A DNA stretch of 64,000 nt from Ensifer adhaerens (GTDB lineage Bacteria > Pseudomonadota > Alphaproteobacteria > Rhizobiales > Rhizobiaceae): NCBI RefSeq assembly GCF_013283195.1, contig NZ_JABEKT010000001.1, positions 1,152,795-1,216,794 of the forward strand, read 5' to 3'. Positions 1-64,000 of this stretch are shown piece by piece (the first letter of the stretch is position 1; each line of letters starts with the position of its first letter). A model generated the notes under the pieces. The model saw only the letters and a list, made by a program, of their open reading frames with translations. It had not been told where the DNA came from and searched no databases. The position numbers were made by a program, and so were the translations under genes.

Positions 1-654
1 ATCCTGACGCTGATCGACCCGGCGACGTCGGGTGATCTGCTGATCGATGGCAACAAGATCGACATCACCAAGGGCGACCTGACGCCGGAGATGCGCCGCA
101 AGGTGCAGATCGTCTTCCAGAACCCCTATGGCTCGCTCAACCCGCGCCAGAAGATCGGCGACATCTTGACCGAACCACTGATCATCAACACCAAAACCCC
201 CGCTGACGAACGTCGCGAGCGGGGGATGGCGATGCTGAAGAAGGTCGGTCTCGACGAGAAACACTACAATCGTTACCCGCACATGTTCTCGGGCGGCCAG
301 CGCCAGCGCATCGCTATTGCGCGCGCGCTGATGCTCAACCCGAAGCTTCTGGTGCTGGACGAGCCGGTTTCGGCGCTCGACCTGTCGGTTCAGGCGCAGG
401 TGTTGAACCTGCTCGCGGATCTGCAGGACGAGTTCCAGCTGACTTACGTCTTCATCAGTCACGATCTCTCGGTGGTGCGCTACATCGCTGACGACGTGAT
501 GGTGATGTATTTCGGCGAGGCGGTTGAATACGGCAGCCGCGACGAAGTCTTCGCCGATCCGAAGCACAGCTACACCAAGACGCTGTTTGCCGCGACGCCG
601 CGCGCCGACGTTGCCAGCATCAAGGCACGGCTTGCCAAGAAGCAGGCAGCCTGA
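1..654 (+). CDS. ABC transporter ATP-binding protein, dipeptide/oligopeptide type (5' end outside window)
   Basis: This is the C-terminal ~217 residues of an ATPase that powers an oligopeptide-type ABC importer at the cytoplasmic face of the inner membrane. The frame is open from base 1, so the N-terminus with the Walker A motif lies outside the window. Visible motifs are the Q-loop region (VFQNPYGSLNPR), the ABC signature (FSGGQRQRIAIARAL), Walker B (LLVLDEPVSALD) and the H-switch (FISHDL). The QNPYGSLNPR form is typical of the DppF/OppF subfamily. A hairpin terminator follows at 686–707, so this is probably the last gene of its operon. The substrate cannot be deduced. Confidence 0.93.
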   Translation: MLTLIDPATSGDLLIDGNKIDITKGDLTPEMRRKVQIVFQNPYGSLNPRQKIGDILTEPLIINTKTPADERRERGMAMLKKVGLDEKHYNRYPHMFSGGQRQRIAIARALMLNPKLLVLDEPVSALDLSVQAQVLNLLADLQDEFQLTYVFISHDLSVVRYIADDVMVMYFGEAVEYGSRDEVFADPKHSYTKTLFAATPRADVASIKARLAKKQAA

Positions 655-685
655 GCCGTCTCGGTGCTGTCTGGCGATACCAGAG

Positions 686-711
686 GCCGGGGAAAGAACT
701 CCCCGGCTTCT
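686..711 (+). terminator. Rho-independent terminator after the ABC ATPase
   Basis: An 8-bp perfect stem GCCGGGGA/TCCCCGGC with a 6-nt loop is followed by TTCTT. It lies 32 nt after the stop codon of the ABC ATPase. Confidence 0.75.
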
Positions 712-832
712 TGGCCTTGCCGGGCCGATGGTGTAGAGCTTTCGCGCCGCCATTCACTTCTCGCCTTCCGGCGGCGGGCAGCCGCTTTTCGGCCGACCAT
801 TCAGCGTTCGGCCCAACTTCAGGAACACGATC

Positions 833-1180
833 ATGGAAATCAAGCGTTTCGAAACCGGCCCCCGGATGAGCCAGGCCGTGGTTTACAACAACACCGTCTA
901 CCTCGCCGGCCAGGTCGGCAATGCCGGTGACGATGTCGTGACCCAGACGAAGCAGGCGCTTGCCGAAGTCGACCGTCTTCTGGCGCTCGCCGGCACCGAC
1001 AAGACCCGCATCCTCTCGGCCACCATCTGGCTCGCCGACATGGCTGACTTCCCGAAGATGAACTCGGTCTGGGATGCCTGGGCACCCCAGGGCAACACCC
1101 CGGCACGCGCGACCGGCGAAGCCAAGCTCGCAACTCCGGAATACCTCGTCGAAGTCATCGTCGTCGCAGCCGCCGCCTAA
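833..1180 (+). CDS. RidA family enamine/imine deaminase (YjgF/YER057c/UK114)
   Basis: A 115-residue protein with the length and layout of RidA proteins, which form cytosolic trimers that hydrolyse reactive enamine/imine intermediates from PLP enzymes. The C-terminal block with PARAT and the pattern LLALAGTDKTRILSATIWLADM fit the family. The PAR arginine matches the conserved substrate-binding arginine of active members. It lies alone between two terminators. RidA-like proteins have diverged and some have other roles, so the substrate is unknown. The MEIKRFE start is the usual family start. Confidence 0.9.
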   Translation: MEIKRFETGPRMSQAVVYNNTVYLAGQVGNAGDDVVTQTKQALAEVDRLLALAGTDKTRILSATIWLADMADFPKMNSVWDAWAPQGNTPARATGEAKLATPEYLVEVIVVAAAA

Positions 1181-1264
1181 GGCACGGCAATCGCATCTGA
1201 AATATTGCGACGCGCTTTCAGTCGCTTGCCAAAACCGAGCGGTCTTGCCGCCACACTGCATCTC

Positions 1265-1300
1265 CGCCGCCGTGCCCTGCGCACGGCGGCGTTTTCTTTT
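1265..1300 (+). terminator. Strong Rho-independent terminator after the RidA gene
   Basis: An 11-bp perfect stem CGCCGCCGTGC/GCACGGCGGCG with a 5-nt loop is followed by TTTTCTTTT. It lies 85 nt downstream of the RidA stop. Confidence 0.9.
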
Positions 1301-1390
1301 GCCGGACCTGCCCCGCATTCCCTCGTGCAGGAACCATTCGCCAGTCTGCACGTTTACCTTCAGTTCCACAAAAACATGGGAGGGCATTCG

Positions 1391-1561
1391 ATGCTCTACT
1401 GGCTGCCGCGGATCTGCGTGCTTGCTTTCGCAGGTCTATTGATTGGTTTCGGCTTCGTCCCGGACACCGCTACCGGCGTAGCGCACACGCTGCTCGTCAT
1501 CGTCCTCGGTCTCGGGCTCTTGTCGCTGACCTTGCACGTGTTCCCACCGGAACGACACTGA
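1391..1561 (+). CDS. Small two-helix membrane protein, unknown function
   Basis: A 56-residue hydrophobic protein with two predicted transmembrane segments (about residues 5–22 and 31–50) and a short hydrophilic tail. The ATG at 1391 is preceded by a clear GGGAGGG ribosome binding site, which is why this start is preferred to upstream in-frame codons. It lies just after the RidA terminator and before the AI-2E transporter gene. I do not recognise a named family. It resembles the many tiny inner-membrane proteins of rhizobia in size and composition. Confidence 0.6.
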   Translation: MLYWLPRICVLAFAGLLIGFGFVPDTATGVAHTLLVIVLGLGLLSLTLHVFPPERH

Positions 1562-1615
1562 ACGACGAGGTACGCCGACAGGTGTCCGCGTGACAAAAAG
1601 AGGCGAGGGACGGCA

Positions 1616-2746
1616 TTGGATACATCCGGCCACACGGCTGCTTACTACAAGCTGAAACGCATCGCCGAGGAGGAAACGGCCACGGCCGAAGCGGCCTTGC
1701 CCGCTGAACCGAAGCGGGACGGCATCGATTTGATGGTCGCCTGGAGCATCATCGGCCTGTTCGTGATTGCCGGGTCGGCCGCCGTCTACTCGATGGAAAC
1801 GATTCTGATGCCGATCACGCTGGCCGTCGTCGTCGGTATCGTGCTCGGGCGCGCGGCCGACAGCCTGTCAAAGTTCGGCCTGCCGCCAATCATCGGCGGG
1901 CTGCTGCTGGCGCTCGTCTTCGTGCTTGGTCTTGCATCGGTGGTCAGCGTCCTGCTCGGACCGATCACGGAGCTGGCGCAAAAGGCGCCGGCCCTGGCGG
2001 AGGGGGTGGTCGAGCGCGTGCTGCCGTTCATCGAACGCTTCGAGTGGCTCCGCCTGGCGGTGGCGAAAGGCACCGGCAGCGAAGCACTCGCTGATACCGT
2101 CATGAAAAATGCTGCCCCTGTGCTCGGCGCCGTCGCCGGCGGGCTGACGCCCGCTTTGGTCCAGACATTGATTTTTCTGGCAGCACTCGGGCTGTTCCTG
2201 CTGGGGCGCCTGCATTTGCGCAGAACCATCATTCTTGCCTTTACCAGCCGAGAAAGACGCCTGAGCACGATCCGGATCATGAACGCGATCGAAACCGCCT
2301 TGGCACAGTATTTTTCGATAGCAAGCCTGATCTATCTGGCCCTCGGCGTCGTCACCATGATCATCGCGCTGGTCGGCGGCTTGGCCATGCCGCCGCTTTG
2401 GGGGCTGTTCGCCTTCGTCTCCAGCTTCATTCCTTATCTCGGCGTTACAATGATGACGCTGGCGCTGCTCGTCGGCGGGCTGATGACGCATGACGCCATT
2501 CTGCTGGCGTTGGCGCCGGCTGCCACGTTCTTCGTGGTTCATCTCGTCATGGAAAATCTGGTGATACCGTCGATCCTGGGCAACAGGCTCGAGGTCAACC
2601 CGTTCCTCGTCTTCGTCGCCATCATCTTCTGGACATGGATGTGGGGCGCGGTCGGCGCCATGCTGGCGCTGCCCTTGTCGCTGATCGCCATGACGATTTT
2701 CGAAGAGGTGCGCGAGCAGCCGCCCGAACGGCAGCTGCCGGCATGA
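1616..2746 (+). CDS. AI-2E family transporter (TqsA/YdiK-like permease)
   Basis: A 376-residue polytopic membrane protein of the AI-2 exporter (PF01594-type) family. The first ~40 residues are hydrophilic. Paired helices (about 44–100), a long soluble loop and a C-terminal helix bundle follow, which is the usual layout. The C-terminal part, with FIPYLGV and a long hydrophobic block ending in EEVREQ, is characteristic. The start is a TTG at 1616 preceded by GAGGCGAGGGA; an ATG at 1733 would cut off the hydrophilic leader. Members export diverse small molecules or exchange Na+/H+, so the substrate is not assigned. Confidence 0.88.
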   Translation: MDTSGHTAAYYKLKRIAEEETATAEAALPAEPKRDGIDLMVAWSIIGLFVIAGSAAVYSMETILMPITLAVVVGIVLGRAADSLSKFGLPPIIGGLLLALVFVLGLASVVSVLLGPITELAQKAPALAEGVVERVLPFIERFEWLRLAVAKGTGSEALADTVMKNAAPVLGAVAGGLTPALVQTLIFLAALGLFLLGRLHLRRTIILAFTSRERRLSTIRIMNAIETALAQYFSIASLIYLALGVVTMIIALVGGLAMPPLWGLFAFVSSFIPYLGVTMMTLALLVGGLMTHDAILLALAPAATFFVVHLVMENLVIPSILGNRLEVNPFLVFVAIIFWTWMWGAVGAMLALPLSLIAMTIFEEVREQPPERQLPA

Positions 2747-2764
2747 TGCGCCCGAGCTGTGTAA

Positions 2765-3562
2765 TTATCCGCGGGTCGAGCGGGCGTGTTCGTCGAAGAA
2801 AAGCGCTTGGCTGATCAGCGCCTTGACCATATCCGGATTGAAGGGCTTGGTCACCAGGAAGGCCGGTTCCGGCCGCTTGCCGGTCAGCAGCCGCTCGGGG
2901 AAGGCGGTGATGAAGATCACCGGCACTGCCGCGTCCTTCAGGATCTCGTTGACGGCGTCGATGCCCGAGCTGCCGTCGGCAAGCTGGATGTCGGCCAGCA
3001 CCATCTTCGGGGCCGTCTTGTGATAGAGATCGAGCGCTTCCTTGTGCGTGCGGGCGATGCCGGTCACGCGATGGCCGAGGCTCGTCACCATGTCCTCGAT
3101 ATCAAGTGCGATCAGCGGTTCGTCTTCGATGATCAGAACTTCGGTTGCCACCTGGCGCGATATGTCTTCAGAAGCAACCGTCAGCAGCTTGGAAAACGCC
3201 GCCTGGCTCTGCCCCATGATCTCGGCGGCATCGGCAATCGAGAAGCCCTCGACCGAGACGAGCAGAAAGGCTTGGCGCGCTGCGGGCGCGATCAGCGAAA
3301 GATTGGCCGCTGCCTGCTGCTCCCAGGCGAAGGGAGAGACGTTCCCGGTCCGGTCGATGGAGACTTTCTCGAACAGCGAGCAGAACAGCTTATAGAGGGA
3401 GATCCGGTCGTTGGAACCGTCGGGAAAAAGGCTGATGTCTTCGATCAGCGCTTCCAGAACTGCAGCCACATAACCGTCGCCGGCAGCCTGCGAACCGGTA
3501 ACGGCGCGGGAGTAACGGCGCAGAAAGGGAAGGTGTGGCGCAATACGGGTCGAAAGTGACAT
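2765..3562 (-). CDS. phyR: PhyR-type response regulator with sigma-like domain (general stress response)
   Basis: A 265-residue protein with the PhyR architecture. An N-terminal EcfG-sigma-like domain (about residues 1–135, beginning MSLSTRIAPHLPFLRRY) is followed by a receiver domain (about 145–262) with LADIQL carrying the phosphoacceptor Asp and a conserved VTKPF lysine. In alphaproteobacteria, phosphorylated PhyR binds the anti-sigma factor NepR and so frees the sigma factor EcfG. The start at 3562 matches the family N-terminus; the longer in-frame extension has no family support. It is divergent from nepR at 3728. No ecfG lies next to the pair, unlike the common arrangement, so this may be the accessory copy (as with rsiA2/rsiB2 in Sinorhizobium); that is inference. 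Confidence 0.92.
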   Translation of the reverse strand: MSLSTRIAPHLPFLRRYSRAVTGSQAAGDGYVAAVLEALIEDISLFPDGSNDRISLYKLFCSLFEKVSIDRTGNVSPFAWEQQAAANLSLIAPAARQAFLLVSVEGFSIADAAEIMGQSQAAFSKLLTVASEDISRQVATEVLIIEDEPLIALDIEDMVTSLGHRVTGIARTHKEALDLYHKTAPKMVLADIQLADGSSGIDAVNEILKDAAVPVIFITAFPERLLTGKRPEPAFLVTKPFNPDMVKALISQALFFDEHARSTRG

Positions 3563-3727
3563 TAAGTACTTCCTTGGGTCTGATGTGATTCGCTTGTTTT
3601 CTGAGGACAATGGACATCCCGCGAAAGACGTGAATGTTTTGAACACGTTTTTCGGCCTATGGGAAGCTGGCAACAGCGATGCGCGCTCGAGGTGTTTCGA
3701 GCGCCGTGCGACGTGGGGATAGGTGGG

Positions 3728-3946
3728 ATGGAAGATCCTGTGGACGAACGCAGTGCCAAGGAGGGCGGAAGAGCGAAGGCCGAAAGCGGTTTGGATCCGA
3801 ATGGCTTGATTGGCTCGAAACTGAAGGCGCTCTATCGGGCTATCGAACAGGAGCCCGTACCCGACCTCTTCATCGACCTTTTGCAAAAGCTGGATGATGC
3901 CGAGGCGCGCACGCGGGTCGACGAGACGCTTTCGTCAAAGGCATGA
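3728..3946 (+). CDS. nepR: NepR-type anti-sigma factor
   Basis: A 72-residue protein whose middle and C-terminal part (IGSKLKALYRAIEQEPVP then DLLQKLD) matches the NepR core that wraps around EcfG or around PhyR's sigma-like domain. The disordered, charged N-terminus is normal for the family. The ATG at 3728 is preceded by a GGGGATAGGTGGG purine-rich site. It is divergent from phyR across 165 bp, and a bidirectional hairpin at 3960–3981 follows it. The expected downstream ecfG/rpoE gene is absent; the next gene is a convergent lipoprotein. Confidence 0.9.
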   Translation: MEDPVDERSAKEGGRAKAESGLDPNGLIGSKLKALYRAIEQEPVPDLFIDLLQKLDDAEARTRVDETLSSKA

Positions 3947-3959
3947 GCCCAAGACATGA

Positions 3960-3981
3960 GAAACGGGCCAAAGCCCGTTTC
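3960..3981. terminator. Bidirectional hairpin between nepR and the convergent lipoprotein gene
   Basis: A 9-bp perfect stem GAAACGGGC/GCCCGTTTC with loop CAAA lies between two convergent stop codons. It can serve both genes. Confidence 0.75.
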
Positions 3982-4007
3982 CCGCGCTCTCTCGAAACGT
4001 TTTTGCC

Positions 4008-4256
4008 TTAGCAGGCGGCTTCGTAGCGGCGGCCGTAGCGGTCGCGGTAGATGCAGCGCCCAGGCTCATTGGCGTTACCGATGAGCGCACCGGCGACACC
4101 GCCGACGGCGGCACCCACGGCAGCGCCTCTGACATTGCCTGTTGCGGCACCGCCGATGATCGCACCGCCGGTCGCGCCGATCGCCGCACCCTTCTCCGTT
4201 TGCGTGCAGGCCGCGAGGGGGAGGATCAGGCTTGCTACAATAAGTATCTTCTTCAT
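4008..4256 (-). CDS. Glycine-zipper lipoprotein (YMGG-like)
   Basis: An 82-residue small lipoprotein. Residues 1–17 form a signal peptide ending in the lipobox LAAC. Residues ~24–62 are Gly/Ala-rich GxxxG repeats of the glycine-zipper type, and the C-terminus carries a Cys-containing RCIYRDRYGRRYEAAC tail. Such proteins are anchored in the outer or inner membrane, and members have been linked to envelope stress. An AGGA site lies upstream of the ATG at 4256. The precise role is unknown. Confidence 0.82.
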   Translation of the reverse strand: MKKILIVASLILPLAACTQTEKGAAIGATGGAIIGGAATGNVRGAAVGAAVGGVAGALIGNANEPGRCIYRDRYGRRYEAAC

Positions 4257-4799
4257 GACGCGTTCCTATCCGAGGTTTTCTTTGTTGGACATTGAAGGAT
4301 GCATTCGGCCTAGGCCGTTTGCGGGGAATGAGGACGAACAGAATGACGACAATGAGGCCGCTCACCGAGGCAGGCGCCCGTTGTCGACACCAGCCCTGAC
4401 CCGAGCCTCACGATCAACTTAGCGGCCTTTGGTTTGCTCGCAACGGGCGGGAATGCACCGCTCATCAATGTCTCCCTGTGTGGTATCGCTGCGGGCGCAG
4501 CGCTTGTTATTGCTATGGAAACGACGATCACGCCGATTTGTTCCATTGGGCGAAGTCTTCCTGGAACTTGCCGTCGATCCGGCGTTTTGGCGGGTGGTCC
4601 GCAGCAACCGCCCGCAGACGTGCCCGACGCCCCGTTCCGCCCGACAATGCCCAGGCCGTTACCCATCGTACCGACGTGAAAGGCCGCGCCGAATGCGCAG
4701 GGCCCAGCGAGGTTACGACAAAATTTCGGTCCGACCGATGGAACTTCATACGGTCCATGATCGTTTGCTTATGAAGTTTTTGATCGAAGGAGCATGCGA
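4257..4799. other. Intergenic stretch with no convincing gene
   Basis: Several short overlapping open frames exist on both strands here, but none has a good ribosome binding site, recognisable family or consistent rhizobial codon use. The frame through 4353–4679 encodes an Ala/Pro-rich peptide with no ATG near its start, so a decayed exported protein is possible but not supported. Confidence 0.5.
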
Positions 4800-5123
4800 A
4801 TGGAACATATCGCTGCCATCATGGTCCTCGTCGGCTGCATGCAGGGCGGTACCGCCTGCCGTGAGGTCCCGACACCGGTCGTCGGTTTTGAAACCGTCGA
4901 AGAATGTCACGAATTGCTTTCGCCATCGATCGAAGAGGTCGGGAAGGTGTTCAAGGGCGCCTACGGCCAATGCGCCGAAGTGGATCCGGCCCTGTTCGTC
5001 GAAGCCGCAACGATCGAGTGGCGGATCACGCCGTCACGCCAGCTCGAAGTCAAAGTGATTGCTGACGACAGCCCCTACGTTGTTGCCACACGCACGGACG
5101 ATAAGCCCAAACTCCGCAACTGA
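4800..5123 (+). CDS. Small exported hypothetical protein
   Basis: A 107-residue protein with a hydrophobic N-terminus (about residues 3–15, MEHIAAIMVLVGCMQGGTAC). This could be a signal peptide, or a lipoprotein signal with Cys near position 14 or 20. Four or more cysteines (in CMQGGTAC, ECHEL and QCAEV) suggest disulfides in the periplasm. The ATG at 4800 is chosen because GGAG lies 7 nt upstream; the ATG at 4794 sits too close to it. No family is recognised. It is monocistronic between two gene-poor gaps. Confidence 0.6.
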   Translation: MEHIAAIMVLVGCMQGGTACREVPTPVVGFETVEECHELLSPSIEEVGKVFKGAYGQCAEVDPALFVEAATIEWRITPSRQLEVKVIADDSPYVVATRTDDKPKLRN

Positions 5124-5276
5124 ACTTGCAATCGAGAAGTGCGACGACCTCCGCCGCTTTATGTCGCTGGCAAGAGTGTCTCACAGCCATGCAGAACGAA
5201 AAACAAACGCCGCTGCGGTAATCAAGCGCAGCAGCGTTTGCTTTTGTGGTCTTTGCAAAGAGCAGTTGCGCAGCAA

Positions 5277-5471
5277 CTATCTCTTCGGTTTGGGCTCGGT
5301 CTTTTTCAGTTTTTCAAGAAGACTGTCCAAGTTTTTGCTCTGTTTGTCTGCGTTGTGTGCGTAGAGATCACGCATCGTTCTACCGATGTGAAGATTACTG
5401 TCCGGCCGTTCGGCGTTTCGGCGTGCCGTTTCAGCCGCGGACTTCCAGATATGTGACATTGGCATCTTCAT
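5277..5471 (-). CDS. Small basic hypothetical protein
   Basis: A 64-residue, charged, probably helical cytoplasmic protein. No family is recognised. Its C-terminal half has the spacing IGxxxxxLY...LLEKL, which superficially resembles the core of NepR (IGSKLKALY...LLQKL) encoded at 3728–3946. With so short a match this may be chance. The ribosome binding site is weak, so the gene itself is only moderately supported. Confidence 0.4.
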   Translation of the reverse strand: MKMPMSHIWKSAAETARRNAERPDSNLHIGRTMRDLYAHNADKQSKNLDSLLEKLKKTEPKPKR

Positions 5472-5701
5472 GTCGAACCTGCTTTATTCCTTGAGGGAAC
5501 AACGTAGGACTATCTCGAAGGTTCCTGGCGGAATTCGTCTCGGCTGTGCCATTTCGAAACTGATTTGACGATCGTGGTTAATAGATCGTTTCGATCCTCA
5601 TTTGGCAGGGTCGAAGATTTTTTCCATCATTACGGATGCGCCGGAACAAAGTCCGGGATCATGACGTTTCTTCTCCAGCGACGCACACAAGGAGATATCC
5701 T

Positions 5702-5866
5702 ATGCTTTACTACGCTCTCGTCTTTCTGGTGGTGGCGATTATCGCCGGTGTACTTGGTTTTGGCGGTATTGCTGGCGCTTCTGCAGGTATCGCGCAGATC
5801 CTGTTCTTCCTGTTCCTCGCCTTCCTGGTGATCTCGCTGGTCGCAGGTTTGATGCGCAGGACGTGA
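5702..5866 (+). CDS. DUF1328 family small membrane protein (YtjA-like)
   Basis: A 54-residue two-helix membrane protein that starts [20 protein letters not shown] and contains [15 protein letters not shown], the hallmark of DUF1328. These inner-membrane proteins are widespread in proteobacteria and of unknown function; several are stress induced. The ATG at 5702 is preceded by AAGGAGATATCC, a strong ribosome binding site that rules out the upstream in-frame starts. A hairpin terminator follows. Confidence 0.85.
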
Positions 5867-5898
5867 TCCAGGGAGCGATCCTCTCGCCGGACATGAAC

Positions 5899-5930
5899 AA
5901 GGGACGAATGTCGAAAGACTTCGTCCCTTT
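5899..5930 (+). terminator. Hairpin terminator after the DUF1328 gene
   Basis: A 10-bp stem AAGGGACGAA/TTCGTCCCTT with an 11-nt loop ends in TTT. It is 32 nt downstream of the stop. Confidence 0.7.
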
Positions 5931-6031
5931 CGCGTGTTCGGTCACGGTCCGCGACATCCCTTGCCCTCACAGATGTGCTTGGCTATTCATGCCGAAACGG
6001 ATCTGACGCGCACCAAAGGAATGCGAACACC

Positions 6032-6535
6032 ATGAAATCGCTGGAGCTCCTCGTAGAGCGGATCATCTTGTCCAGTCGCTGGCTGCTGGTCATCTTCTAT
6101 CTCGGGCTTGTTGCAGCATTGGGACTCTACGGAATCTCGTTCATGTACAAGCTCGCGAAGATTGCCGGCATGGTTTTCGTCTACGACGATGCCCAGATGA
6201 TCCTGGCGATGCTCGGGCTGATCGATGCCGCGCTGGTGGCGAGCCTGATCGTCATGGTGATGATCTCGGGATACGAGAATTTCGTCAGCCGCTTCGACGA
6301 GGCCGACGCCGAGGTCTCCTTCCTTGGCAAGCTCGATGCCGGCAGCCTGAAGATCAAGGTTGCCTCGTCGATTGTCGCGATTTCGTCTATCCATCTTCTG
6401 CAGATCTTCCTCAATACGCAGCAATATACAAACCAGCAGCTGATGTGGGCGACGATCATGCACCTTGCCTTCGTGGTTTCGGCAGTTCTGCTCGGCTATC
6501 TCGAGCAGATCATGACTGGACTGAAGAAGAAGTAG
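6032..6535 (+). CDS. UPF0114 family membrane protein (YqhA-like, TIGR00645 type)
   Basis: A 167-residue inner-membrane protein that begins with the conserved LVERIILSSRWLLVIFYLGL and contains ILAMLGLIDAALVASLIVMVMISGYENFVSRFD, which is diagnostic of UPF0114. Three to four transmembrane helices are visible. The function is not established. The start at 6032 matches family starts and is preceded by AAAGGAATGCGAACACC. It lies 63 bp upstream of the DadA-like oxidoreductase and may be co-transcribed with it. Confidence 0.88.
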   Translation: MKSLELLVERIILSSRWLLVIFYLGLVAALGLYGISFMYKLAKIAGMVFVYDDAQMILAMLGLIDAALVASLIVMVMISGYENFVSRFDEADAEVSFLGKLDAGSLKIKVASSIVAISSIHLLQIFLNTQQYTNQQLMWATIMHLAFVVSAVLLGYLEQIMTGLKKK

Positions 6536-6598
6536 CGTTTGGCCCCGGCGGCGAATGGCGCCGTGGCCGGTAGGGATCGAGGAGCGAGGCAGTGGGAT

Positions 6599-7852
6599 AT
6601 GAAGACTGACGTAGTGGTTCTCGGCGCCGGCATCGTCGGCATATCCACCGCCATCCACCTGGCGCGGCGCGGCAAATCGGTGGTGCTGCTCGATCGCCGC
6701 GGTGCAGGCGAAGAAACATCCTACGGCAATGCCGGGCTCATCCAGCGCGAGGGTGTGTTTCCCTACGGTTTCCCGCATGATTTCGGAGCGCTGTTCCGCT
6801 ACGCGCTCAACAACACCATCGATGCGCATTACCACATCCGCGCCTTGCCGGGCCTGGTGCCGTTCCTGGCGCGCTACTGGTGGCATTCGGGTTTCACCCA
6901 GCACCAGCGTATCGCCCACATGTATGCCCCGCTGATCGAACATTCGATCGTCGAGCATGAGGATCTCATCAACGCATCCGGCGCCGGCGACCTGATCCGC
7001 AAGGACGGCTGGATGAAGGTCTTCCGCACAGAGAAGGAACGCGACGCCGCCTACAAGGATGCGGAGAAACTGTCGGCCGGTTTCGGCGTCAATCACCAGA
7101 AGCTCTCGACCAGCGAATTGAAGACGATCGAGCCTTCCATCAAGGCCGATCTCGTCGGCGGCCTGCGCTGGAGCGATCCCTGGTCTATCCGCGATCCGCA
7201 CAGCCTCAACAAGGCTTATCTTGCCTATTTCCAGTCGCTCGGCGGGCGTCTCGTTTCCGGCGACGCGGCAACGGTGGAGCACATCCTTGAAGGCCCAGGC
7301 TGGCGGGTGGCAACGCCCGAAGGTCCGCTTGAGGCGCATGAGGTGGTCGTTGCGCTTGGCCCCTGGGCCGATACCGTGACGCGCAAGCTCGGCTACCACT
7401 TCCCGCTTGCCGTCAAGCGCGGCTATCACATGCACTACGGAACTCAAGAGGGCGCACAGCTCAACAACTGGGTGCTGGACGCGGAGAAGGGCTATTTCCT
7501 GGCGCCGATGCAACGCGGTATCCGCCTGACGACGGGTGCGGAGTTTGCCTGGCGCGATGCGCCGAAAACACCGGTGCAGCTCACCCGCGCCGAGCGCGTG
7601 GCGCGTGAATTCTTCCCGCTGGCGGAGCGCCGCGACGAGGAGCCGTGGATGGGCGCTCGGCCCTGCACGCCCGACATGATGCCGATCATCGGCAAGGCGC
7701 CGCGGCATCAGGGCCTGTGGTTCGCCTTCGGGCATGCCCATCACGGCATGACGCTCGGGCCTGTCACCGGCCGGGCACTCGCCGAAGCCATGACCGGAGA
7801 GAAGACCGTGATCGATATCGCGCCCTATCGGCCAGAGCGCTTCTTCTCCTGA
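6599..7852 (+). CDS. FAD-dependent D-amino acid dehydrogenase-like oxidoreductase (DadA family)
   Basis: A 417-residue flavoprotein of the DAO superfamily. An N-terminal dinucleotide-binding fold (VVVLGAGIVGISTAIHLARRG, residues ~5–25) is followed by the LLDRRGAGEETSYGNAGLIQ pattern seen in DadA proteins. A C-terminal FAD-contact block reads MGARPCTPDMMPIIGKAPRH...GHAHHGMTLGP. DadA-type enzymes deaminate D-amino acids oxidatively at the membrane and feed the quinone pool, but this superfamily also includes sarcosine and hydroxyproline epimer oxidases, so the substrate is open. The ATG at 6599 with upstream GAGGCAGTGGG is chosen. A bidirectional terminator follows. Confidence 0.87.
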   Translation: MKTDVVVLGAGIVGISTAIHLARRGKSVVLLDRRGAGEETSYGNAGLIQREGVFPYGFPHDFGALFRYALNNTIDAHYHIRALPGLVPFLARYWWHSGFTQHQRIAHMYAPLIEHSIVEHEDLINASGAGDLIRKDGWMKVFRTEKERDAAYKDAEKLSAGFGVNHQKLSTSELKTIEPSIKADLVGGLRWSDPWSIRDPHSLNKAYLAYFQSLGGRLVSGDAATVEHILEGPGWRVATPEGPLEAHEVVVALGPWADTVTRKLGYHFPLAVKRGYHMHYGTQEGAQLNNWVLDAEKGYFLAPMQRGIRLTTGAEFAWRDAPKTPVQLTRAERVAREFFPLAERRDEEPWMGARPCTPDMMPIIGKAPRHQGLWFAFGHAHHGMTLGPVTGRALAEAMTGEKTVIDIAPYRPERFFS

Positions 7853-7870
7853 TCGTTGTTCCGATCGACA

Positions 7871-7903
7871 AAAGAGGCCGGAAGCATCGCATCCGGCCTC
7901 TTT
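7871..7903. terminator. Bidirectional terminator between the DadA-like and SDR genes
   Basis: A 12-bp perfect stem AAAGAGGCCGGA/TCCGGCCTCTTT with a 9-nt loop lies between convergent genes. The A/T ends give a U-tract on either strand. Confidence 0.88.
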
Positions 7904-7934
7904 GCATTTGATCTGCATCCGCGCAGATGGCGCT

Positions 7935-8687
7935 CTAGGCGTTGGTGCCGCCGTCGATGGTGAATTCGGCACCGGTTACGCCCCGCGCGTCCGGGCCGGC
8001 GAGCCAGGCGACGAGAGCCGCCACTTCGTCCGCATCGTTGAAGCGGGGGATTGCCATCAGGCCGCGCTGCGGATCCGCATGCGCGCCATCCTGCGGGTTC
8101 ATGTCGGTATGGGTCGAGCCGGGATGGACGATATTGACGGTGATGCTTTTCGGCCCGAGGTCGCGCGCGACCGCCTTGGTAAAGCCGACGAGCGCAGACT
8201 TGCTGAGCGCATAAAGACTGATGCCCGGAAAGGGGACGCGCTGGGCCAGATTGCTGCCGACCGAAATGATGCGCCCGCCATCCGGCATGTGTCTGGCCGC
8301 AGCGCTCGTGGCCAGCACCACCGCCTTCACGTTGATGTCCACCGTGCGATCGAAATCCTCCGCCGTTACCTCAGTGATGGCGGTCGCTTCATAAATGCCG
8401 GCATTGTTGACGAGAATGTCGATGCGTCCGTACCGTTCGACGACCGCCTTGACGGCGGCTTCCACCGCCTCGCCGTCGCGGTTGTCGGCACGAATGGCGA
8501 GCGCCTTGCCACCCGACTGCTCGATTTCGGCAACCAGCGCATCGGCCTTGGCCTGCGATTGGCCATAGGTGATGGCAACAACGGCCCCCTCGCTTGCCAG
8601 CCGCCTGGTGATCGCCGCACCAATGCCGCGCCCGCCGCCTGTCACCAACGCTATCCTGTCCTTCAAATCCGTCACGTCCAGCTCCAT
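7935..8687 (-). CDS. Short-chain dehydrogenase/reductase (FabG-like SDR)
   Basis: A 250-residue classical SDR. The NAD(P)-binding TGGGRGIGAAI is at ~residues 17–27, NNAG at ~90, the catalytic Ser in IISVGS and the YxxxK motif in YALSKSA at ~155, and the C-terminus GVTGAEFTIDGGTNA is typical. It reduces or oxidises a carbonyl/hydroxyl substrate that cannot be named. It is divergent from the TetR regulator at 8779. Both promoters sit among two near-identical operator-like palindromes, so repression of this gene by the TetR protein is likely (inference). Confidence 0.9.
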   Translation of the reverse strand: MELDVTDLKDRIALVTGGGRGIGAAITRRLASEGAVVAITYGQSQAKADALVAEIEQSGGKALAIRADNRDGEAVEAAVKAVVERYGRIDILVNNAGIYEATAITEVTAEDFDRTVDINVKAVVLATSAAARHMPDGGRIISVGSNLAQRVPFPGISLYALSKSALVGFTKAVARDLGPKSITVNIVHPGSTHTDMNPQDGAHADPQRGLMAIPRFNDADEVAALVAWLAGPDARGVTGAEFTIDGGTNA

Positions 8688-8690
8688 ATT

Positions 8691-8706
8691 TGTAGTGATC
8701 GATACA
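8691..8706. promoter_or_regulatory. Operator-like palindrome, copy 1 (SDR/tetR intergenic)
   Basis: TGTAGTGATCGATACA is an imperfect palindrome around GATC and matches the copy at 8747–8762 in 15 of 16 positions. It sits just upstream of the SDR start codon. It is a candidate binding site of the divergent TetR regulator. Confidence 0.65.
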
Positions 8707-8746
8707 TATAAAGATGGCGACTTGCTTCATCCTGTCAAGTCATTTA

Positions 8747-8762
8747 TGTATTGATCGATACA
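8747..8762. promoter_or_regulatory. Operator-like palindrome, copy 2 (SDR/tetR intergenic)
   Basis: TGTATTGATCGATACA is nearly self-complementary and lies 16 bp upstream of the tetR start codon. Its centre is 56 bp from that of copy 1. The pair fits cooperative autorepression and repression of the SDR gene. Confidence 0.65.
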
Positions 8763-8778
8763 AAATGGAGTTCAGGCG

Positions 8779-9405
8779 ATGTCCAACCGCGGCCGACCCC
8801 GCACCTTTTCGCGCGACGAAGCGCTGAGAAGTGCCATGGAAATCTTCTGGGACAAGGGTTTCGACAACACTTCGCTTGCCGACCTGACACGGGTTATGGG
8901 GCTCAATCCGCCGAGCCTCTATGCCGCCTTCGGCAGCAAGGCGAAACTCTTCCTGGAGGCTGTCGATCTCTATGGCCGCACCGACGGCGCCGGCATCTGG
9001 GAGTTTCTCGACAGCGCGCCGACGGCAAAGGAGGCGGTCCACGACCTGTTGCGGCGATCGGCCGAGAATTTCACCCAATGGGCAGAACCGCGCGGCTGCA
9101 TGGTCGTGCTTTCGGCCCCGCAAATGGAGGGTGGTGAACCGGCGGTGTGCGACGGTCTGAAGGCCCGACGGTTGGAAAAGCAGGTCGCCTTGCAGAGCCG
9201 CCTCAAGCGCGGCGTGGCGGAGGGCGATCTTCCCGAAGGCACTGACTGCGATGCGATTGCCGCCTATGTGACGGCGATCCAGCACGGAATGTCGATCCAT
9301 GCCCGCGACGGGGCGTCGCGCCAGACCCTCATGGCGATCGCCGACTGTTGTGCGGCGGGATGGCACACAATGGTGGCGGGCGTAACGACGAAGGCTCAAG
9401 GGTAA
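8779..9405 (+). CDS. TetR/AcrR family transcriptional regulator
   Basis: A 208-residue TetR-type repressor. The N-terminal HTH runs from RGRPRTFSRDEALRSAMEIFWDKGFDNTSL through LNPPSLYAAFGSKAKLF (residues ~3–55), the canonical TetR DNA-binding pattern. The C-terminal helical domain would bind an inducer that is unknown here; it resembles the C-terminal domain found in AcrR-like regulators next to SDRs. It is divergent from the SDR gene, with two operator-like palindromes between them. GGAGTTCAGGCG precedes the ATG at 8779. Confidence 0.92.
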   Translation: MSNRGRPRTFSRDEALRSAMEIFWDKGFDNTSLADLTRVMGLNPPSLYAAFGSKAKLFLEAVDLYGRTDGAGIWEFLDSAPTAKEAVHDLLRRSAENFTQWAEPRGCMVVLSAPQMEGGEPAVCDGLKARRLEKQVALQSRLKRGVAEGDLPEGTDCDAIAAYVTAIQHGMSIHARDGASRQTLMAIADCCAAGWHTMVAGVTTKAQG

Positions 9406-9528
9406 AGTCGGCCGGTGACGCCTTCGCAGGCGTCGGACCGCCCACCTGATCTTCAATCCGCATGGATCCTACCCGACTAATGTGCCAGCCCGCGCGCCCT
9501 TGTCATTTCGAAGGACGCAATAGCAGAC

Positions 9529-9557
9529 CTTTGCCGGAAGAGATGCTTCCGGCAAAG
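9529..9557. terminator. Hairpin between tetR and the convergent Thr/Pro-rich protein gene
   Basis: A 12-bp perfect inverted repeat CTTTGCCGGAAG/CTTCCGGCAAAG with a 5-nt loop lies between convergent genes. It has no clear U-tract, so termination strength is uncertain. Confidence 0.5.
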
Positions 9558-9579
9558 GCAAAGCATGGCGACAGAACCG

Positions 9580-9981
9580 TTACTGCGCCGGTGCAGGCTG
9601 TGTAGTCGTGCCATCCGTTGCCGGCGGCGTCGTACTCTGCTGCGGCGTCGCTTCCGGAGCGGTCATCGTTCCGCCCGACGGCGCGGTGGTCGTGTCTGCC
9701 GGCGGCGTGGTCGTCGTATCCGTTGCTGGCGGGGTCGCCGTCTGGCCTGATGTCGACTGGTCTGTCGTGGCCGGTGGCGTCGCCGTTTCCGTCGTATCCC
9801 GCGACAGTTCGGCCGGCAGCCAAGCGATCAGGGCGAGCACGAGGCCGGCAAGCAGGATGATGACGAGCGGCCAGCTGCTACGCCCGGAGCGGACCGGGGC
9901 GGGATCGTTTGGCAGCGGTGTCGGCTGACCTGTCACCGGGTCGACGAGCGGCTTTTCCTTAAACTCTTCATGTTGATTCAT
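9580..9981 (-). CDS. Single-pass membrane protein with Thr/Pro-rich tail
   Basis: A 133-residue protein with a short cytoplasmic head (MNQHEEFKEKPLVDPVTGQPTPLPND) and one transmembrane helix at about residues 37–55 (SWPLVIILLAGLVLALIAWL). The rest is a low-complexity periplasmic tail rich in TTPPAT-like repeats. No enzyme domain is visible. Such tails often cross the periplasm or peptidoglycan. The start at 9981 is preceded by AGGATG on the coding strand and avoids an unlikely 65-residue extension. The function is unknown. Confidence 0.65.
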   Translation of the reverse strand: MNQHEEFKEKPLVDPVTGQPTPLPNDPAPVRSGRSSWPLVIILLAGLVLALIAWLPAELSRDTTETATPPATTDQSTSGQTATPPATDTTTTPPADTTTAPSGGTMTAPEATPQQSTTPPATDGTTTQPAPAQ

Positions 9982-10233
9982 CGCGTTTACATCCTTTCTG
10001 GGCGTCCACCGGCTATGGGTGTTGTCTGGCCGAAACGGCCTCGCAAGGACCGGGGACCGGATTGTGCGGCCGCAAACTGTCGTTGCGAACCTGCATGCTC
10101 GGCTGGACGCGCTCTGCAACAAAAACGCGCGAAAACTTGCAATGTTCCATCGGGTACAACCGGTTGGATCGCGCACGCTTTACAGCCCGCTGTTTTCGCT
10201 GCAAGAAAGTCGTCTCTTTGGGGGGGGGCGATC

Positions 10234-11373
10234 ATGACGCTTGAGGCATACCGAAGCGGAACCTTTGTCGGACGTGTCTGGCGCTCCGATGTCGACGGTC
10301 CGGCGCTCGTGACCATCAGGGATGGCGCGATTGTCGACATCACCTCGAAACTGGCGCCCACCATGCGCGACCTGTTGGAGCTTCCCGACCCGATCGCCCA
10401 TATCCGCCAGCTGGATGGTGAACGGCTTGCGTCGGTGACGGATCTGCTCGCGAGCGAGGGAGAGGGCGCAAGAATTCGGCTGCTTGCCCCCTGCGATCTC
10501 CAGGCGGTGAAAGCCTGCGGCGTCACCTTTGCGCGCTCGATGATCGAACGCGTCATCGAAGAGCGGGCGGCCGGCGATGCCGCTCGCGCCGAGGCGATCC
10601 GCGCGCGCGTCACCGCCGTTATCGGCGATAGCCTGCGCAACCTGAAGGCCGGTTCGCCCGAGGCGGCGCGCGTCAAAGCCGCGCTGATTGAGGAGGGCGT
10701 CTGGTCTCAATATCTTGAGGTCGGCATCGGCCCGGATGCGGAGGTTTTTACCAAGGCGCAGGTGTTGTCTTCGGTCGGCTCAGGAGCGGAGGTCGGGCTC
10801 CATCCGATCTCGCGCTGGAACAATCCGGAGCCGGAAATCGTGCTGGCCGTCGCTTCTGATGGCGGAGTCAAAGGGGCGACGCTCGGCAACGATGTCAACC
10901 TGCGCGACGTCGAGGGCCGCTCCGCCCTGCTGCTCGGCAAGGCAAAGGACAACAATGCCTCCTGCGCCATCGGGCCCTTCATTCGCCTGTTCGACGAGAC
11001 CTATACGATCGATCATGTCCGAAGGGCCGAACTCGAATTGCTGGTCGAAGGCGCCGATGGCTACCGCCTGAAGGGAGCGAGCAGCATGGCAGAGATCAGT
11101 CGTGATCCGCTCGACCTCGTTGCCCAGACCATCGGGCCGCATCATCAGTACCCCGATGGACTGATGCTGTTCATGGGGACCCTGTTTGCCCCGGTCGAAG
11201 ACCGCGACGAGAAGGGCCAGGGTTTTGCCCACAGGATCGGCGACGTCGTGACGATTTCAAACGCCGAACTCGGCAGCCTGACGAACACCGTGCGCCTGTC
11301 GACGGACTGCCCGCCCTGGACCTTCGGCACGGCCGCGCTGATGCGCAACCTCGCCAGGCGCGGCTTGCTTTAA
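10234..11373 (+). CDS. Fumarylacetoacetate hydrolase (FAH) family protein
   Basis: A 379-residue protein with an FAH-type C-terminal domain. EPEIVLAVASDGGVKGATLGNDVNLRDVEGRSALLLGKAKDNNASCAIGPFI matches the metal-binding and active-site region of the family. Members hydrolyse or decarboxylate C–C bonds of beta-keto acids in sugar-acid or aromatic catabolism; the size and order suggest the 2-keto-3-deoxy-sugar-acid group, but the substrate is not proven. The ATG at 10234 is preceded by a run of eight G residues acting as ribosome binding site. A 17-bp terminator follows. Confidence 0.85.
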   Translation: MTLEAYRSGTFVGRVWRSDVDGPALVTIRDGAIVDITSKLAPTMRDLLELPDPIAHIRQLDGERLASVTDLLASEGEGARIRLLAPCDLQAVKACGVTFARSMIERVIEERAAGDAARAEAIRARVTAVIGDSLRNLKAGSPEAARVKAALIEEGVWSQYLEVGIGPDAEVFTKAQVLSSVGSGAEVGLHPISRWNNPEPEIVLAVASDGGVKGATLGNDVNLRDVEGRSALLLGKAKDNNASCAIGPFIRLFDETYTIDHVRRAELELLVEGADGYRLKGASSMAEISRDPLDLVAQTIGPHHQYPDGLMLFMGTLFAPVEDRDEKGQGFAHRIGDVVTISNAELGSLTNTVRLSTDCPPWTFGTAALMRNLARRGLL

Positions 11374-11452
11374 CATCGCCCTTTGCTGCTTGCCCATGCA
11401 GCCTGAAACCAGCGTCCAGATCAGCCGCTTGGCAAGGTGGCCGGCCTAAACG

Positions 11453-11490
11453 ACGAAAGGCCCGCCGATCTTCATCGGCGGGCCTTTCGT
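11453..11490. terminator. Bidirectional terminator between FAH-family and DUF1508 genes
   Basis: A 17-bp perfect stem (ACGAAAGGCCCGCCGAT and its complement) with loop CTTC lies between convergent genes. Confidence 0.88.
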
Positions 11491-11503
11491 GCGACTGTAC
11501 GGC

Positions 11504-11686
11504 TTAGGCCTGGCTGTTGTCTTCAACAGGTGCGTCCGGTCCGTTCTTCTTGATCGAATCGATGGCGTTTTGAGCGCTGGCCTTGCTTGAGTAGCCTTCG
11601 GTCGAAAACATCACTTCGCTGTTGTACTTGAAGCGAACCCGGTACTCGCCGGCCTTGTCTTTGTAGATCTCGAACTTATGAGCCAT
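11504..11686 (-). CDS. DUF1508 (YegP) family protein
   Basis: A 60-residue protein made of a single YegP/DUF1508 repeat: KFEIYKDKAGEYRVRFKYN, GYSSKASAQNAIDSIKKN. E. coli-type members carry two copies. The fold is a small alpha/beta unit of unknown function. The start at 11686 has a GGGAGGGCAC ribosome binding site, which excludes the upstream in-frame codon. Confidence 0.9.
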   Translation of the reverse strand: MAHKFEIYKDKAGEYRVRFKYNSEVMFSTEGYSSKASAQNAIDSIKKNGPDAPVEDNSQA

Positions 11687-11871
11687 GTGCCCTCCCATAT
11701 GTAACGGTGAATCACGCAAGGACTAGCGTGGCAGTTGCAAGCGGCGTTGACAAGATGTCGGCGGTCTCATTCAAATCGACACGTCCGCTTCATGTGGTCT
11801 TGATGAGCGCATGGCTGGTTGCGCAATTTTCGCGCACCAACCAACTCCGCACTGGAAAGGCAGAACCCACG

Positions 11872-12510
11872 ATGAGCACGGAGACCGACGCCCGCTTCTG
11901 GAACCGGACGTCGCGGGCGTACGCAGCCGGCAAGATTGTCGACCGCGCTGCATATCAGTGCACGTTGGAGCGAACCCGCGCGCTGTTGAGATCAAGTGAC
12001 AGGGTCCTCGAGCTTGGCTGCGGGACCGGGACGACGGCACTCGAGCTTGCCGGCCACGTATACAGCTATGTCGCGACGGATCTTTCGACCGAAATGATCG
12101 CGATCGCCGAGCAAAAACGGGTCGTCGACCCCGTCGCGGGCTTGAGCTTCCGCACCGCGACCGCCGACATGCTGTCACCCACCGACATGCAGTTCGATGT
12201 CGTCATGGGGTTCAACTATCTGCATCTGCTGCGAGACCTGCCCGGCACGCTCGGCCGTATCTACGCCCTGCTTGCAAGGAACGGCCAGTTCATTTCCAAG
12301 ACACCTTGTGTCGGCGATATGAACCCTCTCATCCGGCATGCCCTGTTGCCGGCGATGCGCGCGCTGGGCAAAGCGCCCTATACCGTCATCTTTCGGGCTG
12401 CGGACCTGTGCCGGAGCATCCATGCTGCGGGCTTCGATATCGTTGCAACGGAAGATCACGCAGCCAGGGGTAACGACAACAGTCCCTACATCGTGGCGCA
12501 CAAGCGATGA
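11872..12510 (+). CDS. Class I SAM-dependent methyltransferase
   Basis: A 212-residue methyltransferase. The SAM-binding motif I VLELGCGTGTTALELA is at ~residues 45–60, the motif II region has ATDLSTEMI, and a post-I aromatic loop follows in FNYLHLLRDLPGTL. This resembles the small-molecule (UbiE/COQ5-like, Methyltransf_25) group; the acceptor is unknown. The ATG at 11872 is used because the MSTETDARFWNRTSRAYA start matches family members. It is likely monocistronic; 218 bp without genes separate it from the next gene. Confidence 0.85.
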   Translation: MSTETDARFWNRTSRAYAAGKIVDRAAYQCTLERTRALLRSSDRVLELGCGTGTTALELAGHVYSYVATDLSTEMIAIAEQKRVVDPVAGLSFRTATADMLSPTDMQFDVVMGFNYLHLLRDLPGTLGRIYALLARNGQFISKTPCVGDMNPLIRHALLPAMRALGKAPYTVIFRAADLCRSIHAAGFDIVATEDHAARGNDNSPYIVAHKR

Positions 12511-12728
12511 TTGGAAGTTCGATGCGGTCGCGTTCGCAAGTGTTGCCGCGCCGGAGCCTGCGATCCCGGGCTTGCCAAGCATCACCTCATTGATTGCGCA
12601 CCGGGGCTTGGAGCGGCCGTGCCGGCCATGGTGGCAAGCCCGGTTCGGCAGAAATTCGTCGCGATGTTCGGCATGCGACGTCCTCGATGGACGCCGAAGC
12701 CGTTGCCGCACACCGAATGGCCCTGCGG

Positions 12729-13568
12729 TCAGAATGACCGGGTGTTGTTCGACCAGATCGGTCCCAGGCGCTCTTCTTCCTTGATGCTGTTCGTCCCGTA
12801 GGAGAACCGCAGGCCACCGAAGACGGTGCTGGTGTCGCCCGACACCGAAGAGCCGAAACCGGAAATCTCCTCGTTGGCGTACTTGTAGCCGCCGAACACC
12901 GTGACCGGGAAGTATGCAGGGCGATAGTTGGCCGTCAGCTTCAGGCTACTGATGTCGTAGTCGATGCCGCTGTCGGTGATGCGGTCGAGCGCGCCGTCGA
13001 GATCGAAACGTATATGGTCGGTGGCATAGACGCGGGCGCCGAGCGCGACCATGTAATGATCGGCGTCCAAACCTTCCCACCGCGCCTGGCCGTAGCCGGC
13101 CGCGCCGTGAATGGTCCACGTATCCTGGAAATAAGCGCCTTCGATGCCGCCCATATAGTCGTTGATGTGGCTGTCGAACCCTGCATCGAGACGCGCCGCC
13201 TGAACGAACGCGCCGACGGCATAGACACTGTCGCGGTAGTAACCGTGCAGGGTGCCGCTGTAGCTATTCGTGTTGGTGTCCTCGATCGAGGCGCTGGTGT
13301 AGCCGAGATCCGTCTGGAGATTGAAGCCGCCGCCCGCGTCGAAGTTGACGGCGCCCCGCAGCGCCCAGGCATCGGCATCGATATCTCCGGGCGAATCGAC
13401 GACGCTTCCATAAGCGCCTTCGATGTATCCCGTGACGCCAAGAGACGGTTGTTCGACCGGTGCCTCATAGTAGTCGCCCGTCCCGACCAGCGGCCCGTCA
13501 ATATCGGCTGCTGCTGCGAGCGGTGCGCTCGACAAAAGAAAAACAAGAAAACTGTTTGCCCGAAACAT
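12729..13568 (-). CDS. Outer-membrane beta-barrel protein
   Basis: A 279-residue exported protein. The signal peptide covers residues ~1–21 (FRANSFLVFLLSSAPLAAAAD). Many alternating amphipathic strands with aromatic girdle residues (GYIEGAYGSV, NLQTDLGYTSA, VTVFGGYKYANE) suggest a barrel of 10–12 strands; the protein ends in F. No lipoprotein box is seen. The start at 13568 gives a standard signal peptide, whereas the start at 13607 adds an unlikely leader. This is the last chromosomal gene before the island's left end. Confidence 0.72.
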   Translation of the reverse strand: MFRANSFLVFLLSSAPLAAAADIDGPLVGTGDYYEAPVEQPSLGVTGYIEGAYGSVVDSPGDIDADAWALRGAVNFDAGGGFNLQTDLGYTSASIEDTNTNSYSGTLHGYYRDSVYAVGAFVQAARLDAGFDSHINDYMGGIEGAYFQDTWTIHGAAGYGQARWEGLDADHYMVALGARVYATDHIRFDLDGALDRITDSGIDYDISSLKLTANYRPAYFPVTVFGGYKYANEEISGFGSSVSGDTSTVFGGLRFSYGTNSIKEEERLGPIWSNNTRSF

Positions 13569-13775
13569 CTGCCCACCCCGCTGGAAACCCTGCCGAAGAG
13601 TAAGCAAACATCGTTAATGCAATCTGAAGGCGTATCGAGCTTGCACGGCATCTGACGTGAAGGCAGCGAACGCGTTGGTGTCTTTTTGAAAGAGGCGCTC
13701 AAGGCGGCGGCGCAGTGCGCGCAAAACACACGCTTGCCGGCGCGATCATGTTACTGCACTTGTTTTTGAAAGAGT

Positions 13776-13796
13776 TTGGCTGGGGAACCTGGATTC
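13776..13796. other. attL core (21-bp repeat of tRNA-Gln 3' end)
   Basis: Identical over 21 bp to 49926–49946 inside and just beyond tRNA-Gln. The match stops at both sides (T versus A before it, TC versus GA after it), which marks the integration crossover segment. Confidence 0.92.
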
Positions 13797-13890
13797 TCAC
13801 ATGATTTCAATAGCTTAGTGGAGAAGCCTTGTAATTCCCTCTTTTTTCCTGCCGCGAGCGACCGTGGATGCCACCTTTGTGCCCTGGCTT

Positions 13891-13899
13891 TGGGCATCA
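13891..13899 (+). other. Putative integrase arm-type site, left end
   Basis: TGGGCATCA is identical to the three phased copies at the right end (49820–49854) and to 21058–21066. Its presence at both island ends suggests arm-type binding by the integrase (inference). Confidence 0.55.
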
Positions 13900-13916
13900 G
13901 TCAACAGGACAGTCGA

Positions 13917-13933
13917 GCGGCAATAATTTCCGC
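13917..13933. repeat. Module-boundary palindrome, copy 1
   Basis: GCGGCAATAATTTCCGC, one mismatch from a perfect palindrome about a central A/T. It ends repeat R1 and lies downstream of the gene at 14212–15597. Confidence 0.75.
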
Positions 13934-14211
13934 GTTCCGGCGCGAAGCTGTCGTCTGGCCATCGCCTTATAAACCTCTGTTAATTCCTGCTCATGATTTG
14001 CGTCCCGCCGCGTTCCAAAGGTAATCGACAAGCGCCTCCAGGCGGGCGGGTTGCCATCCGGAATGGCGCGCACGTTGCTGACCGAATGTGTCTGTCGAAT
14101 GCGCTCGGAAGACGGATGAAGCTTTCTCCGGCAGCGTTGAGGATAGAAGATCTTTCTCACGTAGACCGCCGTTGGCAAAGCGGAGAGGGGGTCAGCCAGT
14201 TAGCCGCGGCG

Positions 14212-15597
14212 CTAGATTTGAGATGTCGGCCAGGTGAACCCGAAGTGAAAATGGCCTACGTAGAAGTGGCGATGCAGGAAATCCAAATCTTGTTCCCACT
14301 CACGGATTGCATCCTCCCGGGACCCGTCTTTTCGCCGCTTGCTGTTCCTGCAGAACGCCGCGATCGACACAGCCATCTTCTGGAGCCGGACAGACGACCC
14401 GTTCGGCCCCCATTCCAACATATACGCACGATCGAACACAGGTGGCAGTGTCGCTTCGAACACACGGCGCAAGATGGCCTGCCTGACCTGAGCGGGCTCG
14501 CCGTGGGTGTGCCCCACTCGGTATTCGAGGTAGGACAGCATGCCCTCGGCCTGCGACTTTTCAAGCCCTAGCCGGCCGTTGCCTCCATTGGCGACCGTTG
14601 TTGGCCACTTGAAGCCTTTGACGTCGGTGCTCGACGATCCGCGGCGTTCCCATTCCTTTGTGACCTTTATTACGGCAGCCTGCGCGCTGGCATGACTGGT
14701 CTTCTGCTTGGGATCGCCGATAATCCGTAGTGCGTTCTTCCAGAGGATCAGAAGATCCGGCATTGACATTGTTTCCAGGTTTCTAGGCACGCGGGACTGC
14801 CCACAAATCCTAGCGACGGGAAGCTCGCTCTTGTTGTTCGCTTTCGGCGCTGTAGGAGAAGCCAGCGGCTTCGGAGGCTTAACTTTCGGTTCCTCCATCA
14901 CGGGAAGTTTGAGCTGTCCGGATTTCACACGGCTCGCCACATCGTAGCCGAGGTGCAGGAGCTTTCCCCGACGCTCGACGAGCTTTTCGTTGACCAGTTT
15001 CGTCAGGGCGGAGGCGAAGGTGCGCTGATAGCTCGGCTCCCCCGTTGGCGTGCCATCTGTTTTCGCATGGGCAGGTGGGTAACCTAGGCCCGAAGCCACA
15101 ACTGCCCCAAGCTCATGGTAGCCCAGAACCTTTCCATTCAATTCTCTGACGATAAGGGACAGTACTGAGGCGATCGGCGGAGGTGCGGGGGTAAACGACC
15201 CCTTCGCGGATGCAGAAACATCGGACTGTTGCGACACGGAAACGTTCGATGAGCTGGCCGGAGAACCGACCGCTGGCGCGGATTCTCCGCCAATGTTGAT
15301 TGCAGGGATTCCAAGAAGGGTGACGCGGCCAGAGGCGGAGATGTCAATGTCCAGATAAGGATGATGCTCGTAATAGCTTACCACGGTGCCGTTTTTCTTC
15401 ATCGCGGCAGCAAAGGTGATCATGTCGTACCAGCGGACAGCCCGCTCGCCATAAGGTAGCTCCTCATCCAACGACAGGCGAACGGCACTGCCGATGGCAG
15501 ATGTAGCTGCCGCGCGGCGCAGTTCACGTATCAGCCTTTCATGAGCGCCACTTTGCGTGCTGCAATCGCCATCTGAATTAATACCAATGCCACCCAT
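14212..15597 (-). CDS. Unknown protein with winged-helix-like middle domain, divergent from McrB-like gene
   Basis: A 461-residue protein with no family I recognise. The N-terminal ~105 residues are mixed alpha/beta. Residues ~105–140 are a Ser/Ala/Pro-rich linker. Residues ~145–225 (YHELGAVVASGLGY...FASALTKLVNEKLVERRG) look like a winged helix, and a basic Pro/Lys linker follows. The last ~115 residues (MLSYLEYRVGHTHGE...FVGHFHFGF-like end) form a compact domain rich in aromatic residues. It is transcribed divergently from the McrB/McrC-like pair across 160 bp, and could be its regulator or a DNA-binding subunit; both are guesses. The start is uncertain. Confidence 0.7.
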   Translation of the reverse strand: MGGIGINSDGDCSTQSGAHERLIRELRRAAATSAIGSAVRLSLDEELPYGERAVRWYDMITFAAAMKKNGTVVSYYEHHPYLDIDISASGRVTLLGIPAINIGGESAPAVGSPASSSNVSVSQQSDVSASAKGSFTPAPPPIASVLSLIVRELNGKVLGYHELGAVVASGLGYPPAHAKTDGTPTGEPSYQRTFASALTKLVNEKLVERRGKLLHLGYDVASRVKSGQLKLPVMEEPKVKPPKPLASPTAPKANNKSELPVARICGQSRVPRNLETMSMPDLLILWKNALRIIGDPKQKTSHASAQAAVIKVTKEWERRGSSSTDVKGFKWPTTVANGGNGRLGLEKSQAEGMLSYLEYRVGHTHGEPAQVRQAILRRVFEATLPPVFDRAYMLEWGPNGSSVRLQKMAVSIAAFCRNSKRRKDGSREDAIREWEQDLDFLHRHFYVGHFHFGFTWPTSQI

Positions 15598-15757
15598 CTA
15601 GCCTCCCGACCGAGCATTAAGAACCAATACAACATACGGGCCTGATCTATTGCTATCTTGGTTGACGACATCTTCACACTTAATTGATTTAATTCCGATG
15701 ACGTCAGATTTACCAAACCGAGCTGCCGCATTTAGAAAAGTTGTTAAGTTCTAGGCC

Positions 15758-18025
15758 ATGGAAACTGCCGCACGAAAGGCCGGCGCTGCTGGCGGTGACA
15801 TCCCAGGTTCACTTGAACTGGCTCTCACCCGAGCGCCTGCCGACCTCCTTCATGAGCTGCGCAGGGCTTGGGGTCTGAACCGATCGGGTCCCATCTGGGT
15901 CGTTGGCCGGGTATGGGTCAAGTCCCTGACGGATGGGCGCGAACTGTGGTTTCTCGACGACATCGAGCATCCGGAAAGTGGCGCAGGTCTTCTATACCCG
16001 ACACTTCCAGGCGTGCAAGGTCGCGACGACCCTGAACCATCTGCCGCATTCATCCCGCCGGGCCCGTCCCGTAAAGTGATAGGTCTGCGTGACGCTGAGG
16101 CAGGCAAACAATGGGCCGTCGCCGAACTTGAGCTTTCATCTCTTACTGAACGCCGAAAGCGCCGAAATCCATGGCTCCTCAACGTACGCTCGGGCACAAT
16201 GCGACTTCTGGCTGACCTTCCGGCCGAATGGCAGGTCGCAGTATCCGGCTCTGAAGCCGTAAGGCGAATCTCGGCCTTGGCGCGGCATGAGATCGAGAGC
16301 CACGTTCGCAAGGTGGTCCTGCAAGAGGACCAGGAACTAGCCCGTCGGCATGCGGACAACGTCGAGACGCTAAGCAGGCTGGATGGGGATCGACGCCAGG
16401 CACAGGATAATGCTCGTGCGGCCAGGGCCAAGATTGAGGCGGACCTCGCCAAGCATCGCCAACGCCGCGACGAAGCTGAACGCAGTGCCGCAGATCTGCA
16501 AGTCCAGCTTGGCATCGAGCAAGAGCGGTTTGCCGCGTACAAAAGCACCGTGGAGCAGGAGAAGCAGCTTATGGAAATCAACTATCGCCGGCTGACGGAT
16601 CTGCTCACCGAGAAGGGCAATCGGCTCGTTGCCCTGGGACTGGCCGATGCCGAAGACGTCGCTGCGCTCATACCCCAGATGACGGGCCCGGAAGATGAGC
16701 GATCTGGCGTAGGTTTCACTGACGCCCTTGCCGGTGATTATGCCCGCCTCGCGCCATTGCTCCAAAGCAGGCTGGCTGAAGCCGGCCTGCTTTATTCTCA
16801 GGCCCAGCTTCGCGACTTTCTGGCGTTGTTGCGCACTCGCGACCTCATTGTGCTGGCGGGAGACTCCGGTTCTGGCAAGACGAGCCTGGTGCGTGCGGCC
16901 GCGGCAGCGATCGGAGGTGTCTGCACGGTAATTCCGGTCAAGCCCAACTGGACTGGTCCCGAGGACCTGCTCGGCTACTATAATCCGATCGAGCGAAGCT
17001 ATCAGGCCACGCCTTTCCTTCTCGCACTCCAGGTCGCATCGCGCAGTCCTCACGTGCCGCATTTCATCTGCCTGGACGAGATGAACCTGGCACGGGTAGA
17101 GCACTACTTCGCCGATTTCCTTAGCTTGCTTGAGAGCCGCTCCACGTCACCCGAGATCCACTTGTACACGGCCGACGAGGAACGTCACGTCGTCGTGGAG
17201 CAAGGAATCTTCCTAGCCGTGGACGCTGAGGCGCGCCGCCGCACGGGACTTCCTGATACTGCAACGCTGGAGGAAATTCTCCGTCACGACCAAGCCAACG
17301 CCGAACTTCATCGTCTCGGAGGCCTGGCGGACAACGAGTCCGTGCTGGTGCATCATACCCGCCTACGACGCTCGCTGGCGGCCCAGCTTCGCATGCCCAC
17401 CTCGCTTACTCTTCCGTCGAACGTGTGGATCCTTGGCGCAGTGAACATGGACGACACGACGCATCAGCTTTCACCCAAGGTGCTCGACCGTGTGCAGGTA
17501 CTGCGTTTTCGGAACCCCATGCTGGCCGATTGGGACGCAATCGAGCGAGAAATCCGGGATGTCGCGTCAACGCCGGCCTCTGTGAAGGCCTCCTTGCGAA
17601 TGATGCCACACGAACTCGGTCAGCGTGCCGACTATCCTGCTTTCGATCGCAGCGACTTAAATGTGGCCTTCCTTTTGCGGATCGCGCGGCAGTATCTGGA
17701 CCCGCTGGGGGTGGAATTCGGACTGCGCGCCGTGCGCCAGTCCCAGGGGTACATCGAGGCCGCCACTGCTGCCGGGATCGGCTCAGATGAGGCGTTGGAC
17801 AATGTGGTCAAGCACAAGATCCTGCCGAAGATCGCGTTTGATTCTGCGCGCCCCGCCGGCAATGGGCGGTCACGACGCGAACTTCTGATGGATTTGAGCG
17901 CCGAATTGGGCAAGCGATTTGAAAATGCAGGACTCGATCCAGACACAAGCAGCGTTGCGGATCTGGAGCGCATGATCAAATTTGCCGAGGGCAACAACGG
18001 CATCGTCAACTACTGGCTGCGCTAA
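15758..18025 (+). CDS. McrB-like AAA+ ATPase with coiled coil
   Basis: A 755-residue protein. An N-terminal domain of unknown fold (~1–170) is followed by a long charged coiled coil (~185–285) and then an AAA+ module. Walker A GDSGSGKTS is at ~367–375, Walker B FICLDEMNL at ~435–443, and the McrB-type sensor/NMDDTTHQLSPKVLDR block at ~560–575. The LDEMNLA and NMDD forms mark the McrB branch, whose members are NTP-driven motors that activate an McrC-type nuclease against foreign or modified DNA. It is followed after 8 nt by the 875-residue nuclease gene, the usual pairing. The N-terminal sensor domain is not that of classical McrB, so the target is unknown. Confidence 0.87.
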   Translation: METAARKAGAAGGDIPGSLELALTRAPADLLHELRRAWGLNRSGPIWVVGRVWVKSLTDGRELWFLDDIEHPESGAGLLYPTLPGVQGRDDPEPSAAFIPPGPSRKVIGLRDAEAGKQWAVAELELSSLTERRKRRNPWLLNVRSGTMRLLADLPAEWQVAVSGSEAVRRISALARHEIESHVRKVVLQEDQELARRHADNVETLSRLDGDRRQAQDNARAARAKIEADLAKHRQRRDEAERSAADLQVQLGIEQERFAAYKSTVEQEKQLMEINYRRLTDLLTEKGNRLVALGLADAEDVAALIPQMTGPEDERSGVGFTDALAGDYARLAPLLQSRLAEAGLLYSQAQLRDFLALLRTRDLIVLAGDSGSGKTSLVRAAAAAIGGVCTVIPVKPNWTGPEDLLGYYNPIERSYQATPFLLALQVASRSPHVPHFICLDEMNLARVEHYFADFLSLLESRSTSPEIHLYTADEERHVVVEQGIFLAVDAEARRRTGLPDTATLEEILRHDQANAELHRLGGLADNESVLVHHTRLRRSLAAQLRMPTSLTLPSNVWILGAVNMDDTTHQLSPKVLDRVQVLRFRNPMLADWDAIEREIRDVASTPASVKASLRMMPHELGQRADYPAFDRSDLNVAFLLRIARQYLDPLGVEFGLRAVRQSQGYIEAATAAGIGSDEALDNVVKHKILPKIAFDSARPAGNGRSRRELLMDLSAELGKRFENAGLDPDTSSVADLERMIKFAEGNNGIVNYWLR

Positions 18026-18033
18026 GCCGTGCC

Positions 18034-20661
18034 ATGGGGGTTTTGGCGCACTATCTCGATATTGAATGGCAGGCTCCAGGCGTAGCGCGCCGAGTGGAGG
18101 TGTCGACTTATCCCATCGAGATCGAGACCGCGCCAGATGGTACGCTTCATGCCGAAGTATCGATTTTCCGGGACTTTGCCCCATGGGTTGGCCTTCAGTT
18201 GTCAGGTGCTCTGGCTGGCGTCGAGCCGTGCACAATCAACGCCGAGAATGAACGCTTGCCGTGGCTGCAGGTGTCCGACGGTGGTGACCGAATGTGGTGG
18301 ATCCCCGAGACAGGCTGGAGCAAGGCCGGCAACAAGCATGTCTCGGAAATGCATCGCTCGTTCGGTTCGTTTTCAGTCGAGCTGGGCTCTCGCCAGAAGC
18401 TCATCCTCGACGCCGTGGCATTGGAGCTCGATCGTGCGCATGCCCAGGAATACCTTGACGATTTCACAGATGAACTCGTTTGGCTTGCGATAGGGCGCCC
18501 GACCGGCGCATTGGGCGAGGTGGGATCGGACAACAGTCGTGATCTGCTGTTTGCCCTCAAAGGGTTCACTGACGCCGCCAGCCGCGTTCTCGAGCATCCG
18601 GCCCGCGAAATCCGCGAAGTGACCGGCGTAGTAGCAACGGCACGGGTCCGTCCCAATTCGGAGACTTTCCGCGCCGTGATGCGTCGGCCGGGAGCTCGAA
18701 GCTACCCGGGCCGAACAGCACAGGAAAGCGCCGACATTCCGGAGAACCGCTATCTCCGTGGCCTTGTCGAGCACTGCCGCCGCCTTGCGCGATCCCTCGC
18801 CCGCTCGTCCAGCCACCATCAAGCCCATCTTGCTGCCAGAGCAGTGCGCGAGAAATCACGAGCAGCCGACCTGCTGGCCGTGGAGAGGGTCGCGGTCGAT
18901 CCCGAGATTTTTGACAACCAGCTTTCTGACATTCGTAAGCGCCTCGATTCCATAGCTACCTGGTCCGGTTCCTCGGTCGCGCCAGAGCCAGGCGAGCGAC
19001 AATACCGGTTCACCGTCGGCAAGGAATTCAAGGGAGACAGAGGGGCTGCCAAGGAATTTTTCTATCGCAATCCCGATCGCGATGACCGTTATGACGAGCG
19101 CGAAGGCATTATTTTCAGTGTGGCGCGGCTCCCCGACGATCTCCATGACTTAGTGATTGCCGCATGCCGTTTCGACAAGGATATCTGTCTAGACCTAACG
19201 GGGAACGCGGTCATCACCACCTTCCGGACAGCTAATGGCAAGGTAGGTCGCCGAGCGACTTTCACGCACATATCAAATGCTTTTCCCCATTCGCCGGTAC
19301 TTGTGCGTCGCGAGACCGCGCGATCCCGATATGAACGAGATGGATGGCATCGGCCGATAGGCCGCACGGAGCGTGAAGAATATCGGCTTGAAGCGAACAC
19401 GGCACTCACACGCGCCGGCCATTTTGCAGAGCGCGTTGAAGGTAGTGCGATCGTCTCGTCTGAACTGAACGTCGTCGCAAATTCACTCGATCAGCAGGAC
19501 GCGGCATGGGAACATCTCAGGGTCGTTTCCAGCTCGAAATTTCCGCTGGGGATGCGCTTTTTTCAGGCGCCGATCTACGCCGCGGCACTGGCTACCTACC
19601 ATAGGGTCTCTGAATTGGAAAAACGCACAGGTCTCAGCGGAGATGTTCTCGACAGGCTGGGGCGCATCAACACGCTGCACGCCAGTGCGCTCTACGAACG
19701 CTGGTGCCTGATCAAAATTATCGGCATCCTGATGCAGGATTTCGGCTTCGAGCCACAGGGGGGCTGGGTGCAGCATCTGGTCACGTCCATATCGCCAGCC
19801 GGACAGCCAAATGACGCCGGTTTTTCACTGAGCTTCACGCGGGTACATCCGAGCATGACCGCCCGCCTCGATGTTGAGCCCACGCTGGCTAATGGTCGTC
19901 GCCCCGACTTCCGCCTGCGCTTCACCGTCGGCGGCGCCCCGGTTTCGAAGAGCGGTGATGATGAACGGGGCTGGGGGCGTCGCCGGCCTATCTTTCGAGA
20001 TGTGACACGGCCGCAGTCCGGCCTGGTCATGGACGCCAAGTTTCGTACCCGGTGGAAGCCAGATGAGCTTCCTTCGATGTTGAGGGTACTGGTCGATACG
20101 AAGAAGTACGGCCAAGACGGCGACCGCGTCTTTATCCTCCAACCTGCGAAGGCCGCTATCGCACACCAGACCTCTCCGCTCGGCTGGAGCCGGGATTGCG
20201 ATTATGGGCAGGAACATCCCACGGGACACGCTCACGGCAGCATTCAACTTGCCGCCGACCCTATATCTGGCGCGGCGTCCTTGACCAATCTGCGACGCCT
20301 GATCGCTCTCCAGCTTCAGCAGGTGTTTCCGGAGCTCGAGGTCGGAGAAGTGCGGGATGGAAACGGCGACGGGAATGCCGGGCGTTGGAGCAATACTACC
20401 GAAAATTGCCGATCGAATTCCACCTTCTGTATCGCCTGCGGAGAGGCGCATGAGCCAGCGGACGTCAAGCCAGATCGGACCGAAAGAGGAAACCGAAAAT
20501 GGTACTACAGTTGCAGCCGGTGCGGCACTGGCACCATGCAGACGCGCTGTTTCGGCTGTGGGACATTTTTGCACAAGAACGGCCTACAGATGACCTACCA
20601 TCTGACCGTCGCCGATCAGATCTCCAACGTGGTCTGTTATGAGTGCGGCGCGGGCTTTTGA
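18034..20661 (+). CDS. McrC-like/DUF2357-type PD-(D/E)XK nuclease with C-terminal zinc ribbons
   Basis: An 875-residue protein. The N-terminal beta-rich region and helical middle resemble DUF2357 proteins that pair with McrB-like ATPases. The nuclease core is around residues 620–690: RPDFRLRF supplies the first Asp, and VMDAKFRTRW supplies the D-x-K pair of a PD-(D/E)XK site. The last ~80 residues hold four CxxC pairs (CIACGE, CSRCGT, CFGCGT, CYECGA), which suggests two zinc ribbons, an addition not found in classical McrC. The gene starts 8 nt after the ATPase gene. It is the likely effector that cuts DNA when the ATPase engages a target. DUF2357 is recalled from memory and not searched. Confidence 0.8.
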   Translation: MGVLAHYLDIEWQAPGVARRVEVSTYPIEIETAPDGTLHAEVSIFRDFAPWVGLQLSGALAGVEPCTINAENERLPWLQVSDGGDRMWWIPETGWSKAGNKHVSEMHRSFGSFSVELGSRQKLILDAVALELDRAHAQEYLDDFTDELVWLAIGRPTGALGEVGSDNSRDLLFALKGFTDAASRVLEHPAREIREVTGVVATARVRPNSETFRAVMRRPGARSYPGRTAQESADIPENRYLRGLVEHCRRLARSLARSSSHHQAHLAARAVREKSRAADLLAVERVAVDPEIFDNQLSDIRKRLDSIATWSGSSVAPEPGERQYRFTVGKEFKGDRGAAKEFFYRNPDRDDRYDEREGIIFSVARLPDDLHDLVIAACRFDKDICLDLTGNAVITTFRTANGKVGRRATFTHISNAFPHSPVLVRRETARSRYERDGWHRPIGRTEREEYRLEANTALTRAGHFAERVEGSAIVSSELNVVANSLDQQDAAWEHLRVVSSSKFPLGMRFFQAPIYAAALATYHRVSELEKRTGLSGDVLDRLGRINTLHASALYERWCLIKIIGILMQDFGFEPQGGWVQHLVTSISPAGQPNDAGFSLSFTRVHPSMTARLDVEPTLANGRRPDFRLRFTVGGAPVSKSGDDERGWGRRRPIFRDVTRPQSGLVMDAKFRTRWKPDELPSMLRVLVDTKKYGQDGDRVFILQPAKAAIAHQTSPLGWSRDCDYGQEHPTGHAHGSIQLAADPISGAASLTNLRRLIALQLQQVFPELEVGEVRDGNGDGNAGRWSNTTENCRSNSTFCIACGEAHEPADVKPDRTERGNRKWYYSCSRCGTGTMQTRCFGCGTFLHKNGLQMTYHLTVADQISNVVCYECGAGF

Positions 20662-20939
20662 CTACTGGTGGGAAATAATTGATGTGAGCCAGTACTTCAG
20701 GTTTGATCGGATTTTCGCTGAATGGTGCTATCGGCCCCAAACGACGGTCGTTGGTCACGGCTTGTTTGGGGGCGGTCGAACAAGGTCCCCAGCCGCTTTT
20801 TCTACAAAGCTCCAAGCGTCGGTGGGATCTGAAGAATATCACATATTTGACGCGAAATCGCGCCAACTGACTGTAGAAACGTCACTTTTTGGGTGAAAAG
20901 TGACGGCCAGCAAACGGCGGAAATGGGACCAAAAAGTGC

Positions 20940-20960
20940 TTGCTTGGGGGGCTTGGATTC
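20940..20960. other. Degenerate internal att-like core
   Basis: Matches the 21-bp att core at 16 of 21 positions in the same place relative to the left-end repeat. It is probably the attachment core of a related element that used a slightly different tRNA 3' end, or a decayed site. Confidence 0.55.
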
Positions 20961-21101
20961 CTCCCCCATTATTTCAACGACTTAGCTGAAAATCGTTGAA
21001 ATTCCCTCTGTTTTCCCATCGCGAGCGACCGTGGATGCCACCTTTGTGCCCTGGCATTGGGCATCAGTCAACAGGAGAGAGCCAGCGGCAATTATTTCCG
21101 C
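20955..21101 (+). repeat. Internal copy of the island left end, R2
   Basis: A ~147-bp segment aligned to 13791–13933; 57 bp (21020–21076) differ by a single base. It carries TGGGCATCA at 21058–21066 and ends in the same palindrome. Confidence 0.85.
21085..21101. repeat. Module-boundary palindrome, copy 2
   Basis: GCGGCAATTATTTCCGC, at the end of repeat R2 and between the McrBC-like and PLD modules. Confidence 0.75.
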
Positions 21102-21170
21102 TGACCGACCTTGCGGCAAGGCGGCCATAACGCGCCCGGCAAGATTGATGAAGCCGTCGGTAGGGAGCAG

Positions 21171-21272
21171 TTACTTCAATGCCTCAAAGATGAAGAGCAG
21201 CCGGGTCTGGGCAAAATCCGACTTCTTGACCAGAAGCCGCTGCTTTTCGGCCTCGCGTCGATAGACCTGCAT
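21171..21272 (-). pseudogene. Short decayed frame, possible RepB/ParB-like C-terminal fragment
   Basis: A 33-codon minus-strand frame (MQVYRREAEKQRLLVKKSDF...) ending at 21171. Its EAEKQRLLVKKSDFAQTRLLFI pattern weakly recalls C-terminal parts of plasmid-partition-type proteins of rhizobial islands. It has no upstream gene body, so if real it is a remnant. Low confidence. Confidence 0.25.
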
Positions 21273-21451
21273 AATTGACTAGTTTCGTCCCCTAAATCTA
21301 ATCCTCCACGGTGAAGCGTCATCGTGGGCGGATCCGCCCCGATCGAGTTGCGTTACGGGTAAAAAAGAGACAATCATAGCGAGATTACAGTATCCGCTAG
21401 ATCGTGTTGCAGTAATGGGCAGACTTTCGAGGTGGCTTAGAGGGGAAAGCC

Positions 21452-23791
21452 TTGAATCCATTAGACTTGGTATCGGGAGCGCCGTGGCAAAGCGTCGCGT
21501 TTACGACCTATGCGTTGAGTCTGTCGTTTTTCGAGTCAGTTGTCCTTGATCGTCTAGTCCGAGGCGGCAGTCGGTCGGCTCTCATCCTCGCAGATCCCGA
21601 AGGGGTGCGATCGGGACTCAGCGAGGAAGGCGCTCGACGTGCCGGTCGCGACTACGACATCGAGCCGGTCGGCTGCACAACGGGCGTCTTTCATCCAAAG
21701 ATAAGCGTCTTCGCGTCTGCGGACGACGCCCATATACTCGTCGGTTCGGGTAACCTCACATTTGGCGGTTGGGGAGGCAATTTGGAGGTTGTAGAACACC
21801 TCCATCCAAGTTTCGCCTCAGACGCGATGGCCGACGCGGCAGACATGTTCGAGCTACTCGCCATGTCCGAACGCATTCAGACGGCGGCAGGCCCTGCTTT
21901 CATTCGATTGGCAGATACTCTTCGCGCTGCGAACCACACCGGACCAAGGACTGGCGCGGTACGAATTATCCACAGCGTTGGCGGCTCCATCGGCTCGGAG
22001 ATCGCGCGGTTTGCTGATGAACTCGGCGGTGCCCGAAGGATTACTGTCGTATCCCCTTATCACGACCTCGATGGGCGCGGAGTCGACGCTTTGTCCGACT
22101 TGTTGTCGTGCCACGATGTTCGACTACACGTTCATGAAGACGGCAACGTTCGTGGGATTGGAGCGGTCTCGTGGCCGTTTGAGGGAAAACGCAAACGCGA
22201 CGCAGTCGAAGTCCCACTACCGTTCAAGGCTGATGGCCGTCTTCTTCACGCAAAGTCAATCGAAATCATGTGCCAACGAGGGAGGTTGTTGGTAGCAGGC
22301 AGCGCCAACAGCACCCATGCTGGGTTGTTCGGGGCAAACGTCGAGGCGTCGGTCCTTCGTATCCAACGGCAAACGTTGATGGGGTGGAAGACGTCTTCCG
22401 CGGACGTACCGCAACGACCAGACGCGCAGGCGGCAGACGATGGTGAGGAGACCACAGGCGGTGTCGGTGTTCTCCGGGCTTCGCTTGAGGGCGGCGCGAT
22501 AAAGGCCACCGTAATTACCCCTAAGGTCCGTGGCCGCGTAAAAGTCTGCGTGCGAACAGTTCGGAGAACTCGCGAGCTTGGCTATGCTGATATCGATTCG
22601 ACTGGCCGCCTGAGCATTGAGGCACATGGCCTCGAACAAGAGGCCTGGGAAATTGGGCGTCTTGTTCTTCGGCTAGAGCAGCAAGAGACGGTGGTCGAAG
22701 GGTTCGTTGCCATCACTGTAGCAACAGAGTTGGTTCGAAGGGCGGGTCCGATGGCGACTCGTCTGTTCGCAGTCCTTGCAGGCAATGAGACCCCAGCAGA
22801 CGTTGCAGCCATGTTGGCATGGTTTCGTGAGGATCCTAACAGATTGCCTCGCGTAGCGAAGGAATCAACGGCTTCCGCAGGGGGCGACGAAAACAAGACT
22901 CCGACATTCGTGAATTTTGAAAGCCTCGATGGTTCGATTGAAGACATTCGTCACGAAGCCAGCGGGAATGGTTCGGCCGCTTGGAAGAACGCTATGGCAT
23001 TGCTACGCTCGGCATTTTCGACACCGCGCGGGCCCTGGAACTCCGAACGAGATGACGACGCCGACGACGACGATAAGAAAACAAACGCGAAACGCACTAA
23101 GGAAAATGATCAGCAGAATGCAAAGTCGATTGAGCATTTCGAGGCTCTGCTTCCCAAGATGCTCGACTCGAAAAGTTCCGTAGCAGATCCTTTCCTGGCC
23201 CTCACTCTGACGCATTTTGTGGCTGATCGAATACGACCGCCGTCTGTGAAAGTACGATCTTGGATTAGTCAGATACTGCCCGCTATAACGTCCTTCAACG
23301 GCGCGGCCGCTGATCAGGCGTTGGCGTCCTTCTTAGTATATTACGGGACGGATGTCGCACCGAACAGTGCTGCAAGGGCGAGGCGTGCCCTCCTACTTCG
23401 GGACGTTGATCTAGGCACGCTGATCCCCGGCATCTTCGAGTCCATACCGGCCTTCATGGAGTTGCTTGCGCAAGATCTCAATCCAGCGGAGTTCATTGAG
23501 TGCATTATTCGCTCCAAGACCGGTGGCGAGGAAGTTCGTGCCTATCTGCTTGCGGCCGCCGCAGAGGTGCCTTTCGAAGGCTCCGTGCTCTTGTCGAAGT
23601 CGGACCAATGGGTAAAGCTTAAGAAGGCCCTGACCGATCGAGACCTTTTCGGCAAGTTCTCCGTCTTCAAGACACGGCCCTCTGGCTGCCCGCGTTGTCG
23701 CATGAATTTGCCGTTGGCGCGCTCCGCCGACCTTCGTCAACTCGGCGTCACTGAATGCTGCGGCCGTATTATTCTATGCGAGGAAATCTGA
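21452..23791 (+). CDS. Phospholipase D-fold protein (DrmC-like in role) with C-terminal zinc ribbon
   Basis: A 779-residue protein with two HKD half-sites: HPKISVF...VGSGNLTFGGW (from ~residue 80) and LLHAKSIEI...GSANSTHAGLFG (from ~265), the PLD superfamily signature. An acidic, low-complexity linker (DDDADDDDKK) lies at ~530–550. The C-terminus carries CPRC...CC...C, a possible zinc ribbon. PLD-fold proteins are accessory nucleases or binding modules in DISARM (DrmC) and related systems, but DrmC itself is much shorter. The start is a TTG at 21452 with GAGGGGAAAGCC in front. Its stop overlaps the next start (TGATG), so the two proteins are translationally coupled. Confidence 0.85.
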   Translation: MNPLDLVSGAPWQSVAFTTYALSLSFFESVVLDRLVRGGSRSALILADPEGVRSGLSEEGARRAGRDYDIEPVGCTTGVFHPKISVFASADDAHILVGSGNLTFGGWGGNLEVVEHLHPSFASDAMADAADMFELLAMSERIQTAAGPAFIRLADTLRAANHTGPRTGAVRIIHSVGGSIGSEIARFADELGGARRITVVSPYHDLDGRGVDALSDLLSCHDVRLHVHEDGNVRGIGAVSWPFEGKRKRDAVEVPLPFKADGRLLHAKSIEIMCQRGRLLVAGSANSTHAGLFGANVEASVLRIQRQTLMGWKTSSADVPQRPDAQAADDGEETTGGVGVLRASLEGGAIKATVITPKVRGRVKVCVRTVRRTRELGYADIDSTGRLSIEAHGLEQEAWEIGRLVLRLEQQETVVEGFVAITVATELVRRAGPMATRLFAVLAGNETPADVAAMLAWFREDPNRLPRVAKESTASAGGDENKTPTFVNFESLDGSIEDIRHEASGNGSAAWKNAMALLRSAFSTPRGPWNSERDDDADDDDKKTNAKRTKENDQQNAKSIEHFEALLPKMLDSKSSVADPFLALTLTHFVADRIRPPSVKVRSWISQILPAITSFNGAAADQALASFLVYYGTDVAPNSAARARRALLLRDVDLGTLIPGIFESIPAFMELLAQDLNPAEFIECIIRSKTGGEEVRAYLLAAAAEVPFEGSVLLSKSDQWVKLKKALTDRDLFGKFSVFKTRPSGCPRCRMNLPLARSADLRQLGVTECCGRIILCEEI

Positions 23792-25287
23792 TGCCGGCGT
23801 CGCTAACCGAACTTCTTGAGGAAGCGGCTTCGAGAGAGGAGCCGCAGATCGCAAGCAAAATTGCCATAAGTCCCGGCGGCGTCGACCCTCTAGGACTCCG
23901 CCAGATCAATTTTGGGCTGATGGACCGAGTGTTTCCGAATCTGAACAACGTAGCCCGGCATATCAGACCTTACGTCATCATGGCTTGGGCATGGAGGAGA
24001 GTTCGCCGTATTCTGGAGAGCGACAAGAAAAAGGGCGCTACCGACTTCGAAATTCGCGACTTCGTAGATCGGATCGAAGCAATCTACGCCTGGTCACAGT
24101 TTTTGGTCGATCCAAACGCAGACCTTCCAGGAGCGGTCGCGATGCGGGAATTGCTTGATGCTGAAAGTTATGTTTTCGGCGGGGAGGAGTGGGAGCGCCG
24201 ACGGGACATGCGTCGCTATTCCACGGGTCTCATCTCTCCGCTGAACTACGGGCCTAGCCTGCAAACAATGGGCTGGATCAAAAGGGCAGATGAAGGAGTA
24301 GGCGTCTTCGTTACGCCGCAGGAGTTGGATCCTGTTCTTGACGCCTTCGAGCGGAAGTTTGAAGGCGAACTCGATCATCATGCCTTTAGTCGATTTGGCC
24401 AGGTAAGGGTAGGTCGCAAGGACGCTGTACGGTGGGGTAAGCTGTGGTCAATGGAGAAGCCTCTCAAGGTAGAGTGTGATGCATTGTACGAACGGCTCGG
24501 AGGATCGAAAGCGCCTGCTGCTCGTCAGGAGGGGATCGCGCTTGTCCTTGCAGGTGTTGAAGATCTCGGCATCGAAGATTATGACGTCAACGAGATCAGG
24601 GCGCGCATGTCGGACCCGCCGAATGTGTGGGACACCTCTGACACGCGCCCGGCCATCGCGTCTGATTGGCGTGCGGTTCAGGTGCGCCAAGTTTTCCGTC
24701 TCGCCTTGGAAGGACTATTCTTTTGGACCGTTGAAACGCTCGGTGACGGGCCGATGCACAGCCGGGCACTGGCCGATGAATTCATTGCCCAACTAGACAA
24801 AGCGCAGATGCCAGAAACGGCCTCCACGTGGCTGTTTTCGTCGCGGGCGAACAGCAATCCAGTCAAAGTCCTCGATCTGATCAAGGCCGCTTTGCGATCA
24901 CGGAACGGAATAGCCCCGGCAGTTCTCGCCGGATTGCGCCACAGCTTGCGAGAAGCGCCAGCCGAGGCCCTGGAGTTCGAGGCCTTTGATCGCCTGCCGC
25001 TCGCTCGGGCTCGCAAAGAAGCCGAGCAATGGCGCGATTTGACTCCGCGGGAGTTCTTGGTCCGAGCGATCGAGACATGGGTAATGGCTCAGCACACATA
25101 CTGGTGTGTCAATCGAGGAATGGCCGACGCACGCGGACGCGGCAAGACCATCCTGCGACTTCGCATTGTCATGGATGAGGGAGGTTGGACCCAGACGCCG
25201 GGTACCACGCTCGGTAACCCGCCAGAGGCCACCCCCGATCGTTTGGAAACCGCGCTAAATCTGCTTCGGGAATGCCGCGTATTGTGA
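23791..25287 (+). CDS. DUF6361-like protein coupled to the PLD protein
   Basis: A 498-residue, mostly alpha-helical protein with no catalytic motif I can see. The N-terminal block GGVDPLGLRQINFGLMDRVFPNLNNVARHIRPYVIMAWAWRR matches what I recall of DUF6361, a family found beside PLD-fold proteins and DEAD helicases in defence loci. It starts within the stop codon of the PLD gene (TGATG) and is preceded by GAGGAAATC, so fixed stoichiometry with that protein is likely. The role is unknown; a scaffold or regulatory subunit is possible. Confidence 0.72.
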   Translation: MPASLTELLEEAASREEPQIASKIAISPGGVDPLGLRQINFGLMDRVFPNLNNVARHIRPYVIMAWAWRRVRRILESDKKKGATDFEIRDFVDRIEAIYAWSQFLVDPNADLPGAVAMRELLDAESYVFGGEEWERRRDMRRYSTGLISPLNYGPSLQTMGWIKRADEGVGVFVTPQELDPVLDAFERKFEGELDHHAFSRFGQVRVGRKDAVRWGKLWSMEKPLKVECDALYERLGGSKAPAARQEGIALVLAGVEDLGIEDYDVNEIRARMSDPPNVWDTSDTRPAIASDWRAVQVRQVFRLALEGLFFWTVETLGDGPMHSRALADEFIAQLDKAQMPETASTWLFSSRANSNPVKVLDLIKAALRSRNGIAPAVLAGLRHSLREAPAEALEFEAFDRLPLARARKEAEQWRDLTPREFLVRAIETWVMAQHTYWCVNRGMADARGRGKTILRLRIVMDEGGWTQTPGTTLGNPPEATPDRLETALNLLRECRVL

Positions 25288-25612
25288 GGAAAGATGCTCT
25301 GGGCTCAAGATGTTACGGCACTGCCGACCATATGGTGCGGAGTTGAAAGCTGTTACCTGGTCTTCGATGCCTGGGTGGTTGCGCCCGGATGAACATCATC
25401 AGTGAGCGGAAATTATTTCCGCTTCTCTCCTCCATCAGAACGTTATGCGCGCGAAGTGATACGCTGAATGCGTCATCCTCGCCTAATCACATCTAAACCT
25501 TTGAAGTGGGGCGGCATTTTCCACAATGTGATGATCGAAAACCCAATTGTACTTTCACTCCCTGCTGTCTATCGTAAAAAAGTTCTTGTCGTTCAGATAG
25601 TTGGGCATCTCG
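25288..25612. other. Intergenic region upstream of the helicase operon
   Basis: It holds the perfect 17-bp palindrome at 25406–25422. The downstream half is AT-richer and probably contains the operon promoter, but I could not define clear -35/-10 boxes. Confidence 0.5.
25406..25422. repeat. Module-boundary palindrome, copy 3
   Basis: GCGGAAATTATTTCCGC, perfect except for the central base. It lies 118 bp after the DUF6361-like gene and about 190 bp before the helicase operon. Confidence 0.8.
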
Positions 25613-28600
25613 ATGAAAGCGTTCGAATTTGATCACCAGTTAATAGGCGCCTATGAGCACTTCTCGCGTTCCTTCAGCGCGATTCGGGCACCTGACCTGA
25701 AATCCGAGATCGACGCGCAGTACGACGCCGGAAAGTTCTGGCCTGATGCCCTCCTATCACTCAACCCGTGCTTTATGGCTGGGCCGACGGTCGATGAACT
25801 CGTCGCCACAGGTGACCTTGACGAGGGCACAGGCAAGGTCTTCCGGTTCGGAGCTACACCACTTCGCTTCCATCGGCACCAGGCCGAAGCGATTGCGAAG
25901 GCGAAGCAGGGCAAGAGCTACGTTGTCACGACCGGCACAGGTTCGGGGAAATCCCTGTGCTTCTTTGTGCCAGTTGTCGACGCAATTATCCGTGCTCGTC
26001 GCGCAGGAAAACCGCGCCGGACGTCAGCAATCATCGTCTATCCGATGAACGCCCTGGCTAACAGCCAGATGAAGGAAATTGACAAGTTCATCGCTGGTTC
26101 TGGTTTGCCTGACGATTTCAGACCGGTGGTAAAGCGTTACACTGGTCAGGAGAGCCGAGAGGAACGCGAGCGCATTGCCGCCAACCCGCCAGATATTCTC
26201 CTGACAAACTACATGATGGCCGAATTGCTGCTGACGCGGCAGGACGATCTGGACTCGCAGGTAATCGCAAACGCATCCGGCCTCGAGTTCATCATTCTCG
26301 ACGAATTGCACACCTACCGCGGACGCCAGGGAGCCGATGTCGCAGTCCTAGTTCGGCGTCTGCGTGATCGATGCTCTCCTGACAAAGAACCAATCTGCAT
26401 CGGCACCTCGGCAACGATGGCATCCGAGGGATCGGATGAGAGCCGCGCACTTGCTGTCGCGAAGGTCGCATCACGACTGTTTGGCACCGAGATTGGACCG
26501 GATGCGGTCATCGACGAGTCCTTGCAGCGTGCCACAGATGACACCTTGAAGACTGAGCACGTCGTTGGCGCCTTGAGCAAGGTCCTAACGCAGCCCCTCC
26601 CGGACGCACTCGACGACGAGACCCTGAAGCACCACCCGCTCTCAGTGTGGGCGGAGCTGGAACTCGGATTGGACGACGGGCTCGAACTCCGCAGAAAAAG
26701 GCCGATCCCGTTCGAACAAGCTATTGAAAAGTTGTCGCTGGCCACTGGGGTCGACGCCGAAACCTGCCGCGACTATCTCGAAACGTTCCTGACCCGCATA
26801 AGTCTGCCTGAGAATGAGCGCGGCGGCGCAAAGGATGGTGCTTTTCTCGCCTTCAAGCTCCATCGTTTCATCTCCGGCGCAGGCGAAGTATTTACGACAC
26901 TCACAGCCCAACCCCGGCGGATTCTTCTCGAGGGGCAGCTTGAGGATCCGGATGCGCCTGGCAACCGACTTTATCCGACGCGGTTTTGCAGAAGCTGTGG
27001 TCAAGAATACCACGTCGTGACGAAGGTCGAGGATGATGGGGATTTACGTTTTCTTCCCCGAAGCATTGATGACACCCCGCTCGATATTGAGGACGACGAG
27101 GTTGCCGGCTATCTCTGCCCAGTAAATGTCGACGATAATGACTTTCAGTTCACCGGGGAGCTTGAGGGTTACCCTGAGAGTTGGCGGGAGGAAAAGAATG
27201 GCATCGAGCGGCTGAGAGGCTATCGTAAGAAGCGTACCCCAATATCATACGCGGTGGGTGCAGACGGCCGCCACCGAACGGGCGGGAATGATTTCTGGTT
27301 CATCCCCGGGAGGTTCGCCTTCTGTCTTTGCTGTCATGACGAGCCCACGCAAGGGATGCGTGAACGCAGCAAGCTTGCAGGGCTCTCCGGCGAAGGGCGG
27401 AGCTCTGCAACAACGCTACTCGTGGCCAGTGCCCTGGAGTGGATGAACAAACCGGGCAGCGGCGTACCTGCGACCAAGCGCAAACTGTTGGGTTTCACAG
27501 ACAATCGTCAGGATGCTGCATTACAGTCAGGTCATTTCAATGACTTCCTATTCGTAAGCCTATTGCGCGGAGCCATTCTTCGCGCGGTAATCTCCGCTGG
27601 CTCAGGAGGCCTTGCAGAAGACGAGTTCGGCCTTCAGGTAGTGAAGGCGCTTGGTTTCACCGCAGCCAACAAGGAGGCTAGGCAGCATTGGCTTCTGGAC
27701 GCGAATGTTGGCGCCATTATCCGTGAAGACGCACAGCGTTCGCTCGCTAAAGTGCTCGCCCATCGTGTCTGGACGGACCTACGCCGTGGATGGCGCTTCA
27801 CCAACCCCAGCCTGTCTGTTCTCAATCTGATCGATGTTAATTTCCTCGGCCTTGAGGAACTTTCTGAAGATCGCGAGCGCTTCATGGCCATCCATCCAGC
27901 TCTTGGCGATCTCGGCATCGATCAGCGGCAGGCTATTCTCAAGGCCATATTGTCTGCGATGCTCGAAGGCCTGGCTGTTCAGACCGAGGCCTTAGACCTG
28001 ACCGTCCTCGATGGTGTGGCTCAGAAATCCCGTATGCTGCTTCAAGCCCCATGGGCAATTGACCAGAAGGAGAACCCGAGAGCACGCTCTTCCCTGGTCC
28101 TGCGTGGGGCGAGCAAGAATGTGGTCACGCTTCGCGAAGAACAAACTCTTCTCCGGGCTGGCCCCAATTCCAGAATCGCAAGGTTCCTGAACCGGAAATC
28201 CGTCCTAGGCGCGAAGCTGAACAAGGATGAGTATTACGAGTTCATGGAGGGAGTGCTTGCCTTCCTGAGCGATGAAGGGTTGCTTGTGTCCGTCGAGCTC
28301 GATGGTGACGTCACAGGCTGGCGCCTGTCACCATCCGCGGTCCGGCTTATCCCCGGGCCCGCGCTTTCTGATGAAAGCCAGCGCGGCAACCGATACTTCC
28401 ATGACCTTTACACCGCGATCGCGAACGACTTTGGCGATGGGCGCAGTTCCTACTGGGGCCTGGAGGGCCGTGAACATACGGCGCAGGTATCGCAGAAACA
28501 GCGCGAATGGCGTGAATGGCGGTTCCGGTTCGAACAGGATGATATGCAACATCTCGCTACCTCGGAGTACCGCACGGAAATTCGAGCAACCGGCGAAACC

Positions 28601-30790
28601 GACCGGTTTTTGCCAGCGCTATTCTGCTCCCCGACGATGGAACTCGGCGTCGACATTTCCGCATTGAACGCCGTGTATCTCCGCAACGTACCGCCCACGC
28701 CAGCGAATTATGCACAACGCGCTGGACGTGCCGGACGGTCTGGGCAGGCCGCGGTTGTCGTGACGTACTGCGCTTCGGGATCTCCGCATGACCAGTATTT
28801 CTTCGAACGGCGCAATGATATGGTGGCCGGTGTTGTTCGGCCGCCCGCGCTTGACATCACGAATGAGGAACTTGTCCGGTCGCACCTTCATGCGGTTTGG
28901 CTGGCGGAAGCGAAATTGGCGCTTTCCCCAGATATTCCTGAAATCCTGGACCTTCACGGCGATAAATTCCCGCTGAAGGACGAGGTTCTGGCGGTAATTT
29001 CGAAGTCTACTCTTGTCTCTCAGGCGCGCGGTCCGATGGCGCGAGTTCTGAAACAGATTCTGGCGTCCGATGGTGGCAAGACCCCAATCTGGATGGAAGA
29101 TCCGGACGAGCTCGTTCTTCACACGGCCATGAACGCGCCGAAGGCATTTGATCGGGCATTTGACCGTTGGCGTGAGCTCTACAGCTCCGCAAGAACGCAG
29201 TTGGCCGAGGCGAACAAGCGCTCGGAGATCACTGGGCTCTCGGGAGCGGACCGACGCAAGATCAAGGCCGCGCAGATGCAAGCCCAGGATCAAATCGCAA
29301 TCCTCGAACAAGGCAAGGCCTCGAATGGATCCGATTTCTATTCGTATCGGTATCTTGCGACGGAAGGCTTCCTGCCTGGGTACAATTTCCCACGCCTACC
29401 GCTGTACGCGTTTGTACCCGGTGAAGGGAAAACCGGCACATTCCTGTCCAGGGCCCGTTTTCTGGCCATTTCCGAGTTCGGGCCGCGCAGTCTGATATAC
29501 CATGAAGGCCGTGCCTACCGGGTTATGAAGGCTAAGCTGCCCCCCGAGGTACGCCAAGGCGATGGATCCGAATTGGCGACCAAGGACATCTACATTTGCT
29601 CCAACTGTGGTGCGTCCCACGAAGGCGAAGTGGAGCGTTGTCACGGGTGCGACAATCACATGGCTGGAGAGGTCCCCATCAAGAAGACGCTTCGTATCGA
29701 CAATGTCGAAGCGGCGCCGACTGAGCGCATTACGGCAAACGATGAAGAACGGGTACGGCAGGGCTTTGATATCCAGACCGTGTTCTCCTGGCCGAAAAAG
29801 GATGGCCAGGTCCAAGTGAGCAACGCCAAGTTCGTCTGCGAAGAAACGTCGCTCCTGTCACTTCAATACGCCAATAGCGCCGAAATCAGCCGCTTGAACA
29901 AGGGCCTGAAGCGTCGAAGGGATCAGACCGTCTTCGGCTTCCACATAGATCCCAGATCCGGTTACTGGGCGAAGTCCGACGGCGAGGATGGTGACACGGA
30001 TGTGCCGCCGGATGTGGTGAAACCGGTCCGAATAGTGCCAATCGTTCGCGACCGAAAGAATGCCTTGCTGCTCCGCTTTGAAAGGCCAGAACAATACGAG
30101 CCGGAAACGATCGCAACGGTCCAACATGCATTGCTGCGTGGGATAGAGGTGGTCTTCCAGCTCGAGGAAGGTGAAATCCTGAGTGAGCCGTTGCCCGCGA
30201 GAGATAACAGGCGAGCAATTCTCACCTATGAGGCGACCGAAGGCGGAGCCGGCGTGCTTACGCGCCTGATTGACGACGGAAAAGCAATCAATGAGGTCGC
30301 CAAGACGGCGCTCGGCTTGATGCATTTCGAAAATGTAGATGCTGCGATTGCGGCGGGGGATTCAGATCTGCTGCAGGAGAAAGAGGATGGGAGCTGCGTG
30401 CGTGGCTGCTATCGCTGCCTTCTCTCCTACTTCAATCAGCCAGACCACGAGCTGATCAATCGCGCGAGCCCACAAGTTGCGCAGTTCCTAATCGATCTGA
30501 GTCGCGGGGAGATTTCCCGAGCGGCAAAGGCAGCATCAGGCGCAGTGGTATCGCCTTGGCTTGAGGCGTTCGGAGCCGCTGGCATTCCTCAGATCGATAC
30601 AATGCCCGTACGTTTCGGAGGCATTGAGTTCGAGTTTGCGTGGCGTGCAAGCATGGTTGCTGCGTCGACCAAAGAGCTGACATCGGAAGCTGAGGCGGAT
30701 GCGATGAGCAAGGGCTGGGTTGTATACAGCTTGCCCGAAGTTTCGTCCGAAGGGCTACCAGACGGTTTCATCAAGAATTTTGCAGGTTGA
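25613..30790 (+). CDS. Giant YprA-type DEAD/DEAH helicase with DUF1998 (DrmA/DrmB-like fusion)
   Basis: A 1725-residue superfamily 2 helicase. Motif I TGTGSGKS is at ~107–114, motif II LDELH at ~230, motif III GTSATM at ~263 and motif VI QRAGRAGRSG at ~1035. Cysteine pairs lie at ~457 (CRSC), ~572 (CLCC) and ~1327 (CSNC...CHGC). The C-terminal GCYRCLLSYFNQPDHE at ~1595 is the DUF1998 (MrfB-like) cysteine signature. In DISARM, helicase (DrmA) and DUF1998 (DrmB) are separate proteins; here both occur in one chain, as in YprA/MrfA-type proteins and the helicases of Dpd and Druantia. The ATG at 25613 is preferred to the TTG at 25601, but neither has a strong ribosome binding site. First gene of a tight five-gene operon. 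Confidence 0.88.
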   Translation: MKAFEFDHQLIGAYEHFSRSFSAIRAPDLKSEIDAQYDAGKFWPDALLSLNPCFMAGPTVDELVATGDLDEGTGKVFRFGATPLRFHRHQAEAIAKAKQGKSYVVTTGTGSGKSLCFFVPVVDAIIRARRAGKPRRTSAIIVYPMNALANSQMKEIDKFIAGSGLPDDFRPVVKRYTGQESREERERIAANPPDILLTNYMMAELLLTRQDDLDSQVIANASGLEFIILDELHTYRGRQGADVAVLVRRLRDRCSPDKEPICIGTSATMASEGSDESRALAVAKVASRLFGTEIGPDAVIDESLQRATDDTLKTEHVVGALSKVLTQPLPDALDDETLKHHPLSVWAELELGLDDGLELRRKRPIPFEQAIEKLSLATGVDAETCRDYLETFLTRISLPENERGGAKDGAFLAFKLHRFISGAGEVFTTLTAQPRRILLEGQLEDPDAPGNRLYPTRFCRSCGQEYHVVTKVEDDGDLRFLPRSIDDTPLDIEDDEVAGYLCPVNVDDNDFQFTGELEGYPESWREEKNGIERLRGYRKKRTPISYAVGADGRHRTGGNDFWFIPGRFAFCLCCHDEPTQGMRERSKLAGLSGEGRSSATTLLVASALEWMNKPGSGVPATKRKLLGFTDNRQDAALQSGHFNDFLFVSLLRGAILRAVISAGSGGLAEDEFGLQVVKALGFTAANKEARQHWLLDANVGAIIREDAQRSLAKVLAHRVWTDLRRGWRFTNPSLSVLNLIDVNFLGLEELSEDRERFMAIHPALGDLGIDQRQAILKAILSAMLEGLAVQTEALDLTVLDGVAQKSRMLLQAPWAIDQKENPRARSSLVLRGASKNVVTLREEQTLLRAGPNSRIARFLNRKSVLGAKLNKDEYYEFMEGVLAFLSDEGLLVSVELDGDVTGWRLSPSAVRLIPGPALSDESQRGNRYFHDLYTAIANDFGDGRSSYWGLEGREHTAQVSQKQREWREWRFRFEQDDMQHLATSEYRTEIRATGETDRFLPALFCSPTMELGVDISALNAVYLRNVPPTPANYAQRAGRAGRSGQAAVVVTYCASGSPHDQYFFERRNDMVAGVVRPPALDITNEELVRSHLHAVWLAEAKLALSPDIPEILDLHGDKFPLKDEVLAVISKSTLVSQARGPMARVLKQILASDGGKTPIWMEDPDELVLHTAMNAPKAFDRAFDRWRELYSSARTQLAEANKRSEITGLSGADRRKIKAAQMQAQDQIAILEQGKASNGSDFYSYRYLATEGFLPGYNFPRLPLYAFVPGEGKTGTFLSRARFLAISEFGPRSLIYHEGRAYRVMKAKLPPEVRQGDGSELATKDIYICSNCGASHEGEVERCHGCDNHMAGEVPIKKTLRIDNVEAAPTERITANDEERVRQGFDIQTVFSWPKKDGQVQVSNAKFVCEETSLLSLQYANSAEISRLNKGLKRRRDQTVFGFHIDPRSGYWAKSDGEDGDTDVPPDVVKPVRIVPIVRDRKNALLLRFERPEQYEPETIATVQHALLRGIEVVFQLEEGEILSEPLPARDNRRAILTYEATEGGAGVLTRLIDDGKAINEVAKTALGLMHFENVDAAIAAGDSDLLQEKEDGSCVRGCYRCLLSYFNQPDHELINRASPQVAQFLIDLSRGEISRAAKAASGAVVSPWLEAFGAAGIPQIDTMPVRFGGIEFEFAWRASMVAASTKELTSEAEADAMSKGWVVYSLPEVSSEGLPDGFIKNFAG

Positions 30791-30791
30791 T

Positions 30792-33563
30792 ATGACACTG
30801 AATTTTACTCCTGGGGACCTAATCAAAGCACGCGGCCGGGAATGGGTAGCTTTGCCGACACCCGGGGAGGGGCTCCTCGCTCTACGCCCTCTCTCAGGTA
30901 ACGAAAACGACATCGTCGTTCTCGCACCGGATCTCGAACTGACGCCTGTCGAAGCTGCTCGCTTTGACCTGCCGGACGATGCTCGCCCGACAGTCCAGTC
31001 AAAGGCGGCACTCCTTGCGGATTCGCTCCGGCTGACCCTTCGTCGCGGCGCGGGGCCGTTCCGCTCGGCCGCGCAGCTCTCATTCGAGCCGCGCAGCTAC
31101 CAACTCGTCCCATTGTTGATGGCTTTGCGCCTCCAGGTGCCGCGCCTACTGATCGCTGACGACGTCGGCATCGGCAAAACGATCGAAGCGGGCCTGATTC
31201 TTCGCGAACTCATGGATCGTGGTGAGGTCGACGCCTTTTCGGTGTTATGCCCACCTCATCTCGTTGATCAGTGGATCATCGAGCTGAAGGACAGGTTCGG
31301 GATCGACGCTGTTGCCGTCACCTCCGGGACGGCCGCACGTCTGGAGCGAAATCTGCCGTTGGCGCAGACCTTGTTCGATGCTTACCCCTTCACAGTCGTC
31401 AGTCTCGACTACATCAAGGCCGAAAAGCGTCGCGATGGTTTTGCCAGGGCGTGCCCAGACTTCGTGATCGTAGATGAAGCCCATGCCTGCGTTGGGACCC
31501 ATAAAGGGAGGCAGCAGCGCTTCGACTTGCTGCAAGGCCTTTCACGCGATCCCGAGCGTCGGCTGATCCTGCTGACAGCAACGCCGCATTCCGGGGATGA
31601 AGAAGCTTTCGCCCGGCTCCTGTCGTTGATCGACCGGGAGTTCGGTACCGTGAACTTTGATGACCCAAAGTACCGAGAGCGCCTTGCCAGACAATTCGTT
31701 CAGCGGCGACGCGTCGATCTCGTCGAGGGGGCATGGGACGAAAACCGTGCCTTCCCCAAGCACGAGACCACCGAATACTCGTACCCTCTGAACGACGAAC
31801 ATCGAGCATTTCATGAGGCCGTCCTCGATTATTGCTTCGCTGTCGTCTCTCGGGCGGGAGATAGGCAGAAGGATCGCCGTCTTGCCTTCTGGGGCACGCT
31901 GGCACTGATGCGCTGTGTCGGGTCATCTCCTGCTGCGGCAATGAGTGCGCTGCGAAATCGGGCGTCTAACGAAGATGAACGCCTCGAGCCGCAGATCTAT
32001 GACGAGGATGGCGACGATGAAGACGCTGTCGACATCGAGCCGAACACGGTCTTCTCTAGCGATCCCGCGCTCCAAGGGCTGCTTGATAAGGCCACTGCGC
32101 TACTTTCAGCGGATGATCCCAAGCTGAATGCCCTCATCAAGGCCCTCAAGCCTTTGATCAAGGAAGGCGCGAACCCCGTCGTTTTCTGCCGCTACCTCGC
32201 GACGGCGGAACATGTGAAGGAAGGGCTTCGCAAAGCCTTCCCCAGACTGAACGTGCAAGCCGTGACGGGAGAGCTGACACCGGACGAACGCCGCGATCGC
32301 GTTGCCGAAATGGCGGCGGCGAATGTAGACGCCGACGAACAGCGTATTCTCGTCGCTACTGACTGCTTGTCCGAAGGTATCAACCTTCAGCAACTGTTCG
32401 ACACGGTGATCCACTATGATCTCTCCTGGAATCCGACGCGCCATCAACAGCGTGAAGGCCGTGTGGATCGCTTCGGCCAGCCTGCCGAGCTCGTACGGTC
32501 GGTCATGATGTTTTCGCCCGATAGCGCGATCGACGGCGCCGTGCTTGACGTGATTCTCCGTAAAGCAGAGGAAATCCGAAAGGCGACTGGCGTTACTGTT
32601 CCGCTACCAGATGAGCGCGGACCGGTCACCGATGCGCTGATGGCCGCGATGATGCTTCGCCGCGGTGGCGGAGTCCAGCAGCAGCTCACCCTCGACCTTC
32701 AACTGAGAAACGGCATCCAAGTGATGGAGACCCGGTGGCGAGATGCAAGCGAAAATGAGAAGCGTTCGCGAGCTAGATTTGCACAGAATGCCATGAAACC
32801 GAGTGACGTCGCTCCGGAATGGGAGAAGGTCAAGTCTCTGCTCGGGTCACCGGATGAGACGCTTGAATTTGTCGAACGGGCCATGTCGCGGTTCGGAGTT
32901 CCGCTGGAAAAGAAGAAGTCATTGCAGCTCGCCCATGTGCATGCCCTTCAGCCCAGTCTGAAGGAAAAGCTGGAACAACTGGGCCTCAAGGGATCCATCA
33001 AGCTCGCAATGCAGGAGCCGGCACCGTCAGGGACATCCCTTCTGACTAGAACGCACCCGCTGACGTCCTCCTTGGCGGAAAGCCTCCTTGAAGCCTCGCT
33101 TGATAGTGAATCGCTGCCGGATCTGGGCATCGGTCGCGTGGGTGCCTGGCCGAGTGCCGCGGTCACCCAGATGACGCGCGTCGCACTCCTGCGCATTCGC
33201 TACAAGCTGACGGTTCATGCAAGACGCGAACGCCTTTTGCTGGCGGAAGAAGCGGCACTCGTTGCCCTCGACAGCAACACTGTTTTTGCTTCCGGCAGCA
33301 AGGCGCGCGAATTGCTCGCCTCCCCTGCGACCGCGGATCTCGCACCAGTTGCCCGTGATCGCATGATCAACGCGGCACGGATGGCACTTCCGGATCTGCT
33401 GGCCGGCCCCATTGCCGAGTTTGTTGGAAAGCGGGCCGCAGAGCTGGTTGAAGACCACGCGCGCCTGCGTGCCGCCGCAGGTTCGGCGTCTCGTGTCACA
33501 GTCGAGCCGATCATTCCCCCTGATGTCATTGGCCTCTTCGTGCTTGTTCCGGGGGAGGTGTAA
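30792..33563 (+). CDS. DrmD-like SNF2 helicase/translocase
   Basis: A 923-residue SWI2/SNF2-type ATPase. It has an N-terminal small beta domain (FTPGDLIKARGREWVALP), motif I IADDVGIGKTIEAG at ~122, motif II VDEAH at ~226, motif III LLTATPHSG at ~259 and motifs V–VI WNPTRHQQREGRVDRFGQ at ~550. It probably translocates on double-stranded DNA. In class 1 DISARM a SNF2-like helicase (DrmD) is the partner of the adenine methylase, matching the next gene here. The start lies 1 nt after the previous stop, and the methyltransferase starts 3 nt after this one, so the three are one transcript. Confidence 0.87.
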   Translation: MTLNFTPGDLIKARGREWVALPTPGEGLLALRPLSGNENDIVVLAPDLELTPVEAARFDLPDDARPTVQSKAALLADSLRLTLRRGAGPFRSAAQLSFEPRSYQLVPLLMALRLQVPRLLIADDVGIGKTIEAGLILRELMDRGEVDAFSVLCPPHLVDQWIIELKDRFGIDAVAVTSGTAARLERNLPLAQTLFDAYPFTVVSLDYIKAEKRRDGFARACPDFVIVDEAHACVGTHKGRQQRFDLLQGLSRDPERRLILLTATPHSGDEEAFARLLSLIDREFGTVNFDDPKYRERLARQFVQRRRVDLVEGAWDENRAFPKHETTEYSYPLNDEHRAFHEAVLDYCFAVVSRAGDRQKDRRLAFWGTLALMRCVGSSPAAAMSALRNRASNEDERLEPQIYDEDGDDEDAVDIEPNTVFSSDPALQGLLDKATALLSADDPKLNALIKALKPLIKEGANPVVFCRYLATAEHVKEGLRKAFPRLNVQAVTGELTPDERRDRVAEMAAANVDADEQRILVATDCLSEGINLQQLFDTVIHYDLSWNPTRHQQREGRVDRFGQPAELVRSVMMFSPDSAIDGAVLDVILRKAEEIRKATGVTVPLPDERGPVTDALMAAMMLRRGGGVQQQLTLDLQLRNGIQVMETRWRDASENEKRSRARFAQNAMKPSDVAPEWEKVKSLLGSPDETLEFVERAMSRFGVPLEKKKSLQLAHVHALQPSLKEKLEQLGLKGSIKLAMQEPAPSGTSLLTRTHPLTSSLAESLLEASLDSESLPDLGIGRVGAWPSAAVTQMTRVALLRIRYKLTVHARRERLLLAEEAALVALDSNTVFASGSKARELLASPATADLAPVARDRMINAARMALPDLLAGPIAEFVGKRAAELVEDHARLRAAAGSASRVTVEPIIPPDVIGLFVLVPGEV

Positions 33564-33566
33564 TCC

Positions 33567-36500
33567 ATGGCGCGCAAAACCATCACCGACATGTCGGCAT
33601 GGCCATCGCTAAGTCTTGAAGGCAACCTGATCGCTCCGGCAATGATCGCCAAGATCGATCAGCGCCAGGCGCCGGAGCAGTCCCCCGAGGACTATTCGGT
33701 TCGCAAGGGTCTGCAGATCCGCGAGGAAATCGCGACAGCCTTCCGTGTGGGCCAATCGCACTTTGACGCCTACGCGAAGATCGAGCACCCGTCGGCTGCC
33801 GCGACCACGCGCTTCATCTCCGGTTTATTCAGGGAGACCTTCGGGTATGCTGACCTCGCTGCCGCATCGGTACCGATTGCCTTGTCGGCCTCTGGTCGCG
33901 TGCCCATCGTGGTTGTCCCGCCGCAAGAGCAACTTGACCGACGCAGCCCGACGCTCTCGACGGATCGATCGCGCTCCCCAGCCTTCGCCCTTCAGGATCA
34001 TCTGAACGACAGGGACGATGCCCTGTGGGGCATCGTGACCAACGGCTTGCAATTGCGGTTGATGCGCGACAATGCCTCGCTGACAAGACCTGCCTACATC
34101 GAGGCGGATCTGGCTCAGATGTTCACGAACGAAGACATCGCCTCCTTCGCTGTGCTCTGGCTTTTGATCCACCGCTCCCGCTTTGGCGCGGCGGAGACTC
34201 CCGCCACTGATTGCCCCCTTGAGCGTTGGCGCGATGCCGGCTCCAAGGAAGGCGAAGCTGCGCGTGATCGCCTTGCAGATCAGGTCCAGCTTGCCCTTAA
34301 GCTTCTCGGCTCCGGCTTTCTCGAAGCCAACCCGGATCTTGCTGCCAAACTGCACTCTGGAGAAGTGAACCTCACCGAGTGGTTCAACGAACTCCTGCGC
34401 CTTGTTTACCGCCTGATCTTCCTCATGGTGGCCGAAGACCGCAACCTGCTTCATCCGGAAAAGGCAAGGCCCGAGGCTCGCAACCTTTACGCCGAAGGAT
34501 ACTCGCTTCAGTCGCTGCGCAAGCAATGCTATCGCGCCGCCACTTGGGACAAACACCGTGACCGTTATGAGGGCATGAAGGTTGTGTTCCACGCCCTGAG
34601 GCATGGCCAGCCTGCTCTCGCATTGCCCGCCCTCGGCGGGCTCTTCGCCGAAGACAGACTACCCCACCTTGAAACCGCCCGACTGCGCAACCGGGCCTTC
34701 ATGGAGGCGCTCTATCGCCTCTCCTGGCTCGCCGACAGAAACGGCATGGTGCCGGTCAATTGGCGCGCGATGGAGACCGAGGAATTGGGTTCAGTCTATG
34801 AATCTCTCCTCGAACTCCAGCCGCAGTTGGGCGATGACGGCAAGACGCTGGTCTTCGCGTCCGAGGCGGCCGAGCAAAAGGGCAATCAGCGCAAGACCAC
34901 CGGCTCTTACTACACGCCCGACAGCCTCGTTCAGGCGCTGCTCGACACAGCCCTCGACCCCGTCCTCGACAAGACCGAGGCAGAGGCAGACGATCCCGCC
35001 AAGGCGCTGCTCAAGCTTTCGGTCATCGACCCCGCATGCGGCTCGGGCCACTTCCTGCTGGCAGCCGCCCGCCGCATCGCGACACGGGTTGCGCGCATCC
35101 GGGCCGAAGGCACACCATCGCTCGCCGACTTCCGCCATGCGCTGCGCGATGTCGCGCGCTGCTGCATCCACGGAGTGGACCGCAACCCGATGGCGGTCGA
35201 GCTGACCAAGGTCGCGCTCTGGATCGAGACGGTGGACCCCGGCCTTCCCCTCGGCTTCTTCGACGCGCAGATCCGCTGCGGCGATGCCCTGCTCGGCGTC
35301 TTCGACCTGCAGGTGCTGCAGGACGGCATCCCCGATGCCGCCTACAAGCCGCTGACGGGTGACGACAAGGATACAGCGAAATACTACCTGCAAGCCAACC
35401 GCGCCGCGACATCCGGTCAGGGCGGATTCGATTTCGGCACTGGCCAGGCCACGATGCCCGGGATGAAACCGCTGGCGCTGGACTTCTCGGGCTTTCGCGA
35501 CCTGCCCGAGGATACCGTGGAAGAGATCGGGGCCAAGGCCAAGCGTTTCAAGGAACTGCGCAAGGGGCAGACCTTTGTCCGCGCCAAAGCTGCGGCGGAC
35601 CTTTATGTGGCGGCCTTCCTGCTGCCAAAGGTCGGCGGTGCACCGGCGGGGGCCTCGGCCCGCACCGTGCCGACGACCGAGGAACTATGGATGGCCCTCA
35701 ACCAGGGCAACATGCGCCAAGCGATGGTCGAGGCGCCCAAGGCTGCCCGCAAAGCCCGAGCCTTTCACTGGCCACTAGAATTCCCCGATGTGATTCAGCG
35801 CGGCGGGTTCGACGTGGTACTCGGAAATCCTCCTTGGGAGGTCATGCAATTCAGCGATGAGGAGTTCTTTGCAGGGCCGGCACCTGAAATTGCAACGCTT
35901 GCAGGAGCTAGTCGAAAACTCGCCTTGGCGACGCTCGAAACAAGGAACCCGCTTCTTTGGACCTATTACCGTTCAGCTCTGAGGGGAGTCGAGGGATCCA
36001 AGGAGTTTGTTAAATCTTCAGAACGCTTTTCGCTTACAGCGCACGGAAAGCTGAATCTCTATGCCTTGTTTGCCGAGTTGGCTTTGAACCTCATTCGCAA
36101 GAATGGCCGTTGTGGCGTGATCGTTCAAAGCGGTATCGCGACGGACGACGGAAACAAGCGTTTCTTTGACCACTTGGTGGCAAGTCGACTTCTTATTTGT
36201 CTTTATGATTTTGAGAACAAAGAGGGCCTGTTCCCAATTCATCGGGCTATGAAATTCTCGCTTTTGACAATCGGAAGCGGCGCAATGCAAGCAGATTTGG
36301 TATTTTTTGCTACGAACATTGCCCAAATTGCCGACAGTAGAAAGCGATTTAGATTGTCTTTTGAAGAAATTAGCCTGATTAACCCGAATACACGTACTTG
36401 CCCTGTATTCAGGTCAAATTTTGACGCCGACCTTACAAAGAAAATTTATGAAAATTCACAGTGCTTGATAGATGAAACGGTAGTCCTAGCTGACCGCTGG

Positions 36501-37448
36501 CACATAGATCTTTCTCGAATTTTGAATTTAACCGACGACAGCAGTTTATTTAGCACGCAAGAAAATTTAGTGAGTATTGGCGCCACGTTAGATGGAAACA
36601 TCTGGTCGGGGAAAGATGGTGAAGAGTACTTTCCTCTGTTTGAACCAAAGATGATCCATCACTATGATCATCGCTGGGCGAGCTATGATTTTCGGACAGA
36701 TACCTTCTCGGATGTTTCGCAACGCGACCATTTGTCTCCAAACTATAGCGCGCTGCCGCGCTGGTGGGTCGAAAGTACACAAATCAATCAGTGGCTCATC
36801 GAGCGGAACTGGTCAGCAAAGTGGCTGTTCGGATGGCGCGACACTACCAACGCTATGAACGAACGAACAACTATTGCCACGGTGTTTCCCGTTTGTGCGC
36901 TGGGCAACAACCTACCACTAATAATATTTGGTAAGGAGCATCTGCCCACTGATTGCGCCGTTCTAGTAGCAAACTTGGGCTCGCTGCCGCTAGACTATGC
37001 GGCGAGGCAGAAAGTTGGTGGTACGCACTTGAACTACTTCATATTGAAGCAGCTTCCGGTGGTTCCACCCTCCATGTACGATCAGGAAAGCCTCGACTTC
37101 ATCGTGCCTCGAGTGCTGGAACTCACCTACACCTCGCACAGCCTCGCCCCCTTCGCCCGCGATCTGGGGTATGACGGGCCGCCCTTTGCCTGGGATGAGG
37201 ACCGTCGCGCCCACCTGCGCGCCGATCTTGACGCCTTCTACGCCCGCGCATACGGCCTGACCCGCGAGGAGCTGCGCTACATCCTCGATCCCGCCGACGT
37301 AAAAGGCCCCGACTACCCGTCGGAAACCTTCCGCGTCCTCAAGGAAAAGGAAGTCCGCCAACACGGCGAATACCGCACCCGCCGCCTTGTTCTCGAGGCC
37401 TGGGACAGGATGGAAGCCTGCGGTGAGTTCAGCGCGATGGGGATGTGA
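33567..37448 (+). CDS. Large adenine-specific DNA methyltransferase (DrmMI/Eco57I-like)
   Basis: A 1293-residue protein with motif I DPACGSGHFLLAAARR at ~487 and motif IV GNPPWEV at ~752, the N6-adenine methyltransferase signature of large type IIG/BREX-PglX/DISARM enzymes. The ~480-residue N-terminal region is helical and may dock partners; I see no clear nuclease motif there. Residues ~752–1170 (35820–37080), which include the expected target recognition domain, are strikingly AT-rich compared with the flanks. It likely marks host DNA so that the helicase/nuclease proteins spare it. GGGAGGTGTAATCC precedes the ATG. Confidence 0.88.
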   Translation: MARKTITDMSAWPSLSLEGNLIAPAMIAKIDQRQAPEQSPEDYSVRKGLQIREEIATAFRVGQSHFDAYAKIEHPSAAATTRFISGLFRETFGYADLAAASVPIALSASGRVPIVVVPPQEQLDRRSPTLSTDRSRSPAFALQDHLNDRDDALWGIVTNGLQLRLMRDNASLTRPAYIEADLAQMFTNEDIASFAVLWLLIHRSRFGAAETPATDCPLERWRDAGSKEGEAARDRLADQVQLALKLLGSGFLEANPDLAAKLHSGEVNLTEWFNELLRLVYRLIFLMVAEDRNLLHPEKARPEARNLYAEGYSLQSLRKQCYRAATWDKHRDRYEGMKVVFHALRHGQPALALPALGGLFAEDRLPHLETARLRNRAFMEALYRLSWLADRNGMVPVNWRAMETEELGSVYESLLELQPQLGDDGKTLVFASEAAEQKGNQRKTTGSYYTPDSLVQALLDTALDPVLDKTEAEADDPAKALLKLSVIDPACGSGHFLLAAARRIATRVARIRAEGTPSLADFRHALRDVARCCIHGVDRNPMAVELTKVALWIETVDPGLPLGFFDAQIRCGDALLGVFDLQVLQDGIPDAAYKPLTGDDKDTAKYYLQANRAATSGQGGFDFGTGQATMPGMKPLALDFSGFRDLPEDTVEEIGAKAKRFKELRKGQTFVRAKAAADLYVAAFLLPKVGGAPAGASARTVPTTEELWMALNQGNMRQAMVEAPKAARKARAFHWPLEFPDVIQRGGFDVVLGNPPWEVMQFSDEEFFAGPAPEIATLAGASRKLALATLETRNPLLWTYYRSALRGVEGSKEFVKSSERFSLTAHGKLNLYALFAELALNLIRKNGRCGVIVQSGIATDDGNKRFFDHLVASRLLICLYDFENKEGLFPIHRAMKFSLLTIGSGAMQADLVFFATNIAQIADSRKRFRLSFEEISLINPNTRTCPVFRSNFDADLTKKIYENSQCLIDETVVLADRWHIDLSRILNLTDDSSLFSTQENLVSIGATLDGNIWSGKDGEEYFPLFEPKMIHHYDHRWASYDFRTDTFSDVSQRDHLSPNYSALPRWWVESTQINQWLIERNWSAKWLFGWRDTTNAMNERTTIATVFPVCALGNNLPLIIFGKEHLPTDCAVLVANLGSLPLDYAARQKVGGTHLNYFILKQLPVVPPSMYDQESLDFIVPRVLELTYTSHSLAPFARDLGYDGPPFAWDEDRRAHLRADLDAFYARAYGLTREELRYILDPADVKGPDYPSETFRVLKEKEVRQHGEYRTRRLVLEAWDRMEACGEFSAMGM

Positions 37449-37451
37449 CGC

Positions 37452-37661
37452 ATGGCCGAGGATCGCATAGAAGTCAGCCGGGGCGGGCTCGCACGGCTCC
37501 ACTCAGTTCCGGAGGACTTCGTCCGTGCCGAGATTGCCCGGACCGGCGGGGTAGCCATCGACGAGCTGCGCGCGCTCGTCAAAGAGAAGCAAGTGTTGCC
37601 TGCGCTCAGGAAGATGCGGGCCGGACTGTTTGATCGGCTGGATGGGCATTCATGCTTGTGA
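37452..37661 (+). CDS. Small protein between methyltransferase and HNH genes
   Basis: A 69-residue, charged helical protein with no recognised family. It starts 3 nt after the methyltransferase stop, and its end overlaps the HNH gene start by 10 nt, so it is translated within the operon. It could be an adaptor or an antidote-like partner of the nuclease; the sequence does not decide. Confidence 0.6.
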   Translation: MAEDRIEVSRGGLARLHSVPEDFVRAEIARTGGVAIDELRALVKEKQVLPALRKMRAGLFDRLDGHSCL

Positions 37662-38413
37662 TCGAGAGGCCCCAATCCTTCGTCACCCACCAGGAATGCG
37701 ACAAGGTCGCATTTCAGAACGGTTTTCGCCGGACACATGGCGAAATCGATGGTTGGCGGCATTACACCTCGACGACAGCGCAAGGTTCGCTCTGGCTCGC
37801 ACGCGATAACAATGGTGGCTGGCTCCTCGCGATTGATCACCCGGGCGTCGTCGCGGAGATCGACCTGGAACCTACCGATGCAGGAGGACCCGGCATCGCG
37901 CGTTTTGGGTTCGCTGACTTGGGTTTGCTTTATGCGGCGATGCCGCGCACTTACCAGCTCGCGGTGAGCCTCCCGGATGCGCCGCTTCAGGAGTTCCTTC
38001 AGGAGACGAAGGGTCTTCCGAAAACGACCGAAGCGGAGCGACTTGTGGTCCAACGGGTCGGGCAGGACATTTTTCGCGAGCGATTGATGGAATACTGGCA
38101 GGGACGCTGCCCCTTGACGGGTATTGCTGACAAGGCACTTCTGCGTGCCTCCCACATCAAGCCTTGGAAAGACTGCGACAGCGATGCTGAGCGGCTCGAC
38201 GTCCACAATGGCCTGCTTCTGTCAGCCCTCTGGGATACCGCATTTGATAGTGGTCTCGTGAGTTTCGATGATGCAGGTAGGCCGCTCTTCTCGCCCGCGC
38301 TCAGCCTGGATGGCAAGGCATTCCTCCGTTGGGACAAGCCCCTTCCGTTGAGCGATAAGCATCGTGAGAAACTGGCGTGGCATCGAGCTGCATTTTCGTA
38401 TGCGGCAGAATAA
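37652..38413 (+). CDS. HNH endonuclease, last gene of the DISARM-like operon
   Basis: A 253-residue protein with a C-terminal HNH domain: CPLTGI at ~152, RASHIKPWKD with the catalytic His at ~165, then DVHNGLLLSALWDTAFDSGL. This is the HNH_2-like form seen in restriction-associated nucleases. The N-terminal ~130 residues may recognise DNA. It overlaps the small upstream gene by 10 nt. The palindrome at 38449–38465 follows at the convergent boundary. It is probably a restriction effector of the operon; HNH is not a core DISARM component. Confidence 0.85.
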   Translation: MLVIERPQSFVTHQECDKVAFQNGFRRTHGEIDGWRHYTSTTAQGSLWLARDNNGGWLLAIDHPGVVAEIDLEPTDAGGPGIARFGFADLGLLYAAMPRTYQLAVSLPDAPLQEFLQETKGLPKTTEAERLVVQRVGQDIFRERLMEYWQGRCPLTGIADKALLRASHIKPWKDCDSDAERLDVHNGLLLSALWDTAFDSGLVSFDDAGRPLFSPALSLDGKAFLRWDKPLPLSDKHREKLAWHRAAFSYAAE

Positions 38414-38448
38414 GTGCCGACGCACCAGCCAAACCGCTCGCGGCAACA

Positions 38449-38465
38449 GCGGAAATAATTTCCGC
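38449..38465. repeat. Module-boundary palindrome, copy 4
   Basis: GCGGAAATAATTTCCGC, perfect except for the central base. It lies between the convergent HNH gene (stop 38413) and the frameshifted HNH gene (stop 38470). Confidence 0.8.
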
Positions 38466-38469
38466 GTCC

Positions 38470-39406
38470 TCACCCCTTGAACACGCGCTCGCGATGATAC
38501 TGCAGGAACTGCGAATGCGGCCGTTCGTCCGGCCTTGAGGGGACGAGCAGGCGCCGCTCCGGATTTATGACCCGCGTGACGGTGTCGGGTGCGCCGCCGC
38601 CCGCGATCAGCAAGCTGTAGTCATCATCAACCGAGATCAGCCCACGGTCGAACATCCAGTGCACTGTGCCGGAGAGTGCGAGGCCGTTTCGCACGCTGTC
38701 AGGGCCACCGTCCGCCACCGGACGAATGTGAGCCGCCTGGACTTCCGATCGTCCGCCGCCGTTGATGAGCTTGAGGCCGGTGGCGGCGCAGGTATCGTGG
38801 TAGGCCGTCTTTATGGCCGCGGCGAAGGCGCGGTCCCGGAAGGGGCGTTGAAGCACCTGGGTGACTATGCGGCGATCGATGGTGTTGACCTCATAGGTCA
38901 TCTGCGGGTTGTCACCAAAAACCGATGCATGCTTCCTCGGCCGGATCCGGCGCAGTGCGTAACCGGTCACGTTGCCCGAGAACATGAGCGAAGCCCGCGG
39001 CAAGGACCAGATCATACGCGGCGTCGGAGATGTTTCGGACGGCGCGGCCGAACGCGCCCTTGTTGGTCGAGCCGTCCTCCTTGCGCAGGCCACTCTCGTA
39101 GTAATAGTCCGCCTCCCTGAACGGGACGGCACGATCGAAGGGAAGGAAATCTTCGATCAGCGCGTAGAAGTGATCGGGCTTCGATGGATCCTCAATGATG
39201 TCGACGATCCGGGCTGTCGCGAAATAGGTCTGTCTGCCGCCAGACTTCATCAGGTCGCCGCTCGGACGCCTCGGTTCATAATAGATGATCCAGTCCCCGC
39301 GGGCCGCCTCGACCTGGCGCAAATAAGTTCGCGGAAAATGATACCGCTGCTCCGGGAGATCGTCGTAGCTCGGATCGACTTTGGTGGTCAGTATGGCCTT
39401 CGCCAT
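38470..39406 (-). pseudogene. HNH-family endonuclease gene broken by a frameshift
   Basis: Two overlapping minus-strand frames encode the two halves of one ~311-residue protein. The N-terminal part (MAKAILTTKVDPSYDDLPEQ... to PAEEACIGF) is in one frame. The C-terminal HNH part (DNPQMTYEV..., LKLINGGGRSEVQAAHIRPVADGGPD, HWMFDRGLISVDDDY) is in the next. Removing one base in the five-A run at 38917–38921 joins them as ...CIGFGDNPQM..., which reads naturally. It is either a true +1 frameshift mutation, a slippage-controlled gene or a sequencing error. If expressed it would be a DNA-cutting HNH enzyme. It is convergent with the DISARM-like operon. Confidence 0.75.
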
Positions 39407-39753
39407 CGATGGATGCGCTCTCTCGCAAAAAAATGAGGCTCTATGGAACTTGCTACCAGGTGACAGGGTGTCGTGAAAGGGTCCCCGCAGGTGCTGCTTT
39501 CCGGCTCAGTTTTCGTCGCTTCAGCGCACGTATTAATTGTGCACGTTGCTTGGGCCTCACGCAAGCAAGATTCTTTTCGCACGTGGAGAAAATGACGTGA
39601 AGTACAGTATTATAGGTATTAATTTCAACATTTTACTTGGATACATTAATTTACCAAAACCATAGATTGGTAGATATCTTTGTGTGTGCTTGAGATAATA
39701 GTGAGGTAAGGGCAGATAAGCTTTTACTTATTTCAATCTCTTTGGAGTTTAAC
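39407..39753. other. AT-rich regulatory region upstream of module 4
   Basis: 347 bp without a gene. 39600–39750 is markedly AT-rich against the GC-rich island and lies upstream of the DUF3102-like gene and of the divergent HNH gene. It probably contains promoters; no certain boxes are assigned. Confidence 0.5.
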
Positions 39754-40974
39754 ATGAACAAGACTACCCACATGAATGCTCTCTCGTCCTCCGCCCGCAC
39801 GTTTTACGAAGCCAATCCGGTTACGGAAGACGTGAAGAGCCTGCTTGAAGAGACAGCCGTGTTCCTTATCGGCGTGACTCGCCGTTCGACTGAAGAGGCC
39901 TTCGAGCTCGGTGAGCGCCTTGAACACGCAGCCGCGCTTCTTCCGGAAGGTACTCTGGAAAAGTGGGCGGTCGCGCGCTGCGGTTATACCGCGCGTCACG
40001 TCCGGACCCAGCGCGCAGTGTTTCGCAATCTGGCTCGTTACAAGGACATTCTGGTGGAACTGGCCGTCGGTCCGACGGTCCTTGGAAAACTGAGCGCTGC
40101 GGAGCCGGAGCAGATCGAACAGGCAATCGGCTTTGCTGCGCAGAATGGAAAGCTGAGGGTGCTCGACGTCGCAGCGATTGTGGCCAGCTCGAAAAACCAG
40201 GTCGACCCGAAGCCGCAGGCCGATCCGTACGATGTCGGGGGTCTTGAGGGACTGAAAGCGATCATCGCGGTCAAGGTTCGGGATGGCATCAAAGCCTTCA
40301 TCGGGCATCTTGAAATGATCCGCGCGCATGTCAGTGAGGCGTTGCCGAAGAAGAACATCGTCAAGAAGACGCTCGCCGAGAAGACACATCTGACGGCACG
40401 TCTCGCCTACCGCGAGCTTGAAAGTCTGGCACAGTTCGTCATGCCGCATCCGAACGACAAGCACACGATGTGGCCCATCAGCTTGCCTCCGAAATCTGGT
40501 TGGGAAAAGATTAGTCGGTTGCTCTTCAAAATGAGTAGCGAGACCCACTGGCCCGACAAGGCCGAGCTCCGGATTTGGCTGGAAACCGAGGTGGTGCCCT
40601 TGTTGGATTGGGCGACCTCGAAGGCTATTGCTCCTGCCTGGCCAAGTGCGGAAACCCGCGAGGTGTCGAACACCAACGTTCCGACGGACATCGATGCGAA
40701 CAAGCCAGTTCTGGCGGCGGTCAAGGGCAGTGATGATCCGGGTCGGGCGGATACTGCGTCGGTGGAAGAGCGGCTGAAGTCCATCGCTGCGGCTTTCGGC
40801 GCCGAAGCCACGGTGGAACTGCCGGCGGCATCCAGTCAGATCTTGCCGGACGATTCGATCCCGACTCTGAGCGAAGCCTTGGCTGAGCCGCCTAAGGCTG
40901 TCAAATGGCCCGCCTTTCTTGGCCCTAAGGCTGCCGCCAAAAAAACCAACGACGGAACCGCATCTGCGGCCTGA
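39754..40974 (+). CDS. DUF3102-like protein, first gene of module 4
   Basis: A 406-residue soluble protein. Residues ~35–85 (EEAFELGERLEHAAALLPEGTLEKWAVARCGYTARHVRTQRAVF) follow the DUF3102 pattern, a helical DNA-binding-like domain common in mobile elements. The middle is helical and the C-terminus is Ala/Pro/Lys-rich. The ATG at 39754 is preceded by TTTGGAGTTTAAC. A terminator follows at 41024, so it may be transcribed alone or with read-through. A regulatory or partitioning role for the element is plausible but not shown. Confidence 0.65.
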   Translation: MNKTTHMNALSSSARTFYEANPVTEDVKSLLEETAVFLIGVTRRSTEEAFELGERLEHAAALLPEGTLEKWAVARCGYTARHVRTQRAVFRNLARYKDILVELAVGPTVLGKLSAAEPEQIEQAIGFAAQNGKLRVLDVAAIVASSKNQVDPKPQADPYDVGGLEGLKAIIAVKVRDGIKAFIGHLEMIRAHVSEALPKKNIVKKTLAEKTHLTARLAYRELESLAQFVMPHPNDKHTMWPISLPPKSGWEKISRLLFKMSSETHWPDKAELRIWLETEVVPLLDWATSKAIAPAWPSAETREVSNTNVPTDIDANKPVLAAVKGSDDPGRADTASVEERLKSIAAAFGAEATVELPAASSQILPDDSIPTLSEALAEPPKAVKWPAFLGPKAAAKKTNDGTASAA

Positions 40975-41023
40975 TAGGGGTGCGGGGCTTGGAGCCCGGA
41001 AGCAAGCTTCCATCAAAGCCAAG

Positions 41024-41045
41024 AGGGCCGCATGTCGGCCCTTTT
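41024..41045 (+). terminator. Rho-independent terminator after the DUF3102-like gene
   Basis: A 7-bp perfect stem AGGGCCG/CGGCCCT with loop CATGT ends in TTTT. It lies 49 bp after the stop. A second 7-bp hairpin TGTTCGG/CCGAACA sits at 41214–41231, in the 330-bp leader of the next gene. Confidence 0.75.
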
Positions 41046-41305
41046 CCATTTGCTTTCCGAAGGGCGATCAGCACGCCAGGCCCGATCAGGTTGGGCTCTG
41101 GAAACGCACATCGGTTTGGGGGCTGTGAGCTCGGCGTTAACCTTGGACCGGTTTTGTTCTCTTTTTCCCTGGCGGGTCCTTGAGCCCGGCCGCCGGTCCT
41201 GCCAGGTTGGGGCTGTTCGGAAGACCGAACACAAAACGGCCCGAGCCGATGCGCCAACATCGACAAGGGCCTGACCTTCAGCCTTCTCTTGAAAGGAATC
41301 GGGCT

Positions 41306-42403
41306 ATGACTACGTTTACATCGACGCTCCCCACGGGGGAAGTTCTCCGTTCGACCATCAACGTCGACTTCGCCACCGCGTCGACCTTCGGATCGCGCCA
41401 GCGCCCTCTGGGCCTCGGCCGCGTTTCGGCTCTTACCGCAGGGTCCATCAGCGAACCGGCAAGTCTGCGCCGCCACCCGCACATCGTCCGCTTCGCCAAC
41501 GTCGAGGCTGATCTCGACCTGCTGATCGATCGCGCCATTGCGGCGATTGCCGACGGCGAGCCGATCGAGGACGAGATCCTCGGACACTATGTTCACATCG
41601 CCTCGCTTGTGCGCGCCGTTTCGTTCCGCGAAGGCAAGCTGCTTGAACAGGCGGTCGAGTGCCTGGCGAAAGCCAACCCCAACGTGACGGTGCTGTCGCA
41701 GTCGTTGAAACTGCCGTTGGTCAAGGCGGCGCTTGAAGCCGTCGCCGGCAACGACTGGTCCTGCCTCGATGGCATCAAGCTCGATTGCGAGGCGCCGGCC
41801 AAGGGCAGCTACACGCCGGACCTCATCATCGTGAACCGTGCGCGGCATATCGCCTACATCCTCGACCTCAAGCGTTCGCTCGCCTCGTACGGTGACACCA
41901 GTCGTCTTGAAGAGTTGAAGATGAAGATGATGGCCTCGGCAATGGTGCTGCCGGACTGGCTCTACAAGAACCACAAGCGCATGATGGTCGACACCGTCGA
42001 GGTCGCCATCGTCGATGGCGCCAGCCGCCCGAGCGATCATGCCACCGGCATCTGGGCGTTGTCCGAGATCGACGACCTGCTGGAGATTGATGGTGTCGCC
42101 GCGTGCATGGCTGAACTGCGCCTGCGCTTTGGTCGTCGTGTGCAGCAGCTTCTCGAGACGGTCGCGCGCAAGGCGCTCGGTGTCGTGGAGATCGCCGTGT
42201 CGGATGCGGCGTCGGCCTTGTCTGCCAAGGCGCGGATCGCGCTGAATGGTCCGACGCTGAGCTATGAAGACGAGCAGGCGATGGCGGCGCAGGATGAGGA
42301 CGACGGCTTCGATGAGCTCGGTTGCTTCGATGAGGACCAGGACGACGAACCGGAACCGGTCCGTATCAAGGTTGGCTTTGCCCGTCGTCCCCGCGGGCAC
42401 TGA
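41306..42403 (+). CDS. Candidate PD-(D/E)XK-fold protein, unknown family
   Basis: A 365-residue protein. Residues ~168–195 read YTPDLIIVNRARHIAYILDLKRS, with an Asp and a D-x-K spaced as in PD-(D/E)XK nucleases; downstream helices and strands are compatible. The C-terminus is an acidic Asp/Glu tail (AAQDEDDGFDELGCFDEDQDDEPEP). The ATG at 41306 has GAAAGGAATC in front. It lies upstream of the split AAA/M41 genes. The nuclease assignment rests on the motif alone. Confidence 0.6.
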   Translation: MTTFTSTLPTGEVLRSTINVDFATASTFGSRQRPLGLGRVSALTAGSISEPASLRRHPHIVRFANVEADLDLLIDRAIAAIADGEPIEDEILGHYVHIASLVRAVSFREGKLLEQAVECLAKANPNVTVLSQSLKLPLVKAALEAVAGNDWSCLDGIKLDCEAPAKGSYTPDLIIVNRARHIAYILDLKRSLASYGDTSRLEELKMKMMASAMVLPDWLYKNHKRMMVDTVEVAIVDGASRPSDHATGIWALSEIDDLLEIDGVAACMAELRLRFGRRVQQLLETVARKALGVVEIAVSDAASALSAKARIALNGPTLSYEDEQAMAAQDEDDGFDELGCFDEDQDDEPEPVRIKVGFARRPRGH

Positions 42404-42518
42404 TCTGTCAGTCATCCGACGGCACTGATCTCGGCCGTGCCATCAGGCGCGCGGCCGGCTTCCCATCCTTCCATTCCGAGAACGCCGGATGCCAATGTGC
42501 TCCGGCGAGGAGATCCTC

Positions 42519-43049
42519 ATGTCCATCGATACAGACCGCCCGTCTGTGGCCGCCTTCCGATGTGAAACGGTCACGCCCGATACCGTCGCGCCGCCTTGCC
42601 GTCATAGCAGGCTGGCGACTATCCCTCACTTTCAAGCGACTGGCGTCGGTCACACCGATAACCGCCGCGACCATCCCGCCATCCTGATCGGCCTCGCGCT
42701 CGCCTGCGTTCGCCAAGGACCACCGGTGCCCGTGCCCTTGATTGCCAAGTTGGGTGCACTTGCCGATCATGACGACGCCGCCTGCCGCCTCGTGCTCGAC
42801 TGGCTTCGAACCCGCAATCGGAATCTCGGTCTGCTCCCGGACGAGCATCGGACCGGGTCTGCTCCGGCTGTCATGACCGCGAAGACACAGGCAGTCTTTC
42901 GCTCTATCGGCGAACGCGTGCAGGCAGGCTCTTCGAAACCGGGTCACCTTGATGGACGTCGGCGCATGCGGACACGGCCGCGCGATCCGGTGACGATCGT
43001 TGAGACGGCAATTATTGCCGCGGAGACAGGAGGGCGCGCCGATGGATAA
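42519..43049 (+). CDS. Hypothetical protein coupled to the AAA+ gene
   Basis: A 176-residue protein without a recognised domain, with a helical middle and a basic Arg-rich C-terminal third. The ATG at 42519 has GAGGAGATCCTC in front. The last 8 nt overlap the start of the AAA+ gene, so translation is probably coupled. A 15-bp palindrome (CGGCAATTATTGCCG, 43006–43020), related in core to the island palindromes, lies inside its 3' end. Confidence 0.6.
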   Translation: MSIDTDRPSVAAFRCETVTPDTVAPPCRHSRLATIPHFQATGVGHTDNRRDHPAILIGLALACVRQGPPVPVPLIAKLGALADHDDAACRLVLDWLRTRNRNLGLLPDEHRTGSAPAVMTAKTQAVFRSIGERVQAGSSKPGHLDGRRRMRTRPRDPVTIVETAIIAAETGGRADG

Positions 43050-45045
43050 ACTCACTCGTCTGTTCGTCCATCGCCTGCGGCATCTTGCGCGCCGCGAGGC
43101 GCGCAGCATCGCTCTGCGAAACGGTCTGCTCGAGGCTAAGGTCATTGATGTCGATGGCCATCTGCTTTGCCGTTACAGCCCCGCCTTCGACACGGCAGGT
43201 CTATCAGGCGATCCGGTTCGCGATGGTCCCTGGTTCCAGCGGAATTTTGGCAAAGGGATCGTTGCGTCAGAAGCCAAGGGCAATCTCAATCCAGAAGCAA
43301 ACGGCGAGGTCGGCGTGACGGTGGAGACCATCGACAAGACGCTTCGCTCGCCGCTGGTTGCCTTCCCACGGAAGCGTCGCAGCGCAAATGCAGAGGAGGT
43401 GACACTGGCCAACGGCATCGATCGGCGTGCCTACGCGGTTGGGCTTGTCGATCAGGCGGCCGCAGTGCCGCTGGTCAGTCATGTCGTGGTGACCCTGGTG
43501 TTGGCGCGTGCGGTGCGCAGTAGCAGCAGGTCACTACGGGAGATCGTTCACATTCTGACGCGCGTGACGTCGGTCGTCACGCTGAATGCGCCACTCGACG
43601 GCTTCGAGCGGGAAGTGCTGCGGCTGCTGGAAAAGTCTCCAATGGTGCCGGGCGGTCCGTTCGCCATCATCGATGCCGATCATATGTTCAACGACGATCA
43701 CTTCGATGTTCACGACGGGGAGGTTCGCAAACGTCTTGTGGTGTTCTCAGGCGCCGGGGTGCATCGTGTCACCGGCAACGCCCTGCGTCGGAGAATGATC
43801 AGCGCGCTCTCGCGCGAGTTCCCGATCCTTGCCGTTGCGGAAAAACGATCGGACATTCCCTCCCTGCTGCGGATCTCCGCCGACCTGTCGCTGGAGACGG
43901 GAAAGCTTGATCGGAGGTTCGTCGCCGACTTGGTCGAGGTGTTTTATCCGGACGTGGCAATCGAGACGTTGGGCTGGCCGGCGGATGCCGATGCGCGCTG
44001 GTTGTCGCTGGAGGATCTGGTTCTTGCCTTCCGTCCGGGTCGGCACATCAGGGACGTGCTGCACGTCCTTGCGATCCTCATCGAGCGGAATCGCGGCGAC
44101 TCTGAAGACGAGGACAGCGACGACGAGGAAGGCAGTGCAAGTGGCGACAACGTCTCTTCCTCCGGAACAAGGGGATCACGGACAGCTCCTTCCAATACCG
44201 AGAAGACGTCAGGTTCAGACGAAAAGCCGAAGCCCACTGACACTGAAAGCAACGGCCGCTGGAAGAAGGACAAGCCGTCTGGCGCCGAAGTGATCCAGCC
44301 GGAGCCTCCACTGAGGGCGGACGAGACTGGCCACAAGCCGCCGCTGACTGTCGAGGCTATCTCCGGATATGGCAGGGCGAAGGACTGGGCGCTCGATCTC
44401 AAAGTCGACCTCGATGACTACCGCGCGAGCATCCTATCGTGGTCGGAGATGAGCACCAAGCTGCTGCTATCAGGCCCACCCGGCACCGGCAAGACGACCT
44501 TTGCCCGGGCGCTGTGCAACAGCCTACAGGTTCCGCTGGTCGTCACCTCCGTTTCCACCTGGCTGCAAGGTGGACATCTGAACGACGTGATCGAGAAGAT
44601 GGCCAAGACCTTCATCGAGGCGCGGGCCATGGCACCGGCGATCCTGTTCATCGACGAGATCGACGGTATCGGCAAGCGGCAGCCCGCTGAGCGAGAATAC
44701 TCAGACTATTGGAATGCCGTCGTCAACAAGGCGCTGGAGCTGCTCGACGGTGCGGTCAAGAGCGAAGGATTGATCATCGTCGGCGCCACCAACCGGCCCG
44801 ACGATATCGACGAGGCGATCAAGCGCTCCGGACGGCTGGAGACTCATATCGAAATCCCAAAGCCCGACGTCCCGACGCTTGCGGAAATCCTTGCCCATCA
44901 TCTCGGTGACGATGTGAAGGCACTGATTGAGGAGCCGGAAGCCGACGCCGGCTCAGATACCGATGATGGCTTCTCACTGAAGAAGATTGTCGCCGACCAT
45001 CTGAGGGATGAAGCCGAGATTGAACGGAAGGGAACAGGCCGATGA
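43042..45045 (+). CDS. AAA+ ATPase subunit of a split FtsH-like protease
   Basis: A 667-residue protein. The N-terminal ~340 residues are unrelated to FtsH and carry no transmembrane helix. An acidic, low-complexity stretch (EDEDSDDEEGSASGD) lies at ~352–370. A classical AAA module follows with Walker A SGPPGTGKTT (~476–485), Walker B ILFIDEIDG (~533–541) and the second-region pattern GATNRPDDIDEAIKRSGRLE. The helical lid seems to continue in the next gene, which overlaps by ATGA and encodes an M41 peptidase. Together they look like an FtsH-type unfoldase and protease on two chains, soluble instead of membrane-bound. GGAGG precedes the ATG at 43042. Confidence 0.83.
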   Translation: MDKLTRLFVHRLRHLARREARSIALRNGLLEAKVIDVDGHLLCRYSPAFDTAGLSGDPVRDGPWFQRNFGKGIVASEAKGNLNPEANGEVGVTVETIDKTLRSPLVAFPRKRRSANAEEVTLANGIDRRAYAVGLVDQAAAVPLVSHVVVTLVLARAVRSSSRSLREIVHILTRVTSVVTLNAPLDGFEREVLRLLEKSPMVPGGPFAIIDADHMFNDDHFDVHDGEVRKRLVVFSGAGVHRVTGNALRRRMISALSREFPILAVAEKRSDIPSLLRISADLSLETGKLDRRFVADLVEVFYPDVAIETLGWPADADARWLSLEDLVLAFRPGRHIRDVLHVLAILIERNRGDSEDEDSDDEEGSASGDNVSSSGTRGSRTAPSNTEKTSGSDEKPKPTDTESNGRWKKDKPSGAEVIQPEPPLRADETGHKPPLTVEAISGYGRAKDWALDLKVDLDDYRASILSWSEMSTKLLLSGPPGTGKTTFARALCNSLQVPLVVTSVSTWLQGGHLNDVIEKMAKTFIEARAMAPAILFIDEIDGIGKRQPAEREYSDYWNAVVNKALELLDGAVKSEGLIIVGATNRPDDIDEAIKRSGRLETHIEIPKPDVPTLAEILAHHLGDDVKALIEEPEADAGSDTDDGFSLKKIVADHLRDEAEIERKGTGR

Positions 45046-45800
45046 CCACGACACAGCATGCCAACACGACGGACACGGATGTTGCTGGGCACGCGATCTT
45101 GCGGCGTCTCGCCACGCGGGCCATGGGCCTGACGGGTGCCGATATCGAGCGCGTCGTCCGGGAGGCGCGATTGAAGGCGCGACGCGGCAAGCGGGCGATC
45201 ACCTACGTAGACATCGAAGAGGGTATCCGCGGTAATCGTCCACAGGTGCCCTACAATTTGCGTTGGCGCTGGGCGTTCCATGAAGCGGGGCACGCCGTTG
45301 TCCATCACGTGCTCGATCTTGGTCCCGTTCGCGGCCTCAATATCGACACCGGCAAGGGTGGTTATAATCTGGTGGGCTTCCATCTCTGGGCGGCCGATAC
45401 CCGCGATTGGTACGAAAACATGCTGACCATGCTGATGGCCGGGCGGGCTGCTGAGCAACTCACTCTCAAGCGCATCTCCGCTGGATCCGGTGGTACCGAA
45501 GACAGCGATCTCGCACGGGCCACGCGGCTTGCCTTCGACATGGAACGCATCCTCGGCTTCGGGGCCGAGCATCCGCTGCTCTATCGTCCCCATCGCGATC
45601 CGGGCGCGGTTCTCGATGGCGATCCTGAACTGGCGGCGCGCGTTCATGCCAGGTTGGAAGCGGCGCTCGACCGGGCAGGGACGATCCTTAGGCGACGCCG
45701 GCCGACCTTCAATGCCCTCGCCAAGGCGTTGTTCGAAGCGCAGGCCATGGATGAAAGTGCGGTGCTACAAATTTTGACAGACGGTGATCCGCCGCCGTAA
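45042..45800 (+). CDS. M41 (FtsH-like) zinc peptidase subunit
   Basis: A 252-residue protein. Residues ~15–62 (TRAMGLTGADIERVVREARLKARR...TYVDIEEGI) match the C-terminal lid of FtsH-type AAA modules. The peptidase domain starts with the zinc motif HEAGH at 80–84, and the GGTEDSDLARATRLAF region supplies the usual third acidic ligand area. The ATP-binding domain is missing here and is encoded by the gene that overlaps upstream (ATGA). The fusion point of FtsH has thus been cut between core AAA and lid. The substrate is unknown; on a defence-type island a regulated protease effector is an attractive guess. Confidence 0.85.
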   Translation: MTTTQHANTTDTDVAGHAILRRLATRAMGLTGADIERVVREARLKARRGKRAITYVDIEEGIRGNRPQVPYNLRWRWAFHEAGHAVVHHVLDLGPVRGLNIDTGKGGYNLVGFHLWAADTRDWYENMLTMLMAGRAAEQLTLKRISAGSGGTEDSDLARATRLAFDMERILGFGAEHPLLYRPHRDPGAVLDGDPELAARVHARLEAALDRAGTILRRRRPTFNALAKALFEAQAMDESAVLQILTDGDPPP

Positions 45801-45844
45801 AGCTGGTAGTCGTCATGCGGTAGTGAGGAAAGTCGGAGGGCGGG

Positions 45845-46783
45845 ATGGGCGTAACGGTCGTTGCCCATTGCGATTGGAGCATGGATCCGAAAAAACGCTG
45901 GATGGCTGTGGCCATCAAGCGCGGCGGACATTGGCATGTTCTGTCGCCGGAACTCGTCGGTGACACATCGAGCTTGTTCGATCGGCTGCAGCGCCGCGCG
46001 GTAGAGCCAGGCTCGCTCGTCATCGGCTTCGACTTCCCCATCGGCCTGCCGGAGTTCTATGCGCGAGCAGCGGGTCTTGGCACTTTCCGAGAGGCTCTGA
46101 CATTGTTCGGCTCCGGGATTTGGTCGGATTGGTACAATGTCGCCGATCATCGCGACCGTATCTCACTGCATCGGCCGTTCTATCCCATCCGCCCTGGCGG
46201 CACAGCGCGTGCCCATCTGTTCGACGCTCTTGGGATTTCTGACGCGTCGTCGATCCTGCGCATCTGCGAGCGGGCGACCGCCGATCGGCAGGCCGCCTGC
46301 ATGCTGTTTTGGACGCTTGGCGGCAATCAGGTCGGCAAAGGCGCGATCTCGGGATGGCGGGAAATCATCGTTCCGAGACTGGACGAGATTGGACTGTGGC
46401 CTTTCGACGGCAGCGTGTCCGAACTCGCCAACAGCAAGCCAGTCGTCCTCACCGAGACATATCCTGGCGACGTGTACCGTCAGATCGGTATGCCTCGAAC
46501 TGGCTGGAGCAAGCGGCGTCAGGCGGACCGAATCCGAATGGGACACAGTATAAGACCTTGGCTTGCAGCACGGCCGGACCTCGATACCGATCTGCTGCAA
46601 CCGTCAATCGACGATGGCTTTGGTTCGGACAAGGCAGGTGAGGATCGTTTCGATGCCGCCATCGGGCTTTTCGGCATGCTTGACGTCGTTGACGGCCGGC
46701 GGGATGAAGGCGTTCCGCCGATTGACGCTATCAGAAGGTTGGAAGGCTGGATATTCGGCCATCATCGTGATGATGTGATGTGA
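45845..46783 (+). CDS. DUF429-like predicted RNase H-fold nuclease
   Basis: A 312-residue protein. An N-terminal strand carries an acidic residue (AHCDWSMDPKKRWMAVAI), VIGFDFPIGLP lies at ~58–68, and a C-terminal EDRFDAAIGLFGMLDVV lies at ~265–280. This is the three-part acidic layout of DUF429-type RNase-H-fold proteins, where FDxPIGLP is a hallmark. The fold suggests nucleic-acid cleavage, but activity has not been shown for most members. It starts 44 nt after the M41 gene with GGAGGGCGGG in front and is probably in the same operon. Confidence 0.7.
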   Translation: MGVTVVAHCDWSMDPKKRWMAVAIKRGGHWHVLSPELVGDTSSLFDRLQRRAVEPGSLVIGFDFPIGLPEFYARAAGLGTFREALTLFGSGIWSDWYNVADHRDRISLHRPFYPIRPGGTARAHLFDALGISDASSILRICERATADRQAACMLFWTLGGNQVGKGAISGWREIIVPRLDEIGLWPFDGSVSELANSKPVVLTETYPGDVYRQIGMPRTGWSKRRQADRIRMGHSIRPWLAARPDLDTDLLQPSIDDGFGSDKAGEDRFDAAIGLFGMLDVVDGRRDEGVPPIDAIRRLEGWIFGHHRDDVM

Positions 46784-46843
46784 CTTGGAATGAATTGCGG
46801 AACGTTTTCGGCAACGCACGTCAAGTCTCCGGCAACCTGAAAC

Positions 46844-47031
46844 AAATTGCGCTCATTTGATTCTGGGTTCGACAGTTTTGATTCGGAATTCGAATATTCT
46901 GATTCACCAACGCCGTTCGCGGCTGATCGAGTCATCCTGACATGAGATGACGTGCCCGCAACTCAAGAAAAATTGCGGTCATTTGATTCAATGTTCTGAG
47001 CCATCGATTCAAAAATCGATATTTCCGATTC
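46844..47031. repeat. Two phased arrays of GATTC iterons
   Basis: GATTC occurs at 46859, 46880 and 46901 and again at 46985, 47006 and 47027, every 21 bp within each block, with the blocks 126 bp (6 x 21) apart. The 20 bp leading each block are identical except for one base. All sites face one side of the helix. This is the 322-bp gap before the small gene at 47106; it looks like an operator or replication/partition-type iteron region. Confidence 0.8.
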
Positions 47032-47105
47032 GGCGGAATAGGGCTTGCGCCGACACGCCGGTCCCCTGACCATTGATAACAGGTCAAGGATTGGGAGAAG
47101 GCAGC

Positions 47106-47420
47106 ATGAACCTTAAGACAGCACGGCGGCGGCAGAAGGCACTTCGCGACGCCAACAGAATGGCCAGGCGGCCGGATAGGGACGATGTGGCCCGGGTGGC
47201 ACTGTTCTGGCTGATCCGGCGGGCGATCGACAAGGGCCAGCAGGCCGAGCTTGAGAAGTTCCGGACCAAGATCGTTTCGATGTTGGTCGATCAGGGGTTC
47301 GATGAGCGCGAAAGCGACGCGGTGTTTGACGATCTGATCGCCAGATACCGAACGGGCGGCTCGCCCTTCCGCCGAAAAATTCATCTGCTCTATCCCGACG
47401 GAGCCGACCAGGAAGTCTGA
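47106..47420 (+). CDS. Small basic protein downstream of the iterons
   Basis: A 104-residue, Arg/Lys-rich protein: a basic N-terminal helix (KTARRRQKALRDANRMARRP), a helical middle and the tail SPFRRKIHLLYPDGADQEV. No family is recognised. The ATG at 47106 has GGGAGAAGGCAGC in front. Its position right after the GATTC arrays makes it a candidate DNA-binding protein that reads them, but no HTH is certain. Confidence 0.6.
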   Translation: MNLKTARRRQKALRDANRMARRPDRDDVARVALFWLIRRAIDKGQQAELEKFRTKIVSMLVDQGFDERESDAVFDDLIARYRTGGSPFRRKIHLLYPDGADQEV

Positions 47421-47648
47421 GCGACACGCCCAACCTGGTCTGCCGTTGTCGAATTGGCTTGCTTGGCGGGTACAATGCACGCCTGACGGCGTTTGGCGAA
47501 ATGGCGACTTCTCCCCCCATTACTTCGTAAAACGCCGTTTGATTCTGAATCGGAATTCCAGAGAAGCAGATGGGATTTGTTCTTCAGTTCGTTTAGCTCC
47601 GTCGGCCACACGATCCCGAAGGTGTTGGAAGGCAGCCTCGTTTCACAG

Positions 47649-47683
47649 TAGACCGGGGCGGAAATCATTTCCGCCCCGGTCTA
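47649..47683. terminator. 35-bp perfect inverted repeat after the integrase gene (contains palindrome copy 5)
   Basis: A 17-bp perfect arm on each side of a central C. The inner 17 bp (47658–47674) are GCGGAAATCATTTCCGC, the fifth copy of the island palindrome. It lies 1 bp beyond the integrase stop, between convergent genes, and probably acts as a terminator for the integrase transcript. Confidence 0.75.
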
Positions 47684-47684
47684 C

Positions 47685-49772
47685 TCACTTCTTGCGCTCG
47701 CGCGCCCACGGAGGTGGTTGATTGTTTTCGATCCACGGGAGGAGTTGCAACGGTTTCGGCTCGATGGCGGAGGTAATGATCGGATAGTGCTTCAAGGCGC
47801 TCCGCATCAACGGAAGGCCTGCTGGATTGGTGTAGCGCGTGTTTGTTTCGCTGCCCTCGCTCAACCGTCCCGAGATGTCATCAATGACGTCTGGCGAGAC
47901 GCCTGCCTGCTTCAGTGTGTCCGCCATCCCATGCCGGAAAGCATGAAGCGCTCGTTTCCACATGTTTTCGCCAAGTGCTTCCTGCATCGCGGGCGTAAAG
48001 ACGTCGTAGAAACGATCCCCCGGATCGTTGTCGGTCTTGTCCGAGAACAGATCTGGAAACAGTGCATCATAACCAAGCTTCTTGATCGCGTGATAGTAGT
48101 CGATGAAGCCCAAACGAACGAGTTCGTCGGGAAGGGGCAGCCATCTTTCCGACTGCACATTTTTCAGCCGACGAAGATCGTTGGTGCGAATGATGATTAC
48201 GTATCCGTGCTCATCCCGCGCAATGTCCCTGACAGAGAGACCTGCAAACTCTTTTCGTCGAGCTCCGAGATAGGTGAACAACATGGGCAGGTAGTAGAGG
48301 GCGTCGTGGAAAACTTCACTGCCCGGCTCGTATCTCTTCCCCCGCAGATGGCCTTGCGCACCCGTATAGATCGGGCTGGCAAAAATCGGGGTAACGTCCT
48401 GCGGCTTCGGCTTGTATTGCTTGCCTCGGATTTCACCGGCTTTCGGCTTCCGGGGCCGGAGACCCTCGAATGTCCATTGCTCGATTTCGAACCCGTGGCC
48501 TTTCAGGTGCTTCAGGAAGTGTTGCAGGTTCCCGAAGTGTTTGCGAATTGTAGTCGAGGCCAGCCCCACCTTCGCCTTGGTGCCGGTAGCATCCGCTGCC
48601 TGGTACAGTTTCTCGCCCTCCGCGCGCAGCTCCGGCGCCGACATGCTTCTCATCCGGGCGCTTTTGCCCCAGTTGGTCGGAATGTCGTTGAAATGCTGTC
48701 GCAGCAGGCCGATGTGGTATTGCTCGATCTGCCCGGAATGCTCGACTCCATGTTCATGGAGCACCGATTTGAACATCCGTACCAGCGCCATTGCATCTCG
48801 CGCTGTTGCCGGCTCCCAATCTTCGCCCATGTTCTTGATGAGCTTTTCACACTCCTCCTCAAACTCCGATACGGCAACGACCCGTTGTTCAGCTTCCCGA
48901 GGTTTGGGTGACGCCTTCGCGGCGTTTGCGAGGCCCGGCGATAAGTCGAGGTGGGCGAATGCCGCCACCTCCGGAACATCCGGCGCGGGCGTTGCCGGTG
49001 TGCTCTCTACGGCCAGCTTCAGGGAAGCGGGGGGTGCTGGTTCGACCCTTGCAGGCTTGGCCTCGGTCAAGGATTTGTTGCCTGCGTCACCACCTGTGAA
49101 TTCACTGAGGCGTCTATCGACGAGCTCGTGACGTTCATCGATGTCGAAAAATGCTTGTGCGCGGGCTTCGCAAAACTTCGTCATGGCCCGCTCCCGATTT
49201 ATCGGGGTGTCAGGAATGTCGAAAGAGACCATTACGCTTCGGACCGCTTCCTGTACGGCGTGGCTTCGTACCGTATTCAATCCGTCGATATGATTTGCCC
49301 GGATTGCATCCACGTGGGAGATCGGCACGCCGCTTCTCAGCAGGTAACTCAGCCCGCTGCAGTCTCCTGCCAGGGTGAGGTCCTTGGCTGCGCCGAACTT
49401 GGCCAGAAGGCTGTAGGCCCAGCCTGCCTCCAGATCGAGTTCCATCTCGTGGACGTCACCCGCCCGACCTTTCCGCTTGGCCAGCAGACTGATGTCGTCA
49501 AGGTCCCTGAGCATGGCGTCGCGCGTATGCTCAAAAAACTTCTGAAGCTGTTCCCTGTCAGCCATGATTTCCTTCGGTTTCAATTTCATCTCGGCAAGCC
49601 GCATGTTGAGTTGCCGCGCGATCATCTGTGCTTTCTTATGATCGGAAACCTGAAGACTGAGTGAAAGCCGGCTCCCTGGGGTGCATTGGATGAAGGAGAT
49701 TGGAACACGCGCGCGCCAGTAGAAGATGTTTCCGCGGCGAATGAGGTTCTCGACGTCGTGGCGGACCGCCAT
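47685..49772 (-). CDS. Tyrosine recombinase (island integrase, DUF6538-type N-terminus)
   Basis: A 695-residue integrase. The N-terminus MAVRHDVENLIRRGNIFYWRARVP is the DUF6538-like arm-binding region of tRNA-targeting island integrases, and a SAM-like core-binding domain lies in the middle. The catalytic domain shows Arg in YLGARRKEFAGL, the H-x-x-R of HAFRHGMADTL and the nucleophile Tyr in NTRYTNP (~647). It lies 155 bp from tRNA-Gln, whose 3' end is the attachment site. The start at 49772 gives the family N-terminus; the longer frame from 49829 would overlap the arm sites. The arm sites upstream may also allow autoregulation. Confidence 0.9.
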   Translation of the reverse strand: MAVRHDVENLIRRGNIFYWRARVPISFIQCTPGSRLSLSLQVSDHKKAQMIARQLNMRLAEMKLKPKEIMADREQLQKFFEHTRDAMLRDLDDISLLAKRKGRAGDVHEMELDLEAGWAYSLLAKFGAAKDLTLAGDCSGLSYLLRSGVPISHVDAIRANHIDGLNTVRSHAVQEAVRSVMVSFDIPDTPINRERAMTKFCEARAQAFFDIDERHELVDRRLSEFTGGDAGNKSLTEAKPARVEPAPPASLKLAVESTPATPAPDVPEVAAFAHLDLSPGLANAAKASPKPREAEQRVVAVSEFEEECEKLIKNMGEDWEPATARDAMALVRMFKSVLHEHGVEHSGQIEQYHIGLLRQHFNDIPTNWGKSARMRSMSAPELRAEGEKLYQAADATGTKAKVGLASTTIRKHFGNLQHFLKHLKGHGFEIEQWTFEGLRPRKPKAGEIRGKQYKPKPQDVTPIFASPIYTGAQGHLRGKRYEPGSEVFHDALYYLPMLFTYLGARRKEFAGLSVRDIARDEHGYVIIIRTNDLRRLKNVQSERWLPLPDELVRLGFIDYYHAIKKLGYDALFPDLFSDKTDNDPGDRFYDVFTPAMQEALGENMWKRALHAFRHGMADTLKQAGVSPDVIDDISGRLSEGSETNTRYTNPAGLPLMRSALKHYPIITSAIEPKPLQLLPWIENNQPPPWARERKK

Positions 49773-49819
49773 GAAAACTGCCCTTGCTCGCCACCGATGA
49801 TGGCACGCAACTTTTCGCG

Positions 49820-49854
49820 TGGGCATCACCTGTGGGCATCAGTTATGGGCATCA
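49820..49854 (+). repeat. Three phased integrase arm-type sites, right end
   Basis: TGGGCATCA at 49820, 49833 and 49846, exactly 13 bp apart. The same 9-mer is in the left-end repeats (13891 and 21058). They lie between the integrase start and the att core. Confidence 0.7.
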
Positions 49855-49925
49855 GGTCGCCAATGATGCCAAAACGATATCCGGCACGACTGGAAAATCA
49901 AGGAATTAAGGGCTTTTTGGGAGAA

Positions 49926-49946
49926 TTGGCTGGGGAACCTGGATTC
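49926..49946. other. attR core (tRNA-Gln 3' end)
   Basis: Identical to 13776–13796. It covers the CCA end, acceptor 3' strand and the 3' half of the T-arm of tRNA-Gln. Confidence 0.92.
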
Positions 49947-50000
49947 GAACCAGGACTAACGGAGTCAGAGTCCGTGGGTCTACCGTTAACCTATTCCCCA
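49927..50000 (-). tRNA. tRNA-Gln (anticodon CTG)
   Basis: A 74-nt cloverleaf on the minus strand with encoded CCA: acceptor TGGGGAA/TTCCCCA, D-arm GGT...ACC, anticodon stem ACGGA/TCCGT with loop CTCTGAC (anticodon CTG), T-arm CCTGG TTCGAAT CCAGG. The gene is intact after island insertion because the att core restores its 3' end. Confidence 0.96.
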
Positions 50001-50319
50001 AAGCCGCCGTCGGGGCGAAGCCCGTCGGTGTGGTTGGCGGGCTTATAAACAAATCAGCGGCCGATGCAAATACCTTTTGCAAAAAAATCGTGCATGAAGC
50101 GAAGATCGTCTCGCGGTGGTGAAGGGAACGGGACGGCTTGGCGCTGAACTTGCCTTGTTTGCGAGGGGATAGGCCGGACCGGCCGCTCGTCCGAATTGTT
50201 GTGCACAAGCCGTTTCTCAAAAAAAGTTTGGCGAATGGGGGCGGCGCTGGTACAGTCGCCCCAACGAAAAATCGAGAAAGCGCCTTGAGCGGCTGATAAA
50301 GCTTTGCGCGGCGCGATGG

Positions 50320-51876
50320 TTGAGACAAGTGAAAGACCCCGATCACGGCGAAAAGCCGTCCGAATCCGGGGCGTCGGCAGCAGGCCGTAGCGATGGACAC
50401 AAGATGGTTCCGCGCAACGGCAAGGGCAAGCGGAAACGGCGCAAGTCGTCTGCTTCGCCGTCTGCAATTGCCAGCCAACCCGGCGGTGCCGGCATGGCAG
50501 GGCGTCCCGCAGGACCAGACGATGCGGAACCGGCGCGCAAGCGCAAACGGCGTCGTCGTTCGAAATCCGCAAAACAGCAGGCTCAGGCTGCACCCGCATC
50601 TGCGGGTAGCCGCGATGTGCAGCTTGTCGACCCGGCCATGGGCGACAGGAAAGGGCACAAGCGCAACAAGAAGGCGCGGCATCGTCGTGGCATTCAGGGG
50701 CGGCCACTCACCTCGGGCGAGCGGCAGCAGGCGCAGTCGCGCCCCAATGACGGGGCGGCCGTATCCAGGCCCGCGGCGCCTCAGCCTGGCGGACAAGCGC
50801 CGTCGCGTTCCGACCAGCCTCGCGCACCCTTCGTTGCCGCCAGCGAGCCGCCGGCGCCGCTTTATGCGGCACTGGATCTCGGCACCAACAATTGCCGTCT
50901 GCTGATTGCGCAGCCGACCCGTCCCGGCCAGTTCCGGGTGGTCGACGCCTTCTCGCGCATCGTCAGGCTGGGTGAGGGATTGGGCGCCAGCGGCCGGTTG
51001 TCCGACGACGCGATGGACCGCGCCGTCGAGGCGCTGAAGGTCTGCGCCACCAAGCTGGGCGGGCGTCTCATTCGGCGCAGCCGGTTGATCGCAACCGAAG
51101 CAGCGCGTGCGGCAGCAAACGGCGAAAGCTTCCTTGAGCGCGTTGCCAAGGAAACGGGGCTCGAGTTGGAGATCATCAACCGCGAGACGGAGGCGCGGCT
51201 TGCAGTGTCCGGCTGCTCGTCGCTGGTTGATCGCGAGACGCGCTCCGTCGTTCTCTTCGATATCGGCGGCGGATCTTCGGAGATCGCGGTCATCCGCATC
51301 GGCGACAACAGATCCAACCGTCTCGCCAACCACATCACCCACTGGACCTCGCTGCCGGTCGGCGTCGTGACCCTTTCCGAGCGCCACGGCGGCCAGCATG
51401 TGACGCCTGCAAGCTTCGAAGCCATGGTGCAGGAAGTCGAGGGCATGCTGTCGCGTTTCGACAGCCCGCCGGTCGAGGCGCTGGCAACGGGCATTGCCGG
51501 CAGCGGCTTCCACCTGATCGGCACCTCGGGCACGGTGACGACGCTTGCCGGCGTTCACCTGGATCTGCCGCGCTATGACCGTCGTCGCGTCGACGGGCTC
51601 TGGCTGTCCGACGACGAGGTCTCCGCCATGCAGGCGCGGCTTCTGTCCTGGGATTTTGATGCGCGGGCGGCAAACCCCTGCATAGGCCCCGATCGCGCCG
51701 ATCTGGTGCTAGCCGGTTGCGCGATCCTCGAAGCAATCCGCCGCCGCTGGCCCTCGACGCGCATGCGCGTTGCCGATCGCGGGCTGCGGGAAGGCTTGCT
51801 CACCGACATGATGGCCGACGATGGCGCCTGGCGTCGCTCGCGGCCGCGCAGGCATCAGCGCAGCTCGACCACATAA
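50320..51876 (+). CDS. Ppx/GppA family exopolyphosphatase/pppGpp phosphohydrolase
   Basis: A 518-residue protein. The first ~180 residues are a low-complexity, Lys/Arg/Pro/Gln-rich extension. The ASKHA-fold Ppx/GppA domain begins at ~183 with LYAALDLGTNNCRLLIAQP and contains FDIGGGSSEIAVI and GTSGTVTTLAGVHL. The family hydrolyses polyphosphate or pppGpp. No C-terminal HD domain is present, so this is the short form. The exact start is uncertain: TTG 50320, GTG 50329 or ATG 50404 are all in frame. rlmE follows after 112 bp. Confidence 0.87.
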   Translation: MRQVKDPDHGEKPSESGASAAGRSDGHKMVPRNGKGKRKRRKSSASPSAIASQPGGAGMAGRPAGPDDAEPARKRKRRRRSKSAKQQAQAAPASAGSRDVQLVDPAMGDRKGHKRNKKARHRRGIQGRPLTSGERQQAQSRPNDGAAVSRPAAPQPGGQAPSRSDQPRAPFVAASEPPAPLYAALDLGTNNCRLLIAQPTRPGQFRVVDAFSRIVRLGEGLGASGRLSDDAMDRAVEALKVCATKLGGRLIRRSRLIATEAARAAANGESFLERVAKETGLELEIINRETEARLAVSGCSSLVDRETRSVVLFDIGGGSSEIAVIRIGDNRSNRLANHITHWTSLPVGVVTLSERHGGQHVTPASFEAMVQEVEGMLSRFDSPPVEALATGIAGSGFHLIGTSGTVTTLAGVHLDLPRYDRRRVDGLWLSDDEVSAMQARLLSWDFDARAANPCIGPDRADLVLAGCAILEAIRRRWPSTRMRVADRGLREGLLTDMMADDGAWRRSRPRRHQRSSTT

Positions 51877-51988
51877 TTCCTTCAATCGGAAATCGATTTA
51901 GGCAATTGTGCGATAACATCTGCAGATACGGCAGGCCCGGCGCGTCCGAAGCGATGCGCGGCCGTCGCCGCCACGAAGGAAAAAACAT

Positions 51989-52726
51989 ATGACGAAACCT
52001 CCTGTTGGCGGCAACCGCAGCGGCCGAAAGCTTGGCCAGAAGGTCAAGAAGGGCAAGCTCAAGGCGTCGTCCCGTCGCTGGATCGAGCGCCACATCAACG
52101 ATCCCTATGTCCAGCGCGCCCAGCTCGAAGGCTACCGGGCCCGCGCCGCCTTCAAGCTTCTGGAGATCGACGAGAAGCACAAGATCCTCAATGGCGCCCG
52201 CCGCATCATCGACTTGGGGGCCGCCCCCGGCAGCTGGTCGCAGATCGCCGCCAAGGTGACCAATTCGACGGATGGCGACCCGCGTGTTGCAGCGATCGAC
52301 TTCCTGGAGATGGATCCGCTGCCTGGCGTGCGCATCCTGCAGATGGATTTCCTTGACCCTCAGGCGCCTGAAAAGCTGATGGAAGCGATCGGCGGCACGC
52401 CGGACCTGGTCATCTCCGACATGGCGGCGCCGACGACGGGGCACCGCCAGACGGACCATTTCCGCACCATGCATCTCTGCGAAGTCGCGGCGCATTTCGC
52501 CGTCGACGTTCTCGCCGAAGGTGGGCATTTCCTGGCAAAAACCTTCCAGGGAGGCACCGAGCGCGACCTGCTCAACATGCTCAAGCAGAACTTCCGCCAG
52601 GTCATTCACATCAAGCCGGCGTCTTCGCGCGCCGAATCGGTGGAGATGTTCCTGCTTGCCAAGGGCTTCAAGGGACGCCGTGCGACCGACGCGGATGAGC
52701 CCGCAGAAGACGAGGCGGCGGACTGA
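51989..52726 (+). CDS. rlmE: 23S rRNA 2'-O-methyltransferase RlmE (FtsJ/RrmJ)
   Basis: A 245-residue enzyme that methylates the 2'-OH of U2552 in the 23S rRNA A-loop. The SAM site [13 protein letters not shown] is at ~73. The K-D-K-E catalytic set is visible as Lys in RAAFKLLEI (~54), Asp in SDMAAP (~144), Lys in LAKTFQGG (~182) and Glu in ESVEMF (~217). The basic N-terminus and the acidic tail [10 protein letters not shown] are typical of alphaproteobacterial forms. The Ppx–RlmE order is common in rhizobia. Confidence 0.93.
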
Positions 52727-52729
52727 GCC

Positions 52730-53113
52730 ATGCTGCTTTACGTGACGGTCGGCACCAACGATCTCGACGGCGCGGGCGCGTTTTACGACCCGGTTCTGGC
52801 GACGTTGGGGTACCGCCGTCAGCGGCAGGACGAGACCGAAATCGGCTATGGCGCCGACGGCGACATCAGGTGCCGGTTCTGGGTGGTGACGCCGTTCAAT
52901 GGTAAGCCGGCAACCTTTGGCAACGGGGCGACGATCGCGCTCGTGGCCGAAACGCGCGCGGCGGTCGACGCCTTCCACGCGGCAGCCCTTGCCCAAGGTG
53001 GCATCGACGAGGGAGCGCCGGGCCTGCGTCCATTCCACGCCCATTTCTACGGCGCCTGGGTCCGCGATCTCGACGGCAACAAGCTGTCGGCGGTCTGCGA
53101 GCGGCCCGAATAG
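52730..53113 (+). CDS. VOC (glyoxalase/bleomycin-resistance fold) protein
   Basis: A 127-residue protein with paired beta-alpha-beta-beta-beta units. Residues ~5–20 (VGTNDLDGAGAFYDPVLATLGY) and ~105–120 (FYGAWVRDLDGNKLSAVCE) are the standard beginning and end of small VOC proteins. Substrate and metal use are unknown. It starts 3 nt after the rlmE stop and is likely co-transcribed. Confidence 0.85.
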   Translation: MLLYVTVGTNDLDGAGAFYDPVLATLGYRRQRQDETEIGYGADGDIRCRFWVVTPFNGKPATFGNGATIALVAETRAAVDAFHAAALAQGGIDEGAPGLRPFHAHFYGAWVRDLDGNKLSAVCERPE

Positions 53114-53137
53114 CCCTTAGGCCAACCCGCCCCGATA

Positions 53138-54547
53138 TTATTTTCCTGCCGACGTTTCGATCTCGCGCACGGGCAGCCTGTGTCCGGAGACCGAGGCGCC
53201 GGCATTCTTCGCCATCGTCAGGAAAGGTATTGCTGCCAGAAGGTTGGCGATCGCAATGATCATGAACGCTGTGTGGAAGTTGTCGAGCTGCAGCGGGCCG
53301 CCGCTGAGCGACGTCTCGATTTCAAGAATCGCGCCGGCAACGGCAACCCCAAGCGCCAGACTGATCTGTTGCAGGACGGCGCTCATCGACGTTGCCTTGC
53401 TGGCGTCGGCGTCGTCGATATCGGCAAAGGACAGCGCATTGACGCTGGTGAAGAAGAACGAGCGGGCAAAACCGGCGATCAGGAGGATCGTGATCATCAC
53501 AAGATAGGGCGTTGCCGGTGTGAAGAAGCCGTTGGCGAAGGTGGTGACTGCAGCAATGATGGCCGCGATGATCAGCGTCGTGCGGAAGCCGGCAAAGGCG
53601 AGCACCCGGCGCGCGTAGAACTTGGTGGTGATCGCACCGACCGCGCCGATGAAGGTGATCATGCCGGACTGGAACGGGTTGAGGCCGAAGCCGACCTGCA
53701 ACATCAGCGGCATCAGGAAGGGCACGGCGCCGACGGAGATGCGGAACACCGTGCCGCCGATCTGGGCGGCGCGAAAGGCGCTGTCCTGAAACAGCTTGAG
53801 ATCAAGGATCGGGTGCGGATGGCGCCTGGCATGGGCGATGTAGAGCAGGGTGGCGATCACGCCCGTGATCACCGAACCGATGCCGATGATCGGCGGCAGT
53901 GCCGGCAGGCTGATGACCGACAGGCCGAAGACGACGCCGGATGCGGCGATGCCGCCGAGCAGGAAGCCGACAATGTCGACCGGCGGCGGATTGCGTGGTT
54001 CCATGTGGGGCAGGTAGATGCCGGAGAGGATATAGCCGGCGATGCCGACGGGCACGTTGATCAGGAAGATCCAGTGCCAGGAGAAGTAGGTGGTGATGAA
54101 GCCGCCGAGCGGCGGGCCGGCAAGCGGCCCGACCAGCGCCGGGATCGTCAGGAGCGCCATCGCCGAGACGAGCTCGCTGCGCGGCGCGCTGCGCACCAGC
54201 ACCAGGCGGGCGACCGGCGTCATCATCGCGCCGCCCATGCCCTGCAGGAACCGCGACAGAACGAAGGCGAGCAGGCTGTTGGAGACGGCGCAGAGGATCG
54301 AGCCGGCGATGAAGACAAGGATCGCCGCGCGAAAGATCTTCTTGGCGCCGAAGCGATCGGCCATCCAACCGCTCAAGGGAATGAAGATCGCCAGCGACAC
54401 CATGTAGGCGGTCAGCGCCAGCTTGAGAGTGATCGGCCCGACGCCGATGTCGCGGGCAATGGCCGGCAGCGACGTGGAAATGACGGTGGAATCCATCTGC
54501 TCCATGAAGAGCGCGACGGCAAGGATCATCGGGACGATACGGTTCAT
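53138..54547 (-). CDS. MFS multidrug-type exporter, DHA2 (EmrB/QacA) family
   Basis: A 469-residue polytopic protein. The start MNRIVPMILAVALFMEQMDSTVISTSLPAIARDIG is the classic DHA2 N-terminus, with the motif-D1-like acidic residue in TM1. GWMADRFGAKKIF is motif A between TM2 and TM3, and VGPLAGPPLGGFITTYFSWHWIFLINVPVG is motif C and beyond. The number of hydrophobic segments fits 12–14 helices. It likely exports drugs or metabolites by proton antiport. It is divergent from the metallo-hydrolase gene at 54725. Confidence 0.92.
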   Translation of the reverse strand: MNRIVPMILAVALFMEQMDSTVISTSLPAIARDIGVGPITLKLALTAYMVSLAIFIPLSGWMADRFGAKKIFRAAILVFIAGSILCAVSNSLLAFVLSRFLQGMGGAMMTPVARLVLVRSAPRSELVSAMALLTIPALVGPLAGPPLGGFITTYFSWHWIFLINVPVGIAGYILSGIYLPHMEPRNPPPVDIVGFLLGGIAASGVVFGLSVISLPALPPIIGIGSVITGVIATLLYIAHARRHPHPILDLKLFQDSAFRAAQIGGTVFRISVGAVPFLMPLMLQVGFGLNPFQSGMITFIGAVGAITTKFYARRVLAFAGFRTTLIIAAIIAAVTTFANGFFTPATPYLVMITILLIAGFARSFFFTSVNALSFADIDDADASKATSMSAVLQQISLALGVAVAGAILEIETSLSGGPLQLDNFHTAFMIIAIANLLAAIPFLTMAKNAGASVSGHRLPVREIETSAGK

Positions 54548-54724
54548 GCGAATGTGCCTTGGGGGTGGGCGGCGTCAGCTTGGGCTCCAAGCTAGCGCTT
54601 CCGATGGCTTTGTCGGGACCAAACCGACGATTGCAGATCAAAAGCCTGTGATCCCGCCTGTCCATTGCTGTCAAGACGCTACTTCTCGCCCGGTGATAGC
54701 AAGAGGCAGTGATCGCGGGAGAAA

Positions 54725-55720
54725 ATGATGACGAGCGACATGACGATGAAGCGCCGCACCTTGATGACGGCGGGAACAATGGGTGTATTGGCGGCACCCT
54801 CATTCATGACCGGGTTTGCCACGGCCCAGGAAAAGACGGACAGTCAGAACATGCAACCAGCCCATCCGCCCATCCGGGCGCTCAAACTCGGCGCTTTCAA
54901 GGTCGTGGTCATCTGCGATGGCACACGCACCTCTGCCAAACCGCACGAGACCTATGGCACGAACCAGTCGGAACAGGCGGTATCCGAGCTGCTAGCGCTG
55001 AACTTTCTCCCGACCGACAAGCTGGTCAACAGCTATTCACCAGTCCTTGTCGATACCGGGACAGAGGTGATCCTGTTCGACACCGGCTTGGGCGAAGCCG
55101 GGCGCGAAGCGGGATCCGGCCGTCTCATCGATGGTATCCGTGCTGCCGGCTACACGCCCGAGGGCGTCTCCGTCGTCGTCCTCACCCATATGCACGGCGA
55201 TCATATCGGCGGCCTGATGGAAGGCGGAAAGCCGGCCTTTGCCAATGCCCGCTATGTCATCGGTGAAGCGGAATTTGCCTTCTGGAAGGATCCGGCCCGG
55301 GTCGGCACGCCGGCAGAAGGTGGCCACAAGGGCGTGCTGGAAAAAGTGGTGCCGCTCGCCGAAAAGGCGACGTTCATCGGCGACGGGGCGCAGGTCGCTC
55401 CGGGCATTTCGGCGATCGCCGCCTTCGGTCATTCGCCCGGCCATATGGTTTTTCGTCTGGAATCGGACGGTAAGGCGATGATGCTGACAGCCGATACCGC
55501 CAACCACTATGTCCTGTCTCTGCAGCGACCGGACTGGGAGGTCCGTTTCGACATGGACAAGGCGGCAGCTGCCGCCTCGCGCCGCAAGGTTTTCGGCATG
55601 ATCGCGAGCGAAAGGTTGCCTTTCATTGGCTATCACATGCCATTCCCCGCCGTCGGCTTCGTGGAAGCGCAGGACCAGGGTTATCGGTTCGTGCCGGCAA
55701 GCTATCAGCTCGATATCTGA
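54725..55720 (+). CDS. Exported metallo-beta-lactamase-fold hydrolase
   Basis: A 331-residue protein. The N-terminal 36 residues look like a signal sequence (MKRRTLMTAGTMGVLAAPSFMTGFATAQ), possibly Tat type. The zinc-binding LTHMHGDHIGG lies at ~153, further ligands are in GHSPGHMVF and ADTANH, and DTGLGEAGREAGSG precedes them. The family includes lactonases, esterases and glyoxalases; the QNMQPAHPPIRALKLGAFKV form resembles rhizobial MBL lactonase-like proteins, but the substrate is open. GGGAG lies before the ATG at 54725. A terminator follows. Confidence 0.87.
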   Translation: MMTSDMTMKRRTLMTAGTMGVLAAPSFMTGFATAQEKTDSQNMQPAHPPIRALKLGAFKVVVICDGTRTSAKPHETYGTNQSEQAVSELLALNFLPTDKLVNSYSPVLVDTGTEVILFDTGLGEAGREAGSGRLIDGIRAAGYTPEGVSVVVLTHMHGDHIGGLMEGGKPAFANARYVIGEAEFAFWKDPARVGTPAEGGHKGVLEKVVPLAEKATFIGDGAQVAPGISAIAAFGHSPGHMVFRLESDGKAMMLTADTANHYVLSLQRPDWEVRFDMDKAAAAASRRKVFGMIASERLPFIGYHMPFPAVGFVEAQDQGYRFVPASYQLDI

Positions 55721-55764
55721 GCATTTGACAGCCAAAATGTTGCTCCGCAACAACAATAGGGGGA

Positions 55765-55788
55765 GCCCGGGACATTTCCCGGGCTTTG
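55765..55788 (+). terminator. Terminator after the metallo-hydrolase gene
   Basis: An 8-bp perfect stem AGCCCGGG/CCCGGGCT with a 6-nt loop is followed by TT, 45 bp after the stop. Confidence 0.75.
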
Positions 55789-55913
55789 CTATTTTCATCC
55801 TGACATATCCGTGTTACGAGCCCTCGCCAACTTCCAAGACAAGCTTTGAAGTCACCCGGTGGGCAAATCGCAGCCCGTTTCCCGGGGATTTTCGTTATTG
55901 AAGGGAATTGGCC

Positions 55914-57416
55914 ATGGCGCGTATCATCGAAACGGCAACCGGTCTGGAGGCTCTGACCTTCGACGACGTTCTGCTCCAGCCCGGGCATTCCGAAGTCATG
56001 CCGGGACAGACGAATATCTCGACCCGCATCGCGCAGGATATCGACCTCAACCTCCCGATCCTTTCCTCGGCCATGGACACCGTGACCGAAGGCCGCCTGG
56101 CGATCGCCATGGCGCAGGCCGGCGGCATCGGCGTCATCCACCGCAACCTGACACCGGTCGAACAGGCCGAAGAGGTTCGTCAGGTCAAGAAGTTCGAAAG
56201 CGGCATGGTGGTCAACCCGGTGACGATCGGGCCCGATGGCACGCTGGCAGATGCGCTCGGCCTGATGAAGATCCATGGCATTTCCGGCATTCCGGTCGTC
56301 GAGAACGGCGGCAACGGTGGCCAGAAGCAGGGCCGCCTCGTCGGTATCCTCACCAACCGCGACGTTCGCTTCGCGTCTGATCCGAACCAGAAGATCTACG
56401 AGTTGATGACGCGTGAAAACCTGATCACCGTCAAGGAAAGCGTCGACCAGCAGGAAGCCAAGCGCCTCTTGCACATGCACCGCATCGAGAAGCTGCTGGT
56501 CGTCGACGGCGATGGCCGCTGCGTCGGCCTCATCACCGTCAAGGACATCGAAAAGTCGCAGCTGAACCCGAATGCCTCCAAGGATGCGCAGGGTCGTCTT
56601 CGCGCCGCCGCCGCCATCTCCGTCGGCGATGATGGCTTCGAGCGCGCCGAACGTCTGATCGATGCCGGCGTCGACCTCATCGTCGTCGATACCGCCCACG
56701 GCCATTCGCAGCGCGTTCTCGACGCGGTCACCCGCGTCAAGACGCTGTCGAACTCGGTTCGCATCATGGCCGGCAACGTCGCCACCGCTGATGGCACCAA
56801 GGCGTTGATCGACGCCGGTGCTGACGCCGTTAAGGTCGGCATCGGCCCGGGCTCGATCTGCACCACGCGCATTGTCGCCGGTGTCGGCGTCCCGCAGCTG
56901 GCCGCGATCATGGCAGCCGTCGAAGCCGCTCAGGCCTCGGACATTCCGGTAATTGCCGATGGCGGCATCAAGTTCTCCGGCGACCTCGCCAAGGCGATCG
57001 CTGCCGGCGCTTCGGCCGTCATGGTCGGCTCGCTGCTCGCCGGTACTGACGAAAGCCCGGGCGAAGTGTTCCTCTACCAGGGCCGCTCGTTCAAGGCCTA
57101 TCGCGGCATGGGCTCTGTCGGTGCAATGGCGCGCGGCTCGGCCGACCGCTACTTCCAGGCTGAAGTTCGCGACACGCTGAAGCTTGTGCCCGAAGGCATC
57201 GAAGGCCAGGTTCCGTACAAGGGCCCGGTCTCCGGCGTTCTGCACCAGCTCGCCGGCGGCCTGAAGGCCTCGATGGGCTACGTCGGCGGCGCGACGATCA
57301 AGGATTATCAGGAGCGCGCCACCTTCGTGCGCATCTCCGGTGCCGGCCTGCGCGAAAGCCACGCCCATGACGTCACCATCACGCGCGAAAGCCCGAACTA
57401 TCCGGGTTCGCACTAA
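55914..57416 (+). CDS. guaB: Inosine-5'-monophosphate dehydrogenase
   Basis: A 500-residue enzyme that oxidises IMP to XMP with NAD+, the committed step to GMP. The TIM-barrel start [20 protein letters not shown] is followed by a pair of CBS domains (~95–205). The catalytic loop [18 protein letters not shown] has Cys at ~315, and the [10 protein letters not shown] and flap regions follow. Length and motifs are canonical. The ATG at 55914 has AAGGGAATTGGCC in front. About 190 bp of leader separates it from the upstream terminator; no riboswitch fold was recognised there. Confidence 0.97.
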
Positions 57417-57426
57417 GCATCTTCTC

Positions 57427-57447
57427 GGGGGCGCTTCCGGCGCCCCC
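57427..57447 (+). terminator. GC-rich hairpin after guaB
   Basis: An 8-bp stem GGGGGCGC/GCGCCCCC with loop TTCCG lies 10 bp after the guaB stop. The T-tract is weak (GTTCCTT). Confidence 0.6.
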
Positions 57448-57522
57448 GTTCCTTCCTGATACGAGGCGCCGCCCGGCGCCCCTGTCTTTCCTGAGTGGAT
57501 TGTTTCGAGTGGAGTAAGAGCG

Positions 57523-57939
57523 ATGACGGGCTTCGAGATCTTCTGGCCGATGGTGGCGCATGTGCTGCTCGTTTTCGTCCTCTACGCCCTCCTGTCGTTC
57601 CGTCGCGTCGGCCTGGTGCGGGCGGGCAAGGTGCAGGTCTCGCAGTTTCGTGAGAACCGGGACGAGCCGGGCGAGAGCCTGGTCGTTCGCAACAGCATCG
57701 CCAACCAGTTCGAACTGCCGGTGTTGTTCCACGTCTGCTGCGTGCTCCTCTACATCACCGAGGCGGATAACATCGTCTCGCTGGTCCTCGCCTGGCTGTT
57801 CATTGCCTCGCGGTATCTGCATGCCTTCGTTCACGTGACCAGCAACCGCATCCGCTACCGTCGACCACTGTTTATGGCGGGCGTTGCGACGCTCGGAGGC
57901 ATGTGGATCTGGCTTTCCGTCTGGATGGCGAACAGCTGA
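57523..57939 (+). CDS. MAPEG family membrane protein
   Basis: A 138-residue inner-membrane protein with four helices. The MAPEG pattern is visible in VVRNSIANQFELPVLFHVCCVLLYITEADNIVSLVLAWLFIASRYLHAFVHVTSNRIRYR, where the NQFE, ASRYLHA and NRIRYR blocks are diagnostic. Eukaryotic members conjugate glutathione or make eicosanoids; bacterial roles are largely unknown. It lies 106 bp after guaB. Confidence 0.9.
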   Translation: MTGFEIFWPMVAHVLLVFVLYALLSFRRVGLVRAGKVQVSQFRENRDEPGESLVVRNSIANQFELPVLFHVCCVLLYITEADNIVSLVLAWLFIASRYLHAFVHVTSNRIRYRRPLFMAGVATLGGMWIWLSVWMANS

Positions 57940-58155
57940 CCGCTGCCTATGCCTTAGGGCCTGCGGTGTTATCGAGCGCGTGCCGATCAGGGGTTTCTGA
58001 CGCAAATCTGCGACACTTTCCAAGGTGATCTTCGCGCCTTGATGCGTATCAATTGCTCGTCACTACTTTGCGGATAGTCTGGCTGTTGTTAGCGTAGCTC
58101 CGTCGTCGGCGCCCTCGTGCCCATCGACGTCGAACAGACAGCATCGGAGATCGAG

Positions 58156-59184
58156 ATGACCGCAACGATGAAAGCCGCCGTGGTGCGCGAATTCCGCAAG
58201 CCGCTCGTGATCGAGGAAATGCCGATACCGGAGCCGGGCCCCGGCCAGGTGCTGATCAAGTTTCAGGCGACCGGCGTCTGCCACACCGACCTGCATGCGG
58301 TGAACGGCGACTGGCCGGTCAAACCCAACCCGCCGTTCATCCCGGGCCACGAAGGCGTCGGTTATGTCGCTAAGCTCGGTGCCGGCGTCAAGCGGCTGAA
58401 GGAAGGCGACCGTGTCGGCGTGCCGTGGCTGCACACCGCCTGCGGCGGCTGCACGCCGTGCCGGACCGGCTGGGAAACGCTGTGCGGCAGCCAGCAGAAC
58501 ACCGGCTACTCCGTCAACGGCACCTTTGCCGAGTATGGTCTCGCCGATCCTGATTACGTCGGACGCCTGCCGGACAAGCTCGAATTCGGCCCGGCAGCCC
58601 CCATCCTGTGTGCCGGCGTCACGGTCTACAAAGGCTTGAAAGAAACCGAGGTACGCCCCGGCGAATGGGCCCTGATCTCCGGCATCGGTGGCCTCGGCCA
58701 CATGGCGGTTCAATATGCCAAGGCCATGGGCATGCATGTCGCCGCCGTCGATATCTTCCCCGACAAGCTGGCGCTGGCGAGAAAGCTTGGCGCCGATCTC
58801 GTCGTCGATGCCCGCGACAAGGACGCCGTCGAGCAGGTTCAGAAGGCGACCGGAGGGGTGCATGGCGCCCTGGTGACGGCGGTGGCCCCGAAGGCGATGG
58901 AGCAGGCCTTCAACATGCTGCGCTCCAAGGGAACGATGGCGCTGGTCGGCCTGCCGCCGGGCCAGATGTGCGTGCCGATCTTCGATACGGTGCTGAAGCG
59001 CATCACCATCCGCGGCTCTATTGTCGGCACCCGGCAGGATCTCGAGGAATCGCTAGAATTTGCCGGCGAGGGCAAGGTCGCCTCCCATTTCACCTGGGAC
59101 AAGATCGAGAACATCAACGCCATCTTCCAGCGCATGGAGGAAGGCAAGATCGACGGCCGCATCGTGCTGGATCTCAACAGCTGA
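58156..59184 (+). CDS. adhP: Zinc-dependent alcohol dehydrogenase (AdhP type)
   Basis: A 342-residue medium-chain dehydrogenase. The catalytic zinc site includes GVCHTDLHAVNGDW and HEGVGYV. The structural zinc site has the four-Cys lobe CGGCTPCRTGWETLC. The NAD-binding GIGGLGHMAVQYAKAMG and the acidic residue in VDIFPDKLALA suggest NAD+ preference. AdhP enzymes interconvert ethanol and acetaldehyde and related primary alcohols. The ATG at 58156 (MTATMKAAVV) has GGAGATCGAG in front, which excludes the longer frame. Confidence 0.93.
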   Translation: MTATMKAAVVREFRKPLVIEEMPIPEPGPGQVLIKFQATGVCHTDLHAVNGDWPVKPNPPFIPGHEGVGYVAKLGAGVKRLKEGDRVGVPWLHTACGGCTPCRTGWETLCGSQQNTGYSVNGTFAEYGLADPDYVGRLPDKLEFGPAAPILCAGVTVYKGLKETEVRPGEWALISGIGGLGHMAVQYAKAMGMHVAAVDIFPDKLALARKLGADLVVDARDKDAVEQVQKATGGVHGALVTAVAPKAMEQAFNMLRSKGTMALVGLPPGQMCVPIFDTVLKRITIRGSIVGTRQDLEESLEFAGEGKVASHFTWDKIENINAIFQRMEEGKIDGRIVLDLNS

Positions 59185-59324
59185 GCCTTAAGTAGCCAAG
59201 CGCGACCATGGCCGCGCATGCGCGGTAACGCAAGTTTGTATATCCGGAGCCGCCCGCTGACCTATTCTGTCGCGGGCGGTATTCCGTTGGGCTGCCGCAG
59301 AGGAAGAAACCGAAGGAGGCCGTC

Positions 59325-60200
59325 ATGAACAAACCTGTCATCACGCAGGCAATGATCGACGCTTACGACGAATATACACACCTCAGTCTTGATCGCCGCC
59401 GGTTCATGGAAACGCTGACGGGGCTTGCCGGCTCGGCCGCGGCCGCCGCCACCATCGCGCCACTTCTTGCCGCCAGCAGCGCCAAGGCCGAGATTATCGC
59501 CGATACTGACAATCGCATCGTCGGCGAGGACATTTCCTATCCCGGTGCCGATGGCGAGATGAAGGGCTATCTGGTCCGTCCGGCCAACGTGACGGGCAAG
59601 CTGCCCGCCGTCATCGTCATCCACGAGAACCGCGGGCTCAATCCGCATATTCGCGATGTCGCCCGCCGGATGGCACTTGAAGGTTTCATCGCGCTCGCAC
59701 CTGATTTCCTGTCGCCATCGGGCGGCACGCCTGTTGACGAAGACAAGGCACGCGAGATGATCGGCGCCCTCGATGCCGGCGAAACCAACGCGGATGCCGT
59801 GGCAACCGTCGCGTTTCTCGAACAGCACGCGCAGTCGACCGGCAAGGTCGGCGCCATCGGCTTCTGCTGGGGCGGCGGGCTGGTCAATCGGCTTGCGGTC
59901 AATTCACCGGATCTCAAGGCTGGCGTCGCCTACTACGGTGCCCAGGCCAAGGCCGAGGACGTGCCGAAGATCAAGGCAGCGCTTCTGCTGCATTACGCGG
60001 GCCTCGACGAGCGCATCAATGCGGGTATCGACGCCTATCGCAAGGCCCTGACGGACAATGGCAAGGACGCGACGATCTATGTCTATGACGGCGTCAACCA
60101 TGCCTTCAACAACGATACGTCGGCCGCCCGCTACGACAAGGCTGCAGCCGACCTTGCCTGGAGCCGCACCGTGGAGTTCCTGAAGGCGAAGCTCGCCTGA
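59325..60200 (+). CDS. Exported dienelactone hydrolase family protein
   Basis: A 291-residue alpha/beta hydrolase. The N-terminus has a Tat-like signal (LDRRRFMETLTGLAGSAAAAATIAPLLAAS). The mature part shows the DLH pattern: AVIVIHENRGLNPHIRDVARRMA, nucleophile elbow GFCWGGG with Cys at ~181, the acid region around LDERI and the late His in GVNHAFNND. Family members hydrolyse dienelactone or other esters. This YghX-like exported form has no proven substrate. GAAGGAGGCCGTC precedes the ATG. Confidence 0.9.
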   Translation: MNKPVITQAMIDAYDEYTHLSLDRRRFMETLTGLAGSAAAAATIAPLLAASSAKAEIIADTDNRIVGEDISYPGADGEMKGYLVRPANVTGKLPAVIVIHENRGLNPHIRDVARRMALEGFIALAPDFLSPSGGTPVDEDKAREMIGALDAGETNADAVATVAFLEQHAQSTGKVGAIGFCWGGGLVNRLAVNSPDLKAGVAYYGAQAKAEDVPKIKAALLLHYAGLDERINAGIDAYRKALTDNGKDATIYVYDGVNHAFNNDTSAARYDKAAADLAWSRTVEFLKAKLA

Positions 60201-60331
60201 GCGGCGCGATCGAGCAATCGGTTCGGGCCGACCGGGCAGGGATGATAATCCTCCTGCCGCCCGGACTCCGCGTTGCAACAAAAAGGCCTCGCGCCCTTGG
60301 ATGCGCGGCATTGTCGTGTGCGCCGAAGTGC

Positions 60332-61282
60332 CTACCAGCCCGGAAGCATATGGCTCTGCCGCAGGCGCGGATAGCGCGGAAAGCCCTTGATGTCGCCATC
60401 GATGTCATCGTTGACGGTGATCGGCGTGATGTTGTCGAGGCAGGCGGTGATGTGGTTGGTGATCGCGTTCGACAGCGACGGCGAAAGGCCCGGGCGCTTC
60501 ATGATGCCGATCTGTACCGGCGCAAGCGCCGGAAAGCCATCAGCGAGCGTCAGCACCTTCATGCCTGGACGGAGGGCCGATTCCGGCAGGACCGAAACCG
60601 CCATGCCGGCGAGCACGGCCGCGGCGACCACGGTCGACGACCAGCTGGTAAACAGGATCTGGTATTCCTTGCCGGTCGCGTCGAGTGCCGCACAGGCCGC
60701 CTGCCGCCACTGGCAGTCGCGTCGCCCGACCGCAAGCGGGATCGGCGCGTTTTCCGGTAGCGGATGGTTGATCGAGCTCACCCAACAGAGCGGTTCGGTG
60801 CGCACCACGTCAGACGCGCGGGCGCGCGGATTGTGCGTGACCAGCGCGATGTCGAGATCGCCCTTGGCCATCTTTTCCGCAAGGTCCACCGACGGTTCGC
60901 AGATGATGTAGAGCTCGACGTTCGGATGGGTTTTGGCAAACCGCACGATGATCTCGGGCATGTAGCGGTCGGCATAGTCATCCGGCGTGCCGATGCGCAG
61001 CGTGCCTTCCAGGCGATTGTCGTCGAAGGAGGCCATCGCCTCGTTGTTGAGGCGGATCATCCGGCGGGCGAAATTGAGCAGCCGGTCGCCCTCCACGGTC
61101 AGCCGGTTGCCGCGGCCGTCCTTCATGAACAACGGTTTGCCGATGCGCTCCTCCAGGCGCCGCATCTGCATGGATACGGCCGACTGTGTCTTGAAAACCC
61201 GGTCGGCGGCCTTGGTGAAGCTGCCCGTGTCGGCGATCGCGACAAAGGTTTGCAGCTGATCAATGTCAAGCGGTGCGGACAT
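60332..61282 (-). CDS. LysR family transcriptional regulator (LsrB-like)
   Basis: A 316-residue LTTR. The N-terminal HTH is DIDQLQTFVAIADTGSFTKAADRVFKTQSAVSMQMRRLEERIGKPLF, with the type-2 periplasmic-binding-like effector domain behind it. The HTH strongly recalls the LsrB-type regulators of rhizobia (memory-based), which respond to oxidative conditions and affect glutathione synthesis. gshA lies ~1.7 kb further on here, but a link is inference. The start at 61282 matches the family; earlier frame codons give an odd leader. The 5' neighbour on the other strand is the DUF1127 gene. Confidence 0.9.
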   Translation of the reverse strand: MSAPLDIDQLQTFVAIADTGSFTKAADRVFKTQSAVSMQMRRLEERIGKPLFMKDGRGNRLTVEGDRLLNFARRMIRLNNEAMASFDDNRLEGTLRIGTPDDYADRYMPEIIVRFAKTHPNVELYIICEPSVDLAEKMAKGDLDIALVTHNPRARASDVVRTEPLCWVSSINHPLPENAPIPLAVGRRDCQWRQAACAALDATGKEYQILFTSWSSTVVAAAVLAGMAVSVLPESALRPGMKVLTLADGFPALAPVQIGIMKRPGLSPSLSNAITNHITACLDNITPITVNDDIDGDIKGFPRYPRLRQSHMLPGW

Positions 61283-61490
61283 GGCCGTGATACATCCATA
61301 AGATTGTTTGATGAATATCATTAAAAACATTCGTTGGACTGATCAATAAGGATTTGCGATCTATCAGGGGCAAATTTCATTGATCCCGGCCGGCAGCAAG
61401 TGCTGGTTCACCCCAAGTTCCCTGGCCCACCCCTGCGCATGACCTCGCGCAGGGGACGGGTTTCTTCGTGCCTGAAAAAGGAGTCCCGTC

Positions 61491-61787
61491 ATGCGCACGA
61501 CCGACCACGTCCTCGATCTCGACCTCGTTGCAGGAAAGCAGTCCCATGCTTCCCGCGCCGCTGGCGTTGTCGGCGTGATGACGGCTGCATGGCGCATGTT
61601 CAGGAGCCGATGCGAAATCGCGCGTCTGAATGAACTGGATGACCGTCATCTGCTCGATATGGGGTTACGACGCGAAGATGTCCGCGAGGCGATCACCTCG
61701 CCCTTCTTCGACAATCCCGCCAGCTATCTGACGCGCGCTTCGCGAAACCGCGTGAGCCTCTTCTACAAGGGGATCCGTCACGACTGA
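61491..61787 (+). CDS. DUF1127 domain small protein
   Basis: A 98-residue protein whose middle, WRMFRSRCEIARLNELDDRHLLDMGLRREDVREAI, is the DUF1127 (YjiS-like) motif. In alphaproteobacteria small DUF1127 proteins are Arg-rich, often bind RNA and affect phosphate uptake or stress responses. The N-terminal 40 residues and the C-terminal YLTRASRNRVSLFYKG extension are specific to this longer type. AAAAGGAGTCCCGTC precedes the ATG. A structured region with a strong terminator follows, a possible 3'-UTR sRNA. Confidence 0.9.
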   Translation: MRTTDHVLDLDLVAGKQSHASRAAGVVGVMTAAWRMFRSRCEIARLNELDDRHLLDMGLRREDVREAITSPFFDNPASYLTRASRNRVSLFYKGIRHD

Positions 61788-61827
61788 TTTCCCCATGGCG
61801 CATCCCGCCGCTTGAGATGCGCCAATC

Positions 61828-61991
61828 GAGCATGATCCGCGCAAGCTGCCGCCAACGCGGATCATGCTCCGAGTTTCGAAAGTTTCGGTGCTGCCGCTTC
61901 TATCGCGCGCCAAACGTTCCCCGCAGGGTAGAGCCAATAGACCCTGCCGCTTGGCCCGGTACATGAACCAAGACATGTACCGGGCCTTTTT
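61828..61991 (+). ncRNA. Candidate 3'-UTR-derived small RNA after the DUF1127 gene
   Basis: Three consecutive stem-loops lie here: a 14-bp perfect stem (61828–61841 with 61856–61869), a 7-bp stem GCAGGGT/ACCCTGC (61923–61947), and a 13-bp terminator stem (61953–61965 with 61974–61986) followed by TTTTT. No coding frame explains them. In Rhodobacter sphaeroides a DUF1127 transcript is processed into regulatory CcsR RNAs (established for that species); the same layout here is inference. Confidence 0.5.
61953..61991 (+). terminator. Strong Rho-independent terminator after the DUF1127 gene/sRNA
   Basis: A 13-bp perfect stem GGCCCGGTACATG/CATGTACCGGGCC with an 8-nt loop ends in TTTTT. Confidence 0.9.
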
Positions 61992-62030
61992 CTTATCCGC
62001 GCAGTTTGAATGTGTGGGGAGTGCCTGGGC

Positions 62031-62861
62031 TTAGGCCTTGTTGCCGTTGCCCGACTTGTAGCTGTCGAACAGCGCCTCGATGTTCTTCTGATATTCCTTC
62101 TGCATCTCCAGTCCGCTGTCGAACATGCTGTTCATCATCTGCGAGAACTGGGCGGCGGCAGGGTTCTCCGCAGCCGGCTTGGCTGTCGCGCCTGCCCCTG
62201 GTGGCTGCATCATGTCCTGGAATGCCTTCAGGAAGGGATTATCGGCAAAGAAGTCGGGCGCCTTGGCAGCCTCTTCCTTCTTGCCGGCGCCGAAGAAGCC
62301 CTGCATTGCCTGGGTAAAGGGATTGTCGAAGGGGTTGGCCTGCGGCTCCGGCTTCCTGGCAAGACCGGACGCCTCCATCCACTGTTGCATCATCGTCGCC
62401 ATCGGGTTGTTGGCAAAGGCAGCATTCGCCCCGGCAAACTGGCCGGTTGCCTGCTTGAACAGACCGCCCATCAGCGTATCGGCCATGGCTGGCAGCATCT
62501 GCTTGTAGATCTCCTGGCTGATGCCGGTGACCTGGGCCGCCTGGGCTGCGATCGCGCGCGACATTTCCTTGGAGCCGAAGAGCTGCCCGAGAATGCCGTT
62601 GCCGTCGGCCATGCCTTGCGGCGTGAACGCCTGGCTGACGTCCTCGAAATATTTGGCATAGTTGCCGCTGGACATGGCCGTCAGCAGCGCGCCGAAATCG
62701 TAAGGGTTGGTCGTGTTGCGCTTGAAGGCGGCGGAAAAGGCCGGCAGCAGTGCAGCCGTGGCCTTGGCCATCTGCTCCTGGGCAAGCCCGAATTGCCGGG
62801 CCATCAGCTCCGTGGCCTGTCCGTTCTGTGCCTGCGTGAACATGTCAAAAAGCGGTGCCAT
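62031..62861 (-). CDS. DUF937-like/low-complexity cytoplasmic protein
   Basis: A 276-residue protein rich in Ala, Met, Gln and Phe with many short helices. The block MLPAMADTLMGGLFKQATGQ resembles DUF937, and repeated NPFxxAF-like units (NPFDNPFTQAM, NPFLKAFQDMM) fill the second half. There is no signal peptide. The composition resembles phasin-like or granule-associated proteins, but no specific role is shown. The start at 62861 has AAGGGAACCGGGG in front on the coding strand. Confidence 0.65.
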   Translation of the reverse strand: MAPLFDMFTQAQNGQATELMARQFGLAQEQMAKATAALLPAFSAAFKRNTTNPYDFGALLTAMSSGNYAKYFEDVSQAFTPQGMADGNGILGQLFGSKEMSRAIAAQAAQVTGISQEIYKQMLPAMADTLMGGLFKQATGQFAGANAAFANNPMATMMQQWMEASGLARKPEPQANPFDNPFTQAMQGFFGAGKKEEAAKAPDFFADNPFLKAFQDMMQPPGAGATAKPAAENPAAAQFSQMMNSMFDSGLEMQKEYQKNIEALFDSYKSGNGNKA

Positions 62862-62953
62862 CCCCGGTTCCCTTCGGCCAAACGACGTATGTCGTTGCAC
62901 TATAACGGGAAATGTGACGTGGGAAACCGCTTTTTGATCCCAGACTTACGGTC

Positions 62954-64000
62954 TCAGTACTGGTACTCGGCAAAGACCGGATCGACCGAGCCGTTCCAGC
63001 GGCCGTTGTAGAGCGACAGCAGATCCTCGGCGAGCGTCGCCTTCTTGGCGAGCACTTCGTCAAGCGGTGCCAGGAACTGGCTTTCGTCGATGCCGTCGCC
63101 GTTCAGCCGGTTGCGCCGCTTCAGGCCTCCACGCGAGATGAATACCGCTTCACGGGCGATATCGTAGAGGTTGCCGGTCCGGAATTTGGTGTTGAGTGCC
63201 TGGGCGGGGACCGCATCACGCAGGGTCCCGACCTCCTCGAAGGTCCAGTCGCGCGTCAGTTCTTCTGCGGCGGAGAGTGCTTCGCCGTCGTAGAGCAGGC
63301 CGACCCAGAAGGCCGGCAACGCGCAGATCCGGCGCCAGGGGCCGCCATCGGCGCCGCGCATTTCCAGGAAGCGCTTGAGGCGGACATCCGGGAAGAGCGT
63401 CGAGAGATGGTTGGTCCAATCGCCCATGTTCGGCTGCCAGTCGGCAATCTCGCCCTTGAGCGCCCCGTTCATGAACTGACGGAAGGTGACATGGGTGCAG
63501 TCGTGATAGTGACCGTCACGAACGACGAAATACATCGGCACGTCGAGCGCCCACTCGACATAGTCGATGAACCCGAAGTCTGGTCTGAAGGCTGCCGGCA
63601 GCAGGCCGGAGCGCTGGTTGTCGGTGTCGCGCCAGATGTCGCCGCGCCAGGACAGAAGCCCGTTCGGCTTGCCGTCGGTGAAGGGCGAGCTTGCAAACAA
63701 GGCGGTCGCCAGCGGCTGCAGCTTCAGCGACACCTGCATCTTGCGGCGCATGTCCTCTTCCGAGGAGAAGTCGAGGTTCACCTGGATCGTGCAGGTGCGG
63801 TACATCATGTCCAGACCCTGGGTACCGACCTTGGGCATGTAGCGGCTCATGATGCCGTAGCGCGATTTCGGCATCTGCGGCGTTTCGTCAAGCGTCCATT
63901 TCGGGCTGCCGCCGATACCGAGGAAGCGAATGCCGAGCGGCTCGGCCACTTCACGCAGGACGGCCAGATGCTGGTTCGATTCCTTGCAGGTCTGGTGCAG
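62954..64000 (-). CDS. gshA: Glutamate–cysteine ligase (5' end outside window)
   Basis: The C-terminal ~348 residues of a GshA of the plant/alphaproteobacterial type (EgtA/GCS2-like), which joins glutamate and cysteine in the first step of glutathione synthesis. Recognisable blocks are [43 protein letters not shown] and [28 protein letters not shown]. The frame remains open to base 64000, so the N-terminus is cut off by the window edge. Its end [18 protein letters not shown] is typical. Confidence 0.92.

Follow-up and report, generated by a model that had tools for sequence, protein, structure and literature searches.

It is still an open question how defence islands come to gain or lose entire systems, and an island at a tRNA-Gln(CTG) gene in the window, which is the whole stretch of 64,000 nucleotides analysed here, bears on it. 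A preliminary description had drawn this island as a single 36-kb unit at 13776–49946, delimited by a 21-bp perfect repeat of the tRNA-Gln 3' end, with an adjoining tyrosine recombinase, matching arm-like sites by both cores and no transfer or phage genes. The features at its two ends are:

13776..13796, plus strand: left 21-bp core (attL), a copy of the tRNA-Gln 3' end
13797..13933, plus strand: remainder of the attL unit, of which about 120 bp are conserved, including a GGGCATCA arm-type site at 13892 and palindrome 1
47685..49829, minus strand: tyrosine recombinase of 714 aa with a DUF6538 N-terminus (Pfam and motifs)
49819..49854, plus strand: three GGGCATCA arm-type repeats beside attR (sequence reading)
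49926..49946, plus strand: right 21-bp core (attR), perfect repeat
49927..50000, minus strand: tRNA-Gln(CTG), whose 3' end is covered by the 21-bp core

The region is a real tRNA-Gln island, in which a direct repeat of the tRNA 3' end at both ends is combined with an adjacent integrase and an empty site in relatives. The 21-bp core is perfect at both ends, with no occurrence in shuffled sequences, and the arm-like repeats of GGGCATCA start at 49821, 49834 and 49847 on the right and at 13892 on the left, as had been described. The recombinase was likewise correctly recognized, with DUF6538 above the Pfam cut-off, a Phage_integrase match of 24.6 bits against a cut-off of 27.1, and R, HxxR and Y motifs (read by eye) that are invariant across ten relatives. 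Its presumed catalytic tyrosine is at about residue 666. Conjugation and phage structural families were both absent at the Pfam cut-off among the island proteins, in agreement with the earlier reading, and the TraC-like match of a 115-aa protein is at chance level (E 0.43). An empty site with one core copy had been predicted, and it was sought in 16 genomes of the same genus with a 325-base query made of the window flanks joined at one core. The joined flanks are unbroken over positions 1–325 in three of these genomes (G003 at 92%, G015 at 91% and G014 at 87%), which confirms the prediction, and are split in three others (the window's own genome, G011 and G005). Eight of the other ten match the tRNA side alone, and G007 and G013, which give additional partial flank matches (another 50-bp stretch of the tRNA end lies about 40 kb off; left-flank pieces on a different contig), may hold islands.

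The exact ends of the single 36-kb island hold, and its unity does not, since at least two tandem att-bounded pieces lie between them. The feature that divides it is:

20754..21101, plus strand: internal att unit, with about 190 bp, a degenerate core at 20940–20960 (16/21), a 118-bp repeat (85%) and palindrome 2

Within it, 20962–21079 is an 85% copy of 13795–13912, preceded by the degenerate core at 20940 (16 of 21 bases identical), and because of this third, degenerate att copy the island is read as composite. The left end being repeated internally, 13776–20960 forms an att-bounded piece with no integrase among its genes, and 20940–49946 forms a second piece. Att units of the internal type recur in other islands, several of them preceded by about 190 bp of conserved sequence. 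A CIME is a piece without its own integrase that is bounded by tandem att sites. The island resembles CIMEs in having tandem att sites around an integrase-less piece, and differs from them in that it also has border sites of another class, which lack an att core. CIMEs and the accretion of integrative elements are treated in the available portions of PMC5704250 and PMC7563491.

The cargo between the ends falls into the following modules:

14212..15597, minus strand: gene of 461 aa, no family assigned, with 92% identity across 452 aa to sequence that adjoins an attL unit in G166, a genome of another genus
15758..20661, plus strand: PADLOC candidate PDC-M26 A/B, an AAA_5 McrB-like ATPase with a DUF2357-like partner (PADLOC/Pfam)
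21452..25287, plus strand: PLD-like (ZacB-like) protein and a 510-aa partner with no family assigned (profile matches)
25601..38413, plus strand: DEAD/MZB helicase (DruE-like), SNF2 helicase (DpdE/DrmD-like), Eco57I-type methylase (DrmMI-like) and HNH nuclease (profiles)
38470..47480: companion block, with an HNH gene (minus strand, frame broken) and then, on the plus strand, 410-aa, 407-aa, 186-aa, AAA, M41, DUF429-like and 115-aa genes

That most of this cargo is of defence type, HNH nucleases included, is upheld by PADLOC, which in the window finds PDC-M26 A and B at E below 1e-240 together with DruE-, DpdE- and DrmMI-like proteins and HNH nucleases. The split AAA/M41 protease also stands, as an AAA domain and an M41 peptidase domain in adjacent genes (FtsH-type). 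For the McrBC-like pair, AAA_5 is above the cut-off and DUF2357 reaches 22.2 bits against 23.3; no match to McrB or McrC models was obtained in NCBIfam, which may include no such model. The Pfam library includes a DUF6361 model. Of the proposed PLD/DUF6361 pair only the PLD-like member is retained, as 23755–25287 gives no Pfam family at E up to 1. DISARM comprises DrmA, DrmB and DrmC plus DrmD/DrmM. The DISARM-like operon of the preliminary description is not sustained, as these genes score far below the NCBIfam cut-offs for DISARM (DrmD 289 bits against 610, DrmC 19 against 133, DrmA 15.5 against 999) and DrmB is absent from the NCBIfam matches listed, which for the AAA protein are the best 25 of 32. 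Other islands carry, between palindromes of the kind described below, Lamassu LmuA/LmuB, DpdF/GajB-like helicases, an HKD-SNF2 protein with a type III restriction enzyme, BrxC (BREX), a type I restriction enzyme and others. Among 19 hand-picked proteins from these islands, mostly long genes lying between palindromes or beside one in a second integrase lineage, 14 match PADLOC families at E up to 1e-10.

The most unusual feature, missed in the preliminary description, is a 17-bp palindrome, GCGGAAATNATTTCCGC, which is confined to the island, where one copy belongs to the left att unit and four mark borders between modules:

13917..13933: palindrome 1, in the attL unit, GCGGCAATAATTTCCGC, one mismatch
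21085..21101: palindrome 2, in the internal att unit, one mismatch
25406..25422: palindrome 3, perfect
38449..38465: palindrome 4, perfect, at the junction of cargo and companion block
47647..47685: palindrome 5, with its 17-bp heart at 47658–47674 within a perfect inverted repeat whose two arms are 19 bp each

Palindrome 2 separates the PDC-M26 pair from the PLD pair, palindrome 3 the PLD pair from the helicase/methylase/HNH operon, palindrome 4 that operon from the HNH-to-AAA/M41 block, and palindrome 5, which begins 10 bp past the integrase stop codon, that block from the integrase. The four inner copies lie 4 to 423 bp from their flanking genes and occupy 4 of the 17 gaps or overlaps among the 18 genes considered; two wide gaps between divergent genes in the window (160 and 609 bp) hold no palindrome, which counts against a border model. 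At up to one mismatch, these five are the only copies in the 7.07-Mb genome, where the reversed-pattern control gives none, and at up to three mismatches the window holds seven matches, two of them three-mismatch matches inside genes, against 0.48 expected. Short as the motif is, this excess and the empty control make a chance or low-complexity repeat hardly credible. We infer instead that the palindrome, linked to the integrase, would serve defence cassettes as a border at which they are exchanged.

In most of the family the palindrome keeps a fixed place where the integrase gene ends, on its 3' side, and conserved blocks of different islands often end at the palindrome. With one mismatch allowed, 102 of 297 family genomes contain it, against 9 of 297 for the control pattern (counted from the table). 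Of 15 genomes with a close integrase, 13 have at least three copies, as do 19 of the 282 others (p about 2e-12), where a close integrase is one at E below 1e-220, a cut-off set after the results had been seen, and the genome lists were transcribed by hand. At up to two mismatches it lies between −9 and +13 bp of the integrase stop in 33 of 38 loci, and the control pattern is absent from these loci. They were hand-picked from 80 kept as those whose match reaches the 3' end, with 42 partial matches or matches short of the 3' end dropped, and they lack independence, L185 and L229 for example having 13.6 kb in common at 97.8%. At L174 the copy by the integrase stop is present in degenerate form only. 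The arms of the integrase-side palindrome occur as hybrids, with L163 and L237 having a common left arm and different right arms, and in G277 the segments between palindromes occur in either orientation. At L237 the order is core, integrase, palindrome, one gene, palindrome, core-like site, cargo, palindrome and core, and at L179 it is core, integrase with an altered 3' end, palindrome and core-like site; both layouts are compatible with tandem integration and exchange at palindromes. The close integrase pair L164/L237 shares 330 bp beyond the palindrome, so the first L237 segment is not clean independent cargo.

In the fetched tiles, 74 of 83 palindromes (up to one mismatch) are intergenic, against 17.6% of random positions, which favours the border reading. 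The palindromes might instead be bidirectional transcription terminators or insulators between modules. Convergent genes flank 30 of the 72 intergenic copies, compared with 146 of all 637 gaps, and the integrase-side copy has symmetrical outer arms of varying sequence. A terminator role is nevertheless quite improbable, as the five window copies are free of overlap with terminator-like matches and are not followed by a T run, and it is the sequence itself that is conserved, not the stem alone, and that is absent elsewhere in the genome.

Ends of homology blocks between islands often coincide with the palindrome. In 16 tiles, 41 of 858 distinct block ends are no more than 5 bp away from a palindrome (up to two mismatches), against 2.1 expected at random and a maximum of 7 in 500 random-position controls. 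In a larger tile set, 22 of 83 palindromes (up to one mismatch) have a block end within 5 bp, against a mean of 6.0 and a maximum of 17 in 1000 intergenic control sets; blast rows under 400 bp were dropped from both counts. Block ends at the palindrome would also be expected from any conserved site beside variable DNA. Of the homology blocks from 548 pairs of integrase loci, 169 have their end at the integrase-side palindrome, 317 continue beyond it and 62 break off earlier. All 22 junction palindromes are at the integrase end, at the companion block (38449 in the window and its counterparts) or in att units, with no bare cargo-to-cargo border among them, which is put down to cargo being rarely shared between islands. 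Where cargo is shared (blast rows under 250 bp dropped), the block at 25546–38400 common to the window and G011 ends 49 bp from a palindrome in the window and 189 bp from one in G011, and a block common to G011 and G062 ends 11 bp from the G062 palindrome and 233 bp from that of G011. A cargo inversion between palindromes was suspected in G060 relative to G062/G277 and was not upheld. A search that included plasmid and phage records yielded no two strains that differ by the presence of a single cassette.

These junctions bear on a second explanation, an ordinary tandem-accretion island at a tRNA, similar to a CIME, in which the palindrome would be an accessory integrase site and its scattered copies deletion ghosts of old element ends. 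The degenerate att unit at 20940 fits such a history, as do an integrase remnant that adjoins an outer att unit in G062, the inclusion of the palindrome in the aligned attL units, and the restriction of all 22 junction palindromes to copies of the integrase end, the companion block or att sites. Against it, palindromes 25406 and 38449 lie between modules with no adjoining att core, and it is not obvious why deletion should spare just 17 bp. We regard accretion of this kind as possible, with considerable doubt.

The companion block bears on a third explanation. In G060, G062, G011, G166 and G277 the counterpart of 38470–47480 is kept beside the integrase, and in others it has diverged; this recurrence marks it as a recurrent companion of the integrase and not as arbitrary cargo. 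For the middle of the block, the plus-strand genes are the ones favoured by conservation at the protein level. A PD-(D/E)XK-like motif was read by eye in the 407-aa protein, which also has a weak fold match (best E 0.004), the model of the 410-aa protein resembles Spo0J/ParB/Noc DNA-binding domains (best E 1.2, at a low model pTM of 0.38), PDB sequence searches with the two gave nothing useful, and no plasmid record came near the block. The palindrome might be an operator or centromere-like site bound by one of these proteins, the ParB/Noc-like 410-aa or the 407-aa one. Besides the resemblance of the 410-aa model, this is favoured by the presence of three or more palindromes in 20 of 52 genomes with the 407-aa gene (p about 1e-9, and p 4e-4 once the close-integrase genomes are removed), and by a palindrome just upstream of that gene in G061, G191 and G260. 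In 4 of the 15 close-integrase genomes (G029, G032, G084 and G354), by contrast, palindromes are present with no match to the 407-aa protein, the gene that this search covered, so the palindrome is tied to the integrase more than to the companion block; the 30 of 72 copies between convergent genes also speak against an operator. A site of this class is, in our judgement, unlikely.

The link between integrase and palindrome recurs in a more distant lineage. The L193 integrase, 37% identical, has a different palindrome, GTGTAACGTATATATACGTTACAC, 5 bp past its stop. It is found at four places of the L193 genome (up to three mismatches; control 0) and not in the second genome tested. Two of the four places, on contigs L243 and L244, have 1459 bp in common at 87.5% identity that start exactly at the GTGTAACGTATATATACGTTACAC palindrome, with different left sides. 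The contigs of that genome are short and draft, so the four places are not assignable to one island. The lineage is counted as an independent repeat of position, recurrence and junction that rests on the short draft contigs of one genome.

Returning to exchange at the palindromes, we tentatively read the island as a composite, an array of defence cassettes that its own tyrosine recombinase would have built up at tRNA-Gln, a reading drawn from sequence comparison that we hold at a little under even probability. Elements with the order core, integrase, palindrome, cargo, palindrome, 137 bp and core would integrate in tandem at the tRNA. Exchange between palindromes, putatively by the cognate integrase as the simplest option, would then delete the integrase/att piece between neighbours or swap cargo, and would leave cassettes joined through one palindrome, as at 25406 and 38449. 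The one-nucleotide centre of the palindrome is unusual and, to our knowledge, unlike any known tyrosine-recombinase core, which counts against this reading. The pattern suggests that such defence islands are assembled from exchangeable cassettes. It is possible, and distinctly less than probable, that they represent a third natural cassette system beside integrons and pdif modules, in which each Rhizobiaceae tRNA-Gln integrase lineage would have a palindrome of its own where the integrase gene ends and, through copies of it, would join, delete and exchange whole defence operons. If so, a short integrase-linked border would let a pattern search cut islands into segments, and pairs of borders would point to undescribed systems lying between them.

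Integrons, pdif modules and PAISt appear analogous and have different sites. A pdif site is a 28-bp XerC/XerD-type site with two 11-bp arms and a 6-bp spacer. The island palindrome is 17 bp long with one central base. As presented in the available portion of PMC6449649, the pdif modules of Acinetobacter plasmids are like the island in being apparently mobile modules flanked by one short recombination-type site, and unlike it in having XerC/XerD dif-like sites mainly on plasmids, whereas the island has a palindrome with a one-base centre, its own integrase, a chromosomal tRNA site and defence cargo. Integrons, with their attI/attC sites (PMC3053210), share with the island a tyrosine recombinase with a gene-adjacent site and palindromic cassette borders. 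They differ in that the island segments are multigene and 4–13 kb long, its integrase lies beside the tRNA att site and a palindrome is at the 3' end of the integrase gene; no attC-like layout was seen by eye at the palindromes. In PAISt modular excision an 8-bp palindrome is the integration site, according to the available portion of PMC4057263, whereas in the island the end of tRNA-Gln serves as the core, and the palindrome is a site apart from it. Neither the palindrome nor these islands were found described in the titles and abstract openings listed for open-licence PMC articles, and a search of the open-licence PMC literature found no paper on DUF6538.

NCBIfam includes an IntI model. The integrase matches no NCBIfam family at E up to 0.01, which sets it apart from the IntI type of integrons, and has no match at E up to 1e-20 among 50,697 phage records. 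Seven plasmid records match it, two covering at least 80% of the integrase, both at 25–27% identity, and a class-level survey of 289 genomes found it in two, including the genome of the window itself. Upstream of the integrase there is a tRNA-Gln(CTG) gene in 33 of 38 loci, a set slightly different from that used for the palindrome positions and again not independent. A 778-aa protein beside the integrase-side palindrome in several relatives was considered as the recombinase of the palindrome and rejected, since the palindrome (up to two mismatches) is present at only 4 of 30 loci of its gene, checked with 1.5-kb flanks. Neither Pfam (E up to 1) nor a PDB sequence search gave a match for the protein, and its C-terminal motif, read by eye, resembles a second tyrosine recombinase. 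In G018, the copy of the 778-aa gene has a palindrome about 2.8 kb away.

The companion block, which recurs beside the integrase, begins in the window with an HNH gene at 38470-39406, where two overlapping frames match the relative in genome G060, so that the reading frame of this gene appears to be broken in the window. The 407-aa/AAA/M41 operon of the same block is found a second time in the window's own genome, on another contig (C14, about 17787-23792; loci L103-L104), where it is without the palindrome, and the 407-aa proteins of the two copies are 84% identical. A 778-aa recombinase-like gene is present in five relatives (G060, G062, G011, G166, and G277) at the place equivalent to window 47573-47658 and is missing from that interval here.

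The DrmMI-like methylase gene is the Eco57I-type methylase gene of the helicase/methylase/HNH module. At window 36000-36750, within this gene, the GC content drops to 41-47% and the DNA homology between the window and G011 is broken; the recognition domain has perhaps been exchanged at this position.

One of the relatives, G277, carries a larger island, which is a good model island:

G277, contig C4, 228798-318570 (loci L053-L057): 90-kb island with ten palindromes at no more than one mismatch and with repeated att units

Internal att units, in the window at 20784-20960, were seen by eye to contain part of the core in inverted orientation, some 155 bp upstream from the degenerate core. The integrase gene of another relative, G239, itself contains the palindrome in perfect form (contig C1, position 496468; locus L124), ∼890 bases from the start of the integrase match.
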